From Methylobacter sp. (GTDB lineage: Bacteria > Pseudomonadota > Gammaproteobacteria > Methylococcales > Methylomonadaceae), in assembly GCA_030679035.1 (NCBI GenBank), contig JAUXTH010000149.1:1-64000 (forward strand): a stretch of 64,000 bases of DNA, written 5' to 3'. Below the pieces are notes generated by a model, which worked only from the letters and a program-made list of their open reading frames with translations, made no database searches and had not been told where the DNA came from. This document shows positions 1 through 64,000 of the stretch, piece after piece. The position numbers were made by a program, and so were the translations under genes. Position 1 is the first letter of the stretch. Every line of letters starts with the position of its first letter.

Positions 1-29
1 TTCCTTCACAACTGGCGTTATGACTCGTG

Positions 30-50
30 CGCGACTGAAGTCGCGGCTCC
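30..50. repeat. 21-bp palindromic dispersed repeat
   Basis: This 21-bp stretch (CGCGACTGAAGTCGCGG followed by CTCC) is identical to 40397-40417 and, inverted, to 40334-40354. Its first 16 bases form a palindrome (CGCGACT, GA, AGTCGCG). It is followed by GTTTATG here and also by the inverted copy near gspF, so the true repeat unit is somewhat longer than 21 bp. Confidence 0.8.
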
Positions 51-164
51 GTTTATGTTTTTCCCTGATTTTTAAAGCAGAACTTAAAATCACTAAGCAG
101 AAATTTGCACCCTATCGCTTTATTTAAGCGCGATTGCCCTACTCCAGAAAGTGTAAAGGCCGGA

Positions 165-184
165 GTTCAAAGCTCGCTTTGAAC
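165..184. repeat. Short hairpin repeat
   Basis: GTTCAAAG, a CTCG loop and CTTTGAAC form a perfect 8-bp hairpin. A near-identical copy with the loop inverted (CGAG) lies at 50175-50194 in another intergenic region. Function unknown; probably a REP-like dispersed repeat. Confidence 0.6.
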
Positions 185-271
185 CTTAGTAGGAGAGAAC
201 ATCAGATAGGTGAGTCGCTACCTTGTGAAAGCAGGATCTGCCGCAACTGACCTGAAAAAAAGCCGCTCCCG

Positions 272-1798
272 CTACCCGCCTTGCCGGACGATTTTGAAAC
301 ACTCAACAGTTCCGCTCATCTCGTTAGCCGTCAGCAGGTAATGCTCGCCATCCACGACAAAATGGGCGATTCCTTCCGGTGACTTGTCTTCATCGCCGCC
401 GATCTTGCCCAGGGCGACCACTTTAGGATGAAAGGGATCGGCCAACGAAATCAATTCAACCGAACCGGCCCGCTCCATGCCGACCGCAACATACGGTACG
501 CCATCCAGATCCAGCGCAACCAACATTTCCGGTTCCGAGCCCTTTTTGCTGCTGCGCCGCTCCGGGTAGACTTTATTGGCAAAAGCCACTTCATCAATCT
601 GGCTGCCGGTATCACCCAGCAAGGTACCTGTCGCCGCATCGAAAACGCTGACCGAACGCCCACCACTGGTCGGCTGGCCCTCCGCTGGCGCAGAGTTATC
701 CGTATCGGTATCGCCTTCATCGGCGGTAACGAAATAACGGCCATTGGCTACCGTGGTTATCCCGTCGGGTTCGCGCAGCCCCGTCATCGATTGCTCGAAC
801 TTCACCCAGCCGTCATAGCGGGCATCGGTTTTATGCTGGGTCGCTCCCAAGCCGTAATAACTGATAACCTGTTCGCTGACTAAATCGACGACAGCAACTG
901 CATCGTCTTCCTGCAAAGTCACATAGGCTTTCTTTGCATCCGGCGAAATGGCAATATATTCCGGCTCCAATAAGGCTGGGGAATGGGTTTTTATCGGGAT
1001 TAATATTTTCTGCTCGCCTTTGGTTTCCATGCCGCTTACATCCTGTCCTTCAAAACTCCCCAACAGAACCTTTTTCTTGTCAATTTTGCCGTTGCCGTCG
1101 AAATCCATATTCTTGCTGATAATACCGTCGCCATTCCAGTCGATTTCCCTTTCCATAAACCGGCCGCCTTTGCTTACCACAAAGCCTTCATAATTAATCG
1201 CGTTAGCCAGTTCCAGGTTTTTGTGGCTCACAATGAGGCCGGACTTATCCAAATGAACCATGGAAATACTGCCTTCCGGCGTGAAAAACTGCTTGCTGGA
1301 TGGTTCAAACAAAAAATCCTCGCCTTCATTGGCGATCATCGCAAGCTTGCCGTCTTCGGAAAATACCACTGAATCGGGCCCAAAGCCAACAACAACCCGA
1401 TCCATCAATAGCCCCGTTGTTGCCGAACGAGTCTCCAGCCTGCCTGGACGGTTACCGGCATCGATAACCGCCGCAAACAGATCCAGTGTAGGATGAAAAG
1501 CAACCGAGGTCAGTTCTTCGCCCTTACTTAATTTAAGATTGAAACGCGCTTTTCTATGCACATGCTGAGGCTGGCTGACATCCAGCACATCAACCTCACC
1601 CGTTGCAAAATTGCTGAGCACCGCCCGCAACGTGGATTGCTGCACGCTGACGATTTCCGTGCCTTCAACATAACCCGAATCATAGCGGCTAACCGGTTCT
1701 ATGATCCAATTACTGGCAGTGGGTGGAACAGGCTCCAATGCGCAACCCGCCAGCCATAAAACCAGCACAACTTTAATAATGTGACTAATTTTCAACAC
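272..1798 (-). CDS. Choice-of-anchor I-like beta-propeller lipoprotein
   Basis: Predicted lipoprotein of 508 residues. The N-terminus is a short hydrophobic segment ending in a lipobox (L-A-G-C, Cys about residue 19). The body has repeated propeller-like motifs such as EYIAISPDAKKAYVTLQEDD and a long acidic segment. Around residues 218-243 two DxNxDG-type loops (DWNGDG, DFDGNG) look like EF-hand calcium sites. These traits match the choice-of-anchor I / YVTN-propeller proteins, sometimes annotated as alkaline-phosphatase-like; no catalytic site is recognisable and the role is unknown. The first codon is GTG with TTG directly after it, and an AGAGG lies just upstream, so either could start translation. 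It follows the Pho-regulated porin gene in the same direction, but a strong terminator separates them, so it is probably transcribed alone. Confidence 0.7.
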   Translation of the reverse strand: MLKISHIIKVVLVLWLAGCALEPVPPTASNWIIEPVSRYDSGYVEGTEIVSVQQSTLRAVLSNFATGEVDVLDVSQPQHVHRKARFNLKLSKGEELTSVAFHPTLDLFAAVIDAGNRPGRLETRSATTGLLMDRVVVGFGPDSVVFSEDGKLAMIANEGEDFLFEPSSKQFFTPEGSISMVHLDKSGLIVSHKNLELANAINYEGFVVSKGGRFMEREIDWNGDGIISKNMDFDGNGKIDKKKVLLGSFEGQDVSGMETKGEQKILIPIKTHSPALLEPEYIAISPDAKKAYVTLQEDDAVAVVDLVSEQVISYYGLGATQHKTDARYDGWVKFEQSMTGLREPDGITTVANGRYFVTADEGDTDTDNSAPAEGQPTSGGRSVSVFDAATGTLLGDTGSQIDEVAFANKVYPERRSSKKGSEPEMLVALDLDGVPYVAVGMERAGSVELISLADPFHPKVVALGKIGGDEDKSPEGIAHFVVDGEHYLLTANEMSGTVECFKIVRQGG

Positions 1799-1853
1799 TA
1801 ACCTCTTTGATGACCGATTTTTATCCGCTCATCATATACGAAATCTTACCCAT

Positions 1854-1888
1854 AAAAAAAAGCCACACTGATAATTCAGTGCGGCTTT
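1854..1888 (-). terminator. Rho-independent terminator after the porin gene
   Basis: Read on the minus strand, AAAGCCGCACTGA and TCAGTGTGGCTTT form a long stem (one G-U pair) around a 4-base loop, followed by a run of eight T. It sits directly downstream of the porin stop codon at 1913 and should end the porin transcript. Confidence 0.88.
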
Positions 1889-1912
1889 GTTCGACTTGAT
1901 GCCTGGATCTAT

Positions 1913-3478
1913 TTAATACGCTAATTGTGCACGCACAGTGAAGGTATCAGTATTTTCTGGTTGACCGCCTGCACGATTAATAACAGCAGGGTTAGTTAGA
2001 CTAAATGCCCTGGTGTAATCAGCCATTAAGCGCATATTGCTATTCATATACCAGTTTAAAGCGACTGTCATGTTTGACATATTACCGCCTTTGAAAACTC
2101 CATCGTTTAATTCAACAGAAGAGTAACGTGTCGCAAGTTCCCATGCACCCAAGCCGCCATTTTTAAGGCTGAATTTCTTATCTGGATCGAGTTTATAAAA
2201 CCTGCCTTGTTTGTACTTGCGTGACTCGCCGGTGATTGTCCAGGCTGCATCGGCATACCAGCCATGCAGCCCTAGATTTGAAGTTCCACCATCTGCCGCA
2301 ACTACTCCTGCTCCCTTTTGAGCGCGGTCTATCCACATGTGGGTATATTCACCGCCTGCAGAAAAAGGCCCGTACATAGCGGAAGTTTCCAAGCCTAACA
2401 TTGATATATTGTCTACATCATTAACCGTCGAATCTATCAAATTAAGGTTAGACATATGATTTGTTTCATAATCAAATCGCAGCGCTTTAGATTGAGCTAC
2501 GTCGCCGTTACCATCTGGCTTACGGTAATTACCGGCGATACCTAAATGCACAACTTTGGTTTTCTCTTCAATCGGCGCGTAAGTTGCGCGTCCTGAAACA
2601 GCCCAGCCTTCATCACCGGCATTGGCAACTTCTGTGCCTGCAGTTCTAGCAGGTGTAATCGAATTGCCATAAATACCGCCTGCTGCCGTCCATCCTTTTT
2701 TGGCTTCGCTTTGAAAATTCAGACCAATCGCACGATCAACAACCGGAGCGGCTATTACGTTCATTAAAGAACGCTCGGTAAACATCTGGTCGTTAGAGCT
2801 TTCGAGCAACTCGCGGCTGAAGTTTTGCTTTTGCTGACCGCCGGTAATGCTCATAAAATCTAAGCCGGTATATTGCAAAAATAAATCTTTCATGGCGACG
2901 CCGTTATCAGCGAAATCCGCTACGGTTTTAAAGTTCCAGTCTTTATAGAAAGTACCGCTAAAGTCTATCCGTGCGCGACGAAATTCTGTGCCGTCATTAG
3001 CCTCAGCAGGAGTAGGAGGTGTTGTTGATGCAAGGCCTGTTGTTCGATTTGCTAAAACAAATTCATCATTGCTGGTGAAATTCGCATCAGCATGAATACG
3101 GCCACCCAGTTTAAACTTGAAATTTTTATCCTTTGTTTCAAAGTTAAGGCCTTTATTATCCAATTTGACATTAACCGAATCAGGCCCTGAAGCTTGTTCT
3201 GTGTGCTCTTGCAATGCTTTGATTGCATTGTCTTTCAAAGCCAAATCTTCACGAATGGCTTTAATTTCCGCTTTATCTAATTTCTCTGCTTTATCCGCTG
3301 TTTTCGCAGGAGTGTTGTCGACTTTTTCAAAATTGCCCATCAGTTGTCTATGCGGACCCGGCTCTGCATAAATCTGTTTGGTTTTGGTATCGACATAAAG
3401 ATCCATCGCAAAAGCGCCGGATGAAGCGCCTGCACCTAAAACGGTTGCGATTGCCAATGTAAGTTTAGAAATTTTCAT
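1913..3478 (-). CDS. Phosphate-selective porin O/P family
   Basis: Outer-membrane porin of 521 residues with a Sec signal peptide (cleavage near G-A-F-A, residue 24). A short charged, coiled-coil-like stretch (about residues 55-95) is followed by a beta-barrel. FKLGGRIHADANF, EFRRARIDFSGTFYKDWNFK and the closing TFTVRAQLAY are typical of the OprO/OprP phosphate-selective porin family, which brings phosphate or polyphosphate across the outer membrane. Regulation supports the assignment: a four-repeat Pho box lies 68-111 bp upstream of the start. The gene is probably monocistronic, because a terminator follows immediately. The start ATG is preceded by CCAAGAGC, a weak ribosome site. Substrate preference (phosphate against pyrophosphate) cannot be read from the sequence. 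Confidence 0.88.
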   Translation of the reverse strand: MKISKLTLAIATVLGAGASSGAFAMDLYVDTKTKQIYAEPGPHRQLMGNFEKVDNTPAKTADKAEKLDKAEIKAIREDLALKDNAIKALQEHTEQASGPDSVNVKLDNKGLNFETKDKNFKFKLGGRIHADANFTSNDEFVLANRTTGLASTTPPTPAEANDGTEFRRARIDFSGTFYKDWNFKTVADFADNGVAMKDLFLQYTGLDFMSITGGQQKQNFSRELLESSNDQMFTERSLMNVIAAPVVDRAIGLNFQSEAKKGWTAAGGIYGNSITPARTAGTEVANAGDEGWAVSGRATYAPIEEKTKVVHLGIAGNYRKPDGNGDVAQSKALRFDYETNHMSNLNLIDSTVNDVDNISMLGLETSAMYGPFSAGGEYTHMWIDRAQKGAGVVAADGGTSNLGLHGWYADAAWTITGESRKYKQGRFYKLDPDKKFSLKNGGLGAWELATRYSSVELNDGVFKGGNMSNMTVALNWYMNSNMRLMADYTRAFSLTNPAVINRAGGQPENTDTFTVRAQLAY

Positions 3479-3545
3479 ATTTGCTCTTGGTTGTTATCAA
3501 AAAATTAGAAGTTGTTATCGAAAAGTTTGAGCAAGAATATGGAAA

Positions 3546-3589
3546 TTAAATGACAGCTTAATGACAGATTTATTACAGTTTGATGACGG
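3546..3589 (-). promoter_or_regulatory. Pho box (four 11-bp direct repeats)
   Basis: On the minus strand four heptamers, CCGTCAT, CTGTAAT, CTGTCAT and CTGTCAT, recur at exactly 11-bp spacing (plus-strand starts 3583, 3572, 3561, 3550). This is the established arrangement of PhoB sites, where each dimer binds two 7-bp repeats 11 bp apart. It lies upstream of the phosphate-porin gene, facing it. Confidence 0.88.
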
Positions 3590-3819
3590 CGCAACAAAAC
3601 GACACACCGTTGCCAATCTACAAAAATTTAAGTCCCTGGTTAGGCTTTGTTGTGATTTTTTTGCAGAATAACCAGCACGTTAGCCATTCTCCTTTTAGCA
3701 ACAAAAACACTTACTAATTGACCAACGCGGGCTTTGTCTGCATGGATATAGGTAAGGGGGAGCACGACTGCATGAGCAGTTGTCGAGAAGCGGAAGCTTT
3801 GGCCTCCTGAAATCAAGGC
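3590..3819. other. Intergenic between porin promoter and DUF2490 gene
   Basis: No gene seen. The stretch contains one copy of the GACTGCATG-type dispersed repeat (3736-3786). Nothing else is recognised. Confidence 0.5.
3736..3786. repeat. Family-2 dispersed repeat, intergenic copy
   Basis: This stretch begins GTCTGCATGGAT and ends GAGCAGTTGTCGA. The same outer boxes (GACTGCATGGAT ... GAGCAATTGCCGA) bound the copies at 12446-12522, 27296-27342 and 34277-34323. The middle differs. The last 21 bases (3766-3786) on their own look like a shortened copy. Confidence 0.55.
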
Positions 3820-4530
3820 TTAAAAGTTGATAAACAACGACCCCATAATCAAGTGATGCATAGCGTTGTTGGTGTGGGTGGCGTCATCCAGATACTGGTT
3901 CATATAACCAGCTTCAGCCCGGAGACTTTTATTGAAGGTCCAGCCAAGACCCGCAAACGCGCGGTTCTGGTCAAAACCGGACTGGCCGCCGACTCGTGTG
4001 GAGTTGACTCGGATAAAAAACTCGTCCCAGGCAATCAGGCTTAAACGCGGCTCGAACTCTAGCGGATACATAACCCGTAACATCTGCCGTGGCCGGAAAC
4101 GAACATCATTGCCTTGTATGAAGCTGCTTTCAATCATGGTTCTAAACGTAAAGGTTCCGACACTGGTAGGCAAGACATAGCGGAACGCCGGCCAGACATC
4201 TTGCTGGGAAACATAGCTCTTCCCGACGTTTTGGGTAGGCACCCAGGTGTAGCCTGCCCATATAGTTGCCCGGTCACTGAGTGAATAGCCCAGCGCCGCA
4301 CGCACCACGCCTTGATTCCAATGATTCCAGTTGTCGTCGAAGCGGGATTGACCTTCCAACCAGATACGGCCTTTTTCCAGCTTAGGATCCACGACCTTCA
4401 GACTGCCCTCGCCTACGACTTGCAGCCAGCTGCCGGCGTCCTGAAGCAAGTCGTCTGCCGTTGAAATTGTACTGAATGAACCCAGCATCACGGCGGCGAT
4501 TCCCCATAGCTGTATTTTTCTCTTGATCAT
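3820..4530 (-). CDS. DUF2490 outer-membrane beta-barrel protein
   Basis: Protein of 236 residues with a signal peptide (cleavage near S-T-A-D, residue 25) and a C-terminal phenylalanine (SLFINF), the usual outer-membrane assembly signal. Alternating aromatic strands such as RIWLEGQSRFDDNWNHWNQG, LGYSLSDRATIWAGYTWVPT and LRAEAGYMNQYLDD match DUF2490, a family of small 10-12-strand barrels with no known function. It stands alone: the hyf-like genes end upstream, beyond a repeat element. The start is ATG at 4530. I infer an outer-membrane location; no substrate can be proposed. Confidence 0.75.
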   Translation of the reverse strand: MIKRKIQLWGIAAVMLGSFSTISTADDLLQDAGSWLQVVGEGSLKVVDPKLEKGRIWLEGQSRFDDNWNHWNQGVVRAALGYSLSDRATIWAGYTWVPTQNVGKSYVSQQDVWPAFRYVLPTSVGTFTFRTMIESSFIQGNDVRFRPRQMLRVMYPLEFEPRLSLIAWDEFFIRVNSTRVGGQSGFDQNRAFAGLGWTFNKSLRAEAGYMNQYLDDATHTNNAMHHLIMGSLFINF

Positions 4531-4615
4531 ATCGTTTTCCTAATGTGGTTTTGATGGGCGCCTAAAGTCTCGATACTGTTGAGTTAGGATCTCGCCAAAA
4601 ATAACTTCCGTTTAT

Positions 4616-4841
4616 GGTTCCCACGCGGAACGCTCCTCGTTATACACAAGTGTCTGCGGGACACCGTCATTCTGGCAGGGATGCCGGAATCCAGGCACAT
4701 GGATGTGAAAGCTTGGTAACTAAACAACGGGCGAAGTTCGAAAGTTACCGTCCATGGCTCTGGATACCGGCATCCATGCCGGTATGACGACTCTCGGACA
4801 TACTTGTGTATAACGCGATGAGAGCCAGAGCTTGGGAACCA
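4616..4841. repeat. Nested palindromic element (MITE/REP composite)
   Basis: The whole stretch is one large imperfect inverted repeat. Outer arms are TGGTTCCCA-like (4616 side) and TTGGGAACCA (4832-4842). The next arms are perfect: CGTTATACACAAGT (4638-4651) against ACTTGTGTATAACG (4802-4815). Inside lie GTCATTCTGGCAGGGATGCC on the left and GGCATCCATGCCGGTATGAC on the right. The inner part belongs to the same family as the repeat interrupted by IS110 near 46519-47912. No coding capacity is credible. It fills the gap between hyfI and the DUF2490 gene. Confidence 0.75.
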
Positions 4842-4866
4842 GCGCAAATATATTCTATGGCTCTTT

Positions 4867-5400
4867 TCATTTCTTAACGCCCATCAAGCCCAACAGCCCC
4901 TTCATCAACGCCAAAGGTGTAGGCGGACAACCGGGAATCACCGCATCGACAGGAATGACATTGGACACCGCGCCGCAACTGGCATAAGACACGCCGAACT
5001 CTCCGCCGCAGGCAGCGCAATCTCCGGCTGCAACCACCCATTTCGGATTCGGTGTCGCCTCATAAGTGCGCAGTAACGCGGTTTGCATATGCCTTGAAAC
5101 CGGCCCTGTGACCAATAACACGTCGGCGTGTCTTGGCGAAGCTACAAAATGAACGCCAAAACGTTCAATATCGTAAAAGGGATTATTCAGTGCGTGAATT
5201 TCCAGTTCGCAGCCGTTACAAGAGCCTGCATCGACTTGGCGTATCGCGATGCTGCCGGAAAACTGCTTGTCGATGTGACGTTTGATTTGGATGCCCAGCT
5301 GCTCCAGTTCGTCCTCGTTCCCACGCTCTGCGTGGGAACGCATGCTAAACCGTTCGGTGACAACGCCCGTGGTCAGGATTTTTTTAAAGATTCTCAGCAT
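4867..5400 (-). CDS. hyfI: Hydrogenase-4 component I-like [4Fe-4S] subunit (NuoB/HyfI type)
   Basis: Small subunit of a complex I/group 4 hydrogenase-like membrane complex, 177 residues. It keeps the cluster-binding pattern of HyfI/HycG/NuoB: GSCNGCELE (about residues 59-67), AGDCAACGG and IPGCPPTP. It should therefore carry an N2-like [4Fe-4S] cluster that hands electrons to or from the HyfG site. It is the last gene of the minus-strand hyf-like run, 9 bp after hyfG. Odd feature: residues 21-29 (RSHAERGNE) are encoded by a perfect palindromic repeat (5316-5340) inserted between the conserved start (ILTTGVVTE) and the rest of the family fold, in frame. Confidence 0.85.
   Translation of the reverse strand: MLRIFKKILTTGVVTERFSMRSHAERGNEDELEQLGIQIKRHIDKQFSGSIAIRQVDAGSCNGCELEIHALNNPFYDIERFGVHFVASPRHADVLLVTGPVSRHMQTALLRTYEATPNPKWVVAAGDCAACGGEFGVSYASCGAVSNVIPVDAVIPGCPPTPLALMKGLLGLMGVKK
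5316..5340. repeat. In-frame palindromic repeat inside hyfI
   Basis: CGTTCCCACG, CTCTG and CGTGGGAACG form a perfect 10-bp hairpin. This is the GTTCCCACGC-type REP; degenerate forms also border the element at 4616-4841. It lies inside the hyfI coding region without breaking the frame. Confidence 0.85.
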
Positions 5401-5409
5401 TGTCCCTTC

Positions 5410-6984
5410 CTATAAATCATTGCCTGAATAAGAGCCATTCAGGGATTTGTTGCACACAGGAAAATCCGGCACGATATTATTCAGCACCAGTTTTTCCAGC
5501 GCAGCCCAATTCAATTGACTGGGATCGCGCGGATAAAAACGGGCGATTTTGTTATCGGCATCAAAGCGGATGTGGCTGATAATCTCGCCGCGCCAACCCT
5601 CAACAATTCCCAGGCCTTCACTACCCGCCGCCGGCATTTGCCATTCTGTGCGTATATCTCCGTCAACAAGCCGGTCGATAAACTCTCCTATCAAACGCAA
5701 AGCCGTCCTGATTTCTTTGTACCTTACCCAAACCCTGGAGGCAATATCGCCTTGATTTTCCAGTGCGACTTTAACCATTACCCGATCATAGGGTGCATAA
5801 GGCGCATCGCGGCGCACATCGAAATCCTGTCCGCTGGCACGGCCAACGTAACCCAAGGTTCCAAAAGCAGCGGCGGTTTGTTCAGACAAAAAACCCGCCG
5901 TATACAGCCGGTCTTCCAGTGAAGTATTAAGATCCAGCGCGAGTATAACCTCCGCCAGTTCCGTTCTTAATTCGGCTATTTCCTTTTTAATCAAGCTACA
6001 TGATGCATCCGACAAGTCGCAGACAACACCGCCGGGAACAATTTGATCCATCAGCAGGCGATGACCGAACACCGTTGCATTGGTACGCAGCCAGAGTTCG
6101 CGCAGGCGGGTAAACTGCATTTGCGCGAACACAAAAGCCACATCATTGCAGATTGCACCTATATCGCCCATGTGGTTGGCGACGCGTTCCCGTTCTGCCA
6201 GAATGCCGCGTATCAATGCGGCGCGAGGCGGGATTTCAACGCCCGCCGCTTGCTCCATAGCCATGCAGGCAGCCCAGCAATGCCCGACCGTGGTATCGCC
6301 GGAAACACGCCCCGCCAGTCTGGCTAAAGACTCGGGCGTTCTGCCTTCGGCGATTTTCTCTATGCCCTTGTGGACGTAGCCCAAACGTTCTTCCAGATTT
6401 AGGATAAGCTCGCCAACGGCCTGAAACCGGAAATGCCCAGGCTCAATAATTCCGGCATGTACCGGGCCTACCGGAATTTCATAAGTGCCTGCGCCGTGGG
6501 ATTTGATAAACGGATAATGTATATCCGGCGCAGTGATGCCTACCGGCGTCCCTTTAACCGGAAAGTCTTTTCGTAACGGATAGCTGTTTTCAGTCCAGGC
6601 TTGATGCCGCGTCCAACGCCTGTTATCGGGATGGCCGATAAATTTAATGCCGAACATGTCTTGCGTATGACGTTCACTGCGGTTGGCGGCCGGATAAACC
6701 GTGGCCTGGCTTGGCAACTCGGGATTCGAGTCGTCAAGCAGAGTGCGCAGCAACACATACTCACCTTGTTTTTCAAAGCAGGCGTTGATCAAGAACAGGC
6801 TCTGAACCTGTTCCGCCCATCCTGCTGCCCAGCGCAGGTTTTGCTGTACAGCCAGTTCTGCAAATCGTTGCCATGCGTGGCTTTCGATCTGCCATAGCGT
6901 AATTGAAGGCACATCGATCTGGGCGACCGTAATCTCGGTGCCTAGCCGACTTAAAAAATCCGCTGTCCATTTTGAAGTACTCAT
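5410..6984 (-). CDS. hyfG: Hyf/Ehr large subunit (NuoC-NuoD fusion), lacks NiFe ligands
   Basis: Protein of 524 residues. About residues 1-170 resemble NuoC (SERHTQDMFGIKFIGHPDNR) and the rest NuoD/HycE (PVGPVHAGIIEPGHFRF, ERLGYVHKGIEKI). Group 4 hydrogenases have an N-terminal RxCGxC pair and a C-terminal DPCxxC pair. Here the first site reads GRVSGDTTVGHC and the second DPSQLNW, so the nickel-iron cysteines are missing. It should not be a hydrogenase; it fits the energy-converting-hydrogenase-related (Ehr) group. I chose ATG at 6984 because it overlaps the hyfF stop as ATGA; an upstream in-frame extension to 7218 only shadows hyfF. Electron partner unknown. Confidence 0.85.
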   Translation of the reverse strand: MSTSKWTADFLSRLGTEITVAQIDVPSITLWQIESHAWQRFAELAVQQNLRWAAGWAEQVQSLFLINACFEKQGEYVLLRTLLDDSNPELPSQATVYPAANRSERHTQDMFGIKFIGHPDNRRWTRHQAWTENSYPLRKDFPVKGTPVGITAPDIHYPFIKSHGAGTYEIPVGPVHAGIIEPGHFRFQAVGELILNLEERLGYVHKGIEKIAEGRTPESLARLAGRVSGDTTVGHCWAACMAMEQAAGVEIPPRAALIRGILAERERVANHMGDIGAICNDVAFVFAQMQFTRLRELWLRTNATVFGHRLLMDQIVPGGVVCDLSDASCSLIKKEIAELRTELAEVILALDLNTSLEDRLYTAGFLSEQTAAAFGTLGYVGRASGQDFDVRRDAPYAPYDRVMVKVALENQGDIASRVWVRYKEIRTALRLIGEFIDRLVDGDIRTEWQMPAAGSEGLGIVEGWRGEIISHIRFDADNKIARFYPRDPSQLNWAALEKLVLNNIVPDFPVCNKSLNGSYSGNDL

Positions 6985-8444
6985 AACGGCGTACTCCCGG
7001 AGATTAACAGTGTCGCCTGCGAAAACCAGTGCGCCAAAAAGCCGGGGATAGCCAGACCCAACCAAAGCACCAAGGCCAGATGTATGGTGACCGGCCATAA
7101 GTTGGCGGTAATCGGGTTTTGACCTTCGGGCCTGTCGCCGTAAACCATCGGCTGGATATGCCTGAACAGCCCGGCAAAGGCAATGCCGATACCCAGCAAC
7201 AGCGGTAACGTCAACCAAGGATAACTGTGCATGGTCGCCAGCAGCACCAGGAACTCACTGGTAAACACGCCGAATGGCGGAAATCCGGCAATGGCAATAG
7301 TGCCGATCAACAAGCCCCAACCGATCTTGGGCTGTGTTTTAATCAAGCCGCGGATCTGGTCTATACGCTGGGTTCCGGCCAGCTGCGCCGCATGGCCTAC
7401 CGTCACAAAAATGGCCGACTTGGTCAACGAATGCACGGTCATGTGCAACAACGCGGCAAAAGTGGCCAACGGGCCGCCGATGCCGAACGAGAAAGTCATC
7501 AGCCCCATGTGCTCAATGGATGAGTAGCTGAACAGTCTTTTTATATCTTTTTGCCGATGCAGCAGTATCGCGGCAACCAGGAACGACAGCATACCGAAGC
7601 CCATCATTAAATAGCCCGCCATATTGGAATCCGTCGCGCCATCCACCAGCATCTTATTGCGCACCACCGCATACAAAGCGTCGTTTAACAGTAATCCCGA
7701 CAACACCGCAGACATCGGGGTCGGGCCTTCGGAATGGGCGTCGGGCAACCAGTTATGCAAAGGCACTAGGCCGATCTTTGTGCCGTAACCGATCAGCAAG
7801 AAAACGAAGGCGATTTCAAGAATTTCCGGATTTAATTTATCGGCATTTTCGTAAAGCACTGACCACAGCAAGGCATTTTCCCCGTCGCCGATCTGCACCG
7901 CCGCGTAATACAGCAAAATGGTGCCGAACAGGGCTTGGGCAATACCCACGCCGCACAAAATAAAATATTTCCACGCCGCCTCAATCGATTCCGGCGTTCG
8001 GTACAAACTGACCAGCAACACGGTTGCCAGCGTCGCCCCTTCCATCGCCACCCACATGATGCCCATATTATTAGTGGTCAGCACCAGATACATGGCCAGC
8101 ATAAAACCCTGGAACATCGAGTGATACAGTTTCAACCGGTTATCGCTGAGTTTGCCGATTTCCTTTTCATGCTCCATATAGGGCGAGGAAAATATCGACG
8201 TGGTAAAGCCGACAAAAGCGGTCAACACAATCAAATACACATTAAACGGGTCGATTAAAAAAGCCCTGCCCGATGAAATAATCGTACCTTGGTTGAGTAC
8301 GTTGATCGCCAGCCAGATGGTCGCCAACAAGCAAATGCCGTTAAACCGGACATTAATTTTTCCGGTGTCTTCTCTGTGACCCGCCAGCGCAAAATACAGT
8401 ATGCCGACCAACGGTATTAATAAGACCAAGTAAGCGGCAATCAT
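6981..8444 (-). CDS. hyfF: Hydrogenase-4 component F-like antiporter subunit
   Basis: Polytopic membrane protein of 487 residues from the proton-conducting NuoL/M/N - Mrp antiporter family. LVPLHNWLPDAHSEGP and LFSYSSIEHMGL are the conserved helices, and TVHSLTKSAIF carries the lysine of the channel. It follows HyfF more closely than NuoN because of its position between hyfE and hyfG. Its start overlaps the hyfE stop by 4 bp (ATGA), and its own stop overlaps the hyfG start in the same way, so these genes are translationally coupled. Expected role: ion translocation driven by the peripheral HyfG/HyfI arm, or by reverse flow. Confidence 0.87.
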   Translation of the reverse strand: MIAAYLVLLIPLVGILYFALAGHREDTGKINVRFNGICLLATIWLAINVLNQGTIISSGRAFLIDPFNVYLIVLTAFVGFTTSIFSSPYMEHEKEIGKLSDNRLKLYHSMFQGFMLAMYLVLTTNNMGIMWVAMEGATLATVLLVSLYRTPESIEAAWKYFILCGVGIAQALFGTILLYYAAVQIGDGENALLWSVLYENADKLNPEILEIAFVFLLIGYGTKIGLVPLHNWLPDAHSEGPTPMSAVLSGLLLNDALYAVVRNKMLVDGATDSNMAGYLMMGFGMLSFLVAAILLHRQKDIKRLFSYSSIEHMGLMTFSFGIGGPLATFAALLHMTVHSLTKSAIFVTVGHAAQLAGTQRIDQIRGLIKTQPKIGWGLLIGTIAIAGFPPFGVFTSEFLVLLATMHSYPWLTLPLLLGIGIAFAGLFRHIQPMVYGDRPEGQNPITANLWPVTIHLALVLWLGLAIPGFLAHWFSQATLLISGSTPL

Positions 8445-9118
8445 TTATCCACCTCGTGCAGCTTGTTTAACAAATCGACATCCAGCGAATCGATACTGGT
8501 GCGTATGTGCAGGAAAAAGATGCCGAACAGCACCGCCGCGACCAGTACGTCGAACGCAACACCCAACTCAACCACCATCGGCATTCCGTTGGTGGCAACG
8601 ATGGCCGCGAAAAACAAACCGTTTTCTATCGACATAAAACCAACCACATGGGCGATAGCCTGACGATGCGAAATCATCAGCAACATACCCAGCAGCATGA
8701 CTGACAGACTGACTGCCAGCGCATTCAACATGACTACCGATGAGGATTGCACAACCGGATGCAGCACGTAATAACTAAACACCATCAGGCTGGCTCCGCC
8801 CATCATCACTGCGGTTTTATTGTTTAAGGCTTCAATATCACGATGCATATTCATTTTCAGAACCTCCCGCCTTAACATCCACGGGATAAGAATCACTTTA
8901 AGCGCCAAGGTCAGCACCGCAGAAATGTACAGGTGATGATTATTCAGGCTGTATGCCGCCAATGCCGTGGTCAAGGTCAATAAAAAACCCTGCATCGCAA
9001 ATACGAAAATCAGCCGCAGCAACCGCCCCTGCCCTAACATAAGAAACGAGGTCAACCCCACCAATGCGGCCATCGATAAAATGGCCTGGGTATAAAAATC
9101 CAGTTGTTCGATGTTCAT
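8441..9118 (-). CDS. hyfE: Hydrogenase-4 component E-like membrane subunit
   Basis: Protein of 225 residues with about six transmembrane helices. ALKVILIPWMLRR, a conserved acidic site in MSIENGLFFAAI, and LGVAFDVLVAAVLFGIFFLHI are hallmarks of HyfE (MrpC/NuoK-like). It is coupled to hyfF by a 4-bp overlap. It is separated from hyfC upstream by a 225-bp repeat-filled gap, so it may be read from its own promoter or by read-through. I infer a place in the membrane arm between the antiporter-like subunits. Confidence 0.86.
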   Translation of the reverse strand: MNIEQLDFYTQAILSMAALVGLTSFLMLGQGRLLRLIFVFAMQGFLLTLTTALAAYSLNNHHLYISAVLTLALKVILIPWMLRREVLKMNMHRDIEALNNKTAVMMGGASLMVFSYYVLHPVVQSSSVVMLNALAVSLSVMLLGMLLMISHRQAIAHVVGFMSIENGLFFAAIVATNGMPMVVELGVAFDVLVAAVLFGIFFLHIRTSIDSLDVDLLNKLHEVDK

Positions 9119-9145
9119 AGCTTATTGCCTATGTTTAAAAAAATG

Positions 9146-9192
9146 GAACGCGGATGACACAGATTAAGACGGATTTACGCGGATTTTTTATA
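9146..9192. repeat. GAACGCGGATGAC-type dispersed repeat
   Basis: The unit GAACGCGGATGACACAGATT followed by GGATTTACGCGGATTTTTTA recurs at 30184-30226. Shorter or inverted forms lie at 30318-30343, 51226-51245 and 51361-51389. It is a common dispersed repeat in this chromosome; function unknown. Confidence 0.7.
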
Positions 9193-9275
9193 GCTTTATC
9201 CATAACTTCTCATCATCACAGGCCGCATTCAGAATCAAATCGGTTGATAAACAAGCGATTAAAAATCTTTTATTC

Positions 9276-9328
9276 ACCACGAAGATCACGAAGAAATAAA
9301 ACTTCGTGTCCTTCGTGATCTTCGTGGT
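9276..9328. repeat. Perfect 18-bp inverted repeat, terminator-like
   Basis: ACCACGAAGATCACGAAG (9276-9293) is exactly complementary to CTTCGTGATCTTCGTGGT (9311-9328), giving an 18-bp stem with a 17-base loop. A T-rich tract follows on the plus strand. It sits between hyfC and hyfE and could attenuate or stabilise the operon transcript. Confidence 0.7.
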
Positions 9329-9343
9329 AATAATTTTTTACTT

Positions 9344-10288
9344 TCATCGTGCTGCTTCCAGGATGATGTGGCTCAGCATTCCCAATAACCCCAACAAATA
9401 AGCGAAACTCAAATATTCCTGCACTCGGAACAGACGCATTTTTGCAACCAGCGTTTCCGCTATCGCCAGAAAAACCGCCAACACCGCAAGCTTGCCCATG
9501 ATAGCCAGCAAGCCGTAACCTAATGCTTGAACGCCAAAGCTTTCGGCGATACCCCAGGGAAGAAAGATATTCGCGATCAATACCCCATACAGCATCAGCT
9601 TCAACTGACTCGCCCATTCAATCAGCGCCAAGTGGCGGCCGCTGTATTCAAGGATCATAGCCTCATGAATCATGGTCAGCTCCAAATGCGTCGCCGGATT
9701 ATCCACGGGAATGCGCCCCGTTTCCGCGATAGCGACCAGTACCAAGGCCGCCAACGCAAATACAAACGAAGGCCGTAAAACCAATCCTTCATTGAGCACA
9801 TGGCTGATAGCAAACGATAAATTGGTCGTTGAGGCGGTCATGGTCAGCGTGAAAATCGCCATCAGCATCGCCGGTTCCGCCAGCGATGAAATGGTCATCT
9901 CCCGCGATGAACCCATGCCGCCGAATGCGGTGCCGATATCCAGACCTGCCAGCGCCAGGAAAAACCGGGCGAAAGCGAAAAAACCCACCATCACGATCAC
10001 ATCGGCGCTGGCCGAAGTCGGCAAATCGACGGCAATCAACGGCACAACGGTTGCCGCCAGCACCGTTGCCGAAAAGATAATGTACGGCGCCTTGATAAAT
10101 ACCCACGAAGCCTGCTCTGAAACGACGGGTTGCTTGTAAGTCAGCTTAAGCAAATCCCGGTAAGGCTGGAAAATAGACGGCGCTTTGCGATTTTGCAACC
10201 GGCATTTGCAGCATTTGACCCAGCCTGCCAGCAACGGAGCCAATGCGACAAACAGCGTGGTTTGTAAAACAGCTATTAACCAGTTCAT
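9344..10288 (-). CDS. hyfC: Hydrogenase-4 component C-like subunit (NuoH type)
   Basis: Membrane subunit of 314 residues from the NuoH/HyfC/HycD family, which anchors the peripheral arm in the membrane. Conserved loops are visible: RKAPSIFQPYRDLLKLTYKQ, FGGMGSSREMTISSLAEPA and AETGRIPVDNPATHLELTMIH. About eight transmembrane helices. Its ATG overlaps the hyfB stop by 4 bp. Nothing is missing compared with the family. Confidence 0.88.
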   Translation of the reverse strand: MNWLIAVLQTTLFVALAPLLAGWVKCCKCRLQNRKAPSIFQPYRDLLKLTYKQPVVSEQASWVFIKAPYIIFSATVLAATVVPLIAVDLPTSASADVIVMVGFFAFARFFLALAGLDIGTAFGGMGSSREMTISSLAEPAMLMAIFTLTMTASTTNLSFAISHVLNEGLVLRPSFVFALAALVLVAIAETGRIPVDNPATHLELTMIHEAMILEYSGRHLALIEWASQLKLMLYGVLIANIFLPWGIAESFGVQALGYGLLAIMGKLAVLAVFLAIAETLVAKMRLFRVQEYLSFAYLLGLLGMLSHIILEAAR

Positions 10289-12414
10289 TGGCTAATCACC
10301 CATAACATAATAATTAAGGTCACAAACGAATAGCCCAGATAAACCCGGATATTTCCCGTTTGAATGCGTCCCACCAGTTTGGCCGTATTGTTTACCCCGC
10401 GAGCAATCGGTTCATACAAACGCGGCCAACTGTGATCCTGAATCTGCAACTGATAATGAACTGCTGCCACATCCTGGTTCATCGCACCTTGCATGTCTTT
10501 GTCGATCTGCTCGTCAATAATCCAGACTTTGGCGAAAATACGCCGGAACGGCATCGTAAAGGCGCTGCTGCTGTATTGCATGCGATGCGTCAAGCCGCCA
10601 AAACCGCAATCCCAGGTATCCGATCTACGCAGCGCCGTTGCGGGATTGCGCCGCAAATACCAAAAACTGACGCAACCGGCTATCATCGCACCGATCAGAA
10701 CCAACGGCGGGGCATAAGAAGCTTGTTTAGCAGAAACCGGTGCCAGCCACAACCAGCCTAAGGCGGCGTCATTCGGCAAGGTTTCGCCTAATAATTGCCC
10801 GGCGACATTATTGATCAGGCTGATGATCAAGCCGGGAAAAATCCCGAACAAGAAACACAAACCGGCCAGCAGCATAGGTCCGGCCAGCATGCCTGCATCC
10901 TGAACTTCATGCGCTTTCTCGCAATGATGCGATCGGGGCAGTCCCAAAAAGATCAAACCAAACACCTTGACGAAACAGGCGGCGGCCAATGCCGCCGTCA
11001 GCGCTAATGCAGCGGCGGCAACCGGAATCAAACTGCGCAATACGCCATTGTCCAGCACATCGACCTGCAATGCGGTCTGAAATGCCAGCCATTCCGAGAC
11101 AAAACCGTTAAACAAAGGTAACGACGAGATACTCATACAACCAATCAAAAACAACACACTGGTTTTCGGCATCTTTTTAATCAGCCCGCCCATCATGTCG
11201 ATATTTAACTGATGGGTTTGATGATGAATAATCCCTGCTCCCAAAAACAGCAGGTTCTTGAACAATGCATGATTGAAGGCATGAAACAGCGCCGCCAACA
11301 AACCCAGCGCCGCCAGCTGCGGATGACCGTTGGACATAAAGATCATCGACAATCCCAGCACCATAAAAATGATGCCGATGTTTTCGACCGAACTGTAAGC
11401 CAACAGGCGTTTTAAATTGGTCTGCATCATCGCGTACAGGATGCCGCCCAGCGCCGACACAGTGCCCAATATCAGCAACACCACGCCCCATTGCCAGTGC
11501 ACATCGCCGAGCAAATCAAAGCAAAAACGGATCAGTCCGTACAGCGCAACTTTAAGCATCACGCCGCTCATCAACGCGGAAATATGCGAAGGCGCCACCG
11601 GGTGCGCTTCCGGCAACCAGACATGCACCGGAACTATCCCGGCCTTCATGCCGAAACCCAGCAGCGCCAGCATAAAGGCGATGCTGGCCCAGGTTGTTGA
11701 CAACTTCGCCCCGCGCAAGGCGTCGAAGGTAAAGCCATCCGCGAATCCGGCCAGTACGCCAAAGCCCAGGATAATGGCTAATGCGCCGACTTCCGCCATC
11801 AATAAATAGATAAAAGCGGCACGGCGATTGGCGGAATTTTCATGCTGGAACGCGACCAGAAAATAACTGGCGACCGACATCAACTCCCAGGCGATCATAA
11901 AAAAGAACGCGTCGTCGGCCAACAACACCAGCAGCATCCCGGCAACAAACAGGCCGGTAAATAAGCCCAAGACTGCAAAAGGATGCTGACTTTCGTCGTA
12001 ACTGTTCACATAGCCCGGCCCATATAGACTGACCGCAGCTGTGGCAATGCCGACGATTAAAAAGAAAAAACCTGACAAGCAATCAAAACGAACATGCCAG
12101 GGCAGCCAAGGTAACCCTAAGCTAAGTTGATCGGTAACCACCTCTTTACCGATCAACACGCTCAGCCCGGCCAATACCGCAAAAACGCCGGATAAACCCA
12201 GTAAAACAAACACCGCTTGCCGTAAAAAAACCGGGTAATGTTTTTCTTCCAGACTGCCTGCAATCGCAGATTGATAATGTTCGTTGGTACTCGGGAATTT
12301 TTTAAACCAGTACCGACTTAATTCCAGTATATACCGACGCTGATTCATCATCAGTCCCAGTAAGCCGGAAGCAAAGCTTAAAAGTACTGCACAATAAGCT
12401 GACACAAGGATCAT
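10285..12414 (-). CDS. hyfB: Hydrogenase-4 component B-like antiporter subunit
   Basis: Protein of 709 residues, a NuoL/MrpA-type proton-conducting subunit. Key helices include FFMIAWELMSVASYFLVAF, FGMKAGIVPVHVWLPEAHP and LFHAFNHALFKNLLFLGAG with the conserved lysine. The C-terminal half has the extra helices and long lateral segment usual for HyfB. It is the first gene of the hyf-like run; an intergenic repeat region (12415-12599) separates it from the SulP genes upstream. There is no hyfA or hyfH ferredoxin-type gene and no maturation gene in the neighbourhood, which fits a non-hydrogenase function. Confidence 0.88.
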   Translation of the reverse strand: MILVSAYCAVLLSFASGLLGLMMNQRRYILELSRYWFKKFPSTNEHYQSAIAGSLEEKHYPVFLRQAVFVLLGLSGVFAVLAGLSVLIGKEVVTDQLSLGLPWLPWHVRFDCLSGFFFLIVGIATAAVSLYGPGYVNSYDESQHPFAVLGLFTGLFVAGMLLVLLADDAFFFMIAWELMSVASYFLVAFQHENSANRRAAFIYLLMAEVGALAIILGFGVLAGFADGFTFDALRGAKLSTTWASIAFMLALLGFGMKAGIVPVHVWLPEAHPVAPSHISALMSGVMLKVALYGLIRFCFDLLGDVHWQWGVVLLILGTVSALGGILYAMMQTNLKRLLAYSSVENIGIIFMVLGLSMIFMSNGHPQLAALGLLAALFHAFNHALFKNLLFLGAGIIHHQTHQLNIDMMGGLIKKMPKTSVLFLIGCMSISSLPLFNGFVSEWLAFQTALQVDVLDNGVLRSLIPVAAAALALTAALAAACFVKVFGLIFLGLPRSHHCEKAHEVQDAGMLAGPMLLAGLCFLFGIFPGLIISLINNVAGQLLGETLPNDAALGWLWLAPVSAKQASYAPPLVLIGAMIAGCVSFWYLRRNPATALRRSDTWDCGFGGLTHRMQYSSSAFTMPFRRIFAKVWIIDEQIDKDMQGAMNQDVAAVHYQLQIQDHSWPRLYEPIARGVNNTAKLVGRIQTGNIRVYLGYSFVTLIIMLWVISQ

Positions 12415-12445
12415 GAAATTCTCACTATCGCGTAAGTCGGGTTAC

Positions 12446-12522
12446 GACTGCATGGACAGATATTTGCTCCTGCAATATCTGCATTCCCCACATCCCTGTG
12501 AGGAATGCAGGAGCAATTGCCG
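12446..12522. repeat. Family-2 dispersed repeat, long intergenic copy
   Basis: It starts GACTGCATGGA and ends GCAGGAGCAATTGCCGA, the same outer boxes as the copies inside recC (27296-27342) and gspM (34277-34323). The middle is extended by a second palindrome (GCTCCTGCA ... TGCAGGAGC). It lies between sulP and hyfB. Confidence 0.65.
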
Positions 12523-12548
12523 AACATAGCGTAAACCGACACTTTAAA

Positions 12549-12592
12549 ACCACGGATGTCGGGTTACGGCACTACGCCTAATCCGACCACAA
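12549..12592. repeat. GTCGGGTTACG-type dispersed repeat
   Basis: GATGTCGGGTTACGGCACTA and CGCCTAATCCGACC form an imperfect hairpin of a widespread REP-like type. A fragment (GTCGGGTTACG) also occurs at 12436-12446. It is just downstream of the sulP stop codon and may act as a transcript 3-prime end. Confidence 0.55.
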
Positions 12593-12599
12593 TCTACAA

Positions 12600-14195
12600 T
12601 CATTTTCTGTCATCCGCCGTCATTAACCGCGCAGCGAGCGCATGATCGGAAAACGTTTCAAACGCTTTACCTATTTTCCGGCATCGTCCACCCTGAGCTT
12701 CATAGTTCTGCGTGTAATCATGGATAAACTCCATAACGGTATGATCAATCAGGTAACCGTCTGAAAAATCCAAAATAACCGTCTTACCTTTGTCCAGCTG
12801 GGCAAGTGCTTTTTTCAAAGGCAGGAAGTTTGAAAAAAGGGCGGAACCTAATAACTTAACGGTCAGCGTATCTTTATCTTGTTGCTCGATAGTAAAGTGA
12901 ATCTTGAACAGGTTGTTAGGCCAAACGCCCCTGGCCATATTAATCGCAAGCTTTACAATAATCCCCAAAATAACGCCCATCAGCAAATCTGTCGCCAATA
13001 CGCCGATAATCGTGACCACAAACATGAATAACTGTTCCTTGCCTACCTCCCTGACTCGGTAGAATGTTTCAGGCGAGGCTAAACGGTAACCGGTATAAAC
13101 CAATATTGCGGCCAACGAAGCTAACGGAATGCTATTAATGAGGCGTGGAAACAAAACCACAAACAGCAACAATAACAAGCCGTGAAAGAAATTAGCCCAG
13201 GCTGTTTTGGCCCCGTTATTGACATTCTCCGAGCTGCGGACAATTTCAGCAATCATCGGCAAGCCGCCAATGAAACCGGCAACGACATTGCCCACCCCGA
13301 CTGCCGTTAAATCATGGTCTAGGTCGGAAGAGCGTTTATAAGGGTCGAGCTTATCTATCGCTGTCGTACTCAGTAAGCTTTCAAGACTGCCCACTAAACT
13401 GATGCTGAACACGGCTTCCCAAAAGGCTACGCTGAATAGTTTGGAAAAATCGGGAAAATAAAAATCACCCGAAAAATTTTCGGAAATCGACACCAGGAAT
13501 TTCGATCCACTGGCCGCCGCATCTTGAGCCAGATTAAAATGCCAGGCGAATAAGATGCCCACCAACACGACAATGATCGGGGCGGGAATCCTGCTTCCGG
13601 TAAATGGCCACGTAATGAGCACGAGTAAACCCAAGAAACTGATCAAGCCGATTTCCGCATTCATGCTAAGCAGGCTGTGCGGAATTTGTGCAATGATCGA
13701 AAACAAACTGCCGGGTTCCGGTACGCCGCCCAGCATGACATGAGTTTGTGTGGCGATGATAATAATGCCGATCGCTGCCAGCATGCCATGCACCACCGAC
13801 GTGGGGAAAAAGGAACTTAGCTGCCCCAGCTTATAGAACCCCATCAAAACCTGCAAAACACTGGCCACCACGATAGCCGCCAAGGTGTACCGATAACCGG
13901 CCATCGCATCGCCTTCGCCCAACGCTTGCACCGCCGCCAAAACCACCACAATCAGGCCGGCAGCCGGGCCATTAATGGTCAGGTATGAGCCGCTGATACG
14001 CGATACCAATACCCCCCCGATAATTGCCGTGATAATGCCTGCCGACGGCGGAAAGCCGGAAGCCACCGATATACCCAGACACAGCGGCAAGGCGATTAGA
14101 AAAACCAGCAATCCTGATTGTAAATCACTACGCCAGTTTTCTTTTAAGCCCGCCAGACCGGTTTGGGGTTTAGCTGAACGGGATAGATTATTCAT
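12600..14195 (-). CDS. SulP-family anion transporter with STAS domain (paralogue 1)
   Basis: Inner-membrane transporter of 531 residues. The SulP core spans roughly residues 15-430 (FLIALPLCLGISVASGFPPS, TINGPAAGLIVVVL, VGNVVAGFIGGLPMIAEIVR), with a C-terminal STAS domain (about 440-531; DFSDGYLIDHTVMEFIHDY). Family members carry sulfate, bicarbonate or other anions; in many autotrophs such proteins take up bicarbonate. It is closely related to the next SulP gene, so the two arose by tandem duplication and then diverged, mainly in the extracytoplasmic loop near residue 225. Both precede the hyf-like genes on the same strand. Bicarbonate as substrate is my inference, not visible in the sequence. 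Confidence 0.85.
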   Translation of the reverse strand: MNNLSRSAKPQTGLAGLKENWRSDLQSGLLVFLIALPLCLGISVASGFPPSAGIITAIIGGVLVSRISGSYLTINGPAAGLIVVVLAAVQALGEGDAMAGYRYTLAAIVVASVLQVLMGFYKLGQLSSFFPTSVVHGMLAAIGIIIIATQTHVMLGGVPEPGSLFSIIAQIPHSLLSMNAEIGLISFLGLLVLITWPFTGSRIPAPIIVVLVGILFAWHFNLAQDAAASGSKFLVSISENFSGDFYFPDFSKLFSVAFWEAVFSISLVGSLESLLSTTAIDKLDPYKRSSDLDHDLTAVGVGNVVAGFIGGLPMIAEIVRSSENVNNGAKTAWANFFHGLLLLLFVVLFPRLINSIPLASLAAILVYTGYRLASPETFYRVREVGKEQLFMFVVTIIGVLATDLLMGVILGIIVKLAINMARGVWPNNLFKIHFTIEQQDKDTLTVKLLGSALFSNFLPLKKALAQLDKGKTVILDFSDGYLIDHTVMEFIHDYTQNYEAQGGRCRKIGKAFETFSDHALAARLMTADDRK

Positions 14196-14302
14196 AGAAG
14201 TCCTCGTTTATTGTAAAAATAGTGTGTCTCTAAATGATTCACTATACCACTGTAGCATTAACAGCAAATCCCGCTACAGGTACATCCTACAAAAACCTCA
14301 CC

Positions 14303-15988
14303 CTAAACACCATAATGATCGCTTTTACGGCGGCTCATGTTATTTCGTTTCATTCTGCGTACCGCCAAAGGGTGCTCGGAGAAGGTATCATGATATTCCA
14401 TGCCGAAGAACCGGCATTGCCCCCCCTGCCCTTCATAGCGGTGCTGAAAATCATGAATGAATTCCATCACGGTATGATCGATCAAATAAGCGTTGTTCAA
14501 TTGAAATATCACCGTCTTGCCGTAAGCCAGATTAGCCAGCGCAGTTTTCAAGGACAAGAAGTTGGAAAAAATCGCCGCGCCCACTATCGAGACCACGACA
14601 GTATCGGCGTCTTTCGGTTCAATAACAAAGTGAATCTTGAACAGATTGTTCGGTCTGACGCCGCGCAGCATGTGGATGACGAACTTGGTCAAAATACCGA
14701 TACCGACACCCACCAACAAATCGGTCGCCAACACACCGATAATCGTCACCACGAACATGAACAACTGTTCTTTGCCAACGCCCATGACCTTGGCGAATTC
14801 TTTCGGCGATGCCAAGCGGAAACCGGTAAATACCAGCAGAGCCGCCAATGCAGCTAAGGGTATGCTGTGAATCAGCCGCGGAAACAACACCACGAACAAC
14901 AACATGAAAGCGCCGTGAAAGAAGTTGGCCCACTGGGTTTTTGCCCCATTGTTCACGTTAGCCGAACTACGCACGATCTCCGCTATCATTGGCAATCCGC
15001 CGATTAAACCGGCAACCAGATTGCCTACGCCCACCGCTGTTAAATCGCGGTCAAGATTGGAATGGCGTTTATACGGATCAAGCTTATCGACCGCCATTGC
15101 GCTGAGCAAACTCTCCAAACTGCCCACCAAACAAATGCTCACCACGGCTTCCCAGAACTCCAGCGTGGCGATTTTCGAAAAATCCGGAAAATAAAAACCG
15201 GACATGAAATTTTCAGAAATCGCGACCAGAAACGCCGGCCCGACGGTTTCTTCGTGATGCGGCAAAAAATGCGCATCCGGAAGAAACAAATACATGTGCT
15301 CATGTTCCAGATCAAAATACCGAGCCAAGCCCATACCCACCAACACCACGATAAGCGGGGCCGGGATCATCTTTAAGCTTGGGTTTTTTATCATCGACCA
15401 GACTGTCAGTATCACCAACCCTGAAATACCGATAACGGCAATTTCAGGATTAAGATTAACAATGCTATGCGGAATTTGTGCGATCGTTGAAAACAGACTG
15501 CTGCCTTTCTCCGGCGTAGTACCCAGCACCACGTTGATTTGCTTGGCCATGATAATAATGCCGATAGCCGCCAACATGCCATGCACCACCGATGCGGGGA
15601 AAAACGAGCTGAGCCGTCCCGCCTTAAAAAATCCCATCAGAATTTGTAACACACTGGCAATAACGATGGCAGCCAGCGCATAGCGGTAACCGGCCATCGC
15701 ATCGCCATCACCCAAGGATTGCACCGCACCCAAAACCACCACGATCAACCCGGCGGCCGGGCCGTTAATGGTTATATACGATCCGTTGATACGCGAAACC
15801 AGCACCCCGCCGATAATAGCCGTGATAATACCGGCCGATGGTGGAAAACCAGAAGCCATCGATATACCCAAGCACAATGGCAAGGCAATAAGAAAAACCA
15901 GAAAACCGGACAGTAAATCGCTACGCCAGTTTTCTTTTAACCCCGCTAAACCGGTCTTTGGTAGCCCTGACAGGGATGACTCACTCAT
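14303..15988 (-). CDS. SulP-family anion transporter with STAS domain (paralogue 2)
   Basis: Protein of 561 residues with the same plan as its downstream neighbour: SulP core and a C-terminal STAS domain (NAYLIDHTVMEFIHDFQHRY). It differs by an inserted loop rich in histidine and acidic residues (EHEHMYLFLPDAHFLPHHEE, about residues 231-250) before the FLVAISENF segment. That loop might sense or bind a metal or proton; this is only a guess. A 107-bp gap separates the two genes. An inverted repeat at 16074-16093 lies in the likely promoter region. Substrate is probably bicarbonate or sulfate. Confidence 0.85.
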   Translation of the reverse strand: MSESSLSGLPKTGLAGLKENWRSDLLSGFLVFLIALPLCLGISMASGFPPSAGIITAIIGGVLVSRINGSYITINGPAAGLIVVVLGAVQSLGDGDAMAGYRYALAAIVIASVLQILMGFFKAGRLSSFFPASVVHGMLAAIGIIIMAKQINVVLGTTPEKGSSLFSTIAQIPHSIVNLNPEIAVIGISGLVILTVWSMIKNPSLKMIPAPLIVVLVGMGLARYFDLEHEHMYLFLPDAHFLPHHEETVGPAFLVAISENFMSGFYFPDFSKIATLEFWEAVVSICLVGSLESLLSAMAVDKLDPYKRHSNLDRDLTAVGVGNLVAGLIGGLPMIAEIVRSSANVNNGAKTQWANFFHGAFMLLFVVLFPRLIHSIPLAALAALLVFTGFRLASPKEFAKVMGVGKEQLFMFVVTIIGVLATDLLVGVGIGILTKFVIHMLRGVRPNNLFKIHFVIEPKDADTVVVSIVGAAIFSNFLSLKTALANLAYGKTVIFQLNNAYLIDHTVMEFIHDFQHRYEGQGGQCRFFGMEYHDTFSEHPLAVRRMKRNNMSRRKSDHYGV

Positions 15989-16073
15989 ACAAATCCTCGT
16001 AATGATAAAAACGCTATCAAATTACAAGCGATTACCATGCCAACTGGCTTTATACTTATAATCAGCTGATTTA

Positions 16074-16093
16074 CTTATCATTTTATTGATAAG
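16074..16093. promoter_or_regulatory. Possible operator, CTTATCA-N6-TGATAAG
   Basis: A perfect 7-bp inverted repeat with a 6-base AT spacer, 86-105 bp upstream of the second sulP start. The shape suits a dimeric repressor site, but no regulator gene is nearby. Confidence 0.3.
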
Positions 16094-16116
16094 CATCTGA
16101 AAATAAGATCTATAGA

Positions 16117-16151
16117 GGTGCAAAACAACCGACCGGTTGTTGTTTTGCACC
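16117..16151. repeat. Long hairpin GGTGCAAAACAAC
   Basis: GGTGCAAAACAAC and GTTGTTTTGCACC are complementary around a short GC-rich centre. There is no T-run on either side, so it is not a classic terminator, although it lies downstream of the minus-strand gene ending at 16309. Confidence 0.45.
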
Positions 16152-16308
16152 GATGCCGGAAACAGTCTGATGTCTTAACTGTTTAACTTTTGGTGACTAG
16201 CCCTACAAAAAAGGGATCTGAATGTTGCTGTCTACCTGAAGATTTTCGTGCTTTTTGTGATTTTCGCGGAGGAAATGATTTTTCTAGAATCACACGATTT
16301 TTCCGGGT

Positions 16309-17340
16309 TCAATCATAAAACGCCTGAATATATTTCTCCCTGTTTAGCCAGGGACTTTTTATCGGCGCGTAATGATCAATTACGTTTTCTGAATCCAGCA
16401 ATTCAACGGTTATTGCCCCGCCAAGCTTCTTCTCAATGTGGTGAAAAGACACATAATCGGCCAAATCCTCATTCCATGACGAGCCACTGTAAAAACTGAC
16501 GAAAGGCGTTTTTATCAGTTGCGAAAACATCTCTGTGAGTTCGGCTCTCGGAATACTCCCCTTCTTCGGAAATGAGCCGTAGGGGTTGAGTTCAAGGCGA
16601 TGTGCAAAGTCGCATTGCGGCGCAGGCTGTAACCAATTTAACCAAACCCTGTCGGTGAACTCGGAAATTTTTTGAGTGCTGCCGATCAACCGCCGGTGAT
16701 GATGATCGAAGTAAGGCGTTGCCCCGGATTCTATATCAACAAGGTGCGCTCCTTCATGCAGCAAACCGTATATTAGGGCCTTGTAATCCGTTTGAGTGCG
16801 CACGCGAATCGTCGGCGATGCTTCTGACTTGTCGAACTGGGAGTCGTTCTTATAGCTCAACCAGTCGTCTAGGGATACCCTGAATAGCGAGCTGTTGAGA
16901 ATGATGTAGTAGTAAGTCTGGCCTTGCTGATCAACAACCCAATTCGCTAACCCTGCGCCGGAAAATCCGTCAATCAGGTAAACCGCCAGCAGCTTCTTCT
17001 CAAAGACGACCTTGTGCGCGTGAGGGAGCAAATCAAGGTATGACTTGAAAAGGGCCATATCATCCGCAGAGGGCGTTCGCGCTGCGTAGCGGACGGCACT
17101 GGTAATGCCTATCGACTGTTCATGCTCCCGGGTTGCCTTAAGGAGTTCGGCAGGCATTTTCTGCACGCGCGCTTCAACCGGCTTGGACAAATTGTCCTGC
17201 AAGCGTTGAAACAGCCGCAGCTTCCAGGCAAAAGCCTCTTCATACTTAGAGTCGTGTGAAACACATGCCGTCAGCAACACCGCCAACAACGAAAAGCAAA
17301 TAACGGACAATACAGTCCGATGCATACCGTATTTTTTCAT
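16309..17340 (-). CDS. Putative lipoprotein with zinc-metallopeptidase HExxH motif
   Basis: Protein of 343 residues, family not recognised. The N-terminus (MKKYGMHRTV, hydrophobic run, L-L-T-A-C) is a lipoprotein signal with the lipid cysteine at residue 26. A zinc-binding motif HEGAH occurs at residues 195-199, followed about 100 residues later by WNEDLADYVSFHHIEKK, where the first Glu could be a third ligand. This is the plan of a gluzincin-type peptidase, anchored in the periplasm. I chose ATG at 17340; an upstream TTG at 17358 would add six residues and give a poorer signal sequence. Activity is inferred from the motif only. Confidence 0.6.
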   Translation of the reverse strand: MKKYGMHRTVLSVICFSLLAVLLTACVSHDSKYEEAFAWKLRLFQRLQDNLSKPVEARVQKMPAELLKATREHEQSIGITSAVRYAARTPSADDMALFKSYLDLLPHAHKVVFEKKLLAVYLIDGFSGAGLANWVVDQQGQTYYYIILNSSLFRVSLDDWLSYKNDSQFDKSEASPTIRVRTQTDYKALIYGLLHEGAHLVDIESGATPYFDHHHRRLIGSTQKISEFTDRVWLNWLQPAPQCDFAHRLELNPYGSFPKKGSIPRAELTEMFSQLIKTPFVSFYSGSSWNEDLADYVSFHHIEKKLGGAITVELLDSENVIDHYAPIKSPWLNREKYIQAFYD

Positions 17341-17358
17341 ATCAGTTTTTGCGTACAA

Positions 17359-18114
17359 CCTGAAATATACGACATAGATCCCCCTATAAAAATCTGAGTT
17401 TGCCTTATCTGCCTGATAAATCCATCCGTACTGCTTTGATGGGACTAAATATCAAGTATAAAACAACAGAATATGGCGTTCAAACAAAAATACGGCAGCG
17501 TTACCGTCCTCCAAAAGATTGCTTGGCGTCCAGATTAATGCCGGTTTTTTAAAGAATCTATGCGATTGAATTTAGGCAATATCGCCACTAATATTGACGT
17601 CATGGCAGACTTCAACCTAAAAAACGCAGCTGAGTGAGCGGATGTTAACATTCTTATCGGGAAGAAAATCATGCAGCACAAAGCTTTGAAAACAAGTCAC
17701 GCGTTGACCATTGTTATCGCCGGGATGCTGCTGGCGATTGGCCCGGTACTACCCGACAAGCCAACTTTGGCGCAGGTTACCGAATAACCGCTACCGCCCA
17801 AGGTATGAACTAGCCATCTGCCAAAACAGTATCGTCTTTTATCAATAAAATATTCATGCACTTCAGATATTGTGAAAGGTACTTGAAAGGTTAAGGGTAG
17901 GATAATGGTGTATTCAATGACCGTTACCCAGAATCTGACAGAATGACACGTGGGCATCGATTTACGCCCCACCCTTTGATCGACACCGGGGATTCGCAAA
18001 GGCTAATTGGCGCAAAAACTGCATACAATTTTCCCAAACAAAGAAATCCGCAAGCTTGCTGGTTTGCCAGACTGACTGTTTTTGGCTCAATAACTTAAAT
18101 CTAGACACAAAACC
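17359..18114. other. Long intergenic region before the czc-like operon
   Basis: It holds a decayed copy of the 5-prime end of the gene at 23762 (17671-17787) with part of its upstream region, then sequence that should contain the czc-like promoter. No intact gene of usual length is seen; the reverse-strand frame at 17697-17999 is not credible. Confidence 0.5.
17671..17787 (+). pseudogene. Remnant of an RcnB/CigR-like gene (signal peptide only)
   Basis: A 38-codon frame whose first 30 codons parallel the start of the intact gene at 23762: ALTIVIAGMLLAIGPVLPDK here against ALVIVGMLAIGPALADK there. The upstream sequence is also shared (GGCAGACTT, then GGATGTTAAC, then CGGGA before ATG). After the signal-peptide part the similarity ends and a stop follows. 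I read this as a truncated duplicate on the other side of the efflux operon. It could still be expressed as a small secreted peptide. Confidence 0.6.
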
Positions 18115-19389
18115 ATGCGAAAACCCGGAAAATCATTTCACACCTCTTTATCAATTTCACGGCATCTTGCTCTCATCCTTATGCTAAGCGTTTTTTGGCA
18201 CAGCAGCCTGTCTGCCGAAACGCTGACCTTGCCTCAAATACTTAGCCTGCTTGAAGCACACAATCCATCACTCGCCAATGCCCAAGCGCGGCAGGAATCG
18301 GCGCAGGCCGCATTGGTCACGTCCCGAGCCTATCCCAATCCTGAACTGGAAGTGGGCGGAGGTTCTTCGACCGGCATCGGACAAGGCGCGCTCAGTGGTT
18401 CCAATGGACAAGTTTTTATCTCCCAACCATTAGACCTGCCGTTCGTAAGAGAGGCGCGGCGACAAGTCGCCGAAGCCGGCATTACTTCGGCAGACGAGGC
18501 CAGCCGCCATGTCTGGCTAACCGTGCGCAGTCAGGTACGACTGGCGTTTTATGAAATTTTACGCCGTCAGGCGGAACTGCAAATCAGCCGGGACAACGAG
18601 CAATTACTGACGCAAATACGCGATAAAATAAAACTCAAGGTTGAAGTAGGAGAAGCGCCCCGTTATGAACAGGTCAAATCTGAAGCGGAAGCGCTCAATG
18701 CGCTAAAGCTGCGGGAAAGCGCGGAAACGCGGGTGGATGATGCAAAATCGGCGCTACGCATGATGTTCGGCCCGGCCTTGCCGCACCAGTATGAAGCGGA
18801 AGGCGCTTTGCCTGCACCACCAGCTTCATTACCCACACTGGAAAATTTGCGGGAAGAAGTGCTCAACAAGCAACCCATCTTGCAGCAGTTTCGTGCGGAA
18901 ATCGAAAAAGCCCAGGCCAAAGTCAAGTATGAGAAAAATCTTCGCTATCCGCAGCCAACCTTGAAAGCAGGGGCAGAAAGAGATCCCGGACTTGAGCAGT
19001 GGCGGGTTAACATTGTCGTGCCCTTGCCGTTGTGGAATCAGCGCCAGGGGCCTATCGGCGAGGCCGCCGCAGAGCTTCAGCAAGCGGAAGCATTAGCCAA
19101 CCAGCAGGAATTCTCAGTCATCCGCGAACTGGAAAACGCTTACAACCGGTACCGGATAGCCCATCGCCAGGTTGAAACTTTCGATGCCGGTTTACTGAAA
19201 GAAGCAGAAACCGTGCTGAAAGTTGCTGAATCCGCCTATCGTCTCGGCGAGCGCGGTATTATTGATTATCTCGATGCCCAACGCACCTACCGCACCGTTC
19301 GTAGCGACTACATGAACGCTCGTTTCGACCGCCAGGCCGCGCTGATTGATATTGACCGTTTACGCGCTACCGACCTGGAGAACCTGTAA
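18115..19389 (+). CDS. czcC: CzcC-like outer-membrane efflux protein (TolC family)
   Basis: Outer-membrane channel of 424 residues for a heavy-metal RND pump. A signal peptide (to about residue 34, S-L-S-A) is followed by two OEP repeats with long alpha-helical stretches (LLEAHNPSLANAQARQESAQ near the start, ESAYRLGERGIIDYLDAQRT near the end). It is the first gene of a three-gene plus-strand operon: czcB starts 2 bp after its stop. TolC-family channels pair with adaptor and pump to expel metal ions from the periplasm. CusC or a general TolC are alternatives, but the operon context favours CzcC. Confidence 0.85.
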   Translation: MRKPGKSFHTSLSISRHLALILMLSVFWHSSLSAETLTLPQILSLLEAHNPSLANAQARQESAQAALVTSRAYPNPELEVGGGSSTGIGQGALSGSNGQVFISQPLDLPFVREARRQVAEAGITSADEASRHVWLTVRSQVRLAFYEILRRQAELQISRDNEQLLTQIRDKIKLKVEVGEAPRYEQVKSEAEALNALKLRESAETRVDDAKSALRMMFGPALPHQYEAEGALPAPPASLPTLENLREEVLNKQPILQQFRAEIEKAQAKVKYEKNLRYPQPTLKAGAERDPGLEQWRVNIVVPLPLWNQRQGPIGEAAAELQQAEALANQQEFSVIRELENAYNRYRIAHRQVETFDAGLLKEAETVLKVAESAYRLGERGIIDYLDAQRTYRTVRSDYMNARFDRQAALIDIDRLRATDLENL

Positions 19390-19391
19390 CC

Positions 19392-20501
19392 ATGACATCA
19401 TTTTACCCTCTGCTGTTTATCCTGCTGCTGATCTCGCCCTACAGCAATGCCGATAATGCCTTATCGGTGGTAAAAGCCAGCCCCGTCCTGATGAAGCAAA
19501 TCAAAGTCATTGCCATCGGTGAAGGTCAAGTGCACGATTCATTGCGCTTGCCGGCACGGGTCGATCTGGATCAACAGCGTGTCGCCCGAATCGGCGCAAC
19601 GGTAACAGGCCGGATTACCGAAATCCAGGCCGTACTCGGCCAGGAAGTCCATAAAGGCGAACAGCTGGCGATACTCAACAGCACCGAACTCGGTATGGCG
19701 CAGTCGGCTTATCTAAAGACCAGCTCGCAAGTCAATCTGCGTCAGCTGGCGGTAAACAGGGCCAAACGCCTGCTGGCCAGTGATGTGATAGCGGCTGCCG
19801 AACTCCAGGAAAGAGAAAGCATGCTGAATGAGGCCGACGTGGATTTGCGCACGGCGACCGACCAGTTGCGCGTGTTCGGCATGTCGGACAGCGACTTGGC
19901 AAGGCTGTCCAAAGAAAAGAAAATCCATTCGTTCTTGCCGATTACCGCCAGCATTCAGGGCACGATTGTTGAACGCAAGGTCACCGTCGGCCAAGTCGTG
20001 CAGCCTGCCGATGCCTTGTTTACCGTAGCCGACCTGTCCCATGTCTGGGTCGTCGCCGAACTGCCTGAGCAACAGGCGAGCTGGGCGCACAAAGGCGATG
20101 AAGCGCAGGTCTCTATTGCCGCCCTGCCCGGAGAGGAGCTGACCGGGCGCCTGATTTATGTAGCCGACATGGTTGACCCTCAGACTCGCACCGTAACGGT
20201 GCGTATGGCGCTGCCCAATCCGCAGCGTATTTTCAAGCCGAACATGCTGGCAACCTTACTGGTTCGTAAACAGGGCGTACAGGAACTGGTTTTGCCCGAT
20301 TCGGCCGTGCTGCGCGTCAATGACAGCGATCATGTTTTCGTCCAGACCGGGCCTGAAGAGTTTCAGCTGAGACCGGTACAGCTGGGCATTCGTTACGGCA
20401 ATGTACGCCGCATTGTCGGCGGCTTGCAACAGGGCGACAAGGTGGTCGTGGAAGGCGGATTTCATCTTAACAGCGAACGCCAGCGCAAGGAATTGGAGTA
20501 A
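19392..20501 (+). CDS. czcB: CzcB-like RND periplasmic adaptor
   Basis: Membrane-fusion protein of 369 residues with an N-terminal signal sequence (to about residue 20). It has the lipoyl/hairpin part (IGATVTGRITEIQAVLGQEV, ITASIQGTIVERKVTVGQVV) and the beta-barrel part (LTGRLIYVADMVDPQTRTVT). It bridges the CzcC-like channel and the CzcA-like pump. It lacks the histidine-rich N-terminus of classical CzcB and the Met-rich part of CusB, so the metal cannot be named from it. Tightly packed between czcC (2 bp) and czcA (6 bp). Confidence 0.85.
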   Translation: MTSFYPLLFILLLISPYSNADNALSVVKASPVLMKQIKVIAIGEGQVHDSLRLPARVDLDQQRVARIGATVTGRITEIQAVLGQEVHKGEQLAILNSTELGMAQSAYLKTSSQVNLRQLAVNRAKRLLASDVIAAAELQERESMLNEADVDLRTATDQLRVFGMSDSDLARLSKEKKIHSFLPITASIQGTIVERKVTVGQVVQPADALFTVADLSHVWVVAELPEQQASWAHKGDEAQVSIAALPGEELTGRLIYVADMVDPQTRTVTVRMALPNPQRIFKPNMLATLLVRKQGVQELVLPDSAVLRVNDSDHVFVQTGPEEFQLRPVQLGIRYGNVRRIVGGLQQGDKVVVEGGFHLNSERQRKELE

Positions 20502-20507
20502 AAATCT

Positions 20508-23500
20508 ATGATTGAAGCTTTGATTCGCGGGAGTTTGCATAACCGCATTATTATTTTGGCTCTAGCGCTGGGTCTTGCGGCTTTTGGCGTGCGCGCCCTG
20601 CAATCGCTGTCCGTCGATGCGTTTCCCGATGTCACTAACGTACAGGTGCAAATCGCCACCGAATCATCCGGACGTTCGCCGGAAGAAGTCGAGCGTTTTA
20701 TCACCGTGCCGCTGGAGATCGCGATGACGGGGCTGCCCGGCCTCACGGAAATGCGCTCGTTAAACAAAAACGGCCTTTCCCTGATCACGCTGGTGTTTAC
20801 CGACGATACCGATGTCTATTTTGCAAGGCAATTGGTCATGGAGCGCTTGATGGAAGTCAGCCACAACATGCCAGAAGGCGTCAATCCGATATTAGGGCCG
20901 GTTTCCACGGGACTTGGCGAGGTGTATCAATACACGCTGGAGCGGACTGACGACGGACAACGCGCGCTGACGCCGGAAGAACTGATGCGCCGCCGCGAAA
21001 CTCAGGACTGGGTTGTGCGCCCCCTATTGCGCGGCATACCCGGGGTTGCCGAAATCAATTCGCAGGGCGGCTACATCAAGCAATACCAGGTATTGGTCAA
21101 TCCCGACCGCATGCACCATTACCATATCACGCTGAATGAAGTCTTTAACGCACTCGCTCGCAACAACGCCAACAGCGGCGGCGGCGTTTTGCCGCATTAT
21201 GCCGAGCAATACCTGATTCGCGGCGTCGGCTTGATTCGGGATGTCGCCGACATCGGCAATATCGTCCTCAAAGAGCAACACAGCGTCCCTGTCCATATTC
21301 ACGATGTCGCCGAGGTAAAAATTGGCCACGAAGTCCGGGTTGGCGTGGTGGTGAAAAACGGTTACACCGAATCGGTTGGCGGCATTGTGATGATGCTGCG
21401 CGGCGGCAATGCCAAAGAAGTGGTCAGCCGCATCAAGGAACGGGTGCAGGAAATCAACGACAAAAACATGCTGCCGGAAGACCTCAAAATCGTTCCGTAC
21501 TATGACCGCAGCGAACTAGTCGATGCCGCTTTGTACACCGTCACCAAGGTGCTGCTTGAAGGTGTTGCGCTGGTTGTGGTGATTCTGCTGCTGTTTCTCG
21601 GCGATATCCGCTCCAGCCTGATCGTGGTCAGCACCCTGCTGGTCACGCCGCTGGTCACGTTTATCGTCATGAACCAGCTGGGTATTTCCGCCAACCTGAT
21701 GTCATTGGGCGGTCTGGCTATCGCTATCGGCCTGATTGTCGACGGCTCCGTCGTCGTGGTCGAAAACGCTTTCAGCCTGCTGACCGAGCGCAAGGGCGGC
21801 ACTACCAGCCGAGTGAAAATAGTCATGGCTGCCGCCCAGGAAGTTGCCACCCCGGTATTATTTGGTGTTGGCATCATCATTCTGGTATTCCTGCCGCTGA
21901 TGACGCTGGAAGGCATGGAAGGCAAGATGTTTGCGCCGCTGGCTTATACCATCGCGATTGCATTGTTGATTTCACTTATTCTGTCGCTGACATTAACACC
22001 GGTTTTATGCTCTTTTCTGCTGGAAGGTCAGCATGGCGAAGAACACGACACGCGCATTATTGCGTTCATGAAAAAACCTTACCTCAAACTGCTGGATATA
22101 TCCCTGCAAAAAGGCAAGACCGTCGTTTTTCTGTCGGCGGGCCTGTTTGTCGGCACACTGTTATTACTGCCCTTTTTGGGCAGCGCCTTCATTCCTGAAA
22201 TGAAAGAAGGCTCTATCGTGCCCGGCATTAATCGCACGCCGAACATCTCCTTAGATGAGTCCATGAAGATGGAAATGGATGCGATGCGCATGGTAATGGA
22301 AATTCCCGGCGTATTATCGGCGGTATCCGGTCTGGGCCGTGGCGAAAGCCCCGCCGATGCCCAGGCGCAAAACGAATCGACCCCCATCGTCAGTTTGAAG
22401 CCACGGGATCAATGGCCCAAAGGCTGGGGCCAGGATCAGATTGCCGATGCGATACGCGACAAACTCAATGAAAATCTGCCGGGTGTGCAAGTCGTCATGG
22501 CACAACCGATTTCCGACCGCGTAGACGAAATGCTCACCGGCGTGCGTTCAGATCTGGCGGTGAAAGTGTTCGGCGACGACCTGGAGCAGTTGAAAACAAC
22601 CGCAAATAACATCGCCCAGCTCGCAGGCAGTACCAAAGGCTCTCAGGATATCCGCGTGGAACGGCTCACCGGCCAACAATATTTATCCATCACCGTCAAT
22701 CGGGAAGCCACCGCCAGACATGGGATTAACGCCGCTGATATTCATGATGCCATTGAAACAGCTATCGGCGGCAAGACGGCAACGGAAATTTATGAAGGCG
22801 AACGGCGCTTCTCGGCAGCAGTGCGTTTGCCGGAAGGCTTTCGCAACAGCATCGAAGTTATTGACGCCATGCTACTGACTTCGGCCAACGGTGCGCGCGT
22901 GCCGCTAGGCGATCTGGCGGACATCCGCCTGAATGACGGGCCATCGCAGATCAGCCGGGAAATGGGCAAACGCCGAATCGTTGTGGGCATTAACGTCAGG
23001 GACAGGGACTTGGGCAGCTTCGTGGCTGAACTGCAAAAAGCCGTCTCCAGCCAGATTAAACTGCCTGAAGGGTATTACCTGGAATGGGGCGGACAATTCC
23101 AGAATATGGAACGCGCACTGGGACATCTTAAAATCATCATCCCTATTACTATCGGCGCGATTTTCTTCCTGCTGTTCATGCTGTTCAACTCGCTACGCTT
23201 CGCCGCACTGATCATTCTGGTACTGCCGTTTGCGTCGATAGGCGGCGTGGTATCCTTGTTCATCAGCGGCGAATACCTGTCGGTTCCGGCCTCGGTGGGC
23301 TTTATTGCGCTGTGGGGAATCGCCGTATTAAACGGCGTGGTGCTGGTTTCCTATATCCGCAACCTGCGCGACAACGGACTCAGCCAGATAGAGGCCATTC
23401 GCCAGGGCTGCGCACAACGCTTTCGCCCGGTCATGATGACCGCCACCGTCGCGCTGCTCGGATTGGTGCCCTTTTTGTTCGCCACCGGCCCCGGTTCGGA

Positions 23501-23618
23501 AGTCCAGCGACCGCTGGCTATCGTTGTTATCGGCGGACTGATCACGTCAACGCTGCTGACGCTGATTATGTTGCCTACGCTTTATCGATGGTTCGAGGAA
23601 GACCGTGAGGCTGTTTGA
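20508..23618 (+). CDS. czcA: CzcA-like heavy-metal RND efflux pump
   Basis: Inner-membrane RND transporter of 1036 residues, the usual length for the heavy-metal (HME) group. N-terminal NRIIILALALGLAAFGVRAL, VDAFPDVTNVQVQI and FTDDTDVYFARQLVMERL are family signatures. The transmembrane-4 motif reads AIGLIVDGSVVVVENA. Classical CzcA has a DFG before this motif; here it is AIG as in CusA, but followed by DGS rather than CusA DAA. It therefore belongs to a less-studied HME subgroup, and I cannot fix the metal (Ni, Co, Zn or Cu are possible). It is the last gene of the operon; a separate small gene (23762) follows after 143 bp. Confidence 0.87.
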   Translation: MIEALIRGSLHNRIIILALALGLAAFGVRALQSLSVDAFPDVTNVQVQIATESSGRSPEEVERFITVPLEIAMTGLPGLTEMRSLNKNGLSLITLVFTDDTDVYFARQLVMERLMEVSHNMPEGVNPILGPVSTGLGEVYQYTLERTDDGQRALTPEELMRRRETQDWVVRPLLRGIPGVAEINSQGGYIKQYQVLVNPDRMHHYHITLNEVFNALARNNANSGGGVLPHYAEQYLIRGVGLIRDVADIGNIVLKEQHSVPVHIHDVAEVKIGHEVRVGVVVKNGYTESVGGIVMMLRGGNAKEVVSRIKERVQEINDKNMLPEDLKIVPYYDRSELVDAALYTVTKVLLEGVALVVVILLLFLGDIRSSLIVVSTLLVTPLVTFIVMNQLGISANLMSLGGLAIAIGLIVDGSVVVVENAFSLLTERKGGTTSRVKIVMAAAQEVATPVLFGVGIIILVFLPLMTLEGMEGKMFAPLAYTIAIALLISLILSLTLTPVLCSFLLEGQHGEEHDTRIIAFMKKPYLKLLDISLQKGKTVVFLSAGLFVGTLLLLPFLGSAFIPEMKEGSIVPGINRTPNISLDESMKMEMDAMRMVMEIPGVLSAVSGLGRGESPADAQAQNESTPIVSLKPRDQWPKGWGQDQIADAIRDKLNENLPGVQVVMAQPISDRVDEMLTGVRSDLAVKVFGDDLEQLKTTANNIAQLAGSTKGSQDIRVERLTGQQYLSITVNREATARHGINAADIHDAIETAIGGKTATEIYEGERRFSAAVRLPEGFRNSIEVIDAMLLTSANGARVPLGDLADIRLNDGPSQISREMGKRRIVVGINVRDRDLGSFVAELQKAVSSQIKLPEGYYLEWGGQFQNMERALGHLKIIIPITIGAIFFLLFMLFNSLRFAALIILVLPFASIGGVVSLFISGEYLSVPASVGFIALWGIAVLNGVVLVSYIRNLRDNGLSQIEAIRQGCAQRFRPVMMTATVALLGLVPFLFATGPGSEVQRPLAIVVIGGLITSTLLTLIMLPTLYRWFEEDREAV

Positions 23619-23761
23619 TGCATCACGCGTAGCGGGTACGGACTCCTCCTTTTCCCTGCGGCATCAGAGCCTTAATGTCGTGGCAGACTTTAAAAACTTT
23701 TATGTGCATTATGCGTAAACAAAGCGGAGAATGGATGTTAACTTTTTACCGGGAGTAAAAT

Positions 23762-24280
23762 ATGCCGCACAATCCTTTCAAAATAAATCGCACCCTAGCC
23801 CTTGTAATCGTCGGCATGCTGGCGATCGGCCCGGCGCTCGCCGACAAGCATTCTGGGGGCGGTCATGATAAAGCCGAGAAACATGAGCGGCGGGAAAAAC
23901 AAAGCCATGACCAGGATCGCGACAACCGGTCATTTCATCAAGGCGACAGGGACGACTTTAGAGAACAGCGCTATTTCGACGACCGGCACCGAACCGTCAT
24001 CCATGACTACTATGTCGAACAGTTTAATACCGGCCGCTGTCCGCCGGGCCTCGCCAAGAAGCACAACGGCTGCATGCCGCCCGGACAGGCAAAAAAGTGG
24101 CAGATTGGCTATCCGCTGCCTCGTAACGTTATTTACTACGACCTGCCGCCGGCAATCGTTATGCAACTGGGGCCGCCGCTGCCCGGCTACCGCTATGCTC
24201 GCGTGGGATCCGATATTCTGTTAATGGCGATAGGAACGGGACTGGTTGTGGATGCTATTTTGGATTTGAGCGGGCGTTAG
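23762..24280 (+). CDS. RcnB/CigR-like periplasmic protein
   Basis: Secreted protein of 172 residues. A signal peptide (cleavage near A-L-A-D, residue 27) is followed by a strongly charged histidine-rich stretch (HSGGGHDKAEKHERREKQ). The conserved C-terminal part (CPPGLAKKHNGCMPPGQAKK, then YRYARVGSDILLMAIGTGLV) matches the RcnB/CigR group. RcnB is a periplasmic protein for nickel/cobalt homeostasis in E. coli; CigR is a related anti-virulence protein. Position right behind a metal-efflux operon and the metal-binding type N-terminus fit a metal-buffering role (inference). CGGGAGTAAAAT precedes the ATG. A truncated duplicate lies before the operon at 17671. Confidence 0.7.
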   Translation: MPHNPFKINRTLALVIVGMLAIGPALADKHSGGGHDKAEKHERREKQSHDQDRDNRSFHQGDRDDFREQRYFDDRHRTVIHDYYVEQFNTGRCPPGLAKKHNGCMPPGQAKKWQIGYPLPRNVIYYDLPPAIVMQLGPPLPGYRYARVGSDILLMAIGTGLVVDAILDLSGR

Positions 24281-24358
24281 CTGCTGGTTTGTTTGTAGGG
24301 GGTGCCGTGCGCCCCTTTCGAAGCCACGTAGATATTCTATTCAAAGGCGGGCGTAGAG

Positions 24359-24654
24359 TTAGGCTCTATCCCGCCAAATTGCGGGATCTCTGCTGCCATG
24401 GAATACCGCCAAGACAACAATGCGATGTTTCTCCGCACGAAAATAAACGCTGTACGGAAAGCGATTGGCAACGACACGTCGAATATCCTCACGAACAACG
24501 GCAAACTGGAGAGGATGTTCAGCTACCAACGATACGCAACGGTCAATTTCAGCCATGAACTCAAGAGCAAGGCCAGTCGCTTGCTTTCATACCATACACT
24601 TGCTTCGATGAATTCTGCATTAGCTGCACGATGAAAAGTGATGGCTAGGCTCAT
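24359..24654 (-). pseudogene. RelE/ParE-type toxin, frameshifted
   Basis: The start overlaps the antitoxin stop (ATGA at 24654). Translation begins well for the family (SLAITFHRAANAEFIEASVW, then YESK), but the downstream part (GLALEFMAEIDRC, YSVYFRAEKHRIVVLAVFHG, SRDPAIW) is in another frame. One base is missing just after the YESK codons near 24580. With it restored the protein would be about 98 residues, normal for ParE/RelE ribonuclease or gyrase toxins. As it stands the toxin is inactive unless the frameshift is a sequencing error. Confidence 0.75.
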
Positions 24655-24878
24655 TGCCTGATTTTGGCAAGAGCGGCGGCTTTTACTTCACTCCATGGGA
24701 TCACATCATCAGGATTTGCCAGATGATCTGCGAGGCGGCGGTCAAGTTCCGTTTTCTGCGCTTCTGTCAACGATGGCGCGGCACCGCGACTAACGATGCC
24801 GTCCCAGATGGCCTCAACCAGCTCGATCTGCTCGTCAATGTCGAGCGCACTTGCTTGCTGTAAGAGTTGAGTGTTCAT
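24651..24878 (-). CDS. Addiction-module antitoxin (RelB/ParD-like family)
   Basis: Protein of 75 residues of the addiction-module family often found before RelE/ParE toxins: LDIDEQIELVEAIWDGI in the N-terminal half and LTEAQKTELDRRLADHL then VIPWSEVKAA in the second. It precedes the frameshifted toxin with a 4-bp overlap, the usual order. I chose the ATG at 24878, because the longer frame upstream (to 25016) has no family similarity. With a dead toxin it is probably a relic or could counter related toxins elsewhere. Confidence 0.75.
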   Translation of the reverse strand: MNTQLLQQASALDIDEQIELVEAIWDGIVSRGAAPSLTEAQKTELDRRLADHLANPDDVIPWSEVKAAALAKIRQ

Positions 24879-25075
24879 AATCCGGCCCCCATTCAAATTT
24901 AATGCGGCAATTCTAGCGCGTCTCGACATCTTATGTCTAAAAGGCAGTAAAAGTGCATCCAAACTCGAGCCGGACGGGGCATGTTGCCCCGTTCGAAACG
25001 TTTTAGGTGTGTCCACTTAGCCCAAACATCGCAGAAACGTTAGGAACGGGGTTACAAACCCCGTCCCGCTTGGAG
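24879..25075. repeat. Intergenic hairpin repeats (ACGGGG type)
   Basis: Two hairpins lie here: GACGGGGCATGTTGCCCCGTTC (first 20 bases within 24973-24994) and GGAACGGGG, TTACAAA, CCCCGTCCC (25043-25068). They look like two halves of one dispersed repeat. No gene is seen. Confidence 0.5.
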
Positions 25076-26137
25076 TTAGGCGTCTACTTCACTGCTAAAC
25101 TTTTCAACGTGGGCCAGACTGAACGACTCATTCCAGAGTTCTACATTATTTTTGTGCAAGATGAACGCGTAGTCCTTTCGAGCTTCTGGCGATGGGTTAA
25201 CGATTACAATCTTCCGGCCCGGCACTCCAGAATAGCTTTCGATGTACGGCAGGTTTGAAAGAAAGAGGCTTCTGACGAAGAAGTCGTCATGTGCGAGGCT
25301 AAGACCAATGATGTACACGTTGTGGGTGCATGCAAACGCGGCTTCAGGTTTGTACCATAGAGGTGCATTGGCGCGAACATCGAAGGCTTTCCCGTAGCCT
25401 GGAAGTACTATGTATGGATCAACCTCACCAAGCGGTCGGCACCTGATCCAAGTACTAGACTGCAATAGCGGTGCGGCGGAGTAGATGGCTCTGTCCATCA
25501 TGTTGCTATGAAAATCGAGCTTTTGCCAGGGCAGTGTGGAATGCGCTTCCCCCCAAAGATTGGGTTCGCCGAGTAGCCAATTGACGGAGCCGTGCAGTTT
25601 GTAGATATGTACGGCAGCATCGTTTGATCTATCGTAGGTGTACGGCATGCCTACAGCCTCGAGTGCAGCCTCAAGTAGTCCGTCCCAATTGAAAGACATA
25701 ACAACGTCTTGAGCATGTAGCTGGGCGGCGAATGCCCGATAAAGCTCTGGTACGTGTTCAGGTTTGGGAGTTCTCGCAACGAGCGTCTTCGCAAGGTAGT
25801 AGCGCAGGGCAAGTTTCTCGCGGCTTCCGTTTTCGCTCCAGCGCTCGCCGCCGCCATACTCGCGAAGTTCGATAAACTCAAGAAATGTGCATAGGTCGGA
25901 GAAGCTAAGATTTGCAATGTCGAGCTCAGCATCTGCATTTCCCATGGCCTCTTTGGCGTGGTTTTCGACACGACTATAGATACCGGGGCACTCCGTTGAG
26001 AAGAGCTTGAGAGACTCTCGTATTAGTTCGTTCGTGAGCGGTACACCCGCCGCAACGGAGAATCCAGCGCCAAGAACAAAGACGCGATTCCGACGAACAT
26101 ACTCTTCATAGGAGCAATTATCTTTTGTGGTGGCCAT
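25076..26137 (-). CDS. SIR2-like domain protein (possible defence NADase)
   Basis: Protein of 353 residues with the core motifs of the SIR2 fold: LGAGFSVAAGVP (residues 22-33, NAD-binding loop), SFNWDG (148-153, the T/S-x-N-x-D site) and KLHGSVNW (180-187, catalytic-type histidine 182). The distal half ends with VYIIGLSLAHDD, typical of the SIR2_2-type proteins. In bacteria such stand-alone SIR2 proteins are common NAD-depleting effectors of anti-phage systems, usually with a partner (Argonaute, HerA, a TPR or STAND domain). No partner is encoded next to it; flanking genes are toxin-antitoxin modules. A defence role is likely by family and context, not proven. Confidence 0.75.
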   Translation of the reverse strand: MATTKDNCSYEEYVRRNRVFVLGAGFSVAAGVPLTNELIRESLKLFSTECPGIYSRVENHAKEAMGNADAELDIANLSFSDLCTFLEFIELREYGGGERWSENGSREKLALRYYLAKTLVARTPKPEHVPELYRAFAAQLHAQDVVMSFNWDGLLEAALEAVGMPYTYDRSNDAAVHIYKLHGSVNWLLGEPNLWGEAHSTLPWQKLDFHSNMMDRAIYSAAPLLQSSTWIRCRPLGEVDPYIVLPGYGKAFDVRANAPLWYKPEAAFACTHNVYIIGLSLAHDDFFVRSLFLSNLPYIESYSGVPGRKIVIVNPSPEARKDYAFILHKNNVELWNESFSLAHVEKFSSEVDA

Positions 26138-26241
26138 TTTCAGAAATTATCGGTGTCGGGTCTTGTATTGTGCGTTCAGCATGTTGTTGTTTGTGTCATT
26201 AAAAACTATAAGTTGAATTTGCTAACACGCAAAATCAAGAC

Positions 26242-26628
26242 TCAAACACTAACCACGCCCTGTTGTTTTTGTAATTTTCTGTCAAAACTAAGCAACTTTA
26301 AATTTTGTTGTACGCTGCTTTGTAAAATCAGGGCATCGGCAAAATCAATATTTGAACCGCTGTACAACTGTAAAGCGGCTGCAAAAATCGTTTCGTTTTC
26401 CAGTCTAAAAGCTGAGTTATTTAACATGCTTTCCAGTACCCGTTCTATATCCGCTCTGGAAAAACCATAAGCGCGACTTAATACCCAAACCGTTTCTACT
26501 TGTACGATTTGAGTCACATAAACCGTTTCATATTCGCTGACGATTTGCCGCGCTTTGCTGTTTTGTTCGGGACACTGCGGGTCATCTACCAGGATGCGCA
26601 CCATGACATTGGTGTCTAAACTAATCAT
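26242..26628 (-). CDS. vapC: PIN-domain toxin (VapC-like)
   Basis: Protein of 128 residues. PIN-domain acidic residues are in place: D5 in SLDTNVMVRIL, the Glu in QVETVWVLSRAYGF, D in NIDFADALI and D in LLSFDRKL. PIN toxins are Mg-dependent RNases, most often cutting tRNA or rRNA. It overlaps the antitoxin gene upstream by 8 bp. All key residues are present, so the toxin should be active. Confidence 0.85.
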   Translation of the reverse strand: MISLDTNVMVRILVDDPQCPEQNSKARQIVSEYETVYVTQIVQVETVWVLSRAYGFSRADIERVLESMLNNSAFRLENETIFAAALQLYSGSNIDFADALILQSSVQQNLKLLSFDRKLQKQQGVVSV

Positions 26629-26854
26629 CGCAAGCGGCTTCGGCTATCGCTTCCTCCATTTGCGCCAAAGAAACCGTTTTTGTCGCTTTCAGCAATCCAA
26701 AGACTGCGCTAATGTCATTTTCAACCGGCGTGATCGTAATAATATTATTTTCGCAACTGACTTTTACTTTTTGACCGGCAGTAAGGTGTAAGGATTTTCG
26801 TATGTTGGCAGGTATCGTGACCTGGCCTTTTGAAGTAATACTTGATGTTTGCAT
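26621..26854 (-). CDS. vapB: AbrB/SpoVT-type antitoxin (VapB-like)
   Basis: Protein of 77 residues with a SpoVT/AbrB swapped-hairpin DNA-binding domain (SSITSKGQVTIPANIRKSL) and a C-terminal toxin-binding helix (SLAQMEEAIAEAACDD). It should neutralise the adjacent PIN toxin and repress its own promoter. AAGGAGTAAATC just upstream of ATG is a good ribosome site. Confidence 0.87.
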   Translation of the reverse strand: MQTSSITSKGQVTIPANIRKSLHLTAGQKVKVSCENNIITITPVENDISAVFGLLKATKTVSLAQMEEAIAEAACDD

Positions 26855-26937
26855 GATTTACTCCTTACAAATTCAGTTATTAAATAACAACTTCAAGACC
26901 AATCTAACGTGCAACATTTCTAGTGTCAACTGAGTTA

Positions 26938-29900
26938 TTAATGCGCTGCGTCCCAAACAGGCTGCAACAGGCTTTGGCATTGCAGCTCAAACGATTCGCC
27001 CAATACTAACCCCAAGTCCGATACATTACCGTAAAGCCGCCTTAGTTCCGGCTCGTAGGGTTGTTCTACGGCTCTGGACAACTGCTCTATTGCGGCATCC
27101 AGAGCCGACTTAGAGGCCCGGTTGCTGGTCTTCAGCTTGTGGGCCTGTTTGATGTACGCCAAGGCCGGTTCGACAAAAAATGCGTCGGGCTGTTTTCGGC
27201 CTAATCGGTAGATTTCTATCCAGGCGGTCAGCTGCTCCGGCTGGCAATATTCCGGTGACAAGCTTAAGTCTTCATCGGCACTAAGCAAAAATGTCGACTG
27301 CATGGATGCAGGAGGTAGAGCAATGCAGGGAGCAATTGCCGACGACTGCGGCTGAACTTCATTAATAATGAGATGATGCAGCAACGCACAGACAAAATCC
27401 TTGCCCTTAAGATCGGCGTAACGATAAAACAGGCTGCCGCGCTCGTAAAGGTTGCCGAGTTTGCCGACCAAGCGGTAGCCGTTGACGGTTATGTCTATCG
27501 GCAAGTCGTCCAAAGGCGCGCCCAGGTTTTTGGCTTTTATGCGTTCGACAAAGCCATTAATCACCTGCTGTTGACGGTCGAACTCCAGCTCGCCCGGCAC
27601 ACCAGCCAGCCATCGGCCTTGGGCTTGTAATTTCTTTACGGATACCGGCTTGCCGTTTAGCGCCTCGTCTATCCATTCATGATAAATCGCGTAAGCCTCC
27701 AGCTTATCGACGGAAAACGGTTCGCGCTCTTCGGCATCGGCTTCCATGCCGCTAAAGCGTAAATCCATTTGTCGCTGCATGAAATAACGCTGCGGATGCC
27801 GGAAGAAGCTGAACAATTCGCTTAGTTCGATTACTTCGGTTTCCTCAGTGTCTGAGGGGATGGTTCCTTGCCACCACAAGTCAACTTCGGCGACCGGCCG
27901 GTCGCCTCTACGGGACAATGCCTGCGCGGTTGCGCAATCGGCTTCGGAAAAACTGAACAAATCCGCCGTACCGTCGAAATAGCGCCAGCTGAACGGTTGC
28001 AACGGGTGCCGGGTAATCGTAGGGGCGACCGGCCGGTCGCCCTCGCATTGCAAAACCTCCAGCAATTCGCTGATGACCACCGATGGCGGAATGGCGTCAT
28101 TGTGGCTGATCGACTGGCCGATGTAGGTCATAATCAGCTGCTGTCTGGCCGACAGCAGGATTTCCAGAAACTGATAGCGGTCATCGCTACGGCGAGAGCG
28201 GTCGCCTTTGCGGAAGTTGTGGGCCAGCAAGTCAAAGGTCGGATGCCGGTCTATTTTAGGGAACTCGCCGTCATTCATGCCCAGCAGCGCAATCACCTTG
28301 AACGGGATCGAGCGCATCGGCAACATCGAACAAAAGGTCAGCTGTCCGCGCAAGAAGCCGTTGGCCGATTTGCGCTCGGCAACCATGCCTTTCAGCCAGC
28401 TGATAATCACTTGCAGCTCGACCTCATCATTGTGCACGGCGGCCAGCTCGACGGACAATTCCGCCAGCAGTTCGTTGAGCTGCTGGCGTTCGACCGGTTC
28501 CGCCGCCGCCAATAACTGGTCGGCGTAATAATACAGCTGCGCACTCCAGCTTTTTAACGGTTTCGCCTGTTTGAGTTCCTTGCCGGCTTTAAACAACAGC
28601 TGCATAAAATCGCACAAGCTGCCCAAGGCCAGTGCCGAGGAGCCTTCAATATCCCGGTAGGGCAGCACATCTGCGACAAAATCCCGATCGCTGCCGACAG
28701 CATAACCCATCAGCAGCCGGTCCAGCGCCGCCTGCCAGGTGTTTTCGCTCAGCTCCGGCAGGCCGAGTTCCTGCTTGTGTTGCGCCGACTTGCCCCAGCG
28801 GACATGGGTATCCAGCACCCAGTGTTTGATCAAATCCAGGTCTACCTCGGACAAACCAAAGCCCGGATAGACTACCCGCTGTTCCAGCAGATCCAGCACG
28901 GTCTGCCAGCCGAAACGGCTTTGACTTAAGTCCAAAAAGCGGATGTAGGCGTCCAGCGCGTTGTTGCTAAGACGCAAGCTTCGGTCGGCGATGGCGTGTT
29001 GTATGTCGTCGAATACGGCGGAAATAAACGGCTCGTACACCTGGATGTCCGGCGCCATCACCACAATGTCACGCAGCTCCAACGCCGGGTCGTTTTCCAG
29101 CGCTTGCAGTAGCTGGTTTTTTAGCACCTCCACTTCGCGCATTCGGGAATGGCAGGCATGGATGCTGATCGAGTTATCCGGTTGCAGAATCTGCCCGTCC
29201 AGACGGTTATTCAAGATACCGTTTTGCAGCTGTTGCAGATTGGTGTGCGCCTCACTAGGCTCGAAGCTTTCCGGATCAAAATCGAACTGCGCCTGCTCCA
29301 GCAGCATCTCCTGAAACTCGCGCCCCTGCTGGCCTAAGGTTGACAGCAGCGGATGCCCGGTAAAGTTTTCGTCATTCGTCCGTTGTCTCTTCGTCGCCAG
29401 ATCGGCCCAAAAATCCTGCGCCGGATTGAGCAGGAAAAGATGCAACTGGCAATGTTTGGACAGGCCTTGTAAATAGCTTAAGAATAACGGCGGCATGGTG
29501 TTAAGCCCGAACACCGAAATCCGCTCCGGCAGTTGCGGGCTGAATGCGCCTTCCTCTGCGGCATTCAGCTTGGCGATTACATCCAGCCATAACGAGCCCC
29601 GGTGCTTGCTGCCGGTCTGGGCTGTTATTTGCAGCCACAGAGCCTGCTGCCAGCGTTCAGTCGCTGTTTGATACAGCAGCTGACCTTTTTGCCACGCCTC
29701 CAGCATATCCGGCCGCATCATCTGGTACTGGTCGAAAATCTGCGATAATTGTTGGGCTAACTGGTAGCGTTTTAAGGCTATATTTTCGCCGGACAGGTAT
29801 TGCGTTAGCGGCAAAAACACCTCGCCGTCCAGTCTACGGAGTAATGCCTCAATCCGCCACAGCATTAAATTACGCTCGAAAGCCGCATCGCTTAAGCGGC

Positions 29901-30132
29901 TGTCGATGTTCTGCGCCAGGGAGCTGAAAAACTTGCCCGGAAACAAAAATTCGTAATTACCCCAAACTTTAAATTGGCTGGCTAACTGCTGCGACAACCA
30001 GCGCTCCATGCCCTGACTTTGGATCAAAAAAACTTCCTTGGCAAAAGGCGATGCCAGCGGCGAGTTTTCGATGACTGCGCTCAGGTGAGCGACCAGGTTT
30101 TCGGTTTTATTGGAGCTGTGCAGGATGAACAT
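26938..30132 (-). CDS. recC: Exodeoxyribonuclease V gamma chain
   Basis: RecC of 1064 residues, close to the E. coli length. N-terminal FILHSSNKTENLVAHL, FLIQSQGMERWLSQQLA and LFPGKFFSS, plus GMNDGEFPKIDRHPTFDL in the middle, are clear RecC signatures. It recognises Chi and holds RecB and RecD in the double-strand-break repair nuclease. Odd: neither recB nor recD is downstream; instead a VapBC pair follows after 83 bp. The partners must be elsewhere. Residues 931-946 (SAIAPCIALPPASMQS) are encoded by a copy of the family-2 dispersed repeat, in frame. The start is ATG at 30132. Confidence 0.88.
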   Translation of the reverse strand: MFILHSSNKTENLVAHLSAVIENSPLASPFAKEVFLIQSQGMERWLSQQLASQFKVWGNYEFLFPGKFFSSLAQNIDSRLSDAAFERNLMLWRIEALLRRLDGEVFLPLTQYLSGENIALKRYQLAQQLSQIFDQYQMMRPDMLEAWQKGQLLYQTATERWQQALWLQITAQTGSKHRGSLWLDVIAKLNAAEEGAFSPQLPERISVFGLNTMPPLFLSYLQGLSKHCQLHLFLLNPAQDFWADLATKRQRTNDENFTGHPLLSTLGQQGREFQEMLLEQAQFDFDPESFEPSEAHTNLQQLQNGILNNRLDGQILQPDNSISIHACHSRMREVEVLKNQLLQALENDPALELRDIVVMAPDIQVYEPFISAVFDDIQHAIADRSLRLSNNALDAYIRFLDLSQSRFGWQTVLDLLEQRVVYPGFGLSEVDLDLIKHWVLDTHVRWGKSAQHKQELGLPELSENTWQAALDRLLMGYAVGSDRDFVADVLPYRDIEGSSALALGSLCDFMQLLFKAGKELKQAKPLKSWSAQLYYYADQLLAAAEPVERQQLNELLAELSVELAAVHNDEVELQVIISWLKGMVAERKSANGFLRGQLTFCSMLPMRSIPFKVIALLGMNDGEFPKIDRHPTFDLLAHNFRKGDRSRRSDDRYQFLEILLSARQQLIMTYIGQSISHNDAIPPSVVISELLEVLQCEGDRPVAPTITRHPLQPFSWRYFDGTADLFSFSEADCATAQALSRRGDRPVAEVDLWWQGTIPSDTEETEVIELSELFSFFRHPQRYFMQRQMDLRFSGMEADAEEREPFSVDKLEAYAIYHEWIDEALNGKPVSVKKLQAQGRWLAGVPGELEFDRQQQVINGFVERIKAKNLGAPLDDLPIDITVNGYRLVGKLGNLYERGSLFYRYADLKGKDFVCALLHHLIINEVQPQSSAIAPCIALPPASMQSTFLLSADEDLSLSPEYCQPEQLTAWIEIYRLGRKQPDAFFVEPALAYIKQAHKLKTSNRASKSALDAAIEQLSRAVEQPYEPELRRLYGNVSDLGLVLGESFELQCQSLLQPVWDAAH
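27296..27342. repeat. Family-2 repeat inside recC
   Basis: A 47-bp copy with the boxes GACTGCATGGATGCAG and AGCAATTGCCGA. It matches the 47-bp copy in gspM (34277-34323) at about 37 positions without gaps, and both are read in the same orientation and frame. It encodes recC residues 931-946. Confidence 0.72.
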
Positions 30133-30452
30133 GGGAATTTAAGTGATTGTGGGTATTTTGTAACCATTCAGCGTGTGATAATAGAACGCGGATGACGCAG
30201 ATTAGGCAGATTTACGCGGATTTTTAAGCGGTGTTTATCTATCATTAATCCGTGTCATGAGTGTTTTATTTTTAGATGAGTTTGATAACCACTAAAAAAT
30301 CTTAATGAATCATAAGCAATCCGCGTCATCAGCGTTCTATTTTTTGTTGCTGAATAGTTATCGGCATTTTTTAAAAATCAGCTGAGTAATCTTTGGTTCT
30401 GCGGTATTATCACACACCATTTACATACCCTTAACTAAATTCAGGAAGCCTC
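30133..30452. other. Intergenic between recC and rpiA (divergent)
   Basis: The region holds the promoters of the two divergent genes and an inverted pair of the GAACGCGGATGAC repeat (30184-30343). No gene is seen. AGGAAGCC precedes the rpiA start. Confidence 0.55.
30184..30343. repeat. Inverted pair of GAACGCGGATGAC repeats
   Basis: GAACGCGGATGACGCAGATT begins at 30184; the complement, AATCCGCGTCATCAGCGTTC, ends at 30343. A second element with the same ends lies at 51226-51389. The pairing of terminal inverted repeats about 160 bp apart looks like a small non-autonomous element, but no target duplication could be shown. Confidence 0.55.
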
Positions 30453-31106
30453 ATGACTCAAGATGAATTAAAACAAAAAGTGGCTCAAGCCGCGCTGCAC
30501 TATATTAAAGATGTTGCCATTGTCGGCGTAGGCACCGGCTCTACGGTGAAACATTTCATCGATTATTTGGCTGATTTTAAGGCGGATATTGAAGGCGCGG
30601 TCTCCAGTTCTGAAATGAGCACCGCCCAGTTAAAAAAAGTCGGTATTCCTGTGTTCGATCTGAACGCAGTCGGCACTCTGGATATTTATGTCGATGGCGC
30701 TGATGAGGTGAGCCCGCATAAACATTTGGTTAAAGGCGGCGGCGGTGCATTGACCCGCGAAAAAATCATTGCCGCAGCCAGCAAAAAATTCGTCTGTATT
30801 GTCGATGAAACCAAATGCGTCGATGTGCTGGGCAAATTTCCTCTGCCGGTTGAAGTCATCCCGATGGCCAGAAGTTATGTCGCCAGAGAGCTGGTTAAAT
30901 TAGGCGGCCAGCCGGAGTGGAGAGAAAACTTCATCACCGATAACCACAACGTGATTCTTGATGTGCACAACCTGGATATTATCGATCCGATCAAGCTGGA
31001 ACAAATCATCAACAACATTACCGGCGTAGTCACGGTCGGCATTTTTGCGATACGCCCTGCGGATGTAGTGCTGGTCGGCAAGGGTACCGAGGTTATTACG
31101 CTTTAA
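30453..31106 (+). CDS. rpiA: Ribose-5-phosphate isomerase A
   Basis: Enzyme of 217 residues interconverting ribose 5-phosphate and ribulose 5-phosphate in the pentose phosphate (and ribulose monophosphate regeneration) pathway. Diagnostic loops are present: [13 protein letters not shown] (phosphate binding, residues 26-38), [11 protein letters not shown] (active-site aspartates) and [13 protein letters not shown] (catalytic Glu). The length equals that of E. coli RpiA. It stands alone on the plus strand with AGGAAGCC before ATG and a terminator-like hairpin at 31119-31159. Confidence 0.95.
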
Positions 31107-31118
31107 AATAGCTGGCAG

Positions 31119-31163
31119 CCGTTCGTGCTGAGCCTTTCGACTGAGCTCAGGGCGAACGGAATT
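31119..31163 (+). terminator. Terminator-like hairpin after rpiA
   Basis: CCGTTCGTGCTGAGC and GCTCAGGGCGAACGG pair at 13 of 15 positions, followed by AATTTT. The sequence belongs to a widespread GTTCGTGCTGAGC dispersed repeat (a fragment recurs at 58364), so it may be a repeat doing duty as terminator. Confidence 0.5.
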
Positions 31164-31274
31164 TTGGAATGCTCACAACTGCGGTTTCTAAGAAAATACG
31201 CAACCTTATTGCTGGAGCTCAAAAAGCAGGCGCTTTTAGGCGACATCCTGTCCATACCCGTTATGGTTTATCAG

Positions 31275-33425
31275 CTATTCCACTGCTGAACCTCCTGAAT
31301 CAACGGCCTTGGTTTCGTAAATTCCGGTCAGTTTGCGCTTAAATTCATCCGTAACCAGCCTGGAATCCTGCTTGCTTTTTACCACGCGCGGCGTGATCAG
31401 GACAACCAGTTCGTTTTTGGTTTGAGTATAAGTTGTATTGCCAAATAATGGCCCGATCAACGGAAGATCGTGTAAAAAAGGAATCCCGCTTTTATTCTCA
31501 GAGTTATTGTCTTTAATTAAGCCGCCTAAGGCTATCGTTTCCCCATCTTGTACAGCCACGGAACTTTCAATCTCTTGTTTATTAATGGTTGCGGAGGTTG
31601 TAACACCGGTTGTTGTTGGCACTACAGCGCTGACAATTTGGTGGAGATCCAAAATAACCATGCCGTTGGCATTAACCCTGGGAGTAACTTCCAGGGTGAC
31701 GCCGGTATCTTTATACTGTATCGAATTGCTTGTGAGCAAGCCGGTTGTCGTTCCAGAAGTAGTAGGGAGCTGTGAAGTCGCTGTTTGTATGGGTACTTGA
31801 TCACCGACATTTATTTTCGCTTGCTGATTATTCAACACCATTAAAGACGGCGATGAAATGACATTAACGTTACCTTTATCGGCTTGTGCGGTTAAAATGG
31901 CTTTTACAGAACCCGAGTTCTGTACCACGCTAAGTCCACCGGTTGCAAAGGCAGCGGCCGTCCCAGATGCCAAATCTCCTAGAGTAACCCCGCTTAAACC
32001 GCTACCGATTGCAGTATTTCCTTGTCTTAGAAACCACTCTATGCCGTACTTTAAATTATCCGTCAACGTAACCGAGGCAACTGTCGCATCAATCAGCACT
32101 TGCAGAGGCAATATATCAAGCTGTTTGATAACCGGGAGTATCACTTCATATTCCTGAGGGGTGGCAACAATAACGACCGAATTATTGGCCGCATCAGAAA
32201 TAATCCTTACCTCGCCCACATTGGCAACTTCCGCATCTCCGGTTGGTGTAGTACTGCCTGATGATTTTTTGGGCTCGCTTTGTTTTTCAGTCGGCTCTTT
32301 ATTGGTTACTTCAGCCGCATTTTGACCTGGTGCAACTTTTGCTTTTTTTTCTTTCTTGGCCGCGCCAGTAAAAATCTCATTTAACGTTTCTGCCAATTCT
32401 TCAGCATTGACATTTTGAACCCTATAAACATTCACACCGCCGCCGGATGCCGTATTTGCCCGATCCAGGCGAAATATCCAGTTTTCAATATCCTTTAAAT
32501 AGCCGGCCTGATGCGTAATCGCCATAACGGCATTCAATCTTTCAACGGGAATAAAGCGGAAAAACTCATTCTCGTCATCCTTGCCCTTGTTATAAAAAAT
32601 CCCCTCCAACTCTTTGATGATAGTTTCCGGCTCAACATGTGCTAACGGAAACAGGCCAAAAGATCGCCCCTTCAGCACATCAATATCAAAAGCACTGATC
32701 ATGTCCATGACCCGCCCCAGCTCATCGGGGGTGCCGGAAGCGACCAGAATATTTCGCGCGCTATCGACATTGAGTATGGTCTTTTCCTGAACCAGCGGCT
32801 TGATTACTTCGACTATGTCTTGCACGGCGACATTTCTGATCGGGATAACTCTGACTTGATAGCCGACCCTACCGGCGGCAGTACCGGGGGCTGCAAAATT
32901 GGAACTGTACAGGGCTTCCGTAGCGGGTTCAATGTGGTAAATCCTGGCATCCTTGATCAACACGGCATTGTTCATCCGCAGCAGCATTTCAAGGGTCGGG
33001 ATCAGCTCCTCCTTGCTTAAGGGATCGGTTGTTTGCAAGGTGACCTTGCCTGCCACTTTGGGACTGAGCACATAGTTTTGCCCGAGGATGTCGCTTAAGA
33101 TAACCTTGGCCACTTCACCCAAATCGGCTTCGTCAAAATTAAGGCTGTATGCCCCCTCGCCACTGGGCTTGGTTTTTCTGTGCTGCGTTGTTGTATCCGG
33201 CACAAACCTATTGGTGCCGGGAAATAACTCTGGTTTGGCCTGCGTTGTTGCAGTAGCGGGCGCTTTGTTTTGCAGTTGTTCAATAACCGCATCGGCCTGC
33301 TCCTTTTTCACCGGCGTCAACGGTAATTTGGCGACAGGCTGGGGCCCGAGTAACTCGCAACTTGACAGCATCAAACCCACGACCACCCAACAGGAAGCTA
33401 TTGTTATTTTTTTGATATTAGTCAT
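31275..33425 (-). CDS. gspD: Type II secretion secretin (lipoprotein)
   Basis: Outer-membrane secretin of 716 residues. A lipobox (L-M-L-S-S-C, Cys about 23) suggests it is lipidated and may not need a pilotin. An N0 domain (YSLNFDEADLGEVAKVILSD) and N1-N3 repeats (VIPIRNVAVQDIVEVIKPLV, VNVYRVQNVNAEELAETL) precede the secretin core (VNVISSPSLMVLNNQQAKIN, VGDQVPI, DTGVTLEVTPRVN, IPFLHDLPLIGPLFG). An unusual Lys/Thr/Glu-rich linker sits in the N3 loop (about residues 355-393). It is the last gene of the minus-strand gsp operon, overlapping the gspC-like gene by 4 bp. Confidence 0.92.
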   Translation of the reverse strand: MTNIKKITIASCWVVVGLMLSSCELLGPQPVAKLPLTPVKKEQADAVIEQLQNKAPATATTQAKPELFPGTNRFVPDTTTQHRKTKPSGEGAYSLNFDEADLGEVAKVILSDILGQNYVLSPKVAGKVTLQTTDPLSKEELIPTLEMLLRMNNAVLIKDARIYHIEPATEALYSSNFAAPGTAAGRVGYQVRVIPIRNVAVQDIVEVIKPLVQEKTILNVDSARNILVASGTPDELGRVMDMISAFDIDVLKGRSFGLFPLAHVEPETIIKELEGIFYNKGKDDENEFFRFIPVERLNAVMAITHQAGYLKDIENWIFRLDRANTASGGGVNVYRVQNVNAEELAETLNEIFTGAAKKEKKAKVAPGQNAAEVTNKEPTEKQSEPKKSSGSTTPTGDAEVANVGEVRIISDAANNSVVIVATPQEYEVILPVIKQLDILPLQVLIDATVASVTLTDNLKYGIEWFLRQGNTAIGSGLSGVTLGDLASGTAAAFATGGLSVVQNSGSVKAILTAQADKGNVNVISSPSLMVLNNQQAKINVGDQVPIQTATSQLPTTSGTTTGLLTSNSIQYKDTGVTLEVTPRVNANGMVILDLHQIVSAVVPTTTGVTTSATINKQEIESSVAVQDGETIALGGLIKDNNSENKSGIPFLHDLPLIGPLFGNTTYTQTKNELVVLITPRVVKSKQDSRLVTDEFKRKLTGIYETKAVDSGGSAVE

Positions 33426-34042
33426 TGGTTACTCTCCGACGTATCTTCAGTAGTGTCTGCTGGTGGCTCAGGAATAGTTCTTGGGGCAGAAACAGGAGCG
33501 GGCGCTTCCGGTGCGCCGCTTTCCTCCGGCGGTAATGCTTTTAGTTTCGGTTTTCTAAGCAGCAGCTCCTTTTCGTTACCACCTTGTTTGAGCACGGCCC
33601 TGTCCTTATTTATTTCGGTCAGTTTCCAGCCGTCAAGATCATCGCCTACGGTTATTTTTCGGTGCATGTCTTTCGCAACCTTTGCCTTAGACCGGCTGAA
33701 CAATGCCGACACGGTTTTTTTGGTGCTGTAAACACCGGTCAGCTGCCAGTCAAAGCTTGCCGATTTGGCGGCCGCTTGCTCTGCCTCGGGGCGCGGCTCA
33801 TCTACCGGTCTTCTGCCTTTGATAAATAACGGCCTGGCAACCAGATCGGCATAACTTTCTTCCGGCTTTTTTGTCAGCTCGATTTCGGGCAGCTCATCTG
33901 CTTTATAGCCTTGCGGTTTTTCCGAGCTTATCGATGTCAGTAAACGATGCCGCATATAACTCGCGTACAACCACTCCACAGCAATTGCCAAGCACAGGCT
34001 GATGCAGACGGATGCCAACAATTTTACGAGTTTGATATTCAT
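33422..34042 (-). CDS. GspC/PilP-like inner-membrane protein with HR domain
   Basis: Protein of 206 residues: one N-terminal transmembrane helix (about 8-27), a motif SYADLVARPLFIKGRRP, then a small beta domain (FDWQLTGVYSTKKTVSALF ... GWKLTEINKDRAVLKQG) of the HR type, and a Pro/Glu-rich tail. This is how GspC contacts the secretin N0 domain. No PDZ or coiled-coil part follows, so it is shorter than classical GspC. Position between gspM and gspD fits a GspC or GspN equivalent. It overlaps gspD and gspM by 4 bp each. Confidence 0.7.
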   Translation of the reverse strand: MNIKLVKLLASVCISLCLAIAVEWLYASYMRHRLLTSISSEKPQGYKADELPEIELTKKPEESYADLVARPLFIKGRRPVDEPRPEAEQAAAKSASFDWQLTGVYSTKKTVSALFSRSKAKVAKDMHRKITVGDDLDGWKLTEINKDRAVLKQGGNEKELLLRKPKLKALPPEESGAPEAPAPVSAPRTIPEPPADTTEDTSESNQ

Positions 34043-34674
34043 TCCGGCTGCTTCCTCATAAAACTGACTGCTTGGAAATTAATATTTAATTCGTTACTGA
34101 GTTCGACCTGGTGTGTTGTCCTGTTCCTTATTCCGCGCATCGGCCTTATATCTATTTGGTCAATAACAATCAGCGGAGTTGATGTTTCTATCTTATGCAG
34201 CACCGCTCGCAGCACTTCGCTATTACCCGTCATCCTTACGCTAACGGTTATCCGGCTGAATTCATTTTTGATGCTCGACTGCTTGGATGCAGTGGATAAA
34301 GCACTGCCTGGAGTAACTGCCGAGACGGGAAGCGCCTGGGTACTGATCAATTGCCCACCTGCATCTACAATCGTTTTTTTAATAAACTCCTGAACCTCGG
34401 CCGACGCTAAAGCGCCGGTATCCTGGCTGTTCAAAAGCCCACGTCGCTGATGCTGCTCTTTGATGGCTTTCATGCTTGCCATGACCGCGTCTTTTCTTGC
34501 CAGAATCCGCTCATATTGCTGTAGCCTGAAAACAAGATTATTTTTAGCCTCGTGCAGTTCCAGGCCTTTGTTAACCACCGGCATGATAATAACCAGACTA
34601 ACGACCAGCATCGCCGCAACCAGCAGTCCGACTGCCAGCCATCGCTGCAATTTCTTATTGCTAGCCTCAGTCAC
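34039..34674 (-). CDS. gspM: GspM-like type II secretion protein
   Basis: Protein of 211 residues with one transmembrane helix (about 12-32) and a periplasmic ferredoxin-like domain. It resembles the GspMb/PilO-type assembly-platform proteins. I chose the GTG at 34674 because it overlaps the gspL stop (GTGACTGA) and has GGGAGG five bases upstream; the longer frame (to 34812) merely shadows gspL. Residues about 118-133 (SAVTPGSALSTASKQS) are encoded by the family-2 repeat, in frame, in the same phase as the copy in recC. Confidence 0.75.
   Translation of the reverse strand: MTEASNKKLQRWLAVGLLVAAMLVVSLVIIMPVVNKGLELHEAKNNLVFRLQQYERILARKDAVMASMKAIKEQHQRRGLLNSQDTGALASAEVQEFIKKTIVDAGGQLISTQALPVSAVTPGSALSTASKQSSIKNEFSRITVSVRMTGNSEVLRAVLHKIETSTPLIVIDQIDIRPMRGIRNRTTHQVELSNELNINFQAVSFMRKQPE
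34277..34323. repeat. Family-2 repeat inside gspM
   Basis: 47 bp, boxes GACTGCTTGGATGCAG and GAGTAACTGCCGA. It aligns without gaps to the recC copy. The encoded peptides share S-A-x-x-P-x-x-A-L-x-x-A-S-x-Q-S. Confidence 0.72.
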
Positions 34675-35860
34675 TTGCACCTCCCGGTATCGCCAGGGAT
34701 GATGTGGATGGAGCGGGAGCAACGGCCGGAATAACGTCAACGGTAATTTGGAAGTGCTCCTGACCGCTGGTTTTATCCTGCGTGACCGGTGACACGAATC
34801 GGGCGTTGGCAAACATTTCAGAGTCTTCCAGGATGCCGAGTAACGCCGAAGCGGCGGGCGATTCGCCCTGTATTTGCAGATGCCCGTCCGAGTACTGTAA
34901 ATAGCCCGCCCAGGTATCGTCCTTCATTAACGTGCTTAAGGTATTGAGCATATCGGCTACCGTCGGGGCCGCACTTTTCTCTGCGATCAACAGTTTTGTT
35001 TCGTCTATCATCGCATCGATCTCCTGCTGCAAGACCTTGACTCCCTTGGCATCCTTTTCTATAGCATCGATTTTTTCCTGCAAGTCATTGACCGTCTGAT
35101 ATTCAAACCAAACCGGCAGCACCAGCACCGCGCCCAGCAGCAAACATGCTGTCGCAATCAGAGCCGTATAAATCAGGCGCGGAGCAGTTGCGGTTTTTTC
35201 CCTCATCCCTTCCGGCAATAAATTGTAACCGTCATAGCGATGCTCAAGATCATTTGGCGTCGCTTCATAATCAACGAATAGCGGCGACATGCCCATCGCC
35301 GTGAGGTCTTCATACAGCGCATCCAGTATTTCCCTAGGCGTTAACACCAGCATGACTCTGATTTGTCCAGGCTCATGCTCACCCTCCAGCGGCTTAACCG
35401 CAAAATAAACCTGTTCCGCCCTAAACGGCGTATAGCGATCAAGCTCATAGGAGACAACCTGGGACAGGTTTTCTTTTGCGGCAGCCGGCAGGGCCAGCTC
35501 TTTTTGAATAGCCTCTTGCCCGGTCAGCCGGAGTATTAAATTCGCTTTAGCCAGTCGATCATCCTGGGCCAACAGAGTTTTATACTGGGCTATGCCCGAT
35601 GCGTTGCGCTCCAGTATTGCCAACGGTTCGACTTGTCCATCAGCCGCGCCCATTCCCGACTGGCTTGCGGCATACCCACCTTCCCTGGCGATAACATAAG
35701 TCAGGGCTAACCGGTTGCCTTCGGGGCGAACGATAATAAAACCCTGCTTCTCAAAAACCCACTGGCTGATTTTTTCAGGCACCAGAAATTCAAGTTCGCG
35801 CAGCCACCAGCGGAAGAACTTTTTAACATCAAAATCAATTGTTGAATTCAGGTTCGGCAT
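34667..35860 (-). CDS. gspL: GspL-like type II secretion protein (PilM/PilN-type)
   Basis: Protein of 397 residues. The cytoplasmic actin-like half (about 1-230; KISQWVFEKQGFIIVRPEG, VSYELDRYTPFRAEQVYF) is followed by a transmembrane helix (about 235-255) and a coiled-coil/PilN-like periplasmic part (NDLQEKIDAIEKDAKGVKVL). It recruits the GspE ATPase to the inner-membrane platform. Residues about 56-71 (AREGGYAASQSGMGAA) are encoded by a copy of the SQSG-type palindromic repeat, and a fragment of the same repeat (34688-34712) encodes part of the C-terminus. It overlaps gspK by 26 bp. Confidence 0.82.
   Translation of the reverse strand: MPNLNSTIDFDVKKFFRWWLRELEFLVPEKISQWVFEKQGFIIVRPEGNRLALTYVIAREGGYAASQSGMGAADGQVEPLAILERNASGIAQYKTLLAQDDRLAKANLILRLTGQEAIQKELALPAAAKENLSQVVSYELDRYTPFRAEQVYFAVKPLEGEHEPGQIRVMLVLTPREILDALYEDLTAMGMSPLFVDYEATPNDLEHRYDGYNLLPEGMREKTATAPRLIYTALIATACLLLGAVLVLPVWFEYQTVNDLQEKIDAIEKDAKGVKVLQQEIDAMIDETKLLIAEKSAAPTVADMLNTLSTLMKDDTWAGYLQYSDGHLQIQGESPAASALLGILEDSEMFANARFVSPVTQDKTSGQEHFQITVDVIPAVAPAPSTSSLAIPGGASD
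34688..34712. repeat. Family-1 repeat fragment at the gspL 3-prime end
   Basis: TATCGCCAGGGATGATGTGG corresponds to the first part of the family-1 repeat (TATCGCCAGGGATGGTGTG in glnE). The palindromic second half is missing. Confidence 0.55.
35650..35693. repeat. Family-1 repeat inside gspL
   Basis: On the minus strand it reads TATCGCCAGGGAAGGTGGGT then ATGCCGCAAGCCAGTCGGGA. The first 35 bases agree with the glnE copy (52237-52285) at 33 positions. The two copies are in opposite orientation relative to their genes, yet the palindromic core gives SQSG in both proteins. Confidence 0.78.
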
Positions 35861-36851
35861 ACTGTCTCACTAGTAACTGATTTTTTTCGTCGGTAAATAA
35901 TGAAGCATCGACGACAACACTGCGCTGCCATTTCAGCGCCTGGAACGGCGACGAGCCCACAGTATCCGATCTTTTTATCAGCACCTTGATCATGGCCGTT
36001 GTGCCGTCGCCCAATCGCGCTTCGGTAACAACCGTAATCGCGCCTTTTTGTTCTATCCCGTTATTGACGACTGCTGCGGGTGCGTTTCCAATTCCCGCGC
36101 CAGCTCCCGACTGGCTAGCGGCATTCACACCAAATGCCGGCGCGGGCAAGCCGTTTATCGCGCTTTCCCGCCTGGCTGCAATATAGCCGTCTATCAATTC
36201 GGCATCCATTCCCGGCAGCACCTGCAAAACTTCTTTACTCGCCAGAGTCAAATCAACTGCGGGCTGTCCCGAATAAACCGTGACCAGACTTTCAAGCCAA
36301 TTAAAGACCTGCTCATTCATGCCCAATACCAACTGCAATTCCTCGATCGATTGAAACGGCTTGTTGCGAGGCCGGTAACTTAATCCCGCGTCTTTATATT
36401 CTTCTTTCTCCGCGCCCTCTAAGCGCACCAGATCATCCGCATCACGCCAATCGAGAATCGCGTTGACCAGCTTGGTTTGCAATTCCTCCTCCACAGGCGC
36501 ATGAAGCATAAGCCCCTGCAACAGTGTTTGATTCGCGCTGTTTATATCCACCTTGCCTGTTTCAGACAGCAGCTGAACTCGGACTTTCGACTCCGTGTAA
36601 TCTATTTGGTAGATACTGCCGTCAGCGCGCCAGCGTTGCAGCTGGTCAGGACTCATCAGCATCAGCTCGGCAACGGCAAGTCCTGATTCAGCAACGGCCT
36701 CGGCCTGGGCATTACTGCTGCTGCCGGCCACAATAGCCGCTTCCCGCCGCATACTGAGCGCAAAACTACCGGCCATAATGGTCAGCAGACTCAACACCCA
36801 CAAAACCAGAACCAGCGCGAAGCCCCCTGACTTGATCAAAGACCTGATCAT
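35835..36851 (-). CDS. gspK: Minor pseudopilin GspK
   Basis: Protein of 338 residues. A short leader before a hydrophobic helix (GGFALVLVLWVLSLLTIMAG) matches GspK, which lacks the +5 Glu of other pseudopilins. The globular part has the GspK signature (ETGKVDINSANQTLLQGLM, ILDWRDADDLVR, YRPRNKPFQSIEELQLVLGM). GspK forms the tip complex with GspI and GspJ. Residues about 241-251 (NAASQSG and neighbours) come from the family-1 repeat. It overlaps gspJ by 4 bp and gspL by 26 bp. Confidence 0.87.
   Translation of the reverse strand: MIRSLIKSGGFALVLVLWVLSLLTIMAGSFALSMRREAAIVAGSSSNAQAEAVAESGLAVAELMLMSPDQLQRWRADGSIYQIDYTESKVRVQLLSETGKVDINSANQTLLQGLMLHAPVEEELQTKLVNAILDWRDADDLVRLEGAEKEEYKDAGLSYRPRNKPFQSIEELQLVLGMNEQVFNWLESLVTVYSGQPAVDLTLASKEVLQVLPGMDAELIDGYIAARRESAINGLPAPAFGVNAASQSGAGAGIGNAPAAVVNNGIEQKGAITVVTEARLGDGTTAMIKVLIKRSDTVGSSPFQALKWQRSVVVDASLFTDEKNQLLVRQYAEPEFNN
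36100..36131. repeat. Family-1 repeat inside gspK
   Basis: CCAGCTCCCGACTGG is the palindromic core, followed by CTAGCGGCATTCACACC, which parallels CTTGCGGCATACCCACC in gspL. It is read in the same frame (AASQSG). Confidence 0.7.
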
Positions 36852-37690
36852 TTGCGATCCTCTACCGATTCGGTCGCATTTCCCATGTTTGCTTCAATCC
36901 CTACGCCTACAGCTTTTAGCTCTATAATCATTTCCGGCCAGAAAATGCCATTTTCAGTGCCGATGCTGATTTTGACTAATCGGGGCTGAACCTCTTTTTC
37001 CAGCCATTCATCCTGCCAACGGCTTTCACCCGTGTCATCAGCGCCAAAATAAGCCAGCTCAAAATCGCTGACACGTCTTAACAGAACCACCTCTTCCTGG
37101 CGCCATTCTTCGCCCTCGGTCACCGGCAAAAACGGCGTTAAGGTCACATTGATAACCTGCTCGCCATCTTGTTGCTGCGGCTGTATCGAAAACAACTGCA
37201 TGCCTGATCTACCGGCGCTTGCAGGAAAAACAGAGACAAACTGCAAGGACTGTTTTTTGCCTTGAAAAGACAATATCCTGTCCTGGTTTTCGGTTTCCGC
37301 GTCATCTCTCCTATGTCGATCTCCGGCCTGCATGCCATCCCCGCCGGCTCCCGGCTGGTTTGCAGCGCTCACCCTATCCCTGACGGTAAAATCATTCCAT
37401 AAAGGAATAGCCGAGGATAAATGCCGCTGGAAAAAGTTATAGACCACCGCGACCTCATTCACATCGGTTATCTTTCTTTCTCCCTGCTCCCAGCTTTGCG
37501 CGCAAATTCTCAGGCTGGCAAACAACAGAACCACCATCATGCTTAACAGGGTCATGGCGATCAAAACCTCAATCAGCGTAAAACCCGTCGCGGTTCTTAA
37601 GTCCGGTGTGGCATTGGAAAAATGGTGCGCGATGCGCACCCTACCGCCTTGAACCTTGAACCTTGAACCTTGCGCCTGAATTTGCCTCAT
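36848..37690 (-). CDS. gspJ: Minor pseudopilin GspJ
   Basis: Protein of 280 residues with a type III prepilin signal (T-A-T-G before FTLIEVLIAMTLLSMMVVLL). The leader before the cleavage Gly is 36 residues long, against 5-10 usually. It is stretched by a 7-bp tandem repeat (37647-37674, encoding SRFKVQG) and a hairpin repeat (37624-37640). The mature part (FQRHLSSAIPLWNDFTVRD, DFELAYFGADDTGESRWQDE) is GspJ-like. Residues about 106-116 (SAANQPGAG) derive from the family-1 repeat. It overlaps gspI and gspK by 4 bp. The true start could lie downstream of the repeats, but no ATG is available there. Confidence 0.82.
   Translation of the reverse strand: MRQIQAQGSRFKVQGGRVRIAHHFSNATPDLRTATGFTLIEVLIAMTLLSMMVVLLFASLRICAQSWEQGERKITDVNEVAVVYNFFQRHLSSAIPLWNDFTVRDRVSAANQPGAGGDGMQAGDRHRRDDAETENQDRILSFQGKKQSLQFVSVFPASAGRSGMQLFSIQPQQQDGEQVINVTLTPFLPVTEGEEWRQEEVVLLRRVSDFELAYFGADDTGESRWQDEWLEKEVQPRLVKISIGTENGIFWPEMIIELKAVGVGIEANMGNATESVEDRK
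37344..37373. repeat. Family-1 repeat inside gspJ
   Basis: CCGGCTCCCGGCTGG is the core, followed by TTTGCAGCGCTCACC. It is the most diverged copy, giving AANQPG where the others give AASQSG, in the same frame. Confidence 0.58.
37624..37640. repeat. Perfect hairpin in the gspJ leader region
   Basis: GGTGCGC, GAT, GCGCACC: a 7-bp perfect stem inside the coding region for the GspJ leader. Probably another dispersed REP-type repeat. Confidence 0.6.
37647..37674. repeat. 7-bp tandem repeat (CCTTGAA)x4 in the gspJ leader
   Basis: Three exact CCTTGAA units and one CCTTGCG, translated on the minus strand as part of QGSRFKVQG. The unit length is not a multiple of three, so a change of one or two units shifts the frame. 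Confidence 0.8.
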
Positions 37691-38103
37691 AACACTTTGT
37701 TCGCCAGCTTTAAGCTGATTAGCTCAACCTGCCTGCCATCGGCTGCAACATTACCATCCCCCCAGTCTACGGTGACCTTGACCTTAAAAAGCACTGCCGG
37801 TATGGTCGTGACATCCAAGTTCTCAGCCGTAAATTGGAACGGACTGACAGCCACTTGCCACCGGTATTTTTCATTTTCCAAACCGGCAGTTTGGTTCGGC
37901 TGCAACGGCGCTTCCACGCCTGTTTGGGCCATTAAAGACTCGGCAATCTGCACGGCTGCGGTATATTCCTCGGCAACTCCGGCGGTATTTACGCCGGCGG
38001 AAAATATCTTCAGCAAAATCCCTAAGGAAAGCGCCAGGATTGAAAACGCAATCAGTATCTCCAGTAAAGAAAAGCCGCGCTGTCTATTTGCTTTCAAGTT
38101 CAA
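37687..38103 (-). CDS. gspI: Minor pseudopilin GspI
   Basis: Protein of 138 residues with a short ten-residue leader and prepilin cleavage site (RQRG before FSLLEILIAFSILALSLGIL). Features such as AVQIAESLMAQTGVEAPLQP and YRWQVAVSPF match GspI. The start codon appears to be TTG (38103, or the next TTG at 38097), within the end of gspH, so translation probably depends on coupling to gspH. Overlap of 4 bp with gspJ. Confidence 0.83.
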   Translation of the reverse strand: MNLKANRQRGFSLLEILIAFSILALSLGILLKIFSAGVNTAGVAEEYTAAVQIAESLMAQTGVEAPLQPNQTAGLENEKYRWQVAVSPFQFTAENLDVTTIPAVLFKVKVTVDWGDGNVAADGRQVELISLKLANKVL

Positions 38104-38617
38104 TCTGCCCGGTTAACCAGTTTATGTCGATTTTCCATGCTGCATTGCCTCGCTCCAGCGTGATTCTTCCTCCGGTAGAAGAGCCGTCGGCAAAAAAGCG
38201 GATGCTCGCCGAGCCCTCCCCGGTCAATTCGGTTTGCGCCGTCACCACGGTAATATCAATAGTCTCGGGTATTTGATAATGCTTGTCCCGACCTGTGACC
38301 GTGTAGCTGTTGTCGCTAAGATTAACGGCAACCGTGGCATCCTGATGGGTCATTAAAGCCTGACCTTTGGCATAACGTAGCGCTGAAACAATGTCCCTTG
38401 CCGCCGCCTTGATTTGGGTAGAGTCGTTCCCTGATGACAGGTTAAGACCGATTACCGAGAAACCCAGCACCACGACAAAAAGCACTACGGTCAACTCCAG
38501 CAGAGTAAAGCCGCGCTGGCGCGAGACACAAGGCACAAGGTACAAGGTACAAGAGGAGGAATACGGGGGCTTTACACCTTGAACCTTGAACCTTGAACCT
38601 TTCACCTCAAAACTCAC
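38084..38617 (-). CDS. gspH: Minor pseudopilin GspH
   Basis: Protein of about 177 residues with a clear prepilin site (RQRG before FTLLELTVVLFVVVLGFSVI) and a GspH-like body (AARDIVSALRYAKGQALMTH). The start is uncertain: I take the GTG at 38617, which overlaps the gspG stop as GTGA. The leader is then about 36 residues, far longer than normal, because two 7-bp tandem repeats (38528-38555 and 38576-38602) lie between the start and the cleavage site. A start inside this region, such as a TTG near the second array, would give a normal leader. Confidence 0.75.
   Translation of the reverse strand: MSFEVKGSRFKVQGVKPPYSSSCTLYLVPCVSRQRGFTLLELTVVLFVVVLGFSVIGLNLSSGNDSTQIKAAARDIVSALRYAKGQALMTHQDATVAVNLSDNSYTVTGRDKHYQIPETIDITVVTAQTELTGEGSASIRFFADGSSTGGRITLERGNAAWKIDINWLTGQIELESK
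38528..38555. repeat. 7-bp tandem repeat (ACAAGGT)x4 in the gspH leader
   Basis: Units ACAAGGC, ACAAGGT, ACAAGGT, ACAAGAG. The array is the reverse-complement type of the CCTTGAA arrays and lies in the leader coding region of gspH. Confidence 0.72.
38576..38602. repeat. 7-bp tandem repeat (ACCTTGA)x4 at the gspH start
   Basis: Three exact ACCTTGA units and a degenerate fourth, just inside the proposed gspH start. Translated as GSRFKVQG, the same peptide as in the GspJ leader. Confidence 0.78.
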
Positions 38618-39069
38618 TCCCAACTAACAATATCCTGATCTTCGCCCTCGCCGCCTTCCTTGCCATCCGCCCCCAAGGTGTACAAATCGAATTTTCCATG
38701 CTCTCCGGGAGATGCATAATGATATTCCTGCTGCCATGGATCGAGCGGCATTTTGGCTTTGCGCAAATAAGGGCCATTCCAGCGTTTCGCGCTGTCGGGG
38801 GATTCAATCAAGGCCGTCAAACCTTGCTCGGAACTCGGATAATTGCCCAAATCCAGTTTGTACATATCCAAAGCAGCCGCCAGATCTTCAATTTGCACCT
38901 TTGCCGCTTTAGTCTTGGATTCGCCCATATGCTTCATTACCTGCGGCCCGACTATCCCGGCAAGCATCGCAATAATGCCCAGCACCACCAATAACTCAAG
39001 CAGGGTAAAACCACGAAGACGCGCCTTGAACCTTGCACCTTGAATCTTGAACCTCGTCACCTGTTTCAT
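38614..39069 (-). CDS. gspG: Major pseudopilin GspG
   Basis: Protein of 151 residues. The prepilin site (LRG before FTLLELLVVLGIIAMLAGIV) is followed by the GspG signature (MKHMGESKTKAAKVQIEDLA, LDLGNYPSSEQGLTALIESP, LPLDPW-type motif MPLDPWQQEYHYASPG) and a C-terminal calcium-site region (FDLYTLGADGKEGGEGEDQD). GspG builds the shaft of the pseudopilus. The 20-residue leader contains RFKIQGARFKA, encoded by a 7-bp tandem repeat. ATG with AGGAAAAC upstream. Confidence 0.9.
   Translation of the reverse strand: MKQVTRFKIQGARFKARLRGFTLLELLVVLGIIAMLAGIVGPQVMKHMGESKTKAAKVQIEDLAAALDMYKLDLGNYPSSEQGLTALIESPDSAKRWNGPYLRKAKMPLDPWQQEYHYASPGEHGKFDLYTLGADGKEGGEGEDQDIVSWE
39024..39051. repeat. 7-bp tandem repeat (CCTTGAA)x4 in the gspG leader
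   Basis: Units CCTTGAA, CCTTGCA, CCTTGAA, TCTTGAA, about 20 bp inside the gspG start codon. Confidence 0.75.
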
Positions 39070-39084
39070 GATGTTTTCCTATAT

Positions 39085-40299
39085 TTAAAAAGCCAAATCA
39101 TTAACACTCAAAATAGCCAGCAGAATCGACACGATGATGCCCGCAATCATCACGCCTAATGAAATTATCAGCGCCGGTTCCAGCAAAGCCAGCATTCGCT
39201 GTATCGCCACCCTAAGCTGCTTATCGTAAATCATCGCCACCCGCAGCAGCATTTCCTCCAGGCGTCCGGTCTCTTCGCCCATTTTTATCATCTGCATAGC
39301 CATTTTTGGGAAGATGCCTTTTTCCATCAAGGCATCCGACAGGTGTTTCCCCTGTTTTAACTGTTGTTCGGCATCCTGAATGGCCCCCGCCAAAACCTGG
39401 TTATCCACCGTTTCGCGAACAATAACCAGAGCCGTCAGTATCGAAACGCCGTTACCCAATAACGTGCCCAACGTGCGACTGATGTTGGCGGTTTCCTTGT
39501 TCAGAATAATCATCCCGGCCAGCGGCAGTTTCAAAAAACGGCCGTCCCAAACCTTCTTTCTGACCGGATCAGCCAGCTGAAGATTCATATAACCGGTGAT
39601 CAAGACAACGCCCAAAACCAGCACCCACCAATAGCTTTGCAACCATTCCGCCAGCCCCACCACGATCTGGGTCGATACCGGCAGCGCCTTGCCCGCGCTT
39701 TCAAACATCTCGGAAAATTGCGGCACCACAAAAGTCAGCATCACAAAAAGCGAGGCCAACGACATAATCAACAAGATGGCCGGGTAGATCAATGCCGTGC
39801 TGACCGTTTCTTTCAATTCCCGAGAGCGCTCCAGGTATTCGGACAAGCGCGTCAATACTTCGCCCAGGCTACCGCCGGCCTCACCTGCCCGTATCATGTT
39901 CAGGTAAAACTTGCTGAAAATGCCGGACTGCTTTTCCAGCGCATCGGCCAGTGTGGAGCCGCCTTTTACCTTCTCCAGCACCCTGCCGATCAACTTGGCC
40001 ACCCGTTCGTTGTCTTCGGTCAGGTCGATCAACACCAGCAAAGACTTATCCAAAGGCAAGCCGGACTCCAACAAGGTTGCCAATTCGCCGGTGAACAAGG
40101 CGATGTCTTTTTGCGATAATTTAGACTGCTTGATACCTAGTCTCAAACCCAAAAACGATTTGGCGCTGGCCGGTACTACGCGGATAGGGATATAGCCTTC
40201 AGTCTGCAAAATCGCAATCAACTGCTGCTCATCAACCGCGTCTCTGACCCCCTCTTCGGTTTCCCCCAGACTATTAACCGCTTTATAGGCAAATAACAT
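39085..40299 (-). CDS. gspF: Type II secretion inner-membrane protein GspF
   Basis: Polytopic platform protein, 404 residues from the ATG at 40299 (LFAYKAVNSLGETEEGVRDA is the family start). Two T2SF domains are seen (IALFTGELATLLESGLPLDK ... MIRAGEAGGSLGEVLTRLSEYL and ISRTLGTLLGNGVSILTALV ... MIKMGEETGRLEEMLLRVAM), each followed by transmembrane helices. In-frame ATGs upstream at 40329 and 40371 exist, but the sequence there is the palindromic repeat 40334-40417, so longer starts are unlikely. It lies between gspE and gspG. Confidence 0.88.
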   Translation of the reverse strand: MLFAYKAVNSLGETEEGVRDAVDEQQLIAILQTEGYIPIRVVPASAKSFLGLRLGIKQSKLSQKDIALFTGELATLLESGLPLDKSLLVLIDLTEDNERVAKLIGRVLEKVKGGSTLADALEKQSGIFSKFYLNMIRAGEAGGSLGEVLTRLSEYLERSRELKETVSTALIYPAILLIMSLASLFVMLTFVVPQFSEMFESAGKALPVSTQIVVGLAEWLQSYWWVLVLGVVLITGYMNLQLADPVRKKVWDGRFLKLPLAGMIILNKETANISRTLGTLLGNGVSILTALVIVRETVDNQVLAGAIQDAEQQLKQGKHLSDALMEKGIFPKMAMQMIKMGEETGRLEEMLLRVAMIYDKQLRVAIQRMLALLEPALIISLGVMIAGIIVSILLAILSVNDLAF

Positions 40300-40333
40300 T
40301 AGATTGAGCTGTGAACTAACGTAAGCCATAAAC

Positions 40334-40417
40334 GGAGCCGCGACTTCAGTCGCGCATGAGCGTTCATGCATAGGCGGTGATAATAACTGCCATCACCGCG
40401 ACTGAAGTCGCGGCTCC
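40334..40417. repeat. 21-bp perfect inverted repeat between gspE and gspF
   Basis: GGAGCCGCGACTTCAGTCGC(G) at 40334-40354 is the exact complement of 40397-40417, with 42 bp between. Each arm is also self-palindromic. The same arm occurs alone at 30-50. It could form a long hairpin in the gsp transcript before gspF. Confidence 0.85.
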
Positions 40418-40453
40418 AAACGCCCTGAAATTTAAAGCAGCTACCGAATAACA

Positions 40454-42148
40454 TTAGGCTTCCGAAGTGACCCGTAGTACTTCTTCAATGGTAGTAATGC
40501 CTTGCAGAGCCTTAACCAGACCATTCTCATACATCGTCGTCATACCTTCCTCAATGGCAAGCCGTTGAATCGCCCCGGCTTCTTCATGCGCCATAATCAA
40601 TTTGCGGAGCGGATCGGTCATTTGCAAAAATTCAATAATCGCCAAGCGTCCACGGTAACCTAATCCCCCGCATGATGGGCAGCCGACCGGTTTGTACAGA
40701 ACAATTTCCCCCGCAGGCGCAAACCGTCTTAACCTCATGCCGTCAATGATGTCCTGGGGCGGCGTATAACGTTGCTTGCACTCAGGGCACAGTTTTCTTA
40801 CCAGACGTTGCGCCAATATGCCGTTGACGGTGGAGGTGAGCAGATATTCTTCCAACCCCATGTCCAGCAAGCGGGTAACACCGCCCGCCGCGTCATTGGT
40901 ATGCAGCGTCGATAACACCAAGTGTCCGGTTAACGCCGATTGTACGGCGATTCTTGCGGTCTCCAGATCGCGCATTTCGCCGATCATGATCACGTCGGGA
41001 TCTTGGCGCACGATAGAACGTAATGCCGAAGCAAAAGTCAGGCCTATTTGCGGTTTGGCCTGAATCTGATTGACGCCGTCCATCTGGTATTCCACCGGAT
41101 CTTCAACGGTGATGATTTTTCGCTCGGAGGTGTTCAGCTGTTTTAGCGCGGCATACATCGTGGTCGATTTTCCGCTACCGGTCGGACCGGTAATCAGGAT
41201 AATGCCGTGCGGCTGAGACAGCACTTCAATAAACTGTTGCAAATGTTTGCCGGAAAAGCCCAGTGCGGCAAAATCCAGCACCGTGCTTTCCTTGTCCAGC
41301 AAGCGAATTACCACGCTTTCGCCGTACATCGTCGGTATCGTCGAAACCCGCAAATCCAGCTCCTTGCCCAGCATTTGCACTTTGATGCGGCCATCCTGCG
41401 GCAGACGGCGTTCGGCGATATTCAGCTTGGCCATGATCTTGATACGGGAAATCACCGCTGCGGTGGATTTGACCGACGGAGCGTCTATTTCCTTTAACAC
41501 GCCGTCGACACGCAGCCTGACTTTTAGGGATTGCTCAAAGGGTTCGATGTGAATGTCCGAGGCTCGGGTTTCAATCGCCCGCTGCATGATCAGGTTGACC
41601 ATTTTGATTACCGGCGCTTCACTGGCCAGATCTTTCAAATGCTCCAGGTCTTCCTCACCCAAATCATCGGCAGTTTGATCGCCAACGAGTTGATCCATTT
41701 GCGAACGGCCTTCGCCATACTGCACTTCCAGCGCAGCATCGATTTCCGAAAGCAGGCCGACTTTGGGGATGATATTTTTTCCGGTCGCCAGTTTTAACGC
41801 ATCAATCACAAATCGGTCTTCGGGATCCATCAGCGCAACGGTAATATCGTCATTGTGACCGCCATTTTTACCCAAGCCGATGACATGATAGTTTTTTAGA
41901 AACCGTAACGGTACGGTTTCCGGCAGTTGCATTTCCAGCGGATAGTGATCCGGCGTAACCTTTTCAAACCGTCCCGATTCAACAAAAGCATCGGCCACAT
42001 CCAGCTCCGAACACAAGCCCAGCTTGACCAACAACTGCGGCACGCTTTCCGATACCGAGGTTTTTTGCACACGCTCAACTTTTTTCAGTTCTGCAACTGA
42101 AAGTTTATGTTTGTCCTGCAAAACGGTTAGCAGCGATTCATATGCCAT
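40454..42148 (-). CDS. gspE: Type II secretion ATPase GspE
   Basis: Cytoplasmic ATPase of 564 residues, first gene of the gsp operon. N1E-type N-terminal domain, then GPTGSGKSTTMY (Walker A), an Asp box (ITVEDPVEYQ), Walker B-like (MIGEMRDLETARIAVQSALT) with a His box (STLHTNDAAGGVTRLLDMGL), and a four-cysteine zinc motif (KLCPECKQ ... GCPSCGGLGYRGR). It powers pseudopilus growth. The Glu/Met form GEMRDLETA instead of GEIRDxETA is common in this branch. PilB of type IV pili is the main alternative, but the operon settles it. Confidence 0.92.
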   Translation of the reverse strand: MAYESLLTVLQDKHKLSVAELKKVERVQKTSVSESVPQLLVKLGLCSELDVADAFVESGRFEKVTPDHYPLEMQLPETVPLRFLKNYHVIGLGKNGGHNDDITVALMDPEDRFVIDALKLATGKNIIPKVGLLSEIDAALEVQYGEGRSQMDQLVGDQTADDLGEEDLEHLKDLASEAPVIKMVNLIMQRAIETRASDIHIEPFEQSLKVRLRVDGVLKEIDAPSVKSTAAVISRIKIMAKLNIAERRLPQDGRIKVQMLGKELDLRVSTIPTMYGESVVIRLLDKESTVLDFAALGFSGKHLQQFIEVLSQPHGIILITGPTGSGKSTTMYAALKQLNTSERKIITVEDPVEYQMDGVNQIQAKPQIGLTFASALRSIVRQDPDVIMIGEMRDLETARIAVQSALTGHLVLSTLHTNDAAGGVTRLLDMGLEEYLLTSTVNGILAQRLVRKLCPECKQRYTPPQDIIDGMRLRRFAPAGEIVLYKPVGCPSCGGLGYRGRLAIIEFLQMTDPLRKLIMAHEEAGAIQRLAIEEGMTTMYENGLVKALQGITTIEEVLRVTSEA

Positions 42149-42386
42149 TATCCTGAAAAACCGGTTGGTATTTTATTAGTGTCTTTAGAATAGGAGGTTC
42201 AACTTCTCCAAGCAATTAGTAGAAATACCTATCCGGCGATCTGGTTATTGAGCTGAATGGATTAAATTAACAAAGCTTCAGGTATGATTAATACTAAGAG
42301 CAAACCCTAAGGTCAAATCTTACTGATTGGTTTCCGCCAAGTAGGGAGCGTATCGCACGCTATTTACGAATATCAGAATGACTGGG
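42149..42386. other. Intergenic before gspE; gsp promoter region
   Basis: The region should contain the promoter of the gsp operon and the 3-prime end of the large NTPase gene. I see no gene and no clear terminator; AT content is high. Confidence 0.45.
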
Positions 42387-45300
42387 CTATTTTTTCGAAA
42401 CATCCAAAACGAAAACATCGATCAGTTTTTGTTCTGGTGGAGTCAGCGTTTCTCTAAGCATGACAGCTAACTGTCCAGCGGACGTGGGCGGCAACAAGCC
42501 TTGTGGATGAGTAGGTAGTTTTTTATGATTAAACCAGATTACCAAAAATAGGCCTCTGCTTTCGGTTTCTGGAGCGATAGTGTACAGCGGAATCAGTTGT
42601 TCGTGAATAGCTCGCCATAATTCGCTGTGGTAATCGCGTTTGATTTCGATGGGAAGGTGGAAAGTTTTGCCATTGTTAGTAAAAGACAATTTCATATCTG
42701 CGCGTTTGTCTTTGGCTTGATGCGCTTCCAACTCAATATTTACATCATATTGTGAAAGCAATGGTTTGAGTCGTTCGATTAGATAATTGCGGCAAATATT
42801 TTCATTCCTTGGATTATCGGGTTTATTACCATCTAAGTTCCAGAAATTTTTATAGCTATCGGTATTACTACCATGCATTTCGGCATAAAGTTGTTCCAAA
42901 CAATCAACAGCAAGTGCAGTTAAGTCCGCCACATTAGCTGGTTTGCGATTGCTTAGGGTGTTGATGACCTGAATTGCACTGGGATGTTTGAACAACGCTT
43001 CTCTACGACTAAGCTGTTGGGTTTGTTGAGCGCTACGAATCTGTTCATGCCAAGCACTCAATTGCGGCAGTGAAAGTAAGTGGGCCAGCACGCTCGCGCT
43101 TTCTTCGGTAGGGTTCTTGCCGAATTTGTTGAGCAAGGACCGGACATAATCTCTTTCATTTTCGGCTCGTCCAACCCAATTTGCACCAGCACTTCTTTGC
43201 GGAGAACAGCGAGGCCCTAATAATTCAATCAACATTCCTATGGAAGAAGTCGGTAACGCGTAACGCTCATCCTTTATGGGCCAATCAAGGCATAAAAAGG
43301 AAGACAGATGATTGATTCGTATCTTATTGCCGTCGACTTCTTGTCTAATCAACCGCTCATGAATGGCTGGTTCAATTATCAAACCGGTGGCAAGCCAATA
43401 TATTCTTTGAACTATGTCCATGCCTTTGTATGACAATTTTTTCTCAACCAGTGCCAACAATTCGGCTTTTTCTGCTTGGTTAATCGCAGCTTTAAGCAGA
43501 TATTCCAGATAGGACGCTTGCGGCTTTGAGCCACTGACTGGATATTTATTGAGCAGCCGGATGACAGTTAGCTTTGCGATCTGCTGATAATCATCGTCAT
43601 GGGCCAATTGATGAAGCCCATGGATATACTGTTTTTTACCTGTCAACATCGCGCCGACATAAGCGATCAGCACTTTAGCCGTGAGAACCTGATACAACAA
43701 GCTCAGCGGTTTGACCCATGCAGGTTCCTCACCAGCTCCATAGGTATACCAGAAAGCCAAAGCCTTGCTCGTCACATTATCGTTTAATGTGTAGAGTATC
43801 GATGGATTTTCCTGAAAAAGCTTTTCCATGCAAACCAGAAAAGGCAGGCGGATATAGTGTTCGCGATTTTGAAGCGCCAGCGCGAATATATCAGCTAATT
43901 CAGGCAAGTCAGTTCGCCCGAGTATTTTGAGCAAACCACTTTTTGCGGCATTAATCAGCTCAAGGTCATCGCTTAAAAAATTCGATAATCGCTCTTCGCC
44001 TGTTTCACCGTTGATCTCGGAATAGCGATCGAAATAAGCCATTGCGAGGTCATGAAAAATTTGCGGGTAGGCGCTACCGTCTGCAATCTGGGTTTTATGC
44101 TCATTAAAGTAATTGAGTTTGGCGTTTAATTTGTCTTTATGCTGCTTTGCCCATTGGTGATTTGATTGCGCATTTTCAATTCGCCAGTCTTCGATAGGAC
44201 AGAAAAGTAGAGACTGATAAGTTTCCTGAAACTCTGAGTGATCCACCAACCAATGTTCAAAAAACTCCAGCGACAAGCCGTGGTGGCCGCTCTCGTTTTG
44301 CAGTGTCCAAAATGCCTGTCGAAAAAACTCGTGACGCAGTTGAAAGTTTGAGGTGGATAAAGCTTGCTCCAACCACCATAAGCCAAGATTATCAGGCGGC
44401 GTGGCATTGCAAAGTCGAGCCGATATCTTATAAATTTCATAGAATGTTTTGTCGAAGTCATTTATTCGACTAATGCCAAATCCTAGCAAGCCCGGATAAA
44501 TATTGGGTTGATTTTCAAGCCAATCACGAATTTGTTGTTGATGTTCAGACTTTAAGTGGCATCTGTATCCATCAAGGCCGATGGAAAGCCAGCTATATAG
44601 TTTTTCAAGTGAGATGTTTCGACCATGTATTTGTAAGCCGCGTATCAGAAATTTAGCTGCCATGGAGAATAGGTTGCTGTAATGCGAAACCTTAAGGAAA
44701 CCTATACCGCGATCGGCGAGATCATCAAGCACAATGGGTAAATCTTCGTTTGTTACGTTTTGAACAAAAACTGTATCCCAAAAATGATAGAGTCCAATAA
44801 CATGATCATCCTTGACAGGCTTAAGATATTGAAATATCTCGCTTGCAGCAATGCGGACAGGAAATAGCTTAGTTAGCAATAATCCTAATAAGCTATTGTC
44901 ATCTTCAATTTTGTTTTCACGAATATTGTTAGCAAGCTCTAGCAAACTGTCGGTATCTTCAGGATGCTGGTGTAAGAAAGCATATAGCGCTCTCGTGCGG
45001 ACTCCTGTCCAAAAAGTTTGATCCCGAATAACCGCAAGCAACGCTTGTTTCAGTTCTGGTATGCATTCGGAATAACTTAAACCAGTCAATACACAGTACA
45101 GCAAGTTTTGTTCGGCATTTTTACGTTCAGGGCTGTTCAATAGAGCCAGTAAATGCGTTGCCATGTCTTTGGTGGTGATGGCCTCAAATGATTGAGTTAT
45201 CCAGTTAATGTTTTTTTCAAGTTCGCGCCTCACTGCTTCTAAAAGCTGCACTTTGCTCGCAACCGAAAATAGTTTTACATCGCCATAAATAACAACGCCC

Positions 45301-46391
45301 AGCGGATCGATTTCAATCAAACGGTTCCGCGCTTGCGGTGAGAGGACACTAAGCCAGCCCATCAATCCACGCAAGGCGGCAACTATGCCGCCGTCAAAAC
45401 CTGAGGTCAATGACTGCACCCGATTGAACAGCAAGCCTTCTTTGATCTTGTCGGCTAAGAATTGTGCTGCCAAGTATTCCGCTACACTACGATGCACATA
45501 GCTGAATTCATCGTTATTGAGTTTGTTAAATAAACGGGTTTTTAAGGCCGCGCGGGTTTGTATGGCGGCGGGGATGGTTAATTCATTCAGGCAAATTCGG
45601 CCTTCTCTAGTTTGTCCTTCAGTGAAGCCGGCAGCATTATCGAGGATTTGTATTGCACATAAAAAGCCTGCCGCCTCAAGTAACTGTGGAATAGTCGCCG
45701 TTTGCTGTTGTGCTGCGGCATGTTCGTCATTAAACTCAGTAGCCAGCTGTTTCGATGCCAGTTCGTAAACCTGATGCTTGGTGGTCGGCCATTGCTGTCC
45801 ACCTTTGACGGCATCAATTATCATATCCAAGGTTTGCGGGTTATCCAGCAAACCGGTCAGACTAAATTGTTCGGCTTTTCCGATAAATGCGTCGGCGTTA
45901 TCCACTCGCTTATCGTTGCTGAGTATTTGCTTAATGTCTTCACGACTTAGCGGATCTAAATGCAGCTCTTTAATTTCAGAATCAAGGCTGACTTTCGATA
46001 AATCCTTATTATCGAGTGAACTGCGCCACTCCGCTTCGCGACAGGAAATGCGGAAACATTTGCAGCCTAACTTATCAAGCTTACCGCGAATAACACCCAA
46101 GGGTGTTCGGTCTGTGCTGTTGCCCGCTCGTGTTTCATCCAGGCCATCTATGAATAAAGTTTTGCCCTTCCATTCTTTCTCTCTGTCGAGATCGATAAAA
46201 TCGCGGGCAGTTTCATAGTGACCATTGTCGGTATTTTCCGCTTCCTTTTTGAATAAGCTGGATTTTCCAGCACCCGGCTCGCCCAGCAATACGTAAGTAT
46301 TCAAGTCTCTAAAATGCTCAGCTGGATAACTCTCGGCGCGAGAATCATCCACTTTAGCGGTACAGGTGCGTGGAACTTGATAATGAAGCAC
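42387..46391 (-). CDS. NACHT-type STAND NTPase with C-terminal PD-(D/E)xK-like domain
   Basis: Protein of 1334 residues. P-loop LLGEPGAGKSS (35-45), Walker B TLFIDGLDETR (78-88), an R-x-S-C-R sensor (114-118) and FSYVHRSVAEYLAAQFL after the ATPase are typical of NACHT proteins. A very long helical, probably HEAT-like region follows (about 340-1150) and would serve as sensor. The last 110 residues hold RADMKL (D1232) and LPIEIKRD (E1249, K1251), spaced like a PD-(D/E)xK nuclease. This plan fits anti-phage NLR-like proteins, with the effector at the C-terminus. It starts with GTG; no ATG is in frame upstream before a stop. It is a single gene, flanked by gspE and an IS110 element, and looks AT-richer than its neighbours, suggesting transfer. 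Function inferred. Confidence 0.75.
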   Translation of the reverse strand: MLHYQVPRTCTAKVDDSRAESYPAEHFRDLNTYVLLGEPGAGKSSLFKKEAENTDNGHYETARDFIDLDREKEWKGKTLFIDGLDETRAGNSTDRTPLGVIRGKLDKLGCKCFRISCREAEWRSSLDNKDLSKVSLDSEIKELHLDPLSREDIKQILSNDKRVDNADAFIGKAEQFSLTGLLDNPQTLDMIIDAVKGGQQWPTTKHQVYELASKQLATEFNDEHAAAQQQTATIPQLLEAAGFLCAIQILDNAAGFTEGQTREGRICLNELTIPAAIQTRAALKTRLFNKLNNDEFSYVHRSVAEYLAAQFLADKIKEGLLFNRVQSLTSGFDGGIVAALRGLMGWLSVLSPQARNRLIEIDPLGVVIYGDVKLFSVASKVQLLEAVRRELEKNINWITQSFEAITTKDMATHLLALLNSPERKNAEQNLLYCVLTGLSYSECIPELKQALLAVIRDQTFWTGVRTRALYAFLHQHPEDTDSLLELANNIRENKIEDDNSLLGLLLTKLFPVRIAASEIFQYLKPVKDDHVIGLYHFWDTVFVQNVTNEDLPIVLDDLADRGIGFLKVSHYSNLFSMAAKFLIRGLQIHGRNISLEKLYSWLSIGLDGYRCHLKSEHQQQIRDWLENQPNIYPGLLGFGISRINDFDKTFYEIYKISARLCNATPPDNLGLWWLEQALSTSNFQLRHEFFRQAFWTLQNESGHHGLSLEFFEHWLVDHSEFQETYQSLLFCPIEDWRIENAQSNHQWAKQHKDKLNAKLNYFNEHKTQIADGSAYPQIFHDLAMAYFDRYSEINGETGEERLSNFLSDDLELINAAKSGLLKILGRTDLPELADIFALALQNREHYIRLPFLVCMEKLFQENPSILYTLNDNVTSKALAFWYTYGAGEEPAWVKPLSLLYQVLTAKVLIAYVGAMLTGKKQYIHGLHQLAHDDDYQQIAKLTVIRLLNKYPVSGSKPQASYLEYLLKAAINQAEKAELLALVEKKLSYKGMDIVQRIYWLATGLIIEPAIHERLIRQEVDGNKIRINHLSSFLCLDWPIKDERYALPTSSIGMLIELLGPRCSPQRSAGANWVGRAENERDYVRSLLNKFGKNPTEESASVLAHLLSLPQLSAWHEQIRSAQQTQQLSRREALFKHPSAIQVINTLSNRKPANVADLTALAVDCLEQLYAEMHGSNTDSYKNFWNLDGNKPDNPRNENICRNYLIERLKPLLSQYDVNIELEAHQAKDKRADMKLSFTNNGKTFHLPIEIKRDYHSELWRAIHEQLIPLYTIAPETESRGLFLVIWFNHKKLPTHPQGLLPPTSAGQLAVMLRETLTPPEQKLIDVFVLDVSKK

Positions 46392-46518
46392 GAATTTAAT
46401 CCAGCCAGTAATCAGATGAGTGTTGGTGTCAGGGGAGCAAGTCTAATATTATTTGTCTAACGTATCAGGGCGTAGGGGGTGCTGAACGCAATGTAGCATA
46501 TAGGTATAGAAAACCAAC
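46392..46518. other. Short intergenic upstream of the NACHT gene
   Basis: Nothing recognisable apart from a possible promoter for the NACHT-type gene. The IS110 insertion lies only 140 bp from its start codon. Confidence 0.4.
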
Positions 46519-46532
46519 CGTCATCCCGGCAG
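46519..46532. repeat. Left fragment of the repeat split by IS110
   Basis: CGTCATCCCGGCAG is the first 14 bases of the dispersed repeat whose remainder starts at 47782 (AGGGAATGCCGGGATCC). The intact complementary arm is at 47881-47912. Confidence 0.8.
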
Positions 46533-46554
46533 ATACCGTCTTAAAGTCGGAAAA

Positions 46555-47526
46555 TCAATGCTTATTTGAATACGCCCAAAGCGGGTCAAAAGGTTCGCCG
46601 GATTTAAGAACGCCAAAAGCAATGTGAATGAGCTTGCGCATGGCGGCACAGGCAATGGCCTTACCGTTTTTGCCATTGGCTTTAAGGCGAATGCAGAAAT
46701 CGTGAATAATGGGGTTATGTTTCCAGGCACACAAAGCTGGCATATACAGTACCTTGCGTAAGATAGGGTCGCCGTTTTTGGCGATACGGGTTTTACCTGA
46801 CCATTGCCCCGATTGACGCAGAGCTGGCGCAAGGCCTGCGAAAGCGACGACTTGCTTAGCATTGGTAAAGCCTTGATGTGAACTAAAAGCAATGAGTAAA
46901 TGAGCAATTGTTGCAGCACCGATACCTGGAATGGATTCAAGTAGCTCGCGGCGTTTATCAAGATCGGGATTGTTGTTGATGAGGTCGTTGATAGCCTGAC
47001 GGATTGCCTTGATTTCATCTTCCACGGTCTTGAGCAGCGTGTTAATGGAATCAGTGATGCTAGCATCAGCGGTTTCCAGGCGGTTGCGCTCCATTTGTTG
47101 AATTTCGAGCAAATGCTCCAGGCGGCGCGTCAGGGCTTGCAATCGGCGTATCTCAAGTGGTGGCGGTGTCCACAAGCCTGGTTGCATCGCCAGCGCATAA
47201 CGGGCAATGAGCTTGGCATCGGCCTTGTCGGTTTTGGTGCGGCTCAGTTCGCTTTTGGCGAAGGCATTTATTTTAGCTGGATTAACGAGGCTAACCGAAT
47301 AACCGTTAACGACCAAGAAGTCCGCCAAAGGTAGGCTGTAAGCACCTGTCGCCTCCATGCAAATCAGCGGCTGGGCGAATAGATTAAAGGTTAATAACCA
47401 CGCGATGAAGGCCTCAAAACCTGCCTCATCGTTGCTAAAGTGTTTATGCTTATATTTGTTTTCTATAAGCAACGTTACATCGAATTTTTTCTTGGCAATA
47501 TCAACACCGACTGTTATTTGAAACAT
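46555..47526 (-). CDS. IS110-family transposase (DEDD recombinase)
   Basis: Protein of 323 residues from ATG at 47526 (a TTG at 47541 would add five). The N-terminal RuvC-like domain has DEDD residues: GVDIAKKKFDV, ICMEATGAY and RTKTDKADAKLIARYA. A coiled middle part follows. The C-terminal Tnp20 domain has ESIPGIGAATIAHLL and GQWSGKTRIAKNGDPILRKV, with the catalytic-type serine in S-G-x-T. GGAG lies 12 bp upstream of the ATG. By family it uses a bridge RNA to choose donor and target. Confidence 0.93.
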   Translation of the reverse strand: MFQITVGVDIAKKKFDVTLLIENKYKHKHFSNDEAGFEAFIAWLLTFNLFAQPLICMEATGAYSLPLADFLVVNGYSVSLVNPAKINAFAKSELSRTKTDKADAKLIARYALAMQPGLWTPPPLEIRRLQALTRRLEHLLEIQQMERNRLETADASITDSINTLLKTVEDEIKAIRQAINDLINNNPDLDKRRELLESIPGIGAATIAHLLIAFSSHQGFTNAKQVVAFAGLAPALRQSGQWSGKTRIAKNGDPILRKVLYMPALCAWKHNPIIHDFCIRLKANGKNGKAIACAAMRKLIHIAFGVLKSGEPFDPLWAYSNKH

Positions 47527-47579
47527 AGATATACACTCCAAAATGAGAAATAATGAAACAACCTTTTGAGTTTATTAAG

Positions 47580-47750
47580 AAACCACTCACTAAGTTCAGC
47601 CTTATTCATACAAGCTCGAAGCCTAAGTATACCGTTCGAACTATACTAGCGAGTGTGGATGGTGGAGGAGTTCAATCTGCCGGTCAGGCTTTAAGCCTCA
47701 GGGATAGCACGACTTCCTCCTCCATCCTCCCGATGATCAGTCGGGGATTC
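47580..47750 (-). ncRNA. Candidate bridge RNA of the IS110 element
   Basis: Read on the minus strand, a 5-prime hairpin (CCCGA ... TCGGG, 47729-47745) is followed by two stem-loops. The first (stem 47717-47727 with 47657-47670) encloses TATCCCT (47700-47706) and CCGGCAG (47677-47683) around an AGGCTT/AAGCCT hairpin. CCGGCAG is complementary to CTGCCGG of the actual target; TATCCCT shares TCCCT with its left half. The second (9-bp stem 47647-47655 with 47584-47592, plus AGTTC/GAACT) encloses ACGGTAT (47629-47635), identical to the element's own right end, and a complement of CTTAT (47601-47605), its left end. Order (target loop, then donor loop) is that of IS621. Confidence 0.72.
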
Positions 47751-47781
47751 TGGCCCTTTGAGGGAGTAGAATCAAGATATA

Positions 47782-47912
47782 AGGGAATGCCGGGATCCAG
47801 GTCACAGGGATGTGAAAATCAAAAAAGGTTCCATGCTGCTAAAAATGGTTAGCAAGATCGGAGACAACCATCCATGGCTTCTGGATCCCGGCATTCCCTG
47901 CCGGGATGACGA
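47782..47912. repeat. Right part of the repeat split by IS110
   Basis: From GGGAATGCCGGGATCCAGG to CTGGATCCCGGCATTCCC then TGCCGGGATGACG, the ends are complementary. Together with 46519-46532 it forms a large palindromic element of about 145 bp, the same family as the inner part of 4616-4841. No gene inside. Confidence 0.75.
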
Positions 47913-47970
47913 GTTTATCTGGTTCCATACAGCACGGGGGAACCGAAAAAAACCATAAATCCAGTTTTAT

Positions 47971-48975
47971 TTACAGCGACAATAAAAACTTCGCCTGCTC
48001 AATAATTTCACGTTCATCAATGTCCTTAATCGAATAATCCTGCTTGTTGAGTTTATACGGATTGACGATTGACGCGGACTTGACCACTTTGTTGATGTCG
48101 GTTTGGTAAACCCGGCTGACCGGGGTTGGGCCGAAGATGGTGATTGACGGCCTATTTAATCCCCAGGCCATATGGGTCGGGCCGGTGTCGTTGCCGATCA
48201 GTAAGTCGGCTTTGGCTATCAGCGCTTTCAGGCTGTTCAAATCCAGCTTGGGCATGACTTTGATCAGGTCGGATTGCGCCGCCATCCACTCTGCTGCGGC
48301 TTTTTCCTGCTCGCTACCCCAAACGACCAGGCAGTTTTGCTGTAACGCCTCGGCTATTTTTACAAACTTGGCGGCCGGATAGTTGCGGCTGTCCCAGGTT
48401 GAGCCGATCACCAGCACTATATTGAGCCGGTCTTTTGACAGGAAATCGTATATTTGCGGGTCTTCGTTGTTGAAAAACAGGAACGGCTTTTTATTGAGGA
48501 TTTGCTCGGTGATGATGTTAATCCCTAACGGGCTGGACAGTATCAGGGCATTTCTGTCGATGGTATTGGCATCGTAGGCGCAGGCCACTTTGACGTCATA
48601 AAACCATGATGCGGCTTTTTCCCGGATTGAATCGGCATCGAATCCGGCGATGCATTTTCCCTTTCCTATGAACTTGGCGGTGACCGCCGATTTAATCAGC
48701 CCTTGGGCGTCGATAACCAGGTCATAGTTGTTGTTTGCATAGCTGCGAATCTTTTTAAGCTGCGCAAAAATTCCGGCCTTGTTGGTTTTTAAGGCTTTCA
48801 GGTTAACCGTCAGAATGTTATCGATATCGGGATTGTGTTTTAAAACCTCGGCGAAGCGTTCTTCAACGATCCAGTCAATCTGGATTTGGGGGGAATGCGC
48901 CTTGATGAACTGTAACGCTACCATCGCATGCACGATGTCTCCCAGAGCCGAGAGTTTTACGATGGCGACTTTCAC
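47971..48975 (-). CDS. waaC: LPS heptosyltransferase I
   Basis: GT9 glycosyltransferase of 334 residues. KVAIVKLSALGDIVHAMVAL at the start and IGNDTGPTHMAWGLNRPSIT near the end are typical for WaaC, which adds the first L-glycero-D-manno-heptose to Kdo in the LPS inner core. The start is GTG, overlapping the waaF stop (GTGA). It is the second gene of a two-gene waaF-waaC operon. Other heptosyltransferases are possible, but the VDAQGLIKSA-type motif (VIDAQGLIKSAV) supports type I. Confidence 0.88.
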   Translation of the reverse strand: MKVAIVKLSALGDIVHAMVALQFIKAHSPQIQIDWIVEERFAEVLKHNPDIDNILTVNLKALKTNKAGIFAQLKKIRSYANNNYDLVIDAQGLIKSAVTAKFIGKGKCIAGFDADSIREKAASWFYDVKVACAYDANTIDRNALILSSPLGINIITEQILNKKPFLFFNNEDPQIYDFLSKDRLNIVLVIGSTWDSRNYPAAKFVKIAEALQQNCLVVWGSEQEKAAAEWMAAQSDLIKVMPKLDLNSLKALIAKADLLIGNDTGPTHMAWGLNRPSITIFGPTPVSRVYQTDINKVVKSASIVNPYKLNKQDYSIKDIDEREIIEQAKFLLSL

Positions 48976-50000
48976 TTAGGCCCTGATTGGGTAAGCGTTA
49001 TCAATTCAAGCACCCGATCGGGCGTGATGCCGGTCAGACAATGGGTGTGGCCTAGCGGGCATTCGCGCTTGAAACAGGGCGCGCAGTCAAGATTTAACGA
49101 GATAACCTGGGCCTTGTCGTTCAGCGGCGGCGTAAAGCCCGGATCCGACGAGCCGTAAATGGCGATGATTTTTTTATCCAATGCAGCGGCGACATGCATC
49201 AAGCCGGAATCGTTGGTCACCACGGTATTGGCCAGCGACATCAAATCGACCGCCTCGGCTAATGAGGTTCTGCCGGTGAAATCGGTGCAGAACCCGGAAC
49301 ACTCTTTGTTGATTTGTTCTGCGACAGCTTTATCCTTATCGGAGCCGAACAGCCAGACCTGCCAGCCTTGGTCGATCTTTTGCCGGGCGACTTCGGCGTA
49401 ATACTCGGTCGGCCAGCGCTTTGCCGGGCCGTATTCGGCGCCGGGGCATAAGGCCAGGGTCTTCACCGATGGTGTTAATTTGAATTTATCGATAACGACT
49501 TGTTGCCGATCTTTACTAATCGTTATCACAGGCTTTGGGCATACCGGCGGCGTAGACGCATCGACTGGCAGGCCCAGGGCGACGAAACGCTGCACGGTCA
49601 TGGTCAGCAGGTTCTTATCCAGTTTCCTGGCGTCGTTAAGCAAGCCCCAGCGGCATTCGCCGATGTAGCCGGTACGAATGGGGATATTGGCAAAGAACGG
49701 GGGGATTGCGGATTTCCAGGAATTCGGCAGTAGGATGGCCTGATCGTAGCCTTCCGAGCGTAAACTTTTGCCCAGTCTGATGCGCTCCATCAAGCCGAAC
49801 TTGCCTCGCGGCAGCGGCATGGCAATGGCTTTGGTCACTTCGGGCATTCTTTCCAGCAGGGATAATGTCCATGACGGCGCCAGCACGTCAATCCGGCAAT
49901 CGGGGCGGGTGTTTTTCAGGGCGATAAAAAGGCTTTGCGCCATCACCATATCGCCGACCCAGGAGGGACCGACGATTAGAATCTTGTGATATTTTTTCAA
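48972..50000 (-). CDS. waaF: LPS heptosyltransferase II
   Basis: GT9 enzyme of 342 residues. ILIVGPSWVGDMVMAQSLF, ILLPNSWKSAIPPFFANIPI then RTGYIGECRWGLLNDAR, FCPGAEYGPAKRWP-like (LCPGAEYGPAKRWPTEYYAE) and VTNDSGLMHVAAAL are WaaF signatures. It transfers the second heptose of the LPS core. The start appears to be TTG (followed by two AAA codons); no ATG is near. Coupled to waaC by a 4-bp overlap. Confidence 0.92.
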   Translation of the reverse strand: MKKYHKILIVGPSWVGDMVMAQSLFIALKNTRPDCRIDVLAPSWTLSLLERMPEVTKAIAMPLPRGKFGLMERIRLGKSLRSEGYDQAILLPNSWKSAIPPFFANIPIRTGYIGECRWGLLNDARKLDKNLLTMTVQRFVALGLPVDASTPPVCPKPVITISKDRQQVVIDKFKLTPSVKTLALCPGAEYGPAKRWPTEYYAEVARQKIDQGWQVWLFGSDKDKAVAEQINKECSGFCTDFTGRTSLAEAVDLMSLANTVVTNDSGLMHVAAALDKKIIAIYGSSDPGFTPPLNDKAQVISLNLDCAPCFKRECPLGHTHCLTGITPDRVLELITLTQSGPK

Positions 50001-50026
50001 GACCTTACCTGATATTCATAAGTCAT

Positions 50027-50099
50027 GTAGGGTACGCTGCGCGTACCTTTATGGAGCTTGGGGCGATGCTTGGAAAACGGTACGCGAAGCGTACCCTAC
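50027..50099. repeat. Inverted repeat GTAGGGTACGC ... GCGTACCCTAC
   Basis: Arms of about 20 bp (GTAGGGTACGCTGCGCGTACC type against GGTACGCGAAGCGTACCCTA) separated by about 30 bp. A dispersed-repeat type, possibly ending the ilvE transcript. Confidence 0.65.
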
Positions 50100-50174
50100 G
50101 TTACTGTTTTATCTTCGACTTCAACCGACCAAAGCAAGCTTTGGACTCCAAATATCACATCACGGACATCCTGA

Positions 50175-50194
50175 GTTCAAAGCGAGCTTTGAAT
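50175..50194. repeat. Short hairpin repeat (copy of 165-184)
   Basis: GTTCAAAG, CGAG, CTTTGAAT. Same hairpin as at 165-184 with the loop reversed. Confidence 0.55.
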
Positions 50195-50252
50195 ACGAAG
50201 CGACACGAAACTTTATGTTTCTTTCTTCGTAGTTAAATTTTTTTAAAAGCCT

Positions 50253-51176
50253 TTAAGCAACGTAAGTCAACCAGTCGGCATGATCGGCTCTGCGTCCATG
50301 CACATAGTCGAAATACAGCGACTGCAACTGCTGGGTGACGGGGCCACGGCTGCCGGAACCGATTACACGGTTATCCAGTTCCCTGATCGGCGTCACTTCA
50401 GCCGCAGAACCGGTAAAGAACGCTTCATCGGCCACGTAAATCTCATCGCGGGTAATGCGTTTTTCAATCACTTCATAACCTTGCTCTCTGGCGACCGTCA
50501 TGACCGTCTCGCGGGTAATGCCTTCCAGCGCCGAGGTGGTTTCCGGGGTATAAATTTTACCGTTGCGTACGATAAACAGGTTTTCGGCGCTGCCTTCCGC
50601 CGCGAAACCTTCATGATCCAGCATCAACGCTTCGTCGTAACCATTGGCGCGCGCTTCTTGTAACGCCAGAATCGAATTGATGTAATTGCCGTTGGCTTTG
50701 GCTTTGCACATGGTGCTGTTGTGATGGTTGCGGGTATAAGACGAGGTGCGAATGCGGATGCCTTGTTCTATGCTTTCCGCGCCCAGATACGCGCCCCACG
50801 ACCATGCGGCAACCATGACATGGACTTTTAGGTTGTCGGCTCTCAAGCCCATGCCTTCGGAACCTAAAAAGCACATGCTGCGGATATAGGCGCTGTCCAG
50901 GTTGTTCTTGGCAACCGCATCGCGCTGAACTTGATTCAGTTCGTCTTTGCCGTACGGCATTTTCATATTCATGATATGCGCGGAACGGAACAGGCGGTCG
51001 GTATGATCCTGCATCTTGAAAATCGCCGTGCCTTTTTCCGCGTGATAAGCACGTATGCCTTCAAACACGCCCAAGCCGTAATGCAAGGTATGCGTCAACA
51101 CATGGACTTTAGCTTCGCGCCACTCAACCCACTTTCCATCCAGCCAAATAACGCCATCTCTGTCGTCCATCGTCAT
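50253..51176 (-). CDS. ilvE: Branched-chain amino acid aminotransferase
   Basis: PLP-dependent transaminase of 307 residues, making Val, Leu and Ile from their 2-oxo acids with glutamate. THTLHYGLGVFEGIRAY, the lysine region CKAKANGNYINSILALQEA, DEALMLDHEGFAAEGSAENL and TGSAAEVTPIRELD are class IV aminotransferase signatures of IlvE (E. coli 309 residues). Monocistronic by position; the next gene upstream (glnE) is 246 bp away across a repeat. Confidence 0.95.
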   Translation of the reverse strand: MTMDDRDGVIWLDGKWVEWREAKVHVLTHTLHYGLGVFEGIRAYHAEKGTAIFKMQDHTDRLFRSAHIMNMKMPYGKDELNQVQRDAVAKNNLDSAYIRSMCFLGSEGMGLRADNLKVHVMVAAWSWGAYLGAESIEQGIRIRTSSYTRNHHNSTMCKAKANGNYINSILALQEARANGYDEALMLDHEGFAAEGSAENLFIVRNGKIYTPETTSALEGITRETVMTVAREQGYEVIEKRITRDEIYVADEAFFTGSAAEVTPIRELDNRVIGSGSRGPVTQQLQSLYFDYVHGRRADHADWLTYVA

Positions 51177-51225
51177 CGTTTATTCTCCAATATTAAGTTT
51201 ATTTGTTACTACTCAGCAGCCAAAA

Positions 51226-51389
51226 TAGAACGCTGATGACGCTGATCATTATGATTAAATAAGATTTTTCTTTTTTGCGTTTAAACTTTGATTTCTTACT
51301 AAGCTTTAAGACCAAACCCACTTTCAGTAACGTCCAAATAGTTATAATTATCCGCGTTAATCATAATTATCAGCGTCATCTGCGTTCCA
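51226..51389. repeat. Inverted pair of GAACGC-GATGACGC repeats
   Basis: GAACGCTGATGACGCTGATC at the left and the complement-type ATCAGCGTCATCTGCGTTC at the right, about 165 bp apart, as in 30184-30343. It fills the ilvE-glnE gap. Confidence 0.55.
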
Positions 51390-51422
51390 TCTTATTTTGA
51401 TGGCGCTTACTTGTGGATGCCG

Positions 51423-54344
51423 CTACCCCATGTATTCATGCCAAATCTGCTCGACTTGAGCGCTCATTTTGGCGACCTCGGCCTCAGCTATAACCGCCTT
51501 ATCCCCTTGTAAAACCTGTTTATGCCCGAAATCCCGATAGGTGCAGTAAGCGGCTTTAAGTAATTCCGCATCGGCTTGAGACATAAAGCCCTGCTGTTGT
51601 AAGCCTTCAAGCAGCCTGACATTATCGGTATAGGTCGTCAGCGCTACATTAAGAGCCGCCTGATCCAATATGCCAAATTGTACTATAAACTCAATATCAG
51701 CAATACCGCCTTTGCTTTGTTTTAGGTCAAACTTGTCCTTATCTTTGGTAGCCAGGGCTTCACGCATTTTCTCGCGCATCTCGCGGACTTCTTTTTTCAA
51801 GCTCTCGGTATCCCTGGGCAAGCTCAAAATCCGGCTGCGTATGGCTTCATACTGTACTTTCAACTGCGGATCGCCTGCGATGAACCGCCCCCTGACCAGC
51901 GCCTGCAGCTCCCAAGTCCAGGCTTCATTTTTCAGGTAATCTTCATAGGCGTTGATATGCGTGACCAGCAACCCGGAGTCGCCATTGGGGCGCAGACGCA
52001 TATCCACTTCGTAAAGCACGCCGGACAGCATCTTGGTATCGAGAATATGCCTGACTTTCAGTCCCAGACGGCCGTAAAACTGGGCGCAGGAAATCGGTTT
52101 GTCTCCGTCGGTCATCGCATTGCCGTCCTTGCAATCGTACAAAAATACCAGATCCAGGTCGGAACCGTACCCCAACTCGATACCGCCCAGTTTGCCGAAG
52201 CCGATCACCGCAAAGCCTATCGAGCTATTATCGGTATATCGCCAGGGATGGTGTGTATGCCGCAAGCCAGTTCCCGACTGGCTCGGCACCGGCGGCAAGC
52301 CATGCTTGTCTGTCAGCATACGCCACGCCCGTTCGACAACATGACTGACGATACTTTCGGCGATATAGGTCAGGTAATCGCTGACCACCATCAGCGGGAT
52401 TGCGCCCATAATGTCGGCGGCGGCCACTCTCAGCACATTCAGTTGCTTGAACTGGCGCAGTATGACCATCAATTGCTCAAGGTCCTGCACCTCAATTTGA
52501 GCCAGCAAAACCTTAAGCTGCTCGTCAAGATCGGCTTTTTTGAGCGGCTCGTAAAGGGAACGGGTATCGAGCAATTCGTCGAACAACACAGGATACTGCG
52601 ATAAATAATCGCAAATCCACGGACTGGCCGATGACAGCCTGATTAATTGCGACAAGGCGCCGGGATTTTCGGACAATAACGATAAATACACATTCCGGCC
52701 CGCGACCGCCTCAAACAAGCCGAGTATCCGCAGCAAGGTTTCATCCGGGTTAGCAACTTGCTGCATGGCCTCTATCAGCTGCGGCATTAACCGGTCAAGC
52801 ACACCCGCACCCTTGGTCGTCAGCCTTCTGACGGCGGCGGAATTTTTAAAATCTTTTATCGCGGCAAGGATTGCGCCGGTATCTTGTATGCCCCATTCTT
52901 TTAAATGATCCATCAACTCCGAGTCATCCGCCACGCAAGCCCAAACTATTCCGGTTCGTGGTGAGCCTGCCGAACCATCGTGTTTCGATAGCGAAAAAAC
53001 CTGGTCGAAGACTTCGTGTACCTGCGTCCTCACCTTGTCCAGATCCTGTTTAAAGCTAGTCCAATCGGAATAGTCCAGCGAATACGCCAATATCCGCTGT
53101 GCAGTCGGGTCTTTCGGCAAATCGTGGGTTTGCTGATCTTGATATTGCTGGATATGGTTTTCCACCCGGCGCAGGAAGCGATACGACTGCTTTAATTGCT
53201 CGGCATCTTTTTGCGCCAGCAATTCCCGCTCGCCCAGCAGTTGCAAAACATCCAGAATGGGGCGGGTTTGCAAGGCTTTGTCATTGCCGCCGCGTATCAA
53301 TTGAAACGCCTGACCAATAAATTCGATTTCGCGTATGCCGCCCGGCCCCAGCTTGATATTTTCCATGCGGTCTTTGCGCCGCAACTCCTGGGTAATTTGC
53401 GCCTTTAACGAGCGTAATTCTTCAAACGCGCCGTAATCGAGATAGCGCCGGTAGACAAATGGCCTGAACATAGCCATCAATTGCGCACCGACCTTAAAAT
53501 CGCCCGCAACCTGGCGCACCTTGATCATCGCATATCGCTCCCATTCCCTGGCCTGGGTCTGGTAATAGTTTTCCATGCCGTCAAAGGTCATGATGATCGG
53601 GCCGCTGTCGCCATACGGCCTTAAGCGTATGTCGGTGCGGAATACAAAACCGTCTACGGTAATCTCATCCAAGACTTTAATTAGATTACGGCACAGCTTG
53701 GTAAAAAACTCGCCGTAGCTGGTTTCCTTCCTATCCTGCAACACACCTTCTTCCGCATAGGCGAAAATCAGGTCGATGTCGGAAGAATAATTCAATTCAT
53801 AAGCGCCCAGTTTGCCCATGCCCAACACCACGATCTGCTGCGGGCTGCCGTCGGATAATAACGGCGTGCCGCGCAGTTCGCAGGCCTCCTGATAGAGAAA
53901 ATCCAATGCGTATTGGGTACAGGCATCGGCCAGATGCGATAAATCGGCCAGCGTTTCCGATAATTCGGCCCAACCGGCCAAATCCCGCCAAGCTATCCTG
54001 ATCATTTCCCTGCGCCGGAAGTCGCGCAGTTTCGTCATTAACTCGGATTGTGAGTCAACCGGCGTATGCGCTAATTTTTCGGCATAACTGTTCTCATTAT
54101 AAATAGCCGATAAATCGCCGGAGTTGACCAGATCGACCAGCAGCTCAGGCTTGCGTGTGCAGCTTTCGGCAATAAACAGGCTGGAACACCAGACCTTGGC
54201 GATCGATGCACTAACCTCAGGAGATTGGGAAATATTAAGCTCCACAAGCCGTTCATCCAGCTTAGTCAGCGAGGCGACCACCATTGCCCGTAACTCGTCA
54301 GGCAGCGCAGCAAATTCGGATTCGAGGTTTTTGATAAAAGACAT
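51423..54344 (-). CDS. glnE: Glutamine synthetase adenylyltransferase/deadenylase
   Basis: Bifunctional enzyme of 973 residues that adenylylates and deadenylylates glutamine synthetase in response to PII. Two nucleotidyltransferase domains are visible: the N-terminal deadenylase part (LGKLGAYELNYSSDIDLIFA) and the C-terminal adenylase part (GFGKLGGIELGYGSDLDLVF). LKLGPGGIREIEFIGQAFQL and KQSKGGIADIEFIVQFGIL are the paired helper motifs. Residues about 687-703 (from PSQSGTGLRH to HPWRYT), just before the second domain, are encoded by a dispersed palindromic repeat, in frame. Length is otherwise as in E. coli (946). ATG with TCCTCC-like complement GGAGG overlapping. Confidence 0.93.
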   Translation of the reverse strand: MSFIKNLESEFAALPDELRAMVVASLTKLDERLVELNISQSPEVSASIAKVWCSSLFIAESCTRKPELLVDLVNSGDLSAIYNENSYAEKLAHTPVDSQSELMTKLRDFRRREMIRIAWRDLAGWAELSETLADLSHLADACTQYALDFLYQEACELRGTPLLSDGSPQQIVVLGMGKLGAYELNYSSDIDLIFAYAEEGVLQDRKETSYGEFFTKLCRNLIKVLDEITVDGFVFRTDIRLRPYGDSGPIIMTFDGMENYYQTQAREWERYAMIKVRQVAGDFKVGAQLMAMFRPFVYRRYLDYGAFEELRSLKAQITQELRRKDRMENIKLGPGGIREIEFIGQAFQLIRGGNDKALQTRPILDVLQLLGERELLAQKDAEQLKQSYRFLRRVENHIQQYQDQQTHDLPKDPTAQRILAYSLDYSDWTSFKQDLDKVRTQVHEVFDQVFSLSKHDGSAGSPRTGIVWACVADDSELMDHLKEWGIQDTGAILAAIKDFKNSAAVRRLTTKGAGVLDRLMPQLIEAMQQVANPDETLLRILGLFEAVAGRNVYLSLLSENPGALSQLIRLSSASPWICDYLSQYPVLFDELLDTRSLYEPLKKADLDEQLKVLLAQIEVQDLEQLMVILRQFKQLNVLRVAAADIMGAIPLMVVSDYLTYIAESIVSHVVERAWRMLTDKHGLPPVPSQSGTGLRHTHHPWRYTDNSSIGFAVIGFGKLGGIELGYGSDLDLVFLYDCKDGNAMTDGDKPISCAQFYGRLGLKVRHILDTKMLSGVLYEVDMRLRPNGDSGLLVTHINAYEDYLKNEAWTWELQALVRGRFIAGDPQLKVQYEAIRSRILSLPRDTESLKKEVREMREKMREALATKDKDKFDLKQSKGGIADIEFIVQFGILDQAALNVALTTYTDNVRLLEGLQQQGFMSQADAELLKAAYCTYRDFGHKQVLQGDKAVIAEAEVAKMSAQVEQIWHEYMG
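52237..52285. repeat. Family-1 repeat inside glnE
   Basis: TATCGCCAGGGATGGTGTGT, then ATGCCGCAAGCCAGTTCCCG, then ACTGGCTCG. The core GCCAGT-TCCCG-ACTGGC is a perfect 6-bp hairpin. This is the fullest copy of the family; the gspL copy shares 33 of its first 35 bases. Confidence 0.8.
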
Positions 54345-54517
54345 GGAGGAAAGTCATCAATGAAAAGGATCATGATAACGAAAACAGGCGCGCAACGAAT
54401 AGCGCTATTTGAAAACATCTTGCGATGAATGATGAAGATGAGTAGAACGAGTCTTAATAAAATGATAAAGTTCGATTAACCGTATAATTTTACTTTAACC
54501 CTTTACGATTTAAACTT

Positions 54518-54982
54518 ATGAAAACGCACATATTTACCAAAAACTTCTTTTTTGCCGGCTTGACCGGCCTGCTTATCGCATTATCAGTTACCGGTTGTTC
54601 GGATGATGAACAAAAAACAGCGGCAGCAACCCAGGCACCCGCCCACGAAGTGCATAATCCGTTCGACCATTCCCACGATACCCCGGTAACCGACATACAA
54701 AAACACAAGTTCGAGCATGATTTTGCCGACCAGTGCGTAGACAGAGAATTGAAGAATTCGACCAATAAGGAATCCGATAAAGTGCGCTTCGCTACGCCTT
54801 GCATGTGCATAGCCAAATTTTTGATGAAGGATTTGACTGCTGATGAAGCTAAACTGTTTATCGGCGAGCATAAAAATGCCCAGTCGTTGGTTATCAAGTA
54901 TGAAGCCGCGGCTTATCATTGCCTGCAGGAGAACTCGCATCCTAAAGGGCCGGATTTTTCCAGGGCACCACAGGTTAATTGA
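54518..54982 (+). CDS. Small lipoprotein of unknown function
   Basis: Protein of 154 residues, family not recognised. The N-terminus ends in a lipobox (S-V-T-G-C, Cys 27). The mature part has a histidine/aspartate-rich start (HEVHNPFDHSHDTPVTD) and four cysteines (DQCVDRE, TPCMCIAKF, YHCLQEN), with a C-M-C pair that could bind a metal or form disulfides. A metal-related role is suggested by composition and by the nearby copper-type RiPP genes, but this is a guess. It is on the plus strand, divergent from glnE and convergent with the hvf genes. Confidence 0.55.
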   Translation: MKTHIFTKNFFFAGLTGLLIALSVTGCSDDEQKTAAATQAPAHEVHNPFDHSHDTPVTDIQKHKFEHDFADQCVDRELKNSTNKESDKVRFATPCMCIAKFLMKDLTADEAKLFIGEHKNAQSLVIKYEAAAYHCLQENSHPKGPDFSRAPQVN

Positions 54983-55059
54983 TCGGCTTGAGCCATTAGA
55001 CTTTATAGGATGGAGGGAGCCGGGCTTGCTGTTTATGCCCGGCATTCCCGACTACCTAG

Positions 55060-55821
55060 CTAACCACTCTCCACGTCCCAACAAGTAATAACCGTCTTCT
55101 CAGCCAATTCTTTTAGTATCTGCAAACCACCTGCGATAATCATTTCAGGATTGGGATGCTTCGATTCTTCGGCAACCTGCTTTAGGCAATCCGCTACCAA
55201 CACTTCTTCGTGCTCCTGAATGATTTCCAGCAACCGGTACGTGATCGGGGTGATTTCTATAAAATTAACCTCGTCGTCCGGATTGCGGTAAACAATCAGG
55301 AACGTGGCTAGTTCCGGCACCGCTTCAGGCAAAAAATCGGGCGATATTTTCTGGACGGGATATTGATAGGCTAGCGGCCAAGCTAAAGGCGACAAGCGGA
55401 TGTGCTGGTTTTGCAGGTTATCCAAATTAGGGGGATTGGCGGGCACGGTTTCCTTGGCGATGGACAAGGCCATTTCCACCCATTCGTAATGCACCAGCTC
55501 CAGCATAAACGGAAAATCGCCAGAACTGTCCCGCTCGTTTTGCAGATAATCCAAGAACTCTTCGGGGATTTGGGAAAAATGCGGCGTTCGGCTGGCATGC
55601 TTGACGAAAAAATCCTGTCCCAGCTCAAACCATTGCCGGTCATCCAATAGGGCCCGCAACACCGGAAAATTGGCTGACAGGAAGCTGTCGATATTGTTAA
55701 AAAACAGCTCCCGATACATCGCCATGCGCTGCGGCTTTACGTCGGCAGGCGGCGGATTGTTTTCGGGATCCCTGATATAGGCTGCAAACTCATGCTGCTT
55801 GGCTTTAAAGTCGACGCTCAT
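55060..55821 (-). CDS. hvfC: HvfC/BufC-like RiPP maturation partner (DUF2063)
   Basis: Protein of 253 residues of the DUF2063 family. MYRELFFNNIDSFLSANFPV, FFVKHASRTPHFSQIPEEFL and ELVHYEWVEMAL are typical. The family partners the DUF692 enzyme and delivers or recognises the precursor peptide. I chose ATG at 55821: TGAGG lies five bases upstream and the hvfB stop is just before, whereas the longer frame (to 55878) overlaps hvfB by 50 bp. No DoxX-type hvfD follows. Confidence 0.85.
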   Translation of the reverse strand: MSVDFKAKQHEFAAYIRDPENNPPPADVKPQRMAMYRELFFNNIDSFLSANFPVLRALLDDRQWFELGQDFFVKHASRTPHFSQIPEEFLDYLQNERDSSGDFPFMLELVHYEWVEMALSIAKETVPANPPNLDNLQNQHIRLSPLAWPLAYQYPVQKISPDFLPEAVPELATFLIVYRNPDDEVNFIEITPITYRLLEIIQEHEEVLVADCLKQVAEESKHPNPEMIIAGGLQILKELAEKTVITCWDVESG

Positions 55822-55828
55822 ACCGGCC

Positions 55829-56680
55829 TCAGGCTGATTGCTGGGCATGTTGAGCTCCCCAGGCATTTTGTATGGCACTGATGGTGCTCACTTCCTTGAT
55901 TAGTTCTTCGATAGGAGGGAGATTAAAATCCCGCTCCAACAGCGTCGGAAACACGCCGTAAAGCTCGTAAGCCTTGCCCAGCAATTTCCAGACAGGATCG
56001 ATCACGTCTGCGCCGTGGGTGTCGACCAGAAAATCTTCGGCCTCGACATAATGCCCTGCGATATGCGCGTAAGCGATACGGTGCGCGGGCATGGCCTTTA
56101 AAAACGCCTCGGCATCGTAACCATGGTTAACGCTGTTTACGTAAATATTGTTGATGTCGATCAGCACATCGCAGTCGGCTTCTTCGATAACCGCATTAAA
56201 AAAATCGATCTCGGCCATTTCCTGGCCGGGTGCAGCATAATAGGACACATTTTCGATGGCTATCTTTTGCTCCATAATATCCTGAACTCGCCTGATTCGC
56301 CCGGCAACGTGCGTCACCGCTTCCGAGGTGAAGGGGATCGGCATCAGGTCGTACAAATGCCCGTCCTTGCTGCAATAACTTAAATGTTCGCTGTAAAACT
56401 TGATTTGATGCTCGGCCATGAACTGTTTGACTTCACGGACGAAATCCTCATCCAGCGGGTCGGTGCTGCCTATCGACAGCGATAAGCCGTGGCAGATAAA
56501 ATCGAAGCGCTCGGTCATCGCGCGGAATTGTTTGCCGTATTTTCCGCCGATGGTGATCCAGTTTTCCGGCGCGACTTCGTAAAAGCCGACCTCTTCGGGA
56601 GGGGATTCAACAATCTGGCTTAACAAAGACCGCCTAAGACCTAAACCGGCGCCGTGAACGAGATTCTGGGTTGTGTCCAT
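55829..56680 (-). CDS. hvfB: HvfB/BufB-like MNIO RiPP enzyme (DUF692)
   Basis: Multinuclear non-heme iron-dependent oxidative enzyme of 283 residues. Metal-ligand regions are present: FICHGLSLSIGS, YSEHLSYC, KIAIENVSYYA, LIDINNIYVNSVNHG, AYAHIAGH and DTHGADV. These enzymes modify cysteines of the precursor peptide; for HvfA-type peptides the products are oxazolone/thioamide groups that bind copper. MbnB of methanobactin is a distant relative. It lies 75 bp after hvfA, and hvfC follows after 7 bp. Confidence 0.9.
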   Translation of the reverse strand: MDTTQNLVHGAGLGLRRSLLSQIVESPPEEVGFYEVAPENWITIGGKYGKQFRAMTERFDFICHGLSLSIGSTDPLDEDFVREVKQFMAEHQIKFYSEHLSYCSKDGHLYDLMPIPFTSEAVTHVAGRIRRVQDIMEQKIAIENVSYYAAPGQEMAEIDFFNAVIEEADCDVLIDINNIYVNSVNHGYDAEAFLKAMPAHRIAYAHIAGHYVEAEDFLVDTHGADVIDPVWKLLGKAYELYGVFPTLLERDFNLPPIEELIKEVSTISAIQNAWGAQHAQQSA

Positions 56681-56755
56681 AAGAACACCTTATCTGATTT
56701 GATGGGGAGGAGAGGGCATGATGACCATGCCCTCCCTGTACTAATACGCTTAGGT

Positions 56756-57157
56756 TTATTTGCCGGTTGCGTCTTTATTCATAGCGCCACATGAACCTTC
56801 TTTGCCTTTCATCATCGCGCCGCAAGCCGCTTCCATACCGGGCTTCATTTTGCCGCCTTGCATCATCGCGCCGCATTTGCTTTCGCCGCACTTGCCTTCG
56901 ACAGCAGGTTTCGCTGCATCAGTTTTTTTGTTGCCTGCACATGCGCCTTCCGCCGCCTTAGGTTTTTCCATGCCGCCCATTGCCGCGCCGCATGCCATTT
57001 CAGCTGCTTTGTCGGCAGCTGCAACTTGCATGTAACCGGCAGACATTTCAGTCATTCCGAAAGGATTGGCTTCGGCATTAACCGCAGTTGCAGCAAATGT
57101 AGACAGAAAAGCAGCGCCCATTGCCGCTGCTAAAGGTGTTTTATTAATTTTTTTCAT
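56756..57157 (-). CDS. hvfA: HvfA-like RiPP metallophore precursor (bufferin type)
   Basis: Precursor of 133 residues. Signal peptide to about residue 28 (T-A-V-N-A), then NPFGMTEMSAGYMQVA, the conserved recognition-type start of HvfA. Six cysteines follow: MACGAAMGG, EGACAGN, EGKCGESKCGAMM, AACGAMMKG and GSCGAMN. One EGKCG motif matches the site known to be modified in HvfA; the other cysteines lie in CGAM repeats rich in methionine, which is unusual. A periplasmic copper-binding role follows from the family and suits an organism with heavy copper needs. GGAGG lies 6 bp upstream of the ATG. It is the first gene of hvfABC. Confidence 0.82.
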   Translation of the reverse strand: MKKINKTPLAAAMGAAFLSTFAATAVNAEANPFGMTEMSAGYMQVAAADKAAEMACGAAMGGMEKPKAAEGACAGNKKTDAAKPAVEGKCGESKCGAMMQGGKMKPGMEAACGAMMKGKEGSCGAMNKDATGK

Positions 57158-57366
57158 TTTGCCTCCAGAGTGTTGATATAAATCATCGGGTTCAATCCGT
57201 TCCCGGCGGTTAATCCGAGAATTGAATCGACACGTAAAACGTATCGAATGCTACTCATCATATCAAAATCAACTGAATAAAGAATGAATATCTACATTAT
57301 AGAGTGGGCAGTAAAATGTGGAGAAGCAGCTGTAGATCACTCTAGCCACTCCCTGCTCCCAACCTA
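57158..57366. other. Promoter region of the hvf operon
   Basis: No gene seen. The upstream side of hvfA should hold its promoter; no operator could be recognised with confidence. Confidence 0.4.
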
Positions 57367-57999
57367 TCACTCGGTTTTGTCCTTGTACTCACACAAATCT
57401 GCAATTACACAGCTCTGACAGCGCGGTTTCCTGGCAATGCAGGTGTAACGACCATGCAGAATCAGTAAATGATGCGCATCTTTCTTGTGCTGTTTAGGCA
57501 CCCATTTATCCAGTTTTCGCTCAACCTCCAACACATTTTTACCGGACGCAATGCCGGTACGGTTGGCAACCCTGAAGATATGCGTATCCACCGCAATCGT
57601 ATGTTGCCCGAAAGCGGTGTTCAGTATGACATTGGCGGTTTTTCTGCCGACGCCTGCCAGCGCCTCCAGCTCTTCCCGCGTTTGCGGCACTTGGCCTTCA
57701 TGTTTATCCAGTAACTGTCTGCAAAGCGTGATGATATGGGCCGCCTTGCTGTTAAACAGTCCGATGGTCTTGATGTACTCTTTCAAGCCCGCCTCGCCCA
57801 ATGCCAGAATGTCACTGGGCGAGGCGGCAACCGGAAATAGTTTGGCAGTCGCTTTGTTGACGCCTTTATCGGTCGCCTGCGCGGATAAAACCACCGCAAT
57901 CAGTAATTCAAAAGCGCTGGTGTAATGCAGCTCCGTGGTCGGCTCGGGTATGGCCGCAGCCAGTCGATCGAAGATTTCCAGGCGTTTTTTCAGGTTCAT
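57367..57999 (-). CDS. nth: Endonuclease III
   Basis: DNA glycosylase/AP lyase of 210 residues, repairing oxidised pyrimidines. LEALAGVGRKTANVIL is the helix-hairpin-helix with the catalytic lysine, AVDTHIFRVANR carries the catalytic aspartate, and C-x6-C-x2-C-x5-C (CIARKPRCQSCVIADLC) binds the [4Fe-4S] cluster. Start at ATG 57999 gives the E. coli length (211); a longer frame to 58056 is less likely. Confidence 0.94.
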   Translation of the reverse strand: MNLKKRLEIFDRLAAAIPEPTTELHYTSAFELLIAVVLSAQATDKGVNKATAKLFPVAASPSDILALGEAGLKEYIKTIGLFNSKAAHIITLCRQLLDKHEGQVPQTREELEALAGVGRKTANVILNTAFGQHTIAVDTHIFRVANRTGIASGKNVLEVERKLDKWVPKQHKKDAHHLLILHGRYTCIARKPRCQSCVIADLCEYKDKTE

Positions 58000-58056
58000 G
58001 GTGATATTTGATTTTGGTATGACATCGTAAAGTGCTGAAGACAACTCATGCTGCAT

Positions 58057-58440
58057 TATGCTTAGGCAAAGCCTGCACTCCAGCTGTTAACAGTTTCCAC
58101 AGTTATCGAAGCATAGCATTTGATTCTGGGAATGCGCTGGTATTCGATCAAATAGACCGATGCCAAGGGAAGGGCAAGAAGACAAGGGGGACTCTGAAAC
58201 CACGGAACAACTCGTTCAGGAATTGAGGCCGTACCGGCAGCCTCTAAGGGCACCTCCGCAACGACAGATTGGGGGACAATACGCGCCGCTGTGTTTCGTT
58301 TGAATTAGCTGCCTATTTGATTAAGGCAGATTGATTTGCTGGGGGATACTTCAACATCATCCCGTTCGTGCTGAGCTTATAACAGCATTGCCCCCCCACA
58401 ACCTAACCCCTTTTGTTGCTCCAGCATCAGCGTAGCAACT
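58057..58440. other. Intergenic, nothing clear
   Basis: No gene, RNA or terminator recognised with confidence. A fragment of the GTTCGTGCTGAGC repeat is at 58364. Confidence 0.45.
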
Positions 58441-59220
58441 TTACTGAAGAACACCACGCATGCCGTAATACAAGCGGCCGTACATTTCGCGCCATGCCTG
58501 CTCCGTTTGCGCCAAAGCACCGGCGCAAGGCAGAAAGTCCATCACGCCCAACTCGCCACCAGCCGATACCTGAAAATCAACGGGGAATGGCGTCACGTCC
58601 AGTCCCGCATGCGCGAACAGATACTGCGCCCTCGACATATGGAACGCCGATGTCACCAAAAGAATATGCGGCCTTTCCCCTCGATCCGAGCCAACAGCAT
58701 GCCGCTGCTCCAGCAGTGCTGCGACAGCCTGAGCTTCCTCGTCGGTATTCATCACCGCGCCGGTTGTGACCATGCTATTCTCAGGAACACCCAAGGCCTT
58801 GGCGTAGCCGATTAATATTTCCCCCTCAGGCTTAGCCTTGGGTTCCCACGGCACCCATCCCCCCGTGAAAATCAGCAAGGGCGCCTTGCCCGCCTTGAAT
58901 AATTCCACACCGCCATAGAAACGGTCGGCGTCCGACCATTCGCTAACCTCAGCCGCACCGGGAGCGACATCCCTTCCCCCGCTCAACACCACAATAGCAT
59001 CGGCACGAGACGCAAGGGTTGCCTCACTTCGCTCAGTCCATCCTTCCACAGATCGAGCCATAAAGTGACTGACGAGCGGAGTACTGCTCAAGCACAACAC
59101 AGCAAGCCCAACCCAGATAAACGCCCGGCATCGCAGCATGAGCCCAGCGAACACCAGCAGCAGGGTTATGCCGAGAGGCAGCAAAAAAAACGGCAGAATT
59201 TTGTGAAAATAAATTTGCAT
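58441..59220 (-). CDS. YdcF/ElyC-like DUF218 membrane protein
   Basis: Protein of 259 residues with two N-terminal transmembrane helices (about 8-27 and 34-52) and a DUF218 domain: ADAIVVLSGGRDVA, LLIFTGGWVPWEP, EGEILIGYAKALGVPENSM and LVTSAFHMSRAQYLF. ElyC of this family is involved in undecaprenyl-phosphate/envelope metabolism. The neighbouring polysaccharide genes fit such a role. Start ATG at 59220, 8 bp after a small frame (59229-59351). Confidence 0.82.
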   Translation of the reverse strand: MQIYFHKILPFFLLPLGITLLLVFAGLMLRCRAFIWVGLAVLCLSSTPLVSHFMARSVEGWTERSEATLASRADAIVVLSGGRDVAPGAAEVSEWSDADRFYGGVELFKAGKAPLLIFTGGWVPWEPKAKPEGEILIGYAKALGVPENSMVTTGAVMNTDEEAQAVAALLEQRHAVGSDRGERPHILLVTSAFHMSRAQYLFAHAGLDVTPFPVDFQVSAGGELGVMDFLPCAGALAQTEQAWREMYGRLYYGMRGVLQ

Positions 59221-59228
59221 CGCTGTTC

Positions 59229-59351
59229 CTATCCTTTGGCAAACCGCACGATCTCACCCCGTACAAAAACCGGATTCCTCACGGCCTCGGCATACAGGCA
59301 CAGGTGGCGCGCCTTCCATGATCGGTAGATAAATCGACTAAACAGCTTCAT
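59229..59351 (-). CDS. Possible 40-residue small protein
   Basis: A frame of 40 codons between the WecA-like gene and the ydcF-like gene, starting ATG and ending 8 bp before the latter, with AGGA inside its stop region that could serve the next start. The sequence is basic and begins MKLFSRFIYRSWKARHLCLY. It has no recognised family; it could be a real small peptide that couples translation, or the remnant of a larger gene. Confidence 0.35.
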   Translation of the reverse strand: MKLFSRFIYRSWKARHLCLYAEAVRNPVFVRGEIVRFAKG

Positions 59352-59360
59352 ATTTTTATT

Positions 59361-60350
59361 TTAGACATCTCGACTGCCTTCTTGACTACGCGACCATTTG
59401 GAATCCACCAACCACATACCCAGCAAATATGCCAAGCTCCAACCCATGCAGACAGACAGCTGCATGCGGTCATCCTGCCCAATCGCCCAAGTGGCGCTGG
59501 CACCTGCCAGCGCCATCAGGGCGTACTCTGCCAGTGCGGTACGGCGGTGTCCCCAGCCCATCTTCACCAGGCGCTGATAGTAATGTTCGCAATGCGCCTG
59601 CCATACCTTCTCCCTGCGCAGCAAGCGTTTTACCAACGTGACGCTCGCATCCAGGATAAAAGGAGAAAAAACCAGCATCGGAAACCACAACGGCCAATGT
59701 CCGACGCTCCAGCCCAGCAGGCCCAACGCGGCAGCGAGAAATCCCAACGGAATGGAACCCGCATCCCCCATAAAAATCCGTGCGGGATGAAAATTGAACA
59801 AAAGAAACGCAACAGAGGCCGCCGACACACTCCAGCACAGCCCGGCAAACGCCATATCCCCTTGCGCCCACGCAGCCACTCCATAAAAACCAAAGCCGAA
59901 TAACGCCATGCCCCCGGCCAAACCGTCCGAGCCATCCATAAAATTATAGAGATTGGTCATCCAGACCATCGCCAGCACAGCCAGAGCAGCGCCAACAAAC
60001 CCTAAGCCGGGCAATACATAAACTGAAACAAACATTCCCGCAGCCACAAAATGGGCCAGAAACCGCCAAATGACTGACAGTCCGCGCACGTCATCCAAGA
60101 AAGACACTGCCGATAAGAAAAACACCATCAACATCATCACCCAGCCCCAGGATGACTGCGCGGCAAGCCACGCCGCCAACACCCCGGTTATCATGGCAAG
60201 CCCACCGGTACGTGGCCGCGGAAGGGTATGCAGTGATCGCTGATTAGGATGATCCAGCACTGCGCCCGCCATTGCACCCTTCAGCAACCAGCACAGCATT
60301 CCAAATACCACAAAAAAAGACACCATCGGTGCAATAAGGTAATACATCAT
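59361..60350 (-). CDS. WecA/MraY-type undecaprenyl-phosphate sugar-1-phosphate transferase
   Basis: Membrane enzyme of 329 residues with about ten transmembrane helices. FLDDVRGLS, TNLYNFMDGSDGLAGG and ARIFMGDAGSIPLGF are the catalytic and nucleotide-binding motifs of the family. It starts a lipid-linked repeat unit by moving a HexNAc-1-phosphate (GlcNAc, FucNAc or QuiNAc) onto undecaprenyl phosphate. WbpL-like O-antigen initiation is the best guess given the following FnlA-type genes. Confidence 0.87.
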   Translation of the reverse strand: MMYYLIAPMVSFFVVFGMLCWLLKGAMAGAVLDHPNQRSLHTLPRPRTGGLAMITGVLAAWLAAQSSWGWVMMLMVFFLSAVSFLDDVRGLSVIWRFLAHFVAAGMFVSVYVLPGLGFVGAALAVLAMVWMTNLYNFMDGSDGLAGGMALFGFGFYGVAAWAQGDMAFAGLCWSVSAASVAFLLFNFHPARIFMGDAGSIPLGFLAAALGLLGWSVGHWPLWFPMLVFSPFILDASVTLVKRLLRREKVWQAHCEHYYQRLVKMGWGHRRTALAEYALMALAGASATWAIGQDDRMQLSVCMGWSLAYLLGMWLVDSKWSRSQEGSRDV

Positions 60351-60519
60351 CAGTCAATTTTAATTTATAAGTTTCTTCGGACACCGGCATCCCTCAACAC
60401 CGATAACTGCAGCCATGAACATCCCAATTGTTAACATTGCCGCCTATTACTGCGAAGTCGTCACCGATGAGATACGTTCAGTACGACGAACACCCTCCAT
60501 GTAAAAGAACTATTCAAAT
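60351..60519. other. Short intergenic in the polysaccharide cluster
   Basis: No gene, terminator or repeat recognised. Confidence 0.4.
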
Positions 60520-61644
60520 TTAAGCTGACCAGACGGTGCGATTCACGTAATCCACGTAACTCATTACGACACGAAGAATTTGCTTGGACACTGCCCCTGC
60601 TTCGTAATCATCTACCGGCCGCATTACTCGCTTGGTCTTGTCATGTTGTGCGATGATGACGCGCACCGCATCCAGCACCCGCTCTTTCTTCAGTCCGCTC
60701 ATAATCAGGGTGCCCACATCCATCCCTTCAGGACGTTCATGCGCATTGCGAATGGTGATGGCTGGCAAATTGAGCAGTGACCCCTCCTCGGTGATCGTGC
60801 CGCTATCGGACACAACGCACAACGCCTCCATTTGCAATTTGATGTAATCGCAGAACCCGAAAGGCTTGAGGAATTGGATATGCGGGTTGAGTTTACCCAA
60901 CTCCATCGTGTCCAAGCGTTTTTTCGTGCGCGGATGCGTGGAGACGATCACCGGACAATTATAGGTTTCCGCCAGGGCATTGAGCGTTTCCACCATATTC
61001 GACATATTTTCAGGGCTATCGATATTTTCCTCACGGTGCGCACTCACGATAAAGAATTCGTTCGCCACCAGCCCCATGCGAGATAACACGTCCGATTTTT
61101 GGATATTCGGCATGTAATGATCCAGCACTTCGCGCATATGCGAGCCGGTCTTGATGATCGTTTCAGGGCGAATGCCCTCGGCAATCAAATAACGGCGGGC
61201 ATGCTCAGTCAACACCAGATTGATGTCGCTCAAGTGGTCGAGCACCTTACGGTTTAATTCCTCAGGCACGCGCTGGTCGAAACAACGGTTGCCAGCCTCC
61301 ATGTGGAATACCGGAATTTTCCGGCGCTTAGCCGCTATAACTGCCAGGCAGGAGTTGGTATCGCCGTACAGCATGACCGCATCCGGCTTTTCTTTTTCCA
61401 TGACCTCATCAGACTTTTCTATCACCCGCGCTATGGTCTGCGCGGCGTTCTCGCCAACCGCTTCAAGAAAATGATCCGGTTTGCGGATGCCCAAGTCTTC
61501 GAAGAACAGTTGGTTCAGCTCATAATCGTAGTTTTGTCCGGTATGCACCAGAATATGTTTGGTGTGCTGATCGAACTCAGCAATAACCCGGCTCATTTTG
61601 ATCAGTTCGGGTCGCGTCCCGACGATAGTCATGACTTTAAGCAT
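60520..61644 (-). CDS. UDP-HexNAc 2-epimerase (WecB/CapG/QnlB type)
   Basis: Non-hydrolysing UDP-sugar C2-epimerase of 374 residues. VGTRPELIKMSRVI, HTGQNYDYELNQLFFEDL, HMEAGNRCFDQRVPEELNR and SDSGTITEEGSLLNLPAITI then RNAHERPE are characteristic. With the dehydratase/epimerase directly upstream (8-bp overlap) and the RmlD-like reductase it forms the last step to a 2,6-dideoxy-L-HexNAc donor. WbjD, CapG or QnlB are the nearest role models; the context argues against plain WecB (UDP-ManNAc). Confidence 0.87.
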   Translation of the reverse strand: MLKVMTIVGTRPELIKMSRVIAEFDQHTKHILVHTGQNYDYELNQLFFEDLGIRKPDHFLEAVGENAAQTIARVIEKSDEVMEKEKPDAVMLYGDTNSCLAVIAAKRRKIPVFHMEAGNRCFDQRVPEELNRKVLDHLSDINLVLTEHARRYLIAEGIRPETIIKTGSHMREVLDHYMPNIQKSDVLSRMGLVANEFFIVSAHREENIDSPENMSNMVETLNALAETYNCPVIVSTHPRTKKRLDTMELGKLNPHIQFLKPFGFCDYIKLQMEALCVVSDSGTITEEGSLLNLPAITIRNAHERPEGMDVGTLIMSGLKKERVLDAVRVIIAQHDKTKRVMRPVDDYEAGAVSKQILRVVMSYVDYVNRTVWSA

Positions 61645-62647
61645 TTAGTTCTTCCTTTATGAAATCCAGTTTCGACAACAGTTTTTTAACTTGCTCGACG
61701 TTTAAACGCTCGGTGTTGTGGGAAGTATAATCCTCCTGATGAGATATTTTTTCTTCACCCTCACTAAAGAATTGTGCGTAATTCAGATCGCGATTATCCG
61801 CAGGAATCCGGTAATAGTCCCCCAAGTCTTCCGCCTTTGCCATTTCCTCGCGCGAAATCAGCGATTCATATAGCTTTTCGCCGTGTCGCGTACCGATGAC
61901 ACGGATCGGATTGCTCTTGGCGAACGTCTCTTTTAGCGCCTGTGCGAGATCCTCCACCGTCGAGGCTGGCGCCTTCTGTACAAAGATGTCGCCCTGCCTA
62001 CCGTGTTTGAACGCATATAGCACCAAATCTACGGAGTCCTCCAACGACATCAGGAATCGCGTCATGTTTGGGTCGGTAATGGTGAGTGGACTGCCCTCTT
62101 TGAGTTGCGACACGAACAAGGGGATAACCGAACCGCGCGAAGCCATCACGTTACCGTAACGAGTCGCACACAACACTGTCTCTCCAGCATTTTGCATGCG
62201 CGCTTTAGCAACCATGAACTTTTCCATCATCGCCTTGGAAATCCCCATCGCATTGATGGGGTACACGGCTTTGTCCGTGCTCAACATCACTACTCGCGAC
62301 ACACCCCGTGCAATGGCTGCTTCCATCACGTTTTCCGATCCCATCACATTAGTGCGCACCGCTTCCAGAGGATAAAACTCGCACGAGGGAACCTGCTTCA
62401 AGGCTGCCGCGTGGAACAAGTAATCCACGCCCTTCATTGCCTGATAGATGCTGTTGTAATCGCGGACGTCGCCGATGTAGAACTTCAATTTTGGATTGCT
62501 CAACGCGATGCGCATCTCTTCTTGCTTTTTCTCATCACGACTGAAGATACGGATCTCGCGCACATCCGTCGAAAGGAAGCGCTTAAGCACAGTGTTCCCG
62601 AAAGAACCCGTGCCGCCAGTGATCATCAATATTTTATTTTTGAACAT
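61637..62647 (-). CDS. UDP-GlcNAc 4,6-dehydratase/5-epimerase (FnlA/CapE/WbjB type)
   Basis: Extended SDR enzyme of 336 residues. ITGGTGSFGNTVLKRFLS binds NADP; LFHAAALKQVPSCEFYPLEA and STDKAVYPINAMGISKAMME follow. The catalytic tyrosine of usual SDRs is replaced by Met in the MGxxK segment, as in CapE/FnlA. It makes UDP-2-acetamido-2,6-dideoxy-L-arabino-hexulose, the first step to L-FucNAc, L-QuiNAc or L-RhaNAc. The start is ATG at 62647, 16 bp after the reductase gene upstream. Confidence 0.9.
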   Translation of the reverse strand: MFKNKILMITGGTGSFGNTVLKRFLSTDVREIRIFSRDEKKQEEMRIALSNPKLKFYIGDVRDYNSIYQAMKGVDYLFHAAALKQVPSCEFYPLEAVRTNVMGSENVMEAAIARGVSRVVMLSTDKAVYPINAMGISKAMMEKFMVAKARMQNAGETVLCATRYGNVMASRGSVIPLFVSQLKEGSPLTITDPNMTRFLMSLEDSVDLVLYAFKHGRQGDIFVQKAPASTVEDLAQALKETFAKSNPIRVIGTRHGEKLYESLISREEMAKAEDLGDYYRIPADNRDLNYAQFFSEGEEKISHQEDYTSHNTERLNVEQVKKLLSKLDFIKEELNA

Positions 62648-62663
62648 AATTTTTTAGTCTAAG

Positions 62664-63518
62664 CTATTTATTATAATACATTAATTTTATCAATTCCGGC
62701 CAATCAGGCGCCGCATATCCGGTCGCTACGCGGAAACGCTCTGCATTCAACGAACGGTCTATTTCAAACTGGTCTTCTCGCACAATCTCGATAGACTTGC
62801 CATACACTTCGGCAATCAGTCGCAACAAATCATATTTCGCGATAGGTTTAGCGGCAACATGGTACAGCCCAAACAAGTCAGCCCTAGGTATTACCACATC
62901 CCGAATAACTTGCGCAAAAACAACCGTAGGCAATCCCGAAAAAATCGCACGGGCAAAGCCTTTGCATTGTCCCTGCTGCGATAAAAACCAGTCTAGCAAG
63001 CCATGGGTACTCTGCAACTCATGCCCGATAGTTGAAGTGCGCAGAGTAATCGCGTGCGGGTAATTGACCTCACCCAGAAATTTTGACTTGCCATATATAT
63101 CGGCTGCATCCGCAGGGTCGTCTTCTGTATACCCCCCTTTTTTTCCGGAAAAAATGCAATCCGTGCTGACATGAATCAAACGCGCACCAATGAGATCACA
63201 TAAGCCCGCCAGTCGGTGAGGCATCAACGCATTAATGGGAATGGCCACCAGATGATCTTCCGCGCCCGGCAGATGTTTGGTTAAGCCCGCGCAATTAATA
63301 ACCACATCAGGGCGCACCTGCGAGAACACCTTGACCAAGGTATCGTGATTCTCAACATCGATCCCTGTCACCAACCGCTCGGCAATCTTTGGGCTGAAAA
63401 ATCGTTTCACTTCGCCGGAACGAACTGTTCCGAACACATCCCATTCTTTTTTTTCGCTCAGTACGCGGATAATGGTACTGCCGATCATGCCGCTGGCACC
63501 GATCACTAAAACCTTCAC
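62664..63518 (-). CDS. RmlD-like SDR reductase (QnlA/WbvR type)
   Basis: Protein of 284 residues: VLVIGASGMIGSTIIRVLSE (NAD-binding), VINCAGLTKHLPGAEDHLVA, ARLIHVSTDCIFSGKKGGYT and YGKSKFLGEV with the Y-x3-K pair. It lacks the C-terminal cupin of CapF/WbjC, so the 4-ketosugar is reduced by an RmlD-type enzyme. That points to UDP-L-QuiNAc or UDP-L-RhaNAc rather than L-FucNAc. Starts with GTG. Confidence 0.82.
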   Translation of the reverse strand: MKVLVIGASGMIGSTIIRVLSEKKEWDVFGTVRSGEVKRFFSPKIAERLVTGIDVENHDTLVKVFSQVRPDVVINCAGLTKHLPGAEDHLVAIPINALMPHRLAGLCDLIGARLIHVSTDCIFSGKKGGYTEDDPADAADIYGKSKFLGEVNYPHAITLRTSTIGHELQSTHGLLDWFLSQQGQCKGFARAIFSGLPTVVFAQVIRDVVIPRADLFGLYHVAAKPIAKYDLLRLIAEVYGKSIEIVREDQFEIDRSLNAERFRVATGYAAPDWPELIKLMYYNK

Positions 63519-63662
63519 TGAATACCTCTCTTCTCTTTATTCATACATTCGGTGCTGACCGCCCTGCCACTATGAATATTCGCTCTAAAAACCTATAATT
63601 ACAATACCTTGGCTACTTTCGGCCACTCAAAAAGAATTGCGACTGACGATCAGAATTGCATT
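63519..63662. other. Short intergenic
   Basis: Nothing recognised. Confidence 0.4.
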
Positions 63663-64000
63663 TCAGCTCTTTATCTTCAAAGTTGGAAGTGCAGCTTGTC
63701 GCCAAAACGCTAAACATGGGATCAGGACAATACTGATAAATAGCCACACAGGAAAAATCTGGAATCGAATACCCAAACCTATTGCCAAGCAGTAGAACAA
63801 CATAGCAAGCGCATAAACACTTGATGAACTTGGATGCGCAATATGAACTCTTACACCCCTGGCAACTAATAGACAAATAGCCAAAATTACTGCTGCCAAC
63901 CCAAACCAACCTACGTCCTGGTATAACACTACCCACCCAGCATCTAGCCCATCTCCGACAAAACGACCTTCAATAGATTCCATTGTACGAACCGAAACAT
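63663..64000 (-). CDS. C-terminal part of an O-antigen polymerase/ligase-like membrane protein (cut by the window)
   Basis: The frame is open to the window edge; an internal ATG at 63983 is probably not the start (preceding codons read VSVRT). At least 112 residues are seen: a soluble part (RFVGDGLDAGWVVLYQDVGW) leading into three or four hydrophobic helices (FGLAAVILAICLLVA, SVYALAMLFYCLAIGLG, FPVWLFISIVLIPCLAF). This is the layout of the end of Wzy or WaaL-type proteins. Its place in the polysaccharide cluster agrees. Confidence 0.6.
   Translation of the reverse strand, partial: VSVRTMESIEGRFVGDGLDAGWVVLYQDVGWFGLAAVILAICLLVARGVRVHIAHPSSSSVYALAMLFYCLAIGLGIRFQIFPVWLFISIVLIPCLAFWRQAALPTLKIKS

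Follow-up and report, generated by a model that had tools for sequence, protein, structure and literature searches.

In-frame insertion of palindromic repeats into unrelated conserved proteins, typically in non-structured segments, has been described for the Rickettsia palindromic elements (RPEs) and for the coding palindromes of Wolbachia and Methanocaldococcus in the cited portions of the literature (PMC10969869, PMC2996958, PMC2229807). The same sources describe RPEs as repeats of intracellular bacteria, 105-146 or about 150 bp in length, that form a long stem-loop and bear terminal inverted repeats of 12 bp (PMC2229807, PMC10969869). REPs tagged GTAG or CGTC occur singly or grouped and are mostly intergenic, and intragenic examples are reported from several bacteria including Thioalkalivibrio, in tRNA synthetase and DNA repair genes; the same account gives MITEs a length of 70-300 bp and terminal inverted repeats of 15-30 bp (PMC3733652). 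REPs are thought to be moved in trans by RAYTs, whose genes are stated to lie invariably between two inverted REPs (PMC2817692), and QMITE1 and QMITE2 of Coxiella, as summarized in their report, measure 150-400 bp, carry direct repeats, number in the tens of copies and overlap genes (PMC5896051).

Reports of mobile DNA that lengthens proteins without disrupting them come mainly from Rickettsia and Wolbachia, with occasional intragenic REPs elsewhere. Here we analyze a stretch of 64,000 nucleotides from Methylobacter sp. (contig JAUXTH010000149.1, positions 1 to 64,000; hereafter the window), in which a first-pass annotation had noted a palindromic repeat within gspL, gspK, gspJ and glnE. Our main reading, to which we give a probability of roughly 0.82, is that these are copies of a non-autonomous, mobile 51-bp element that is moved by a trans-acting enzyme, inserted in-frame, translated, and tolerated in variable protein segments.

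Results

Copies in the window and their host genes

An unfiltered covariance search of the window scored the following copies, listed with their host open reading frames (ORFs).

35642..35692 (model match 35641-35693), minus strand: element in gspL, gene-sense, 68.5 bits, read as IAREGGYAASQSGMGAA
52238..52288 (model match 52237-52289), plus strand: element in glnE, antisense to the gene, 65.0 bits, hairpin 2 loop inverted
36092..36151, minus strand: decayed element in gspK, 34.0 bits, right hairpin intact and left altered
37338..37388, minus strand: decayed element in gspJ, 18.6 bits, E 0.012, core reads SAANQPGAG
34688..34725, plus strand: possible fragment of the element's left end, where gspL ends (3') and the next gene starts, 19.9 bits, E 0.0063
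34667..35860, minus strand: gspL host ORF, 397 aa, Pfam PilN only, named from the first-pass annotation and operon context
35835..36851, minus strand: gspK host ORF, 338 aa, Pfam T2SSK_1st, 5.5e-20
36848..37690, minus strand: gspJ host ORF, 280 aa, no Pfam match at 1e-5, named from the first-pass annotation and operon context
51423..54344, minus strand: glnE host ORF, 973 aa, NCBIfam NF008292, 1119.8 bits

The model thus matches all four genes named by the first-pass annotation, and every coordinate given there was reproduced on re-checking. The gspL and glnE copies are good ones; those in gspK and gspJ are decayed, and their weak scores are credible because orthologues bear recognizable element peptides in the same segments. 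It had further been noted that the core of every copy is read in one frame and gives SQSG (NQPG in gspJ). In glnE, SQSG is coincidental and arises because the hairpin 2 loop of that copy is inverted, with TCCCG in place of CGGGA. Across 115 intragenic arrays of many genomes, five of the six frames are used, and SQSG is thus no more than a part of the commonest reading.

The inverted glnE loop (52260-52285) differs in this way from 32 other aligned copies and from the filled glnE orthologues, and amounts to a flip of the palindrome center. The window holds other repeats besides: short CCTTGAAC tandem repeats near ORF boundaries of the secretion operon (37647-37680, 38577-38624, 39024-39057), a further dispersed repeat of the AACGCGGATGACGCAGATT type (9142, 30180, 51224), and a dispersed, near-identical 34-base palindromic repeat (24-57 and 40327-40360).

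Filled and empty orthologues

Searching with GlnE gives a readable site in 19 genomes of the genus (and none at three more loci); 5 of the 19 are filled, our own included, and 14 are empty. The number of residues between flanking anchors is 11 in 14 genomes, 28 in four and 45 in one, that is, gains of 17 and 34, the latter from two tandem units. The other four filled genomes read RQFPTG, SQFPTG, GQFPTG and GQFSTG. A clear element peptide is found in our GspL and in five orthologues (L241, L243, L246, L247, L261), while others are without it and the gspL site is empty in locus L110. Element peptides also occur at the segments that are decayed in our genome, in GspJ orthologues L258, L245, L241 and L246 as IAKDGVYGAGQQGAGAA and tandem forms, and in GspK orthologues L257, L260 and L261 as VLRDGVYTL or ATARDGVNDASRQGAGA.

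Three neighboring secretion genes have therefore each been hit, in variable segments. The extra peptide is absent from close relatives, as had been anticipated for an insertion, and the pattern that had been named as refuting it, orthologues in distant genera with the same peptides but no similarity at the DNA level, was not seen.

A 51-bp unit that folds into two hairpins

The unit defined by aligned copies, ATCGCC...GCGGCG, measures 51 bp and has inverted ends of 5 bp (TCGCC/GGCGA); a T lies directly 5' of 186 of 190 arrays. One of the strands folds into two hairpins, the first with a 4-bp stem and the hexaloop ANGGAT, the second with a bulged 11-bp stem and the loop NNGGA. Covariation backs this structure: in 33 copies (32 distinct), 97.1% of stem cells are paired and two-sided changes occur at 8 of 15 pairs, the covariation score is reached by none of 500 shuffles, and the signal is lost once the partners are slid. 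Variation in the hairpin 1 loop, scored in 46 copies, falls mainly on its second base (G33 A8 T5) and its last (T39 C5 A1 G1). In single-stranded DNA folding, none of 200 shuffles is as stable as a consensus-like copy or the glnE copy, but 85 of 200 shuffles fold as well as the gspL copy, whose hairpin 2 has a z of -0.13 and is decayed.

The consensus is open in all six frames. We do not regard this as a designed trait, since 617 of 5000 dinucleotide shuffles (12%) are open too. A second-hairpin test at fixed distance is failed by 18 of 257 left halves (<5/6 stem pairs), a few of which are near misses. A longer autonomous element with the same ends was sought and none traced; the stretches displayed show an altered hairpin 2 or a nested palindrome. 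In three minus-strand copies (L110, L111, L168) a different palindrome of the GGGGCGACCGGCCGGTCGCCCC type occupies the place of hairpin 2, giving nested repeats, and it resembles window positions 27889-28041.

Copy number and spread

A 30-base pattern with up to three mismatches finds 46 places (18 + 28) in the 4.79-Mb, 216-contig genome of the window and none with the reversed control, and the covariance model gives 73 matches at E <=0.01, about 55 of them of the 51-bp family and most others of a related family B. The possibility raised in the first-pass annotation, that the genome might hold no further copies, is refuted by these counts. With up to 150 candidates scored per genome, 22 of 23 Methylobacter genomes have matches at E 1e-6, from 1 to 66 each; G004 is the only one with none, and G014, G016 and G017 have 2, 1 and 5. 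A sample of 151 genomes from the order, in which at most 38 candidates were scored per genome and high counts are to be read as "at least", yields a match in 26 genomes from 12 of 44 genera, with 0-9 matches per genome outside Methylobacter. In a sample of 81 relatives a pattern search matches 27, namely our genome, 21 of 22 others of the genus, 5 of 26 from the rest of the family and none of 32 from other families.

A pattern scan of named genomes returns at least 114 stretches, mostly from Methylobacter and also from Methylovulum and Methyloglobulus, and the stretches listed include single loci from two Shewanella, Gilvimarinus, Sedimenticola, a Thiotrichaceae genome and other gammaproteobacteria. 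Five of the eight loci placed outside the order by record title lie directly 3' of a T-run. In distant gammaproteobacteria (L103, L115, L120, L129, L140) a cousin with an ATCTCC end stands right after T-runs, and several of these are terminator-like hairpins. No copy was found in viral contigs searched with the exact pattern, or in phages and plasmids searched by blastn with one copy.

Family B (GACCTCCATGGATGGAGGAAATGCCG... and partner GACCGCCAGGGATGGTGGAAGTGTCG...) is present at L208:1379-1598 and 4217-4334, at L209:1557-1608, and in L211, L213 and L216. In L208 it forms BIME-like inverted pairs, and its copies, by inspection, are partly intergenic and partly within ORFs.

Insertion site, arrays and turnover

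Comparison of locus with locus gives at least 104 candidate filled/empty pairs, a redundant set in which at least three of the listed pairs are not true empty sites (L120 against itself; L042/L086 and L072/L122, where the partner retains a remnant). Filled and empty sites differ by an insert of 51n bp with no visible target-site duplication, and the target is TTWT^NNNG. The G at +4 is found in 44/59, 16/23, 15/20 and 32/38 sites of the four classes with at least 20 sites, and of two six-site classes it holds in one and not in the other (2/6). For 68 of 114 intragenic arrays the collected loci include an orthologue that lacks the insert, counted after leaving out hits of >97% identity, hits with <25 residues on either side and hits with long gaps. 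Once the insert is removed, 44 of these 68 show no local net difference in length, 10 differ by one residue and 14 by more. The gain of 17n codons relative to empty sites, the covariation-backed structure, the many copies across one genus and the tandem arrays are direct observations.

Two to five units are present in 53 of 190 arrays (about 50 genome labels), and at six pattern-found places in our genome a second unit lies exactly 51 bp further on. Adjacent units differ on average at 6.8 of 49 bases, compared with 9.4 for units elsewhere in the same genome, and 10 of 67 adjacent pairs are identical; arrays have arisen partly by local duplication and partly by independent arrival. Since the left end of the element (T^ATCG) matches its own target, new copies may land beside old ones and so build arrays.

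Grouping by flank similarity resolves 120 distinct sites with shared boundaries and target motif. There are 42 same-site groups of loci. Copies at one site resemble each other more than copies at different sites of the same two genomes do in 47 of 49 comparisons, and many copies are therefore inherited. The right hairpin changes at a rate similar to that of flanking DNA (3.2 per 25 vs 3.8 per 24). The slower left hairpin (0.8 per 24) was dropped as evidence, because most loci come from pattern scans, which favor intact left hairpins. Of 25 same-site groups, 7 contain two-sided stem changes, most of which come from just two groups; we do not take this signal as compensatory evolution in place, since turnover by re-insertion or conversion may explain it instead.

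Position within genes, frame use and translation

We counted an array as intragenic when its ORF is 150 codons or longer and extends 30 codons to either side of it, using the 163 of 190 arrays with at least 700 bp on both sides and 815 random positions drawn from the same loci. The element does not avoid genes, being intragenic in 115/163 arrays against 584/815 random positions (p = 0.78); edge positions are somewhat enriched (37/163 vs 125/815, p = 0.03), and stretches that lack a long ORF are underrepresented (11/163 vs 106/815, p = 0.02). Hosts named by NCBIfam include dnaN, rnr, purH, lpd, mnmE, a trmJ-type methyltransferase, epmA, oligopeptidase A and glnE. Inserts counted as intragenic are all multiples of three, partly by construction, as an open frame is the condition for entry.

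Frame use is far from random. Sense and antisense arrays number 65 and 50, and 59 of the 65 sense copies read as IARDGVYAASQSGTGAA, with the Cys/Trp-rich frame at 0. Over all six frames (sense phase 0, 1, 2; antisense 0, 1, 2) we observe 59/0/6/23/6/21 against 28/10/20/24/20/14 expected from target-motif matches in the same host ORFs, the motif being trained without the commonest class (p = 6e-13), and the bias persists when each of 74 sites is counted once (p = 1e-7). When filled proteins are compared with the empty orthologue, identity is 0.75 within 8 aa of the junction and 0.84 beyond 20 aa, lower near the junction in 48 of 68 cases (p = 4e-6), a difference that could partly result from the insertion itself. 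Given non-random frames and junctions in variable segments, the insert is probably translated and filtered at the protein level (shown STATISTICALLY). Three traits would let the element survive in genes: a length divisible by three, a consensus open in every frame, and the small hydrophilic linkers (IARDGVYAASQSGTGAA) encoded by some frames. Insertions in variable segments of core proteins would accordingly be tolerated.

Candidate mobilizing enzymes

The element would insert as one to five head-to-tail units, 3' of TTWT and 5' of NNNG, with a trans-acting enzyme recognizing the folded strand and joining it at the target. Single-strand transposition of the IS200/IS605 type places its insert 3' of a short target without duplication and carries a replication-linked orientation bias. 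Y1 transposases are our first candidate because the element, too, inserts 3' of a short target without duplication and has a strand-specific hairpin pair; a single-strand-hairpin transposase of the Y1/HUH-like kind is nevertheless only a tentative assignment, somewhat more doubtful than plausible. No full copy lies within about 1.5 kb, or up to the contig end, of the 12 Y1 matches in our genome (two of which are adjacent pieces), and one partial 17-bit element match is found near them. Copy number and Y1 number over 23 genomes give a Spearman coefficient of 0.32 (p = 0.14), and G005 with 27 copies and G010 with 38 have a single Y1 match each (153.7 and 47.5 bits). Given the lack of nearby full copies and the non-significant correlation, the Y1/RAYT enzymes present were not accepted as the mobilizer. 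Orientation relative to the replication strand in G019 is 10:10 over 20 places, in a hand tally with skew taken from sampled 20-kb stretches, which excludes three family-B-like hits and a copy at a boundary; two of the twenty are near a skew switch and cancel.

A CRISPR-like array (repeat GCGTTCCCCACACCCGTGGGGATGAACCG) adjoins an IS200-like Y1 transposase gene at L228:299-1375.

Alternative explanations

The folded strand could instead be an RNA intermediate, copied by a reverse transcriptase or by some other RNA-mediated route. The structure is strand-specific and G·U is the most frequent type at pair 5-16; the target is T-rich and cousins land behind T-runs in distant genomes, much as group IIC introns do. 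A scan of eight copy-bearing loci with 4227 Rfam models, which returned no family matching the element and two sub-threshold microRNA-model matches away from it, speaks against this route, and we consider it unlikely.

The GGA loops of both hairpins might alternatively mark a working RNA, in which copies in mRNAs and spacers bind or soak up CsrA/Rsm. RsmE binds an ANGGAN hexaloop, and sites selected for CsrA by SELEX belong to this type as well (PMC7652899). Hairpin 1, C-[ANGGAT]-G, has this form, and the bases that vary are mainly its two Ns; by inspection, cousins outside the order carry GGA loops on other stems, and two-sided stem changes do occur between same-site copies. Yet nearly half of the intragenic copies are antisense, so that the mRNA has TCC, and they keep GGA loops and pairing equally: loop retention is 0.943 in 88 sense units and 0.922 in 64 antisense units, and hairpin 2 pairing 0.920 and 0.939. 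This equality suggests that the loops serve the movement of the element itself and not host mRNA. The position of five of eight cousins outside the order behind T-runs also counts against a host RNA function, which we hold to be improbable. A combined scheme, in which the repeat acts both as a selfish insert and as a CsrA/Rsm sponge or switch for the whole genome, sense copies adding both a peptide and a regulatory site and the hairpins being kept by RNA selection, strikes us as slightly less probable again.

Spread of a single original copy by recombination, duplication or conversion between repeats, with no transposition, would account for identical array neighbors as local duplication and for the closeness of same-site copies. 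Against it, the 120 sites share their boundaries and target, and many are filled in one species and empty in another; we rate it very improbable. Removal of the insert before the protein is made, as a tiny intron or by translational bypass, would explain its presence in essential genes (dnaN, purH, rnr, mnmE) and the stable hairpins of the consensus-like copy, and is scarcely credible given a strong frame filter and variable-segment junctions, neither expected if the insert never reached protein.

Discussion

We favor a mobile element that adds 17n codons to its hosts, operating in free-living methanotrophs and in core proteins including the sliding clamp, RNase R and PurH. This makes it testable how selfish DNA becomes protein sequence: going by record titles, strains such as M. 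tundripaludum SV96 and Ca. M. oryzae KRF1 are in culture, orthologues allow insertions to be dated, and which peptides proteins tolerate can be gauged from the frame filter. The mobilizing enzyme would be a compact one that inserts DNA without duplicating the target. A search of the open-access literature found no description of such an element in methanotrophs, in line with the first-pass annotation, whose likening of the repeat to RPEs is borne out by in-frame inserts in unrelated proteins, empty orthologues and many copies.

The comparison with described systems is one of partial likeness. Like IS200/IS605 elements, ours inserts after TTWT^ without duplication, the G at +4 being an extra preference. 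It shares with RAYT-mobilized REPs a hairpin repeat, but in its own genome no full copy accompanies the Y1 matches. As with the GTAG/CGTC REPs, it is a small hairpin repeat found singly or grouped inside genes; unlike them, its consensus has neither tag on either strand, and it falls within genes about as often as random positions do. QMITEs are likewise non-autonomous, present in tens of copies per genome and overlapping genes, whereas our element has 51 bp, TCGCC/GGCGA ends and no visible duplication. MITEs mostly carry a target-site duplication, and we reject membership among them on the 51-bp length, the 5-bp ends and filled and empty sites that differ by no duplication. With the palindromes of Rickettsia, Wolbachia and Methanocaldococcus it has in common that it is a palindromic repeat lying in-frame in unrelated protein genes. 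Membership in the RPE family itself is rejected, as 51 bp and two hairpins stand against 105-150 bp and one long stem, and our element differs further in its 5-bp inverted ends, 51-bp arrays, defined target and free-living methanotroph hosts. It appears on this comparison to be a new variant among the coding palindromes, closest to RPEs in behavior and distinct from them in size and fold.
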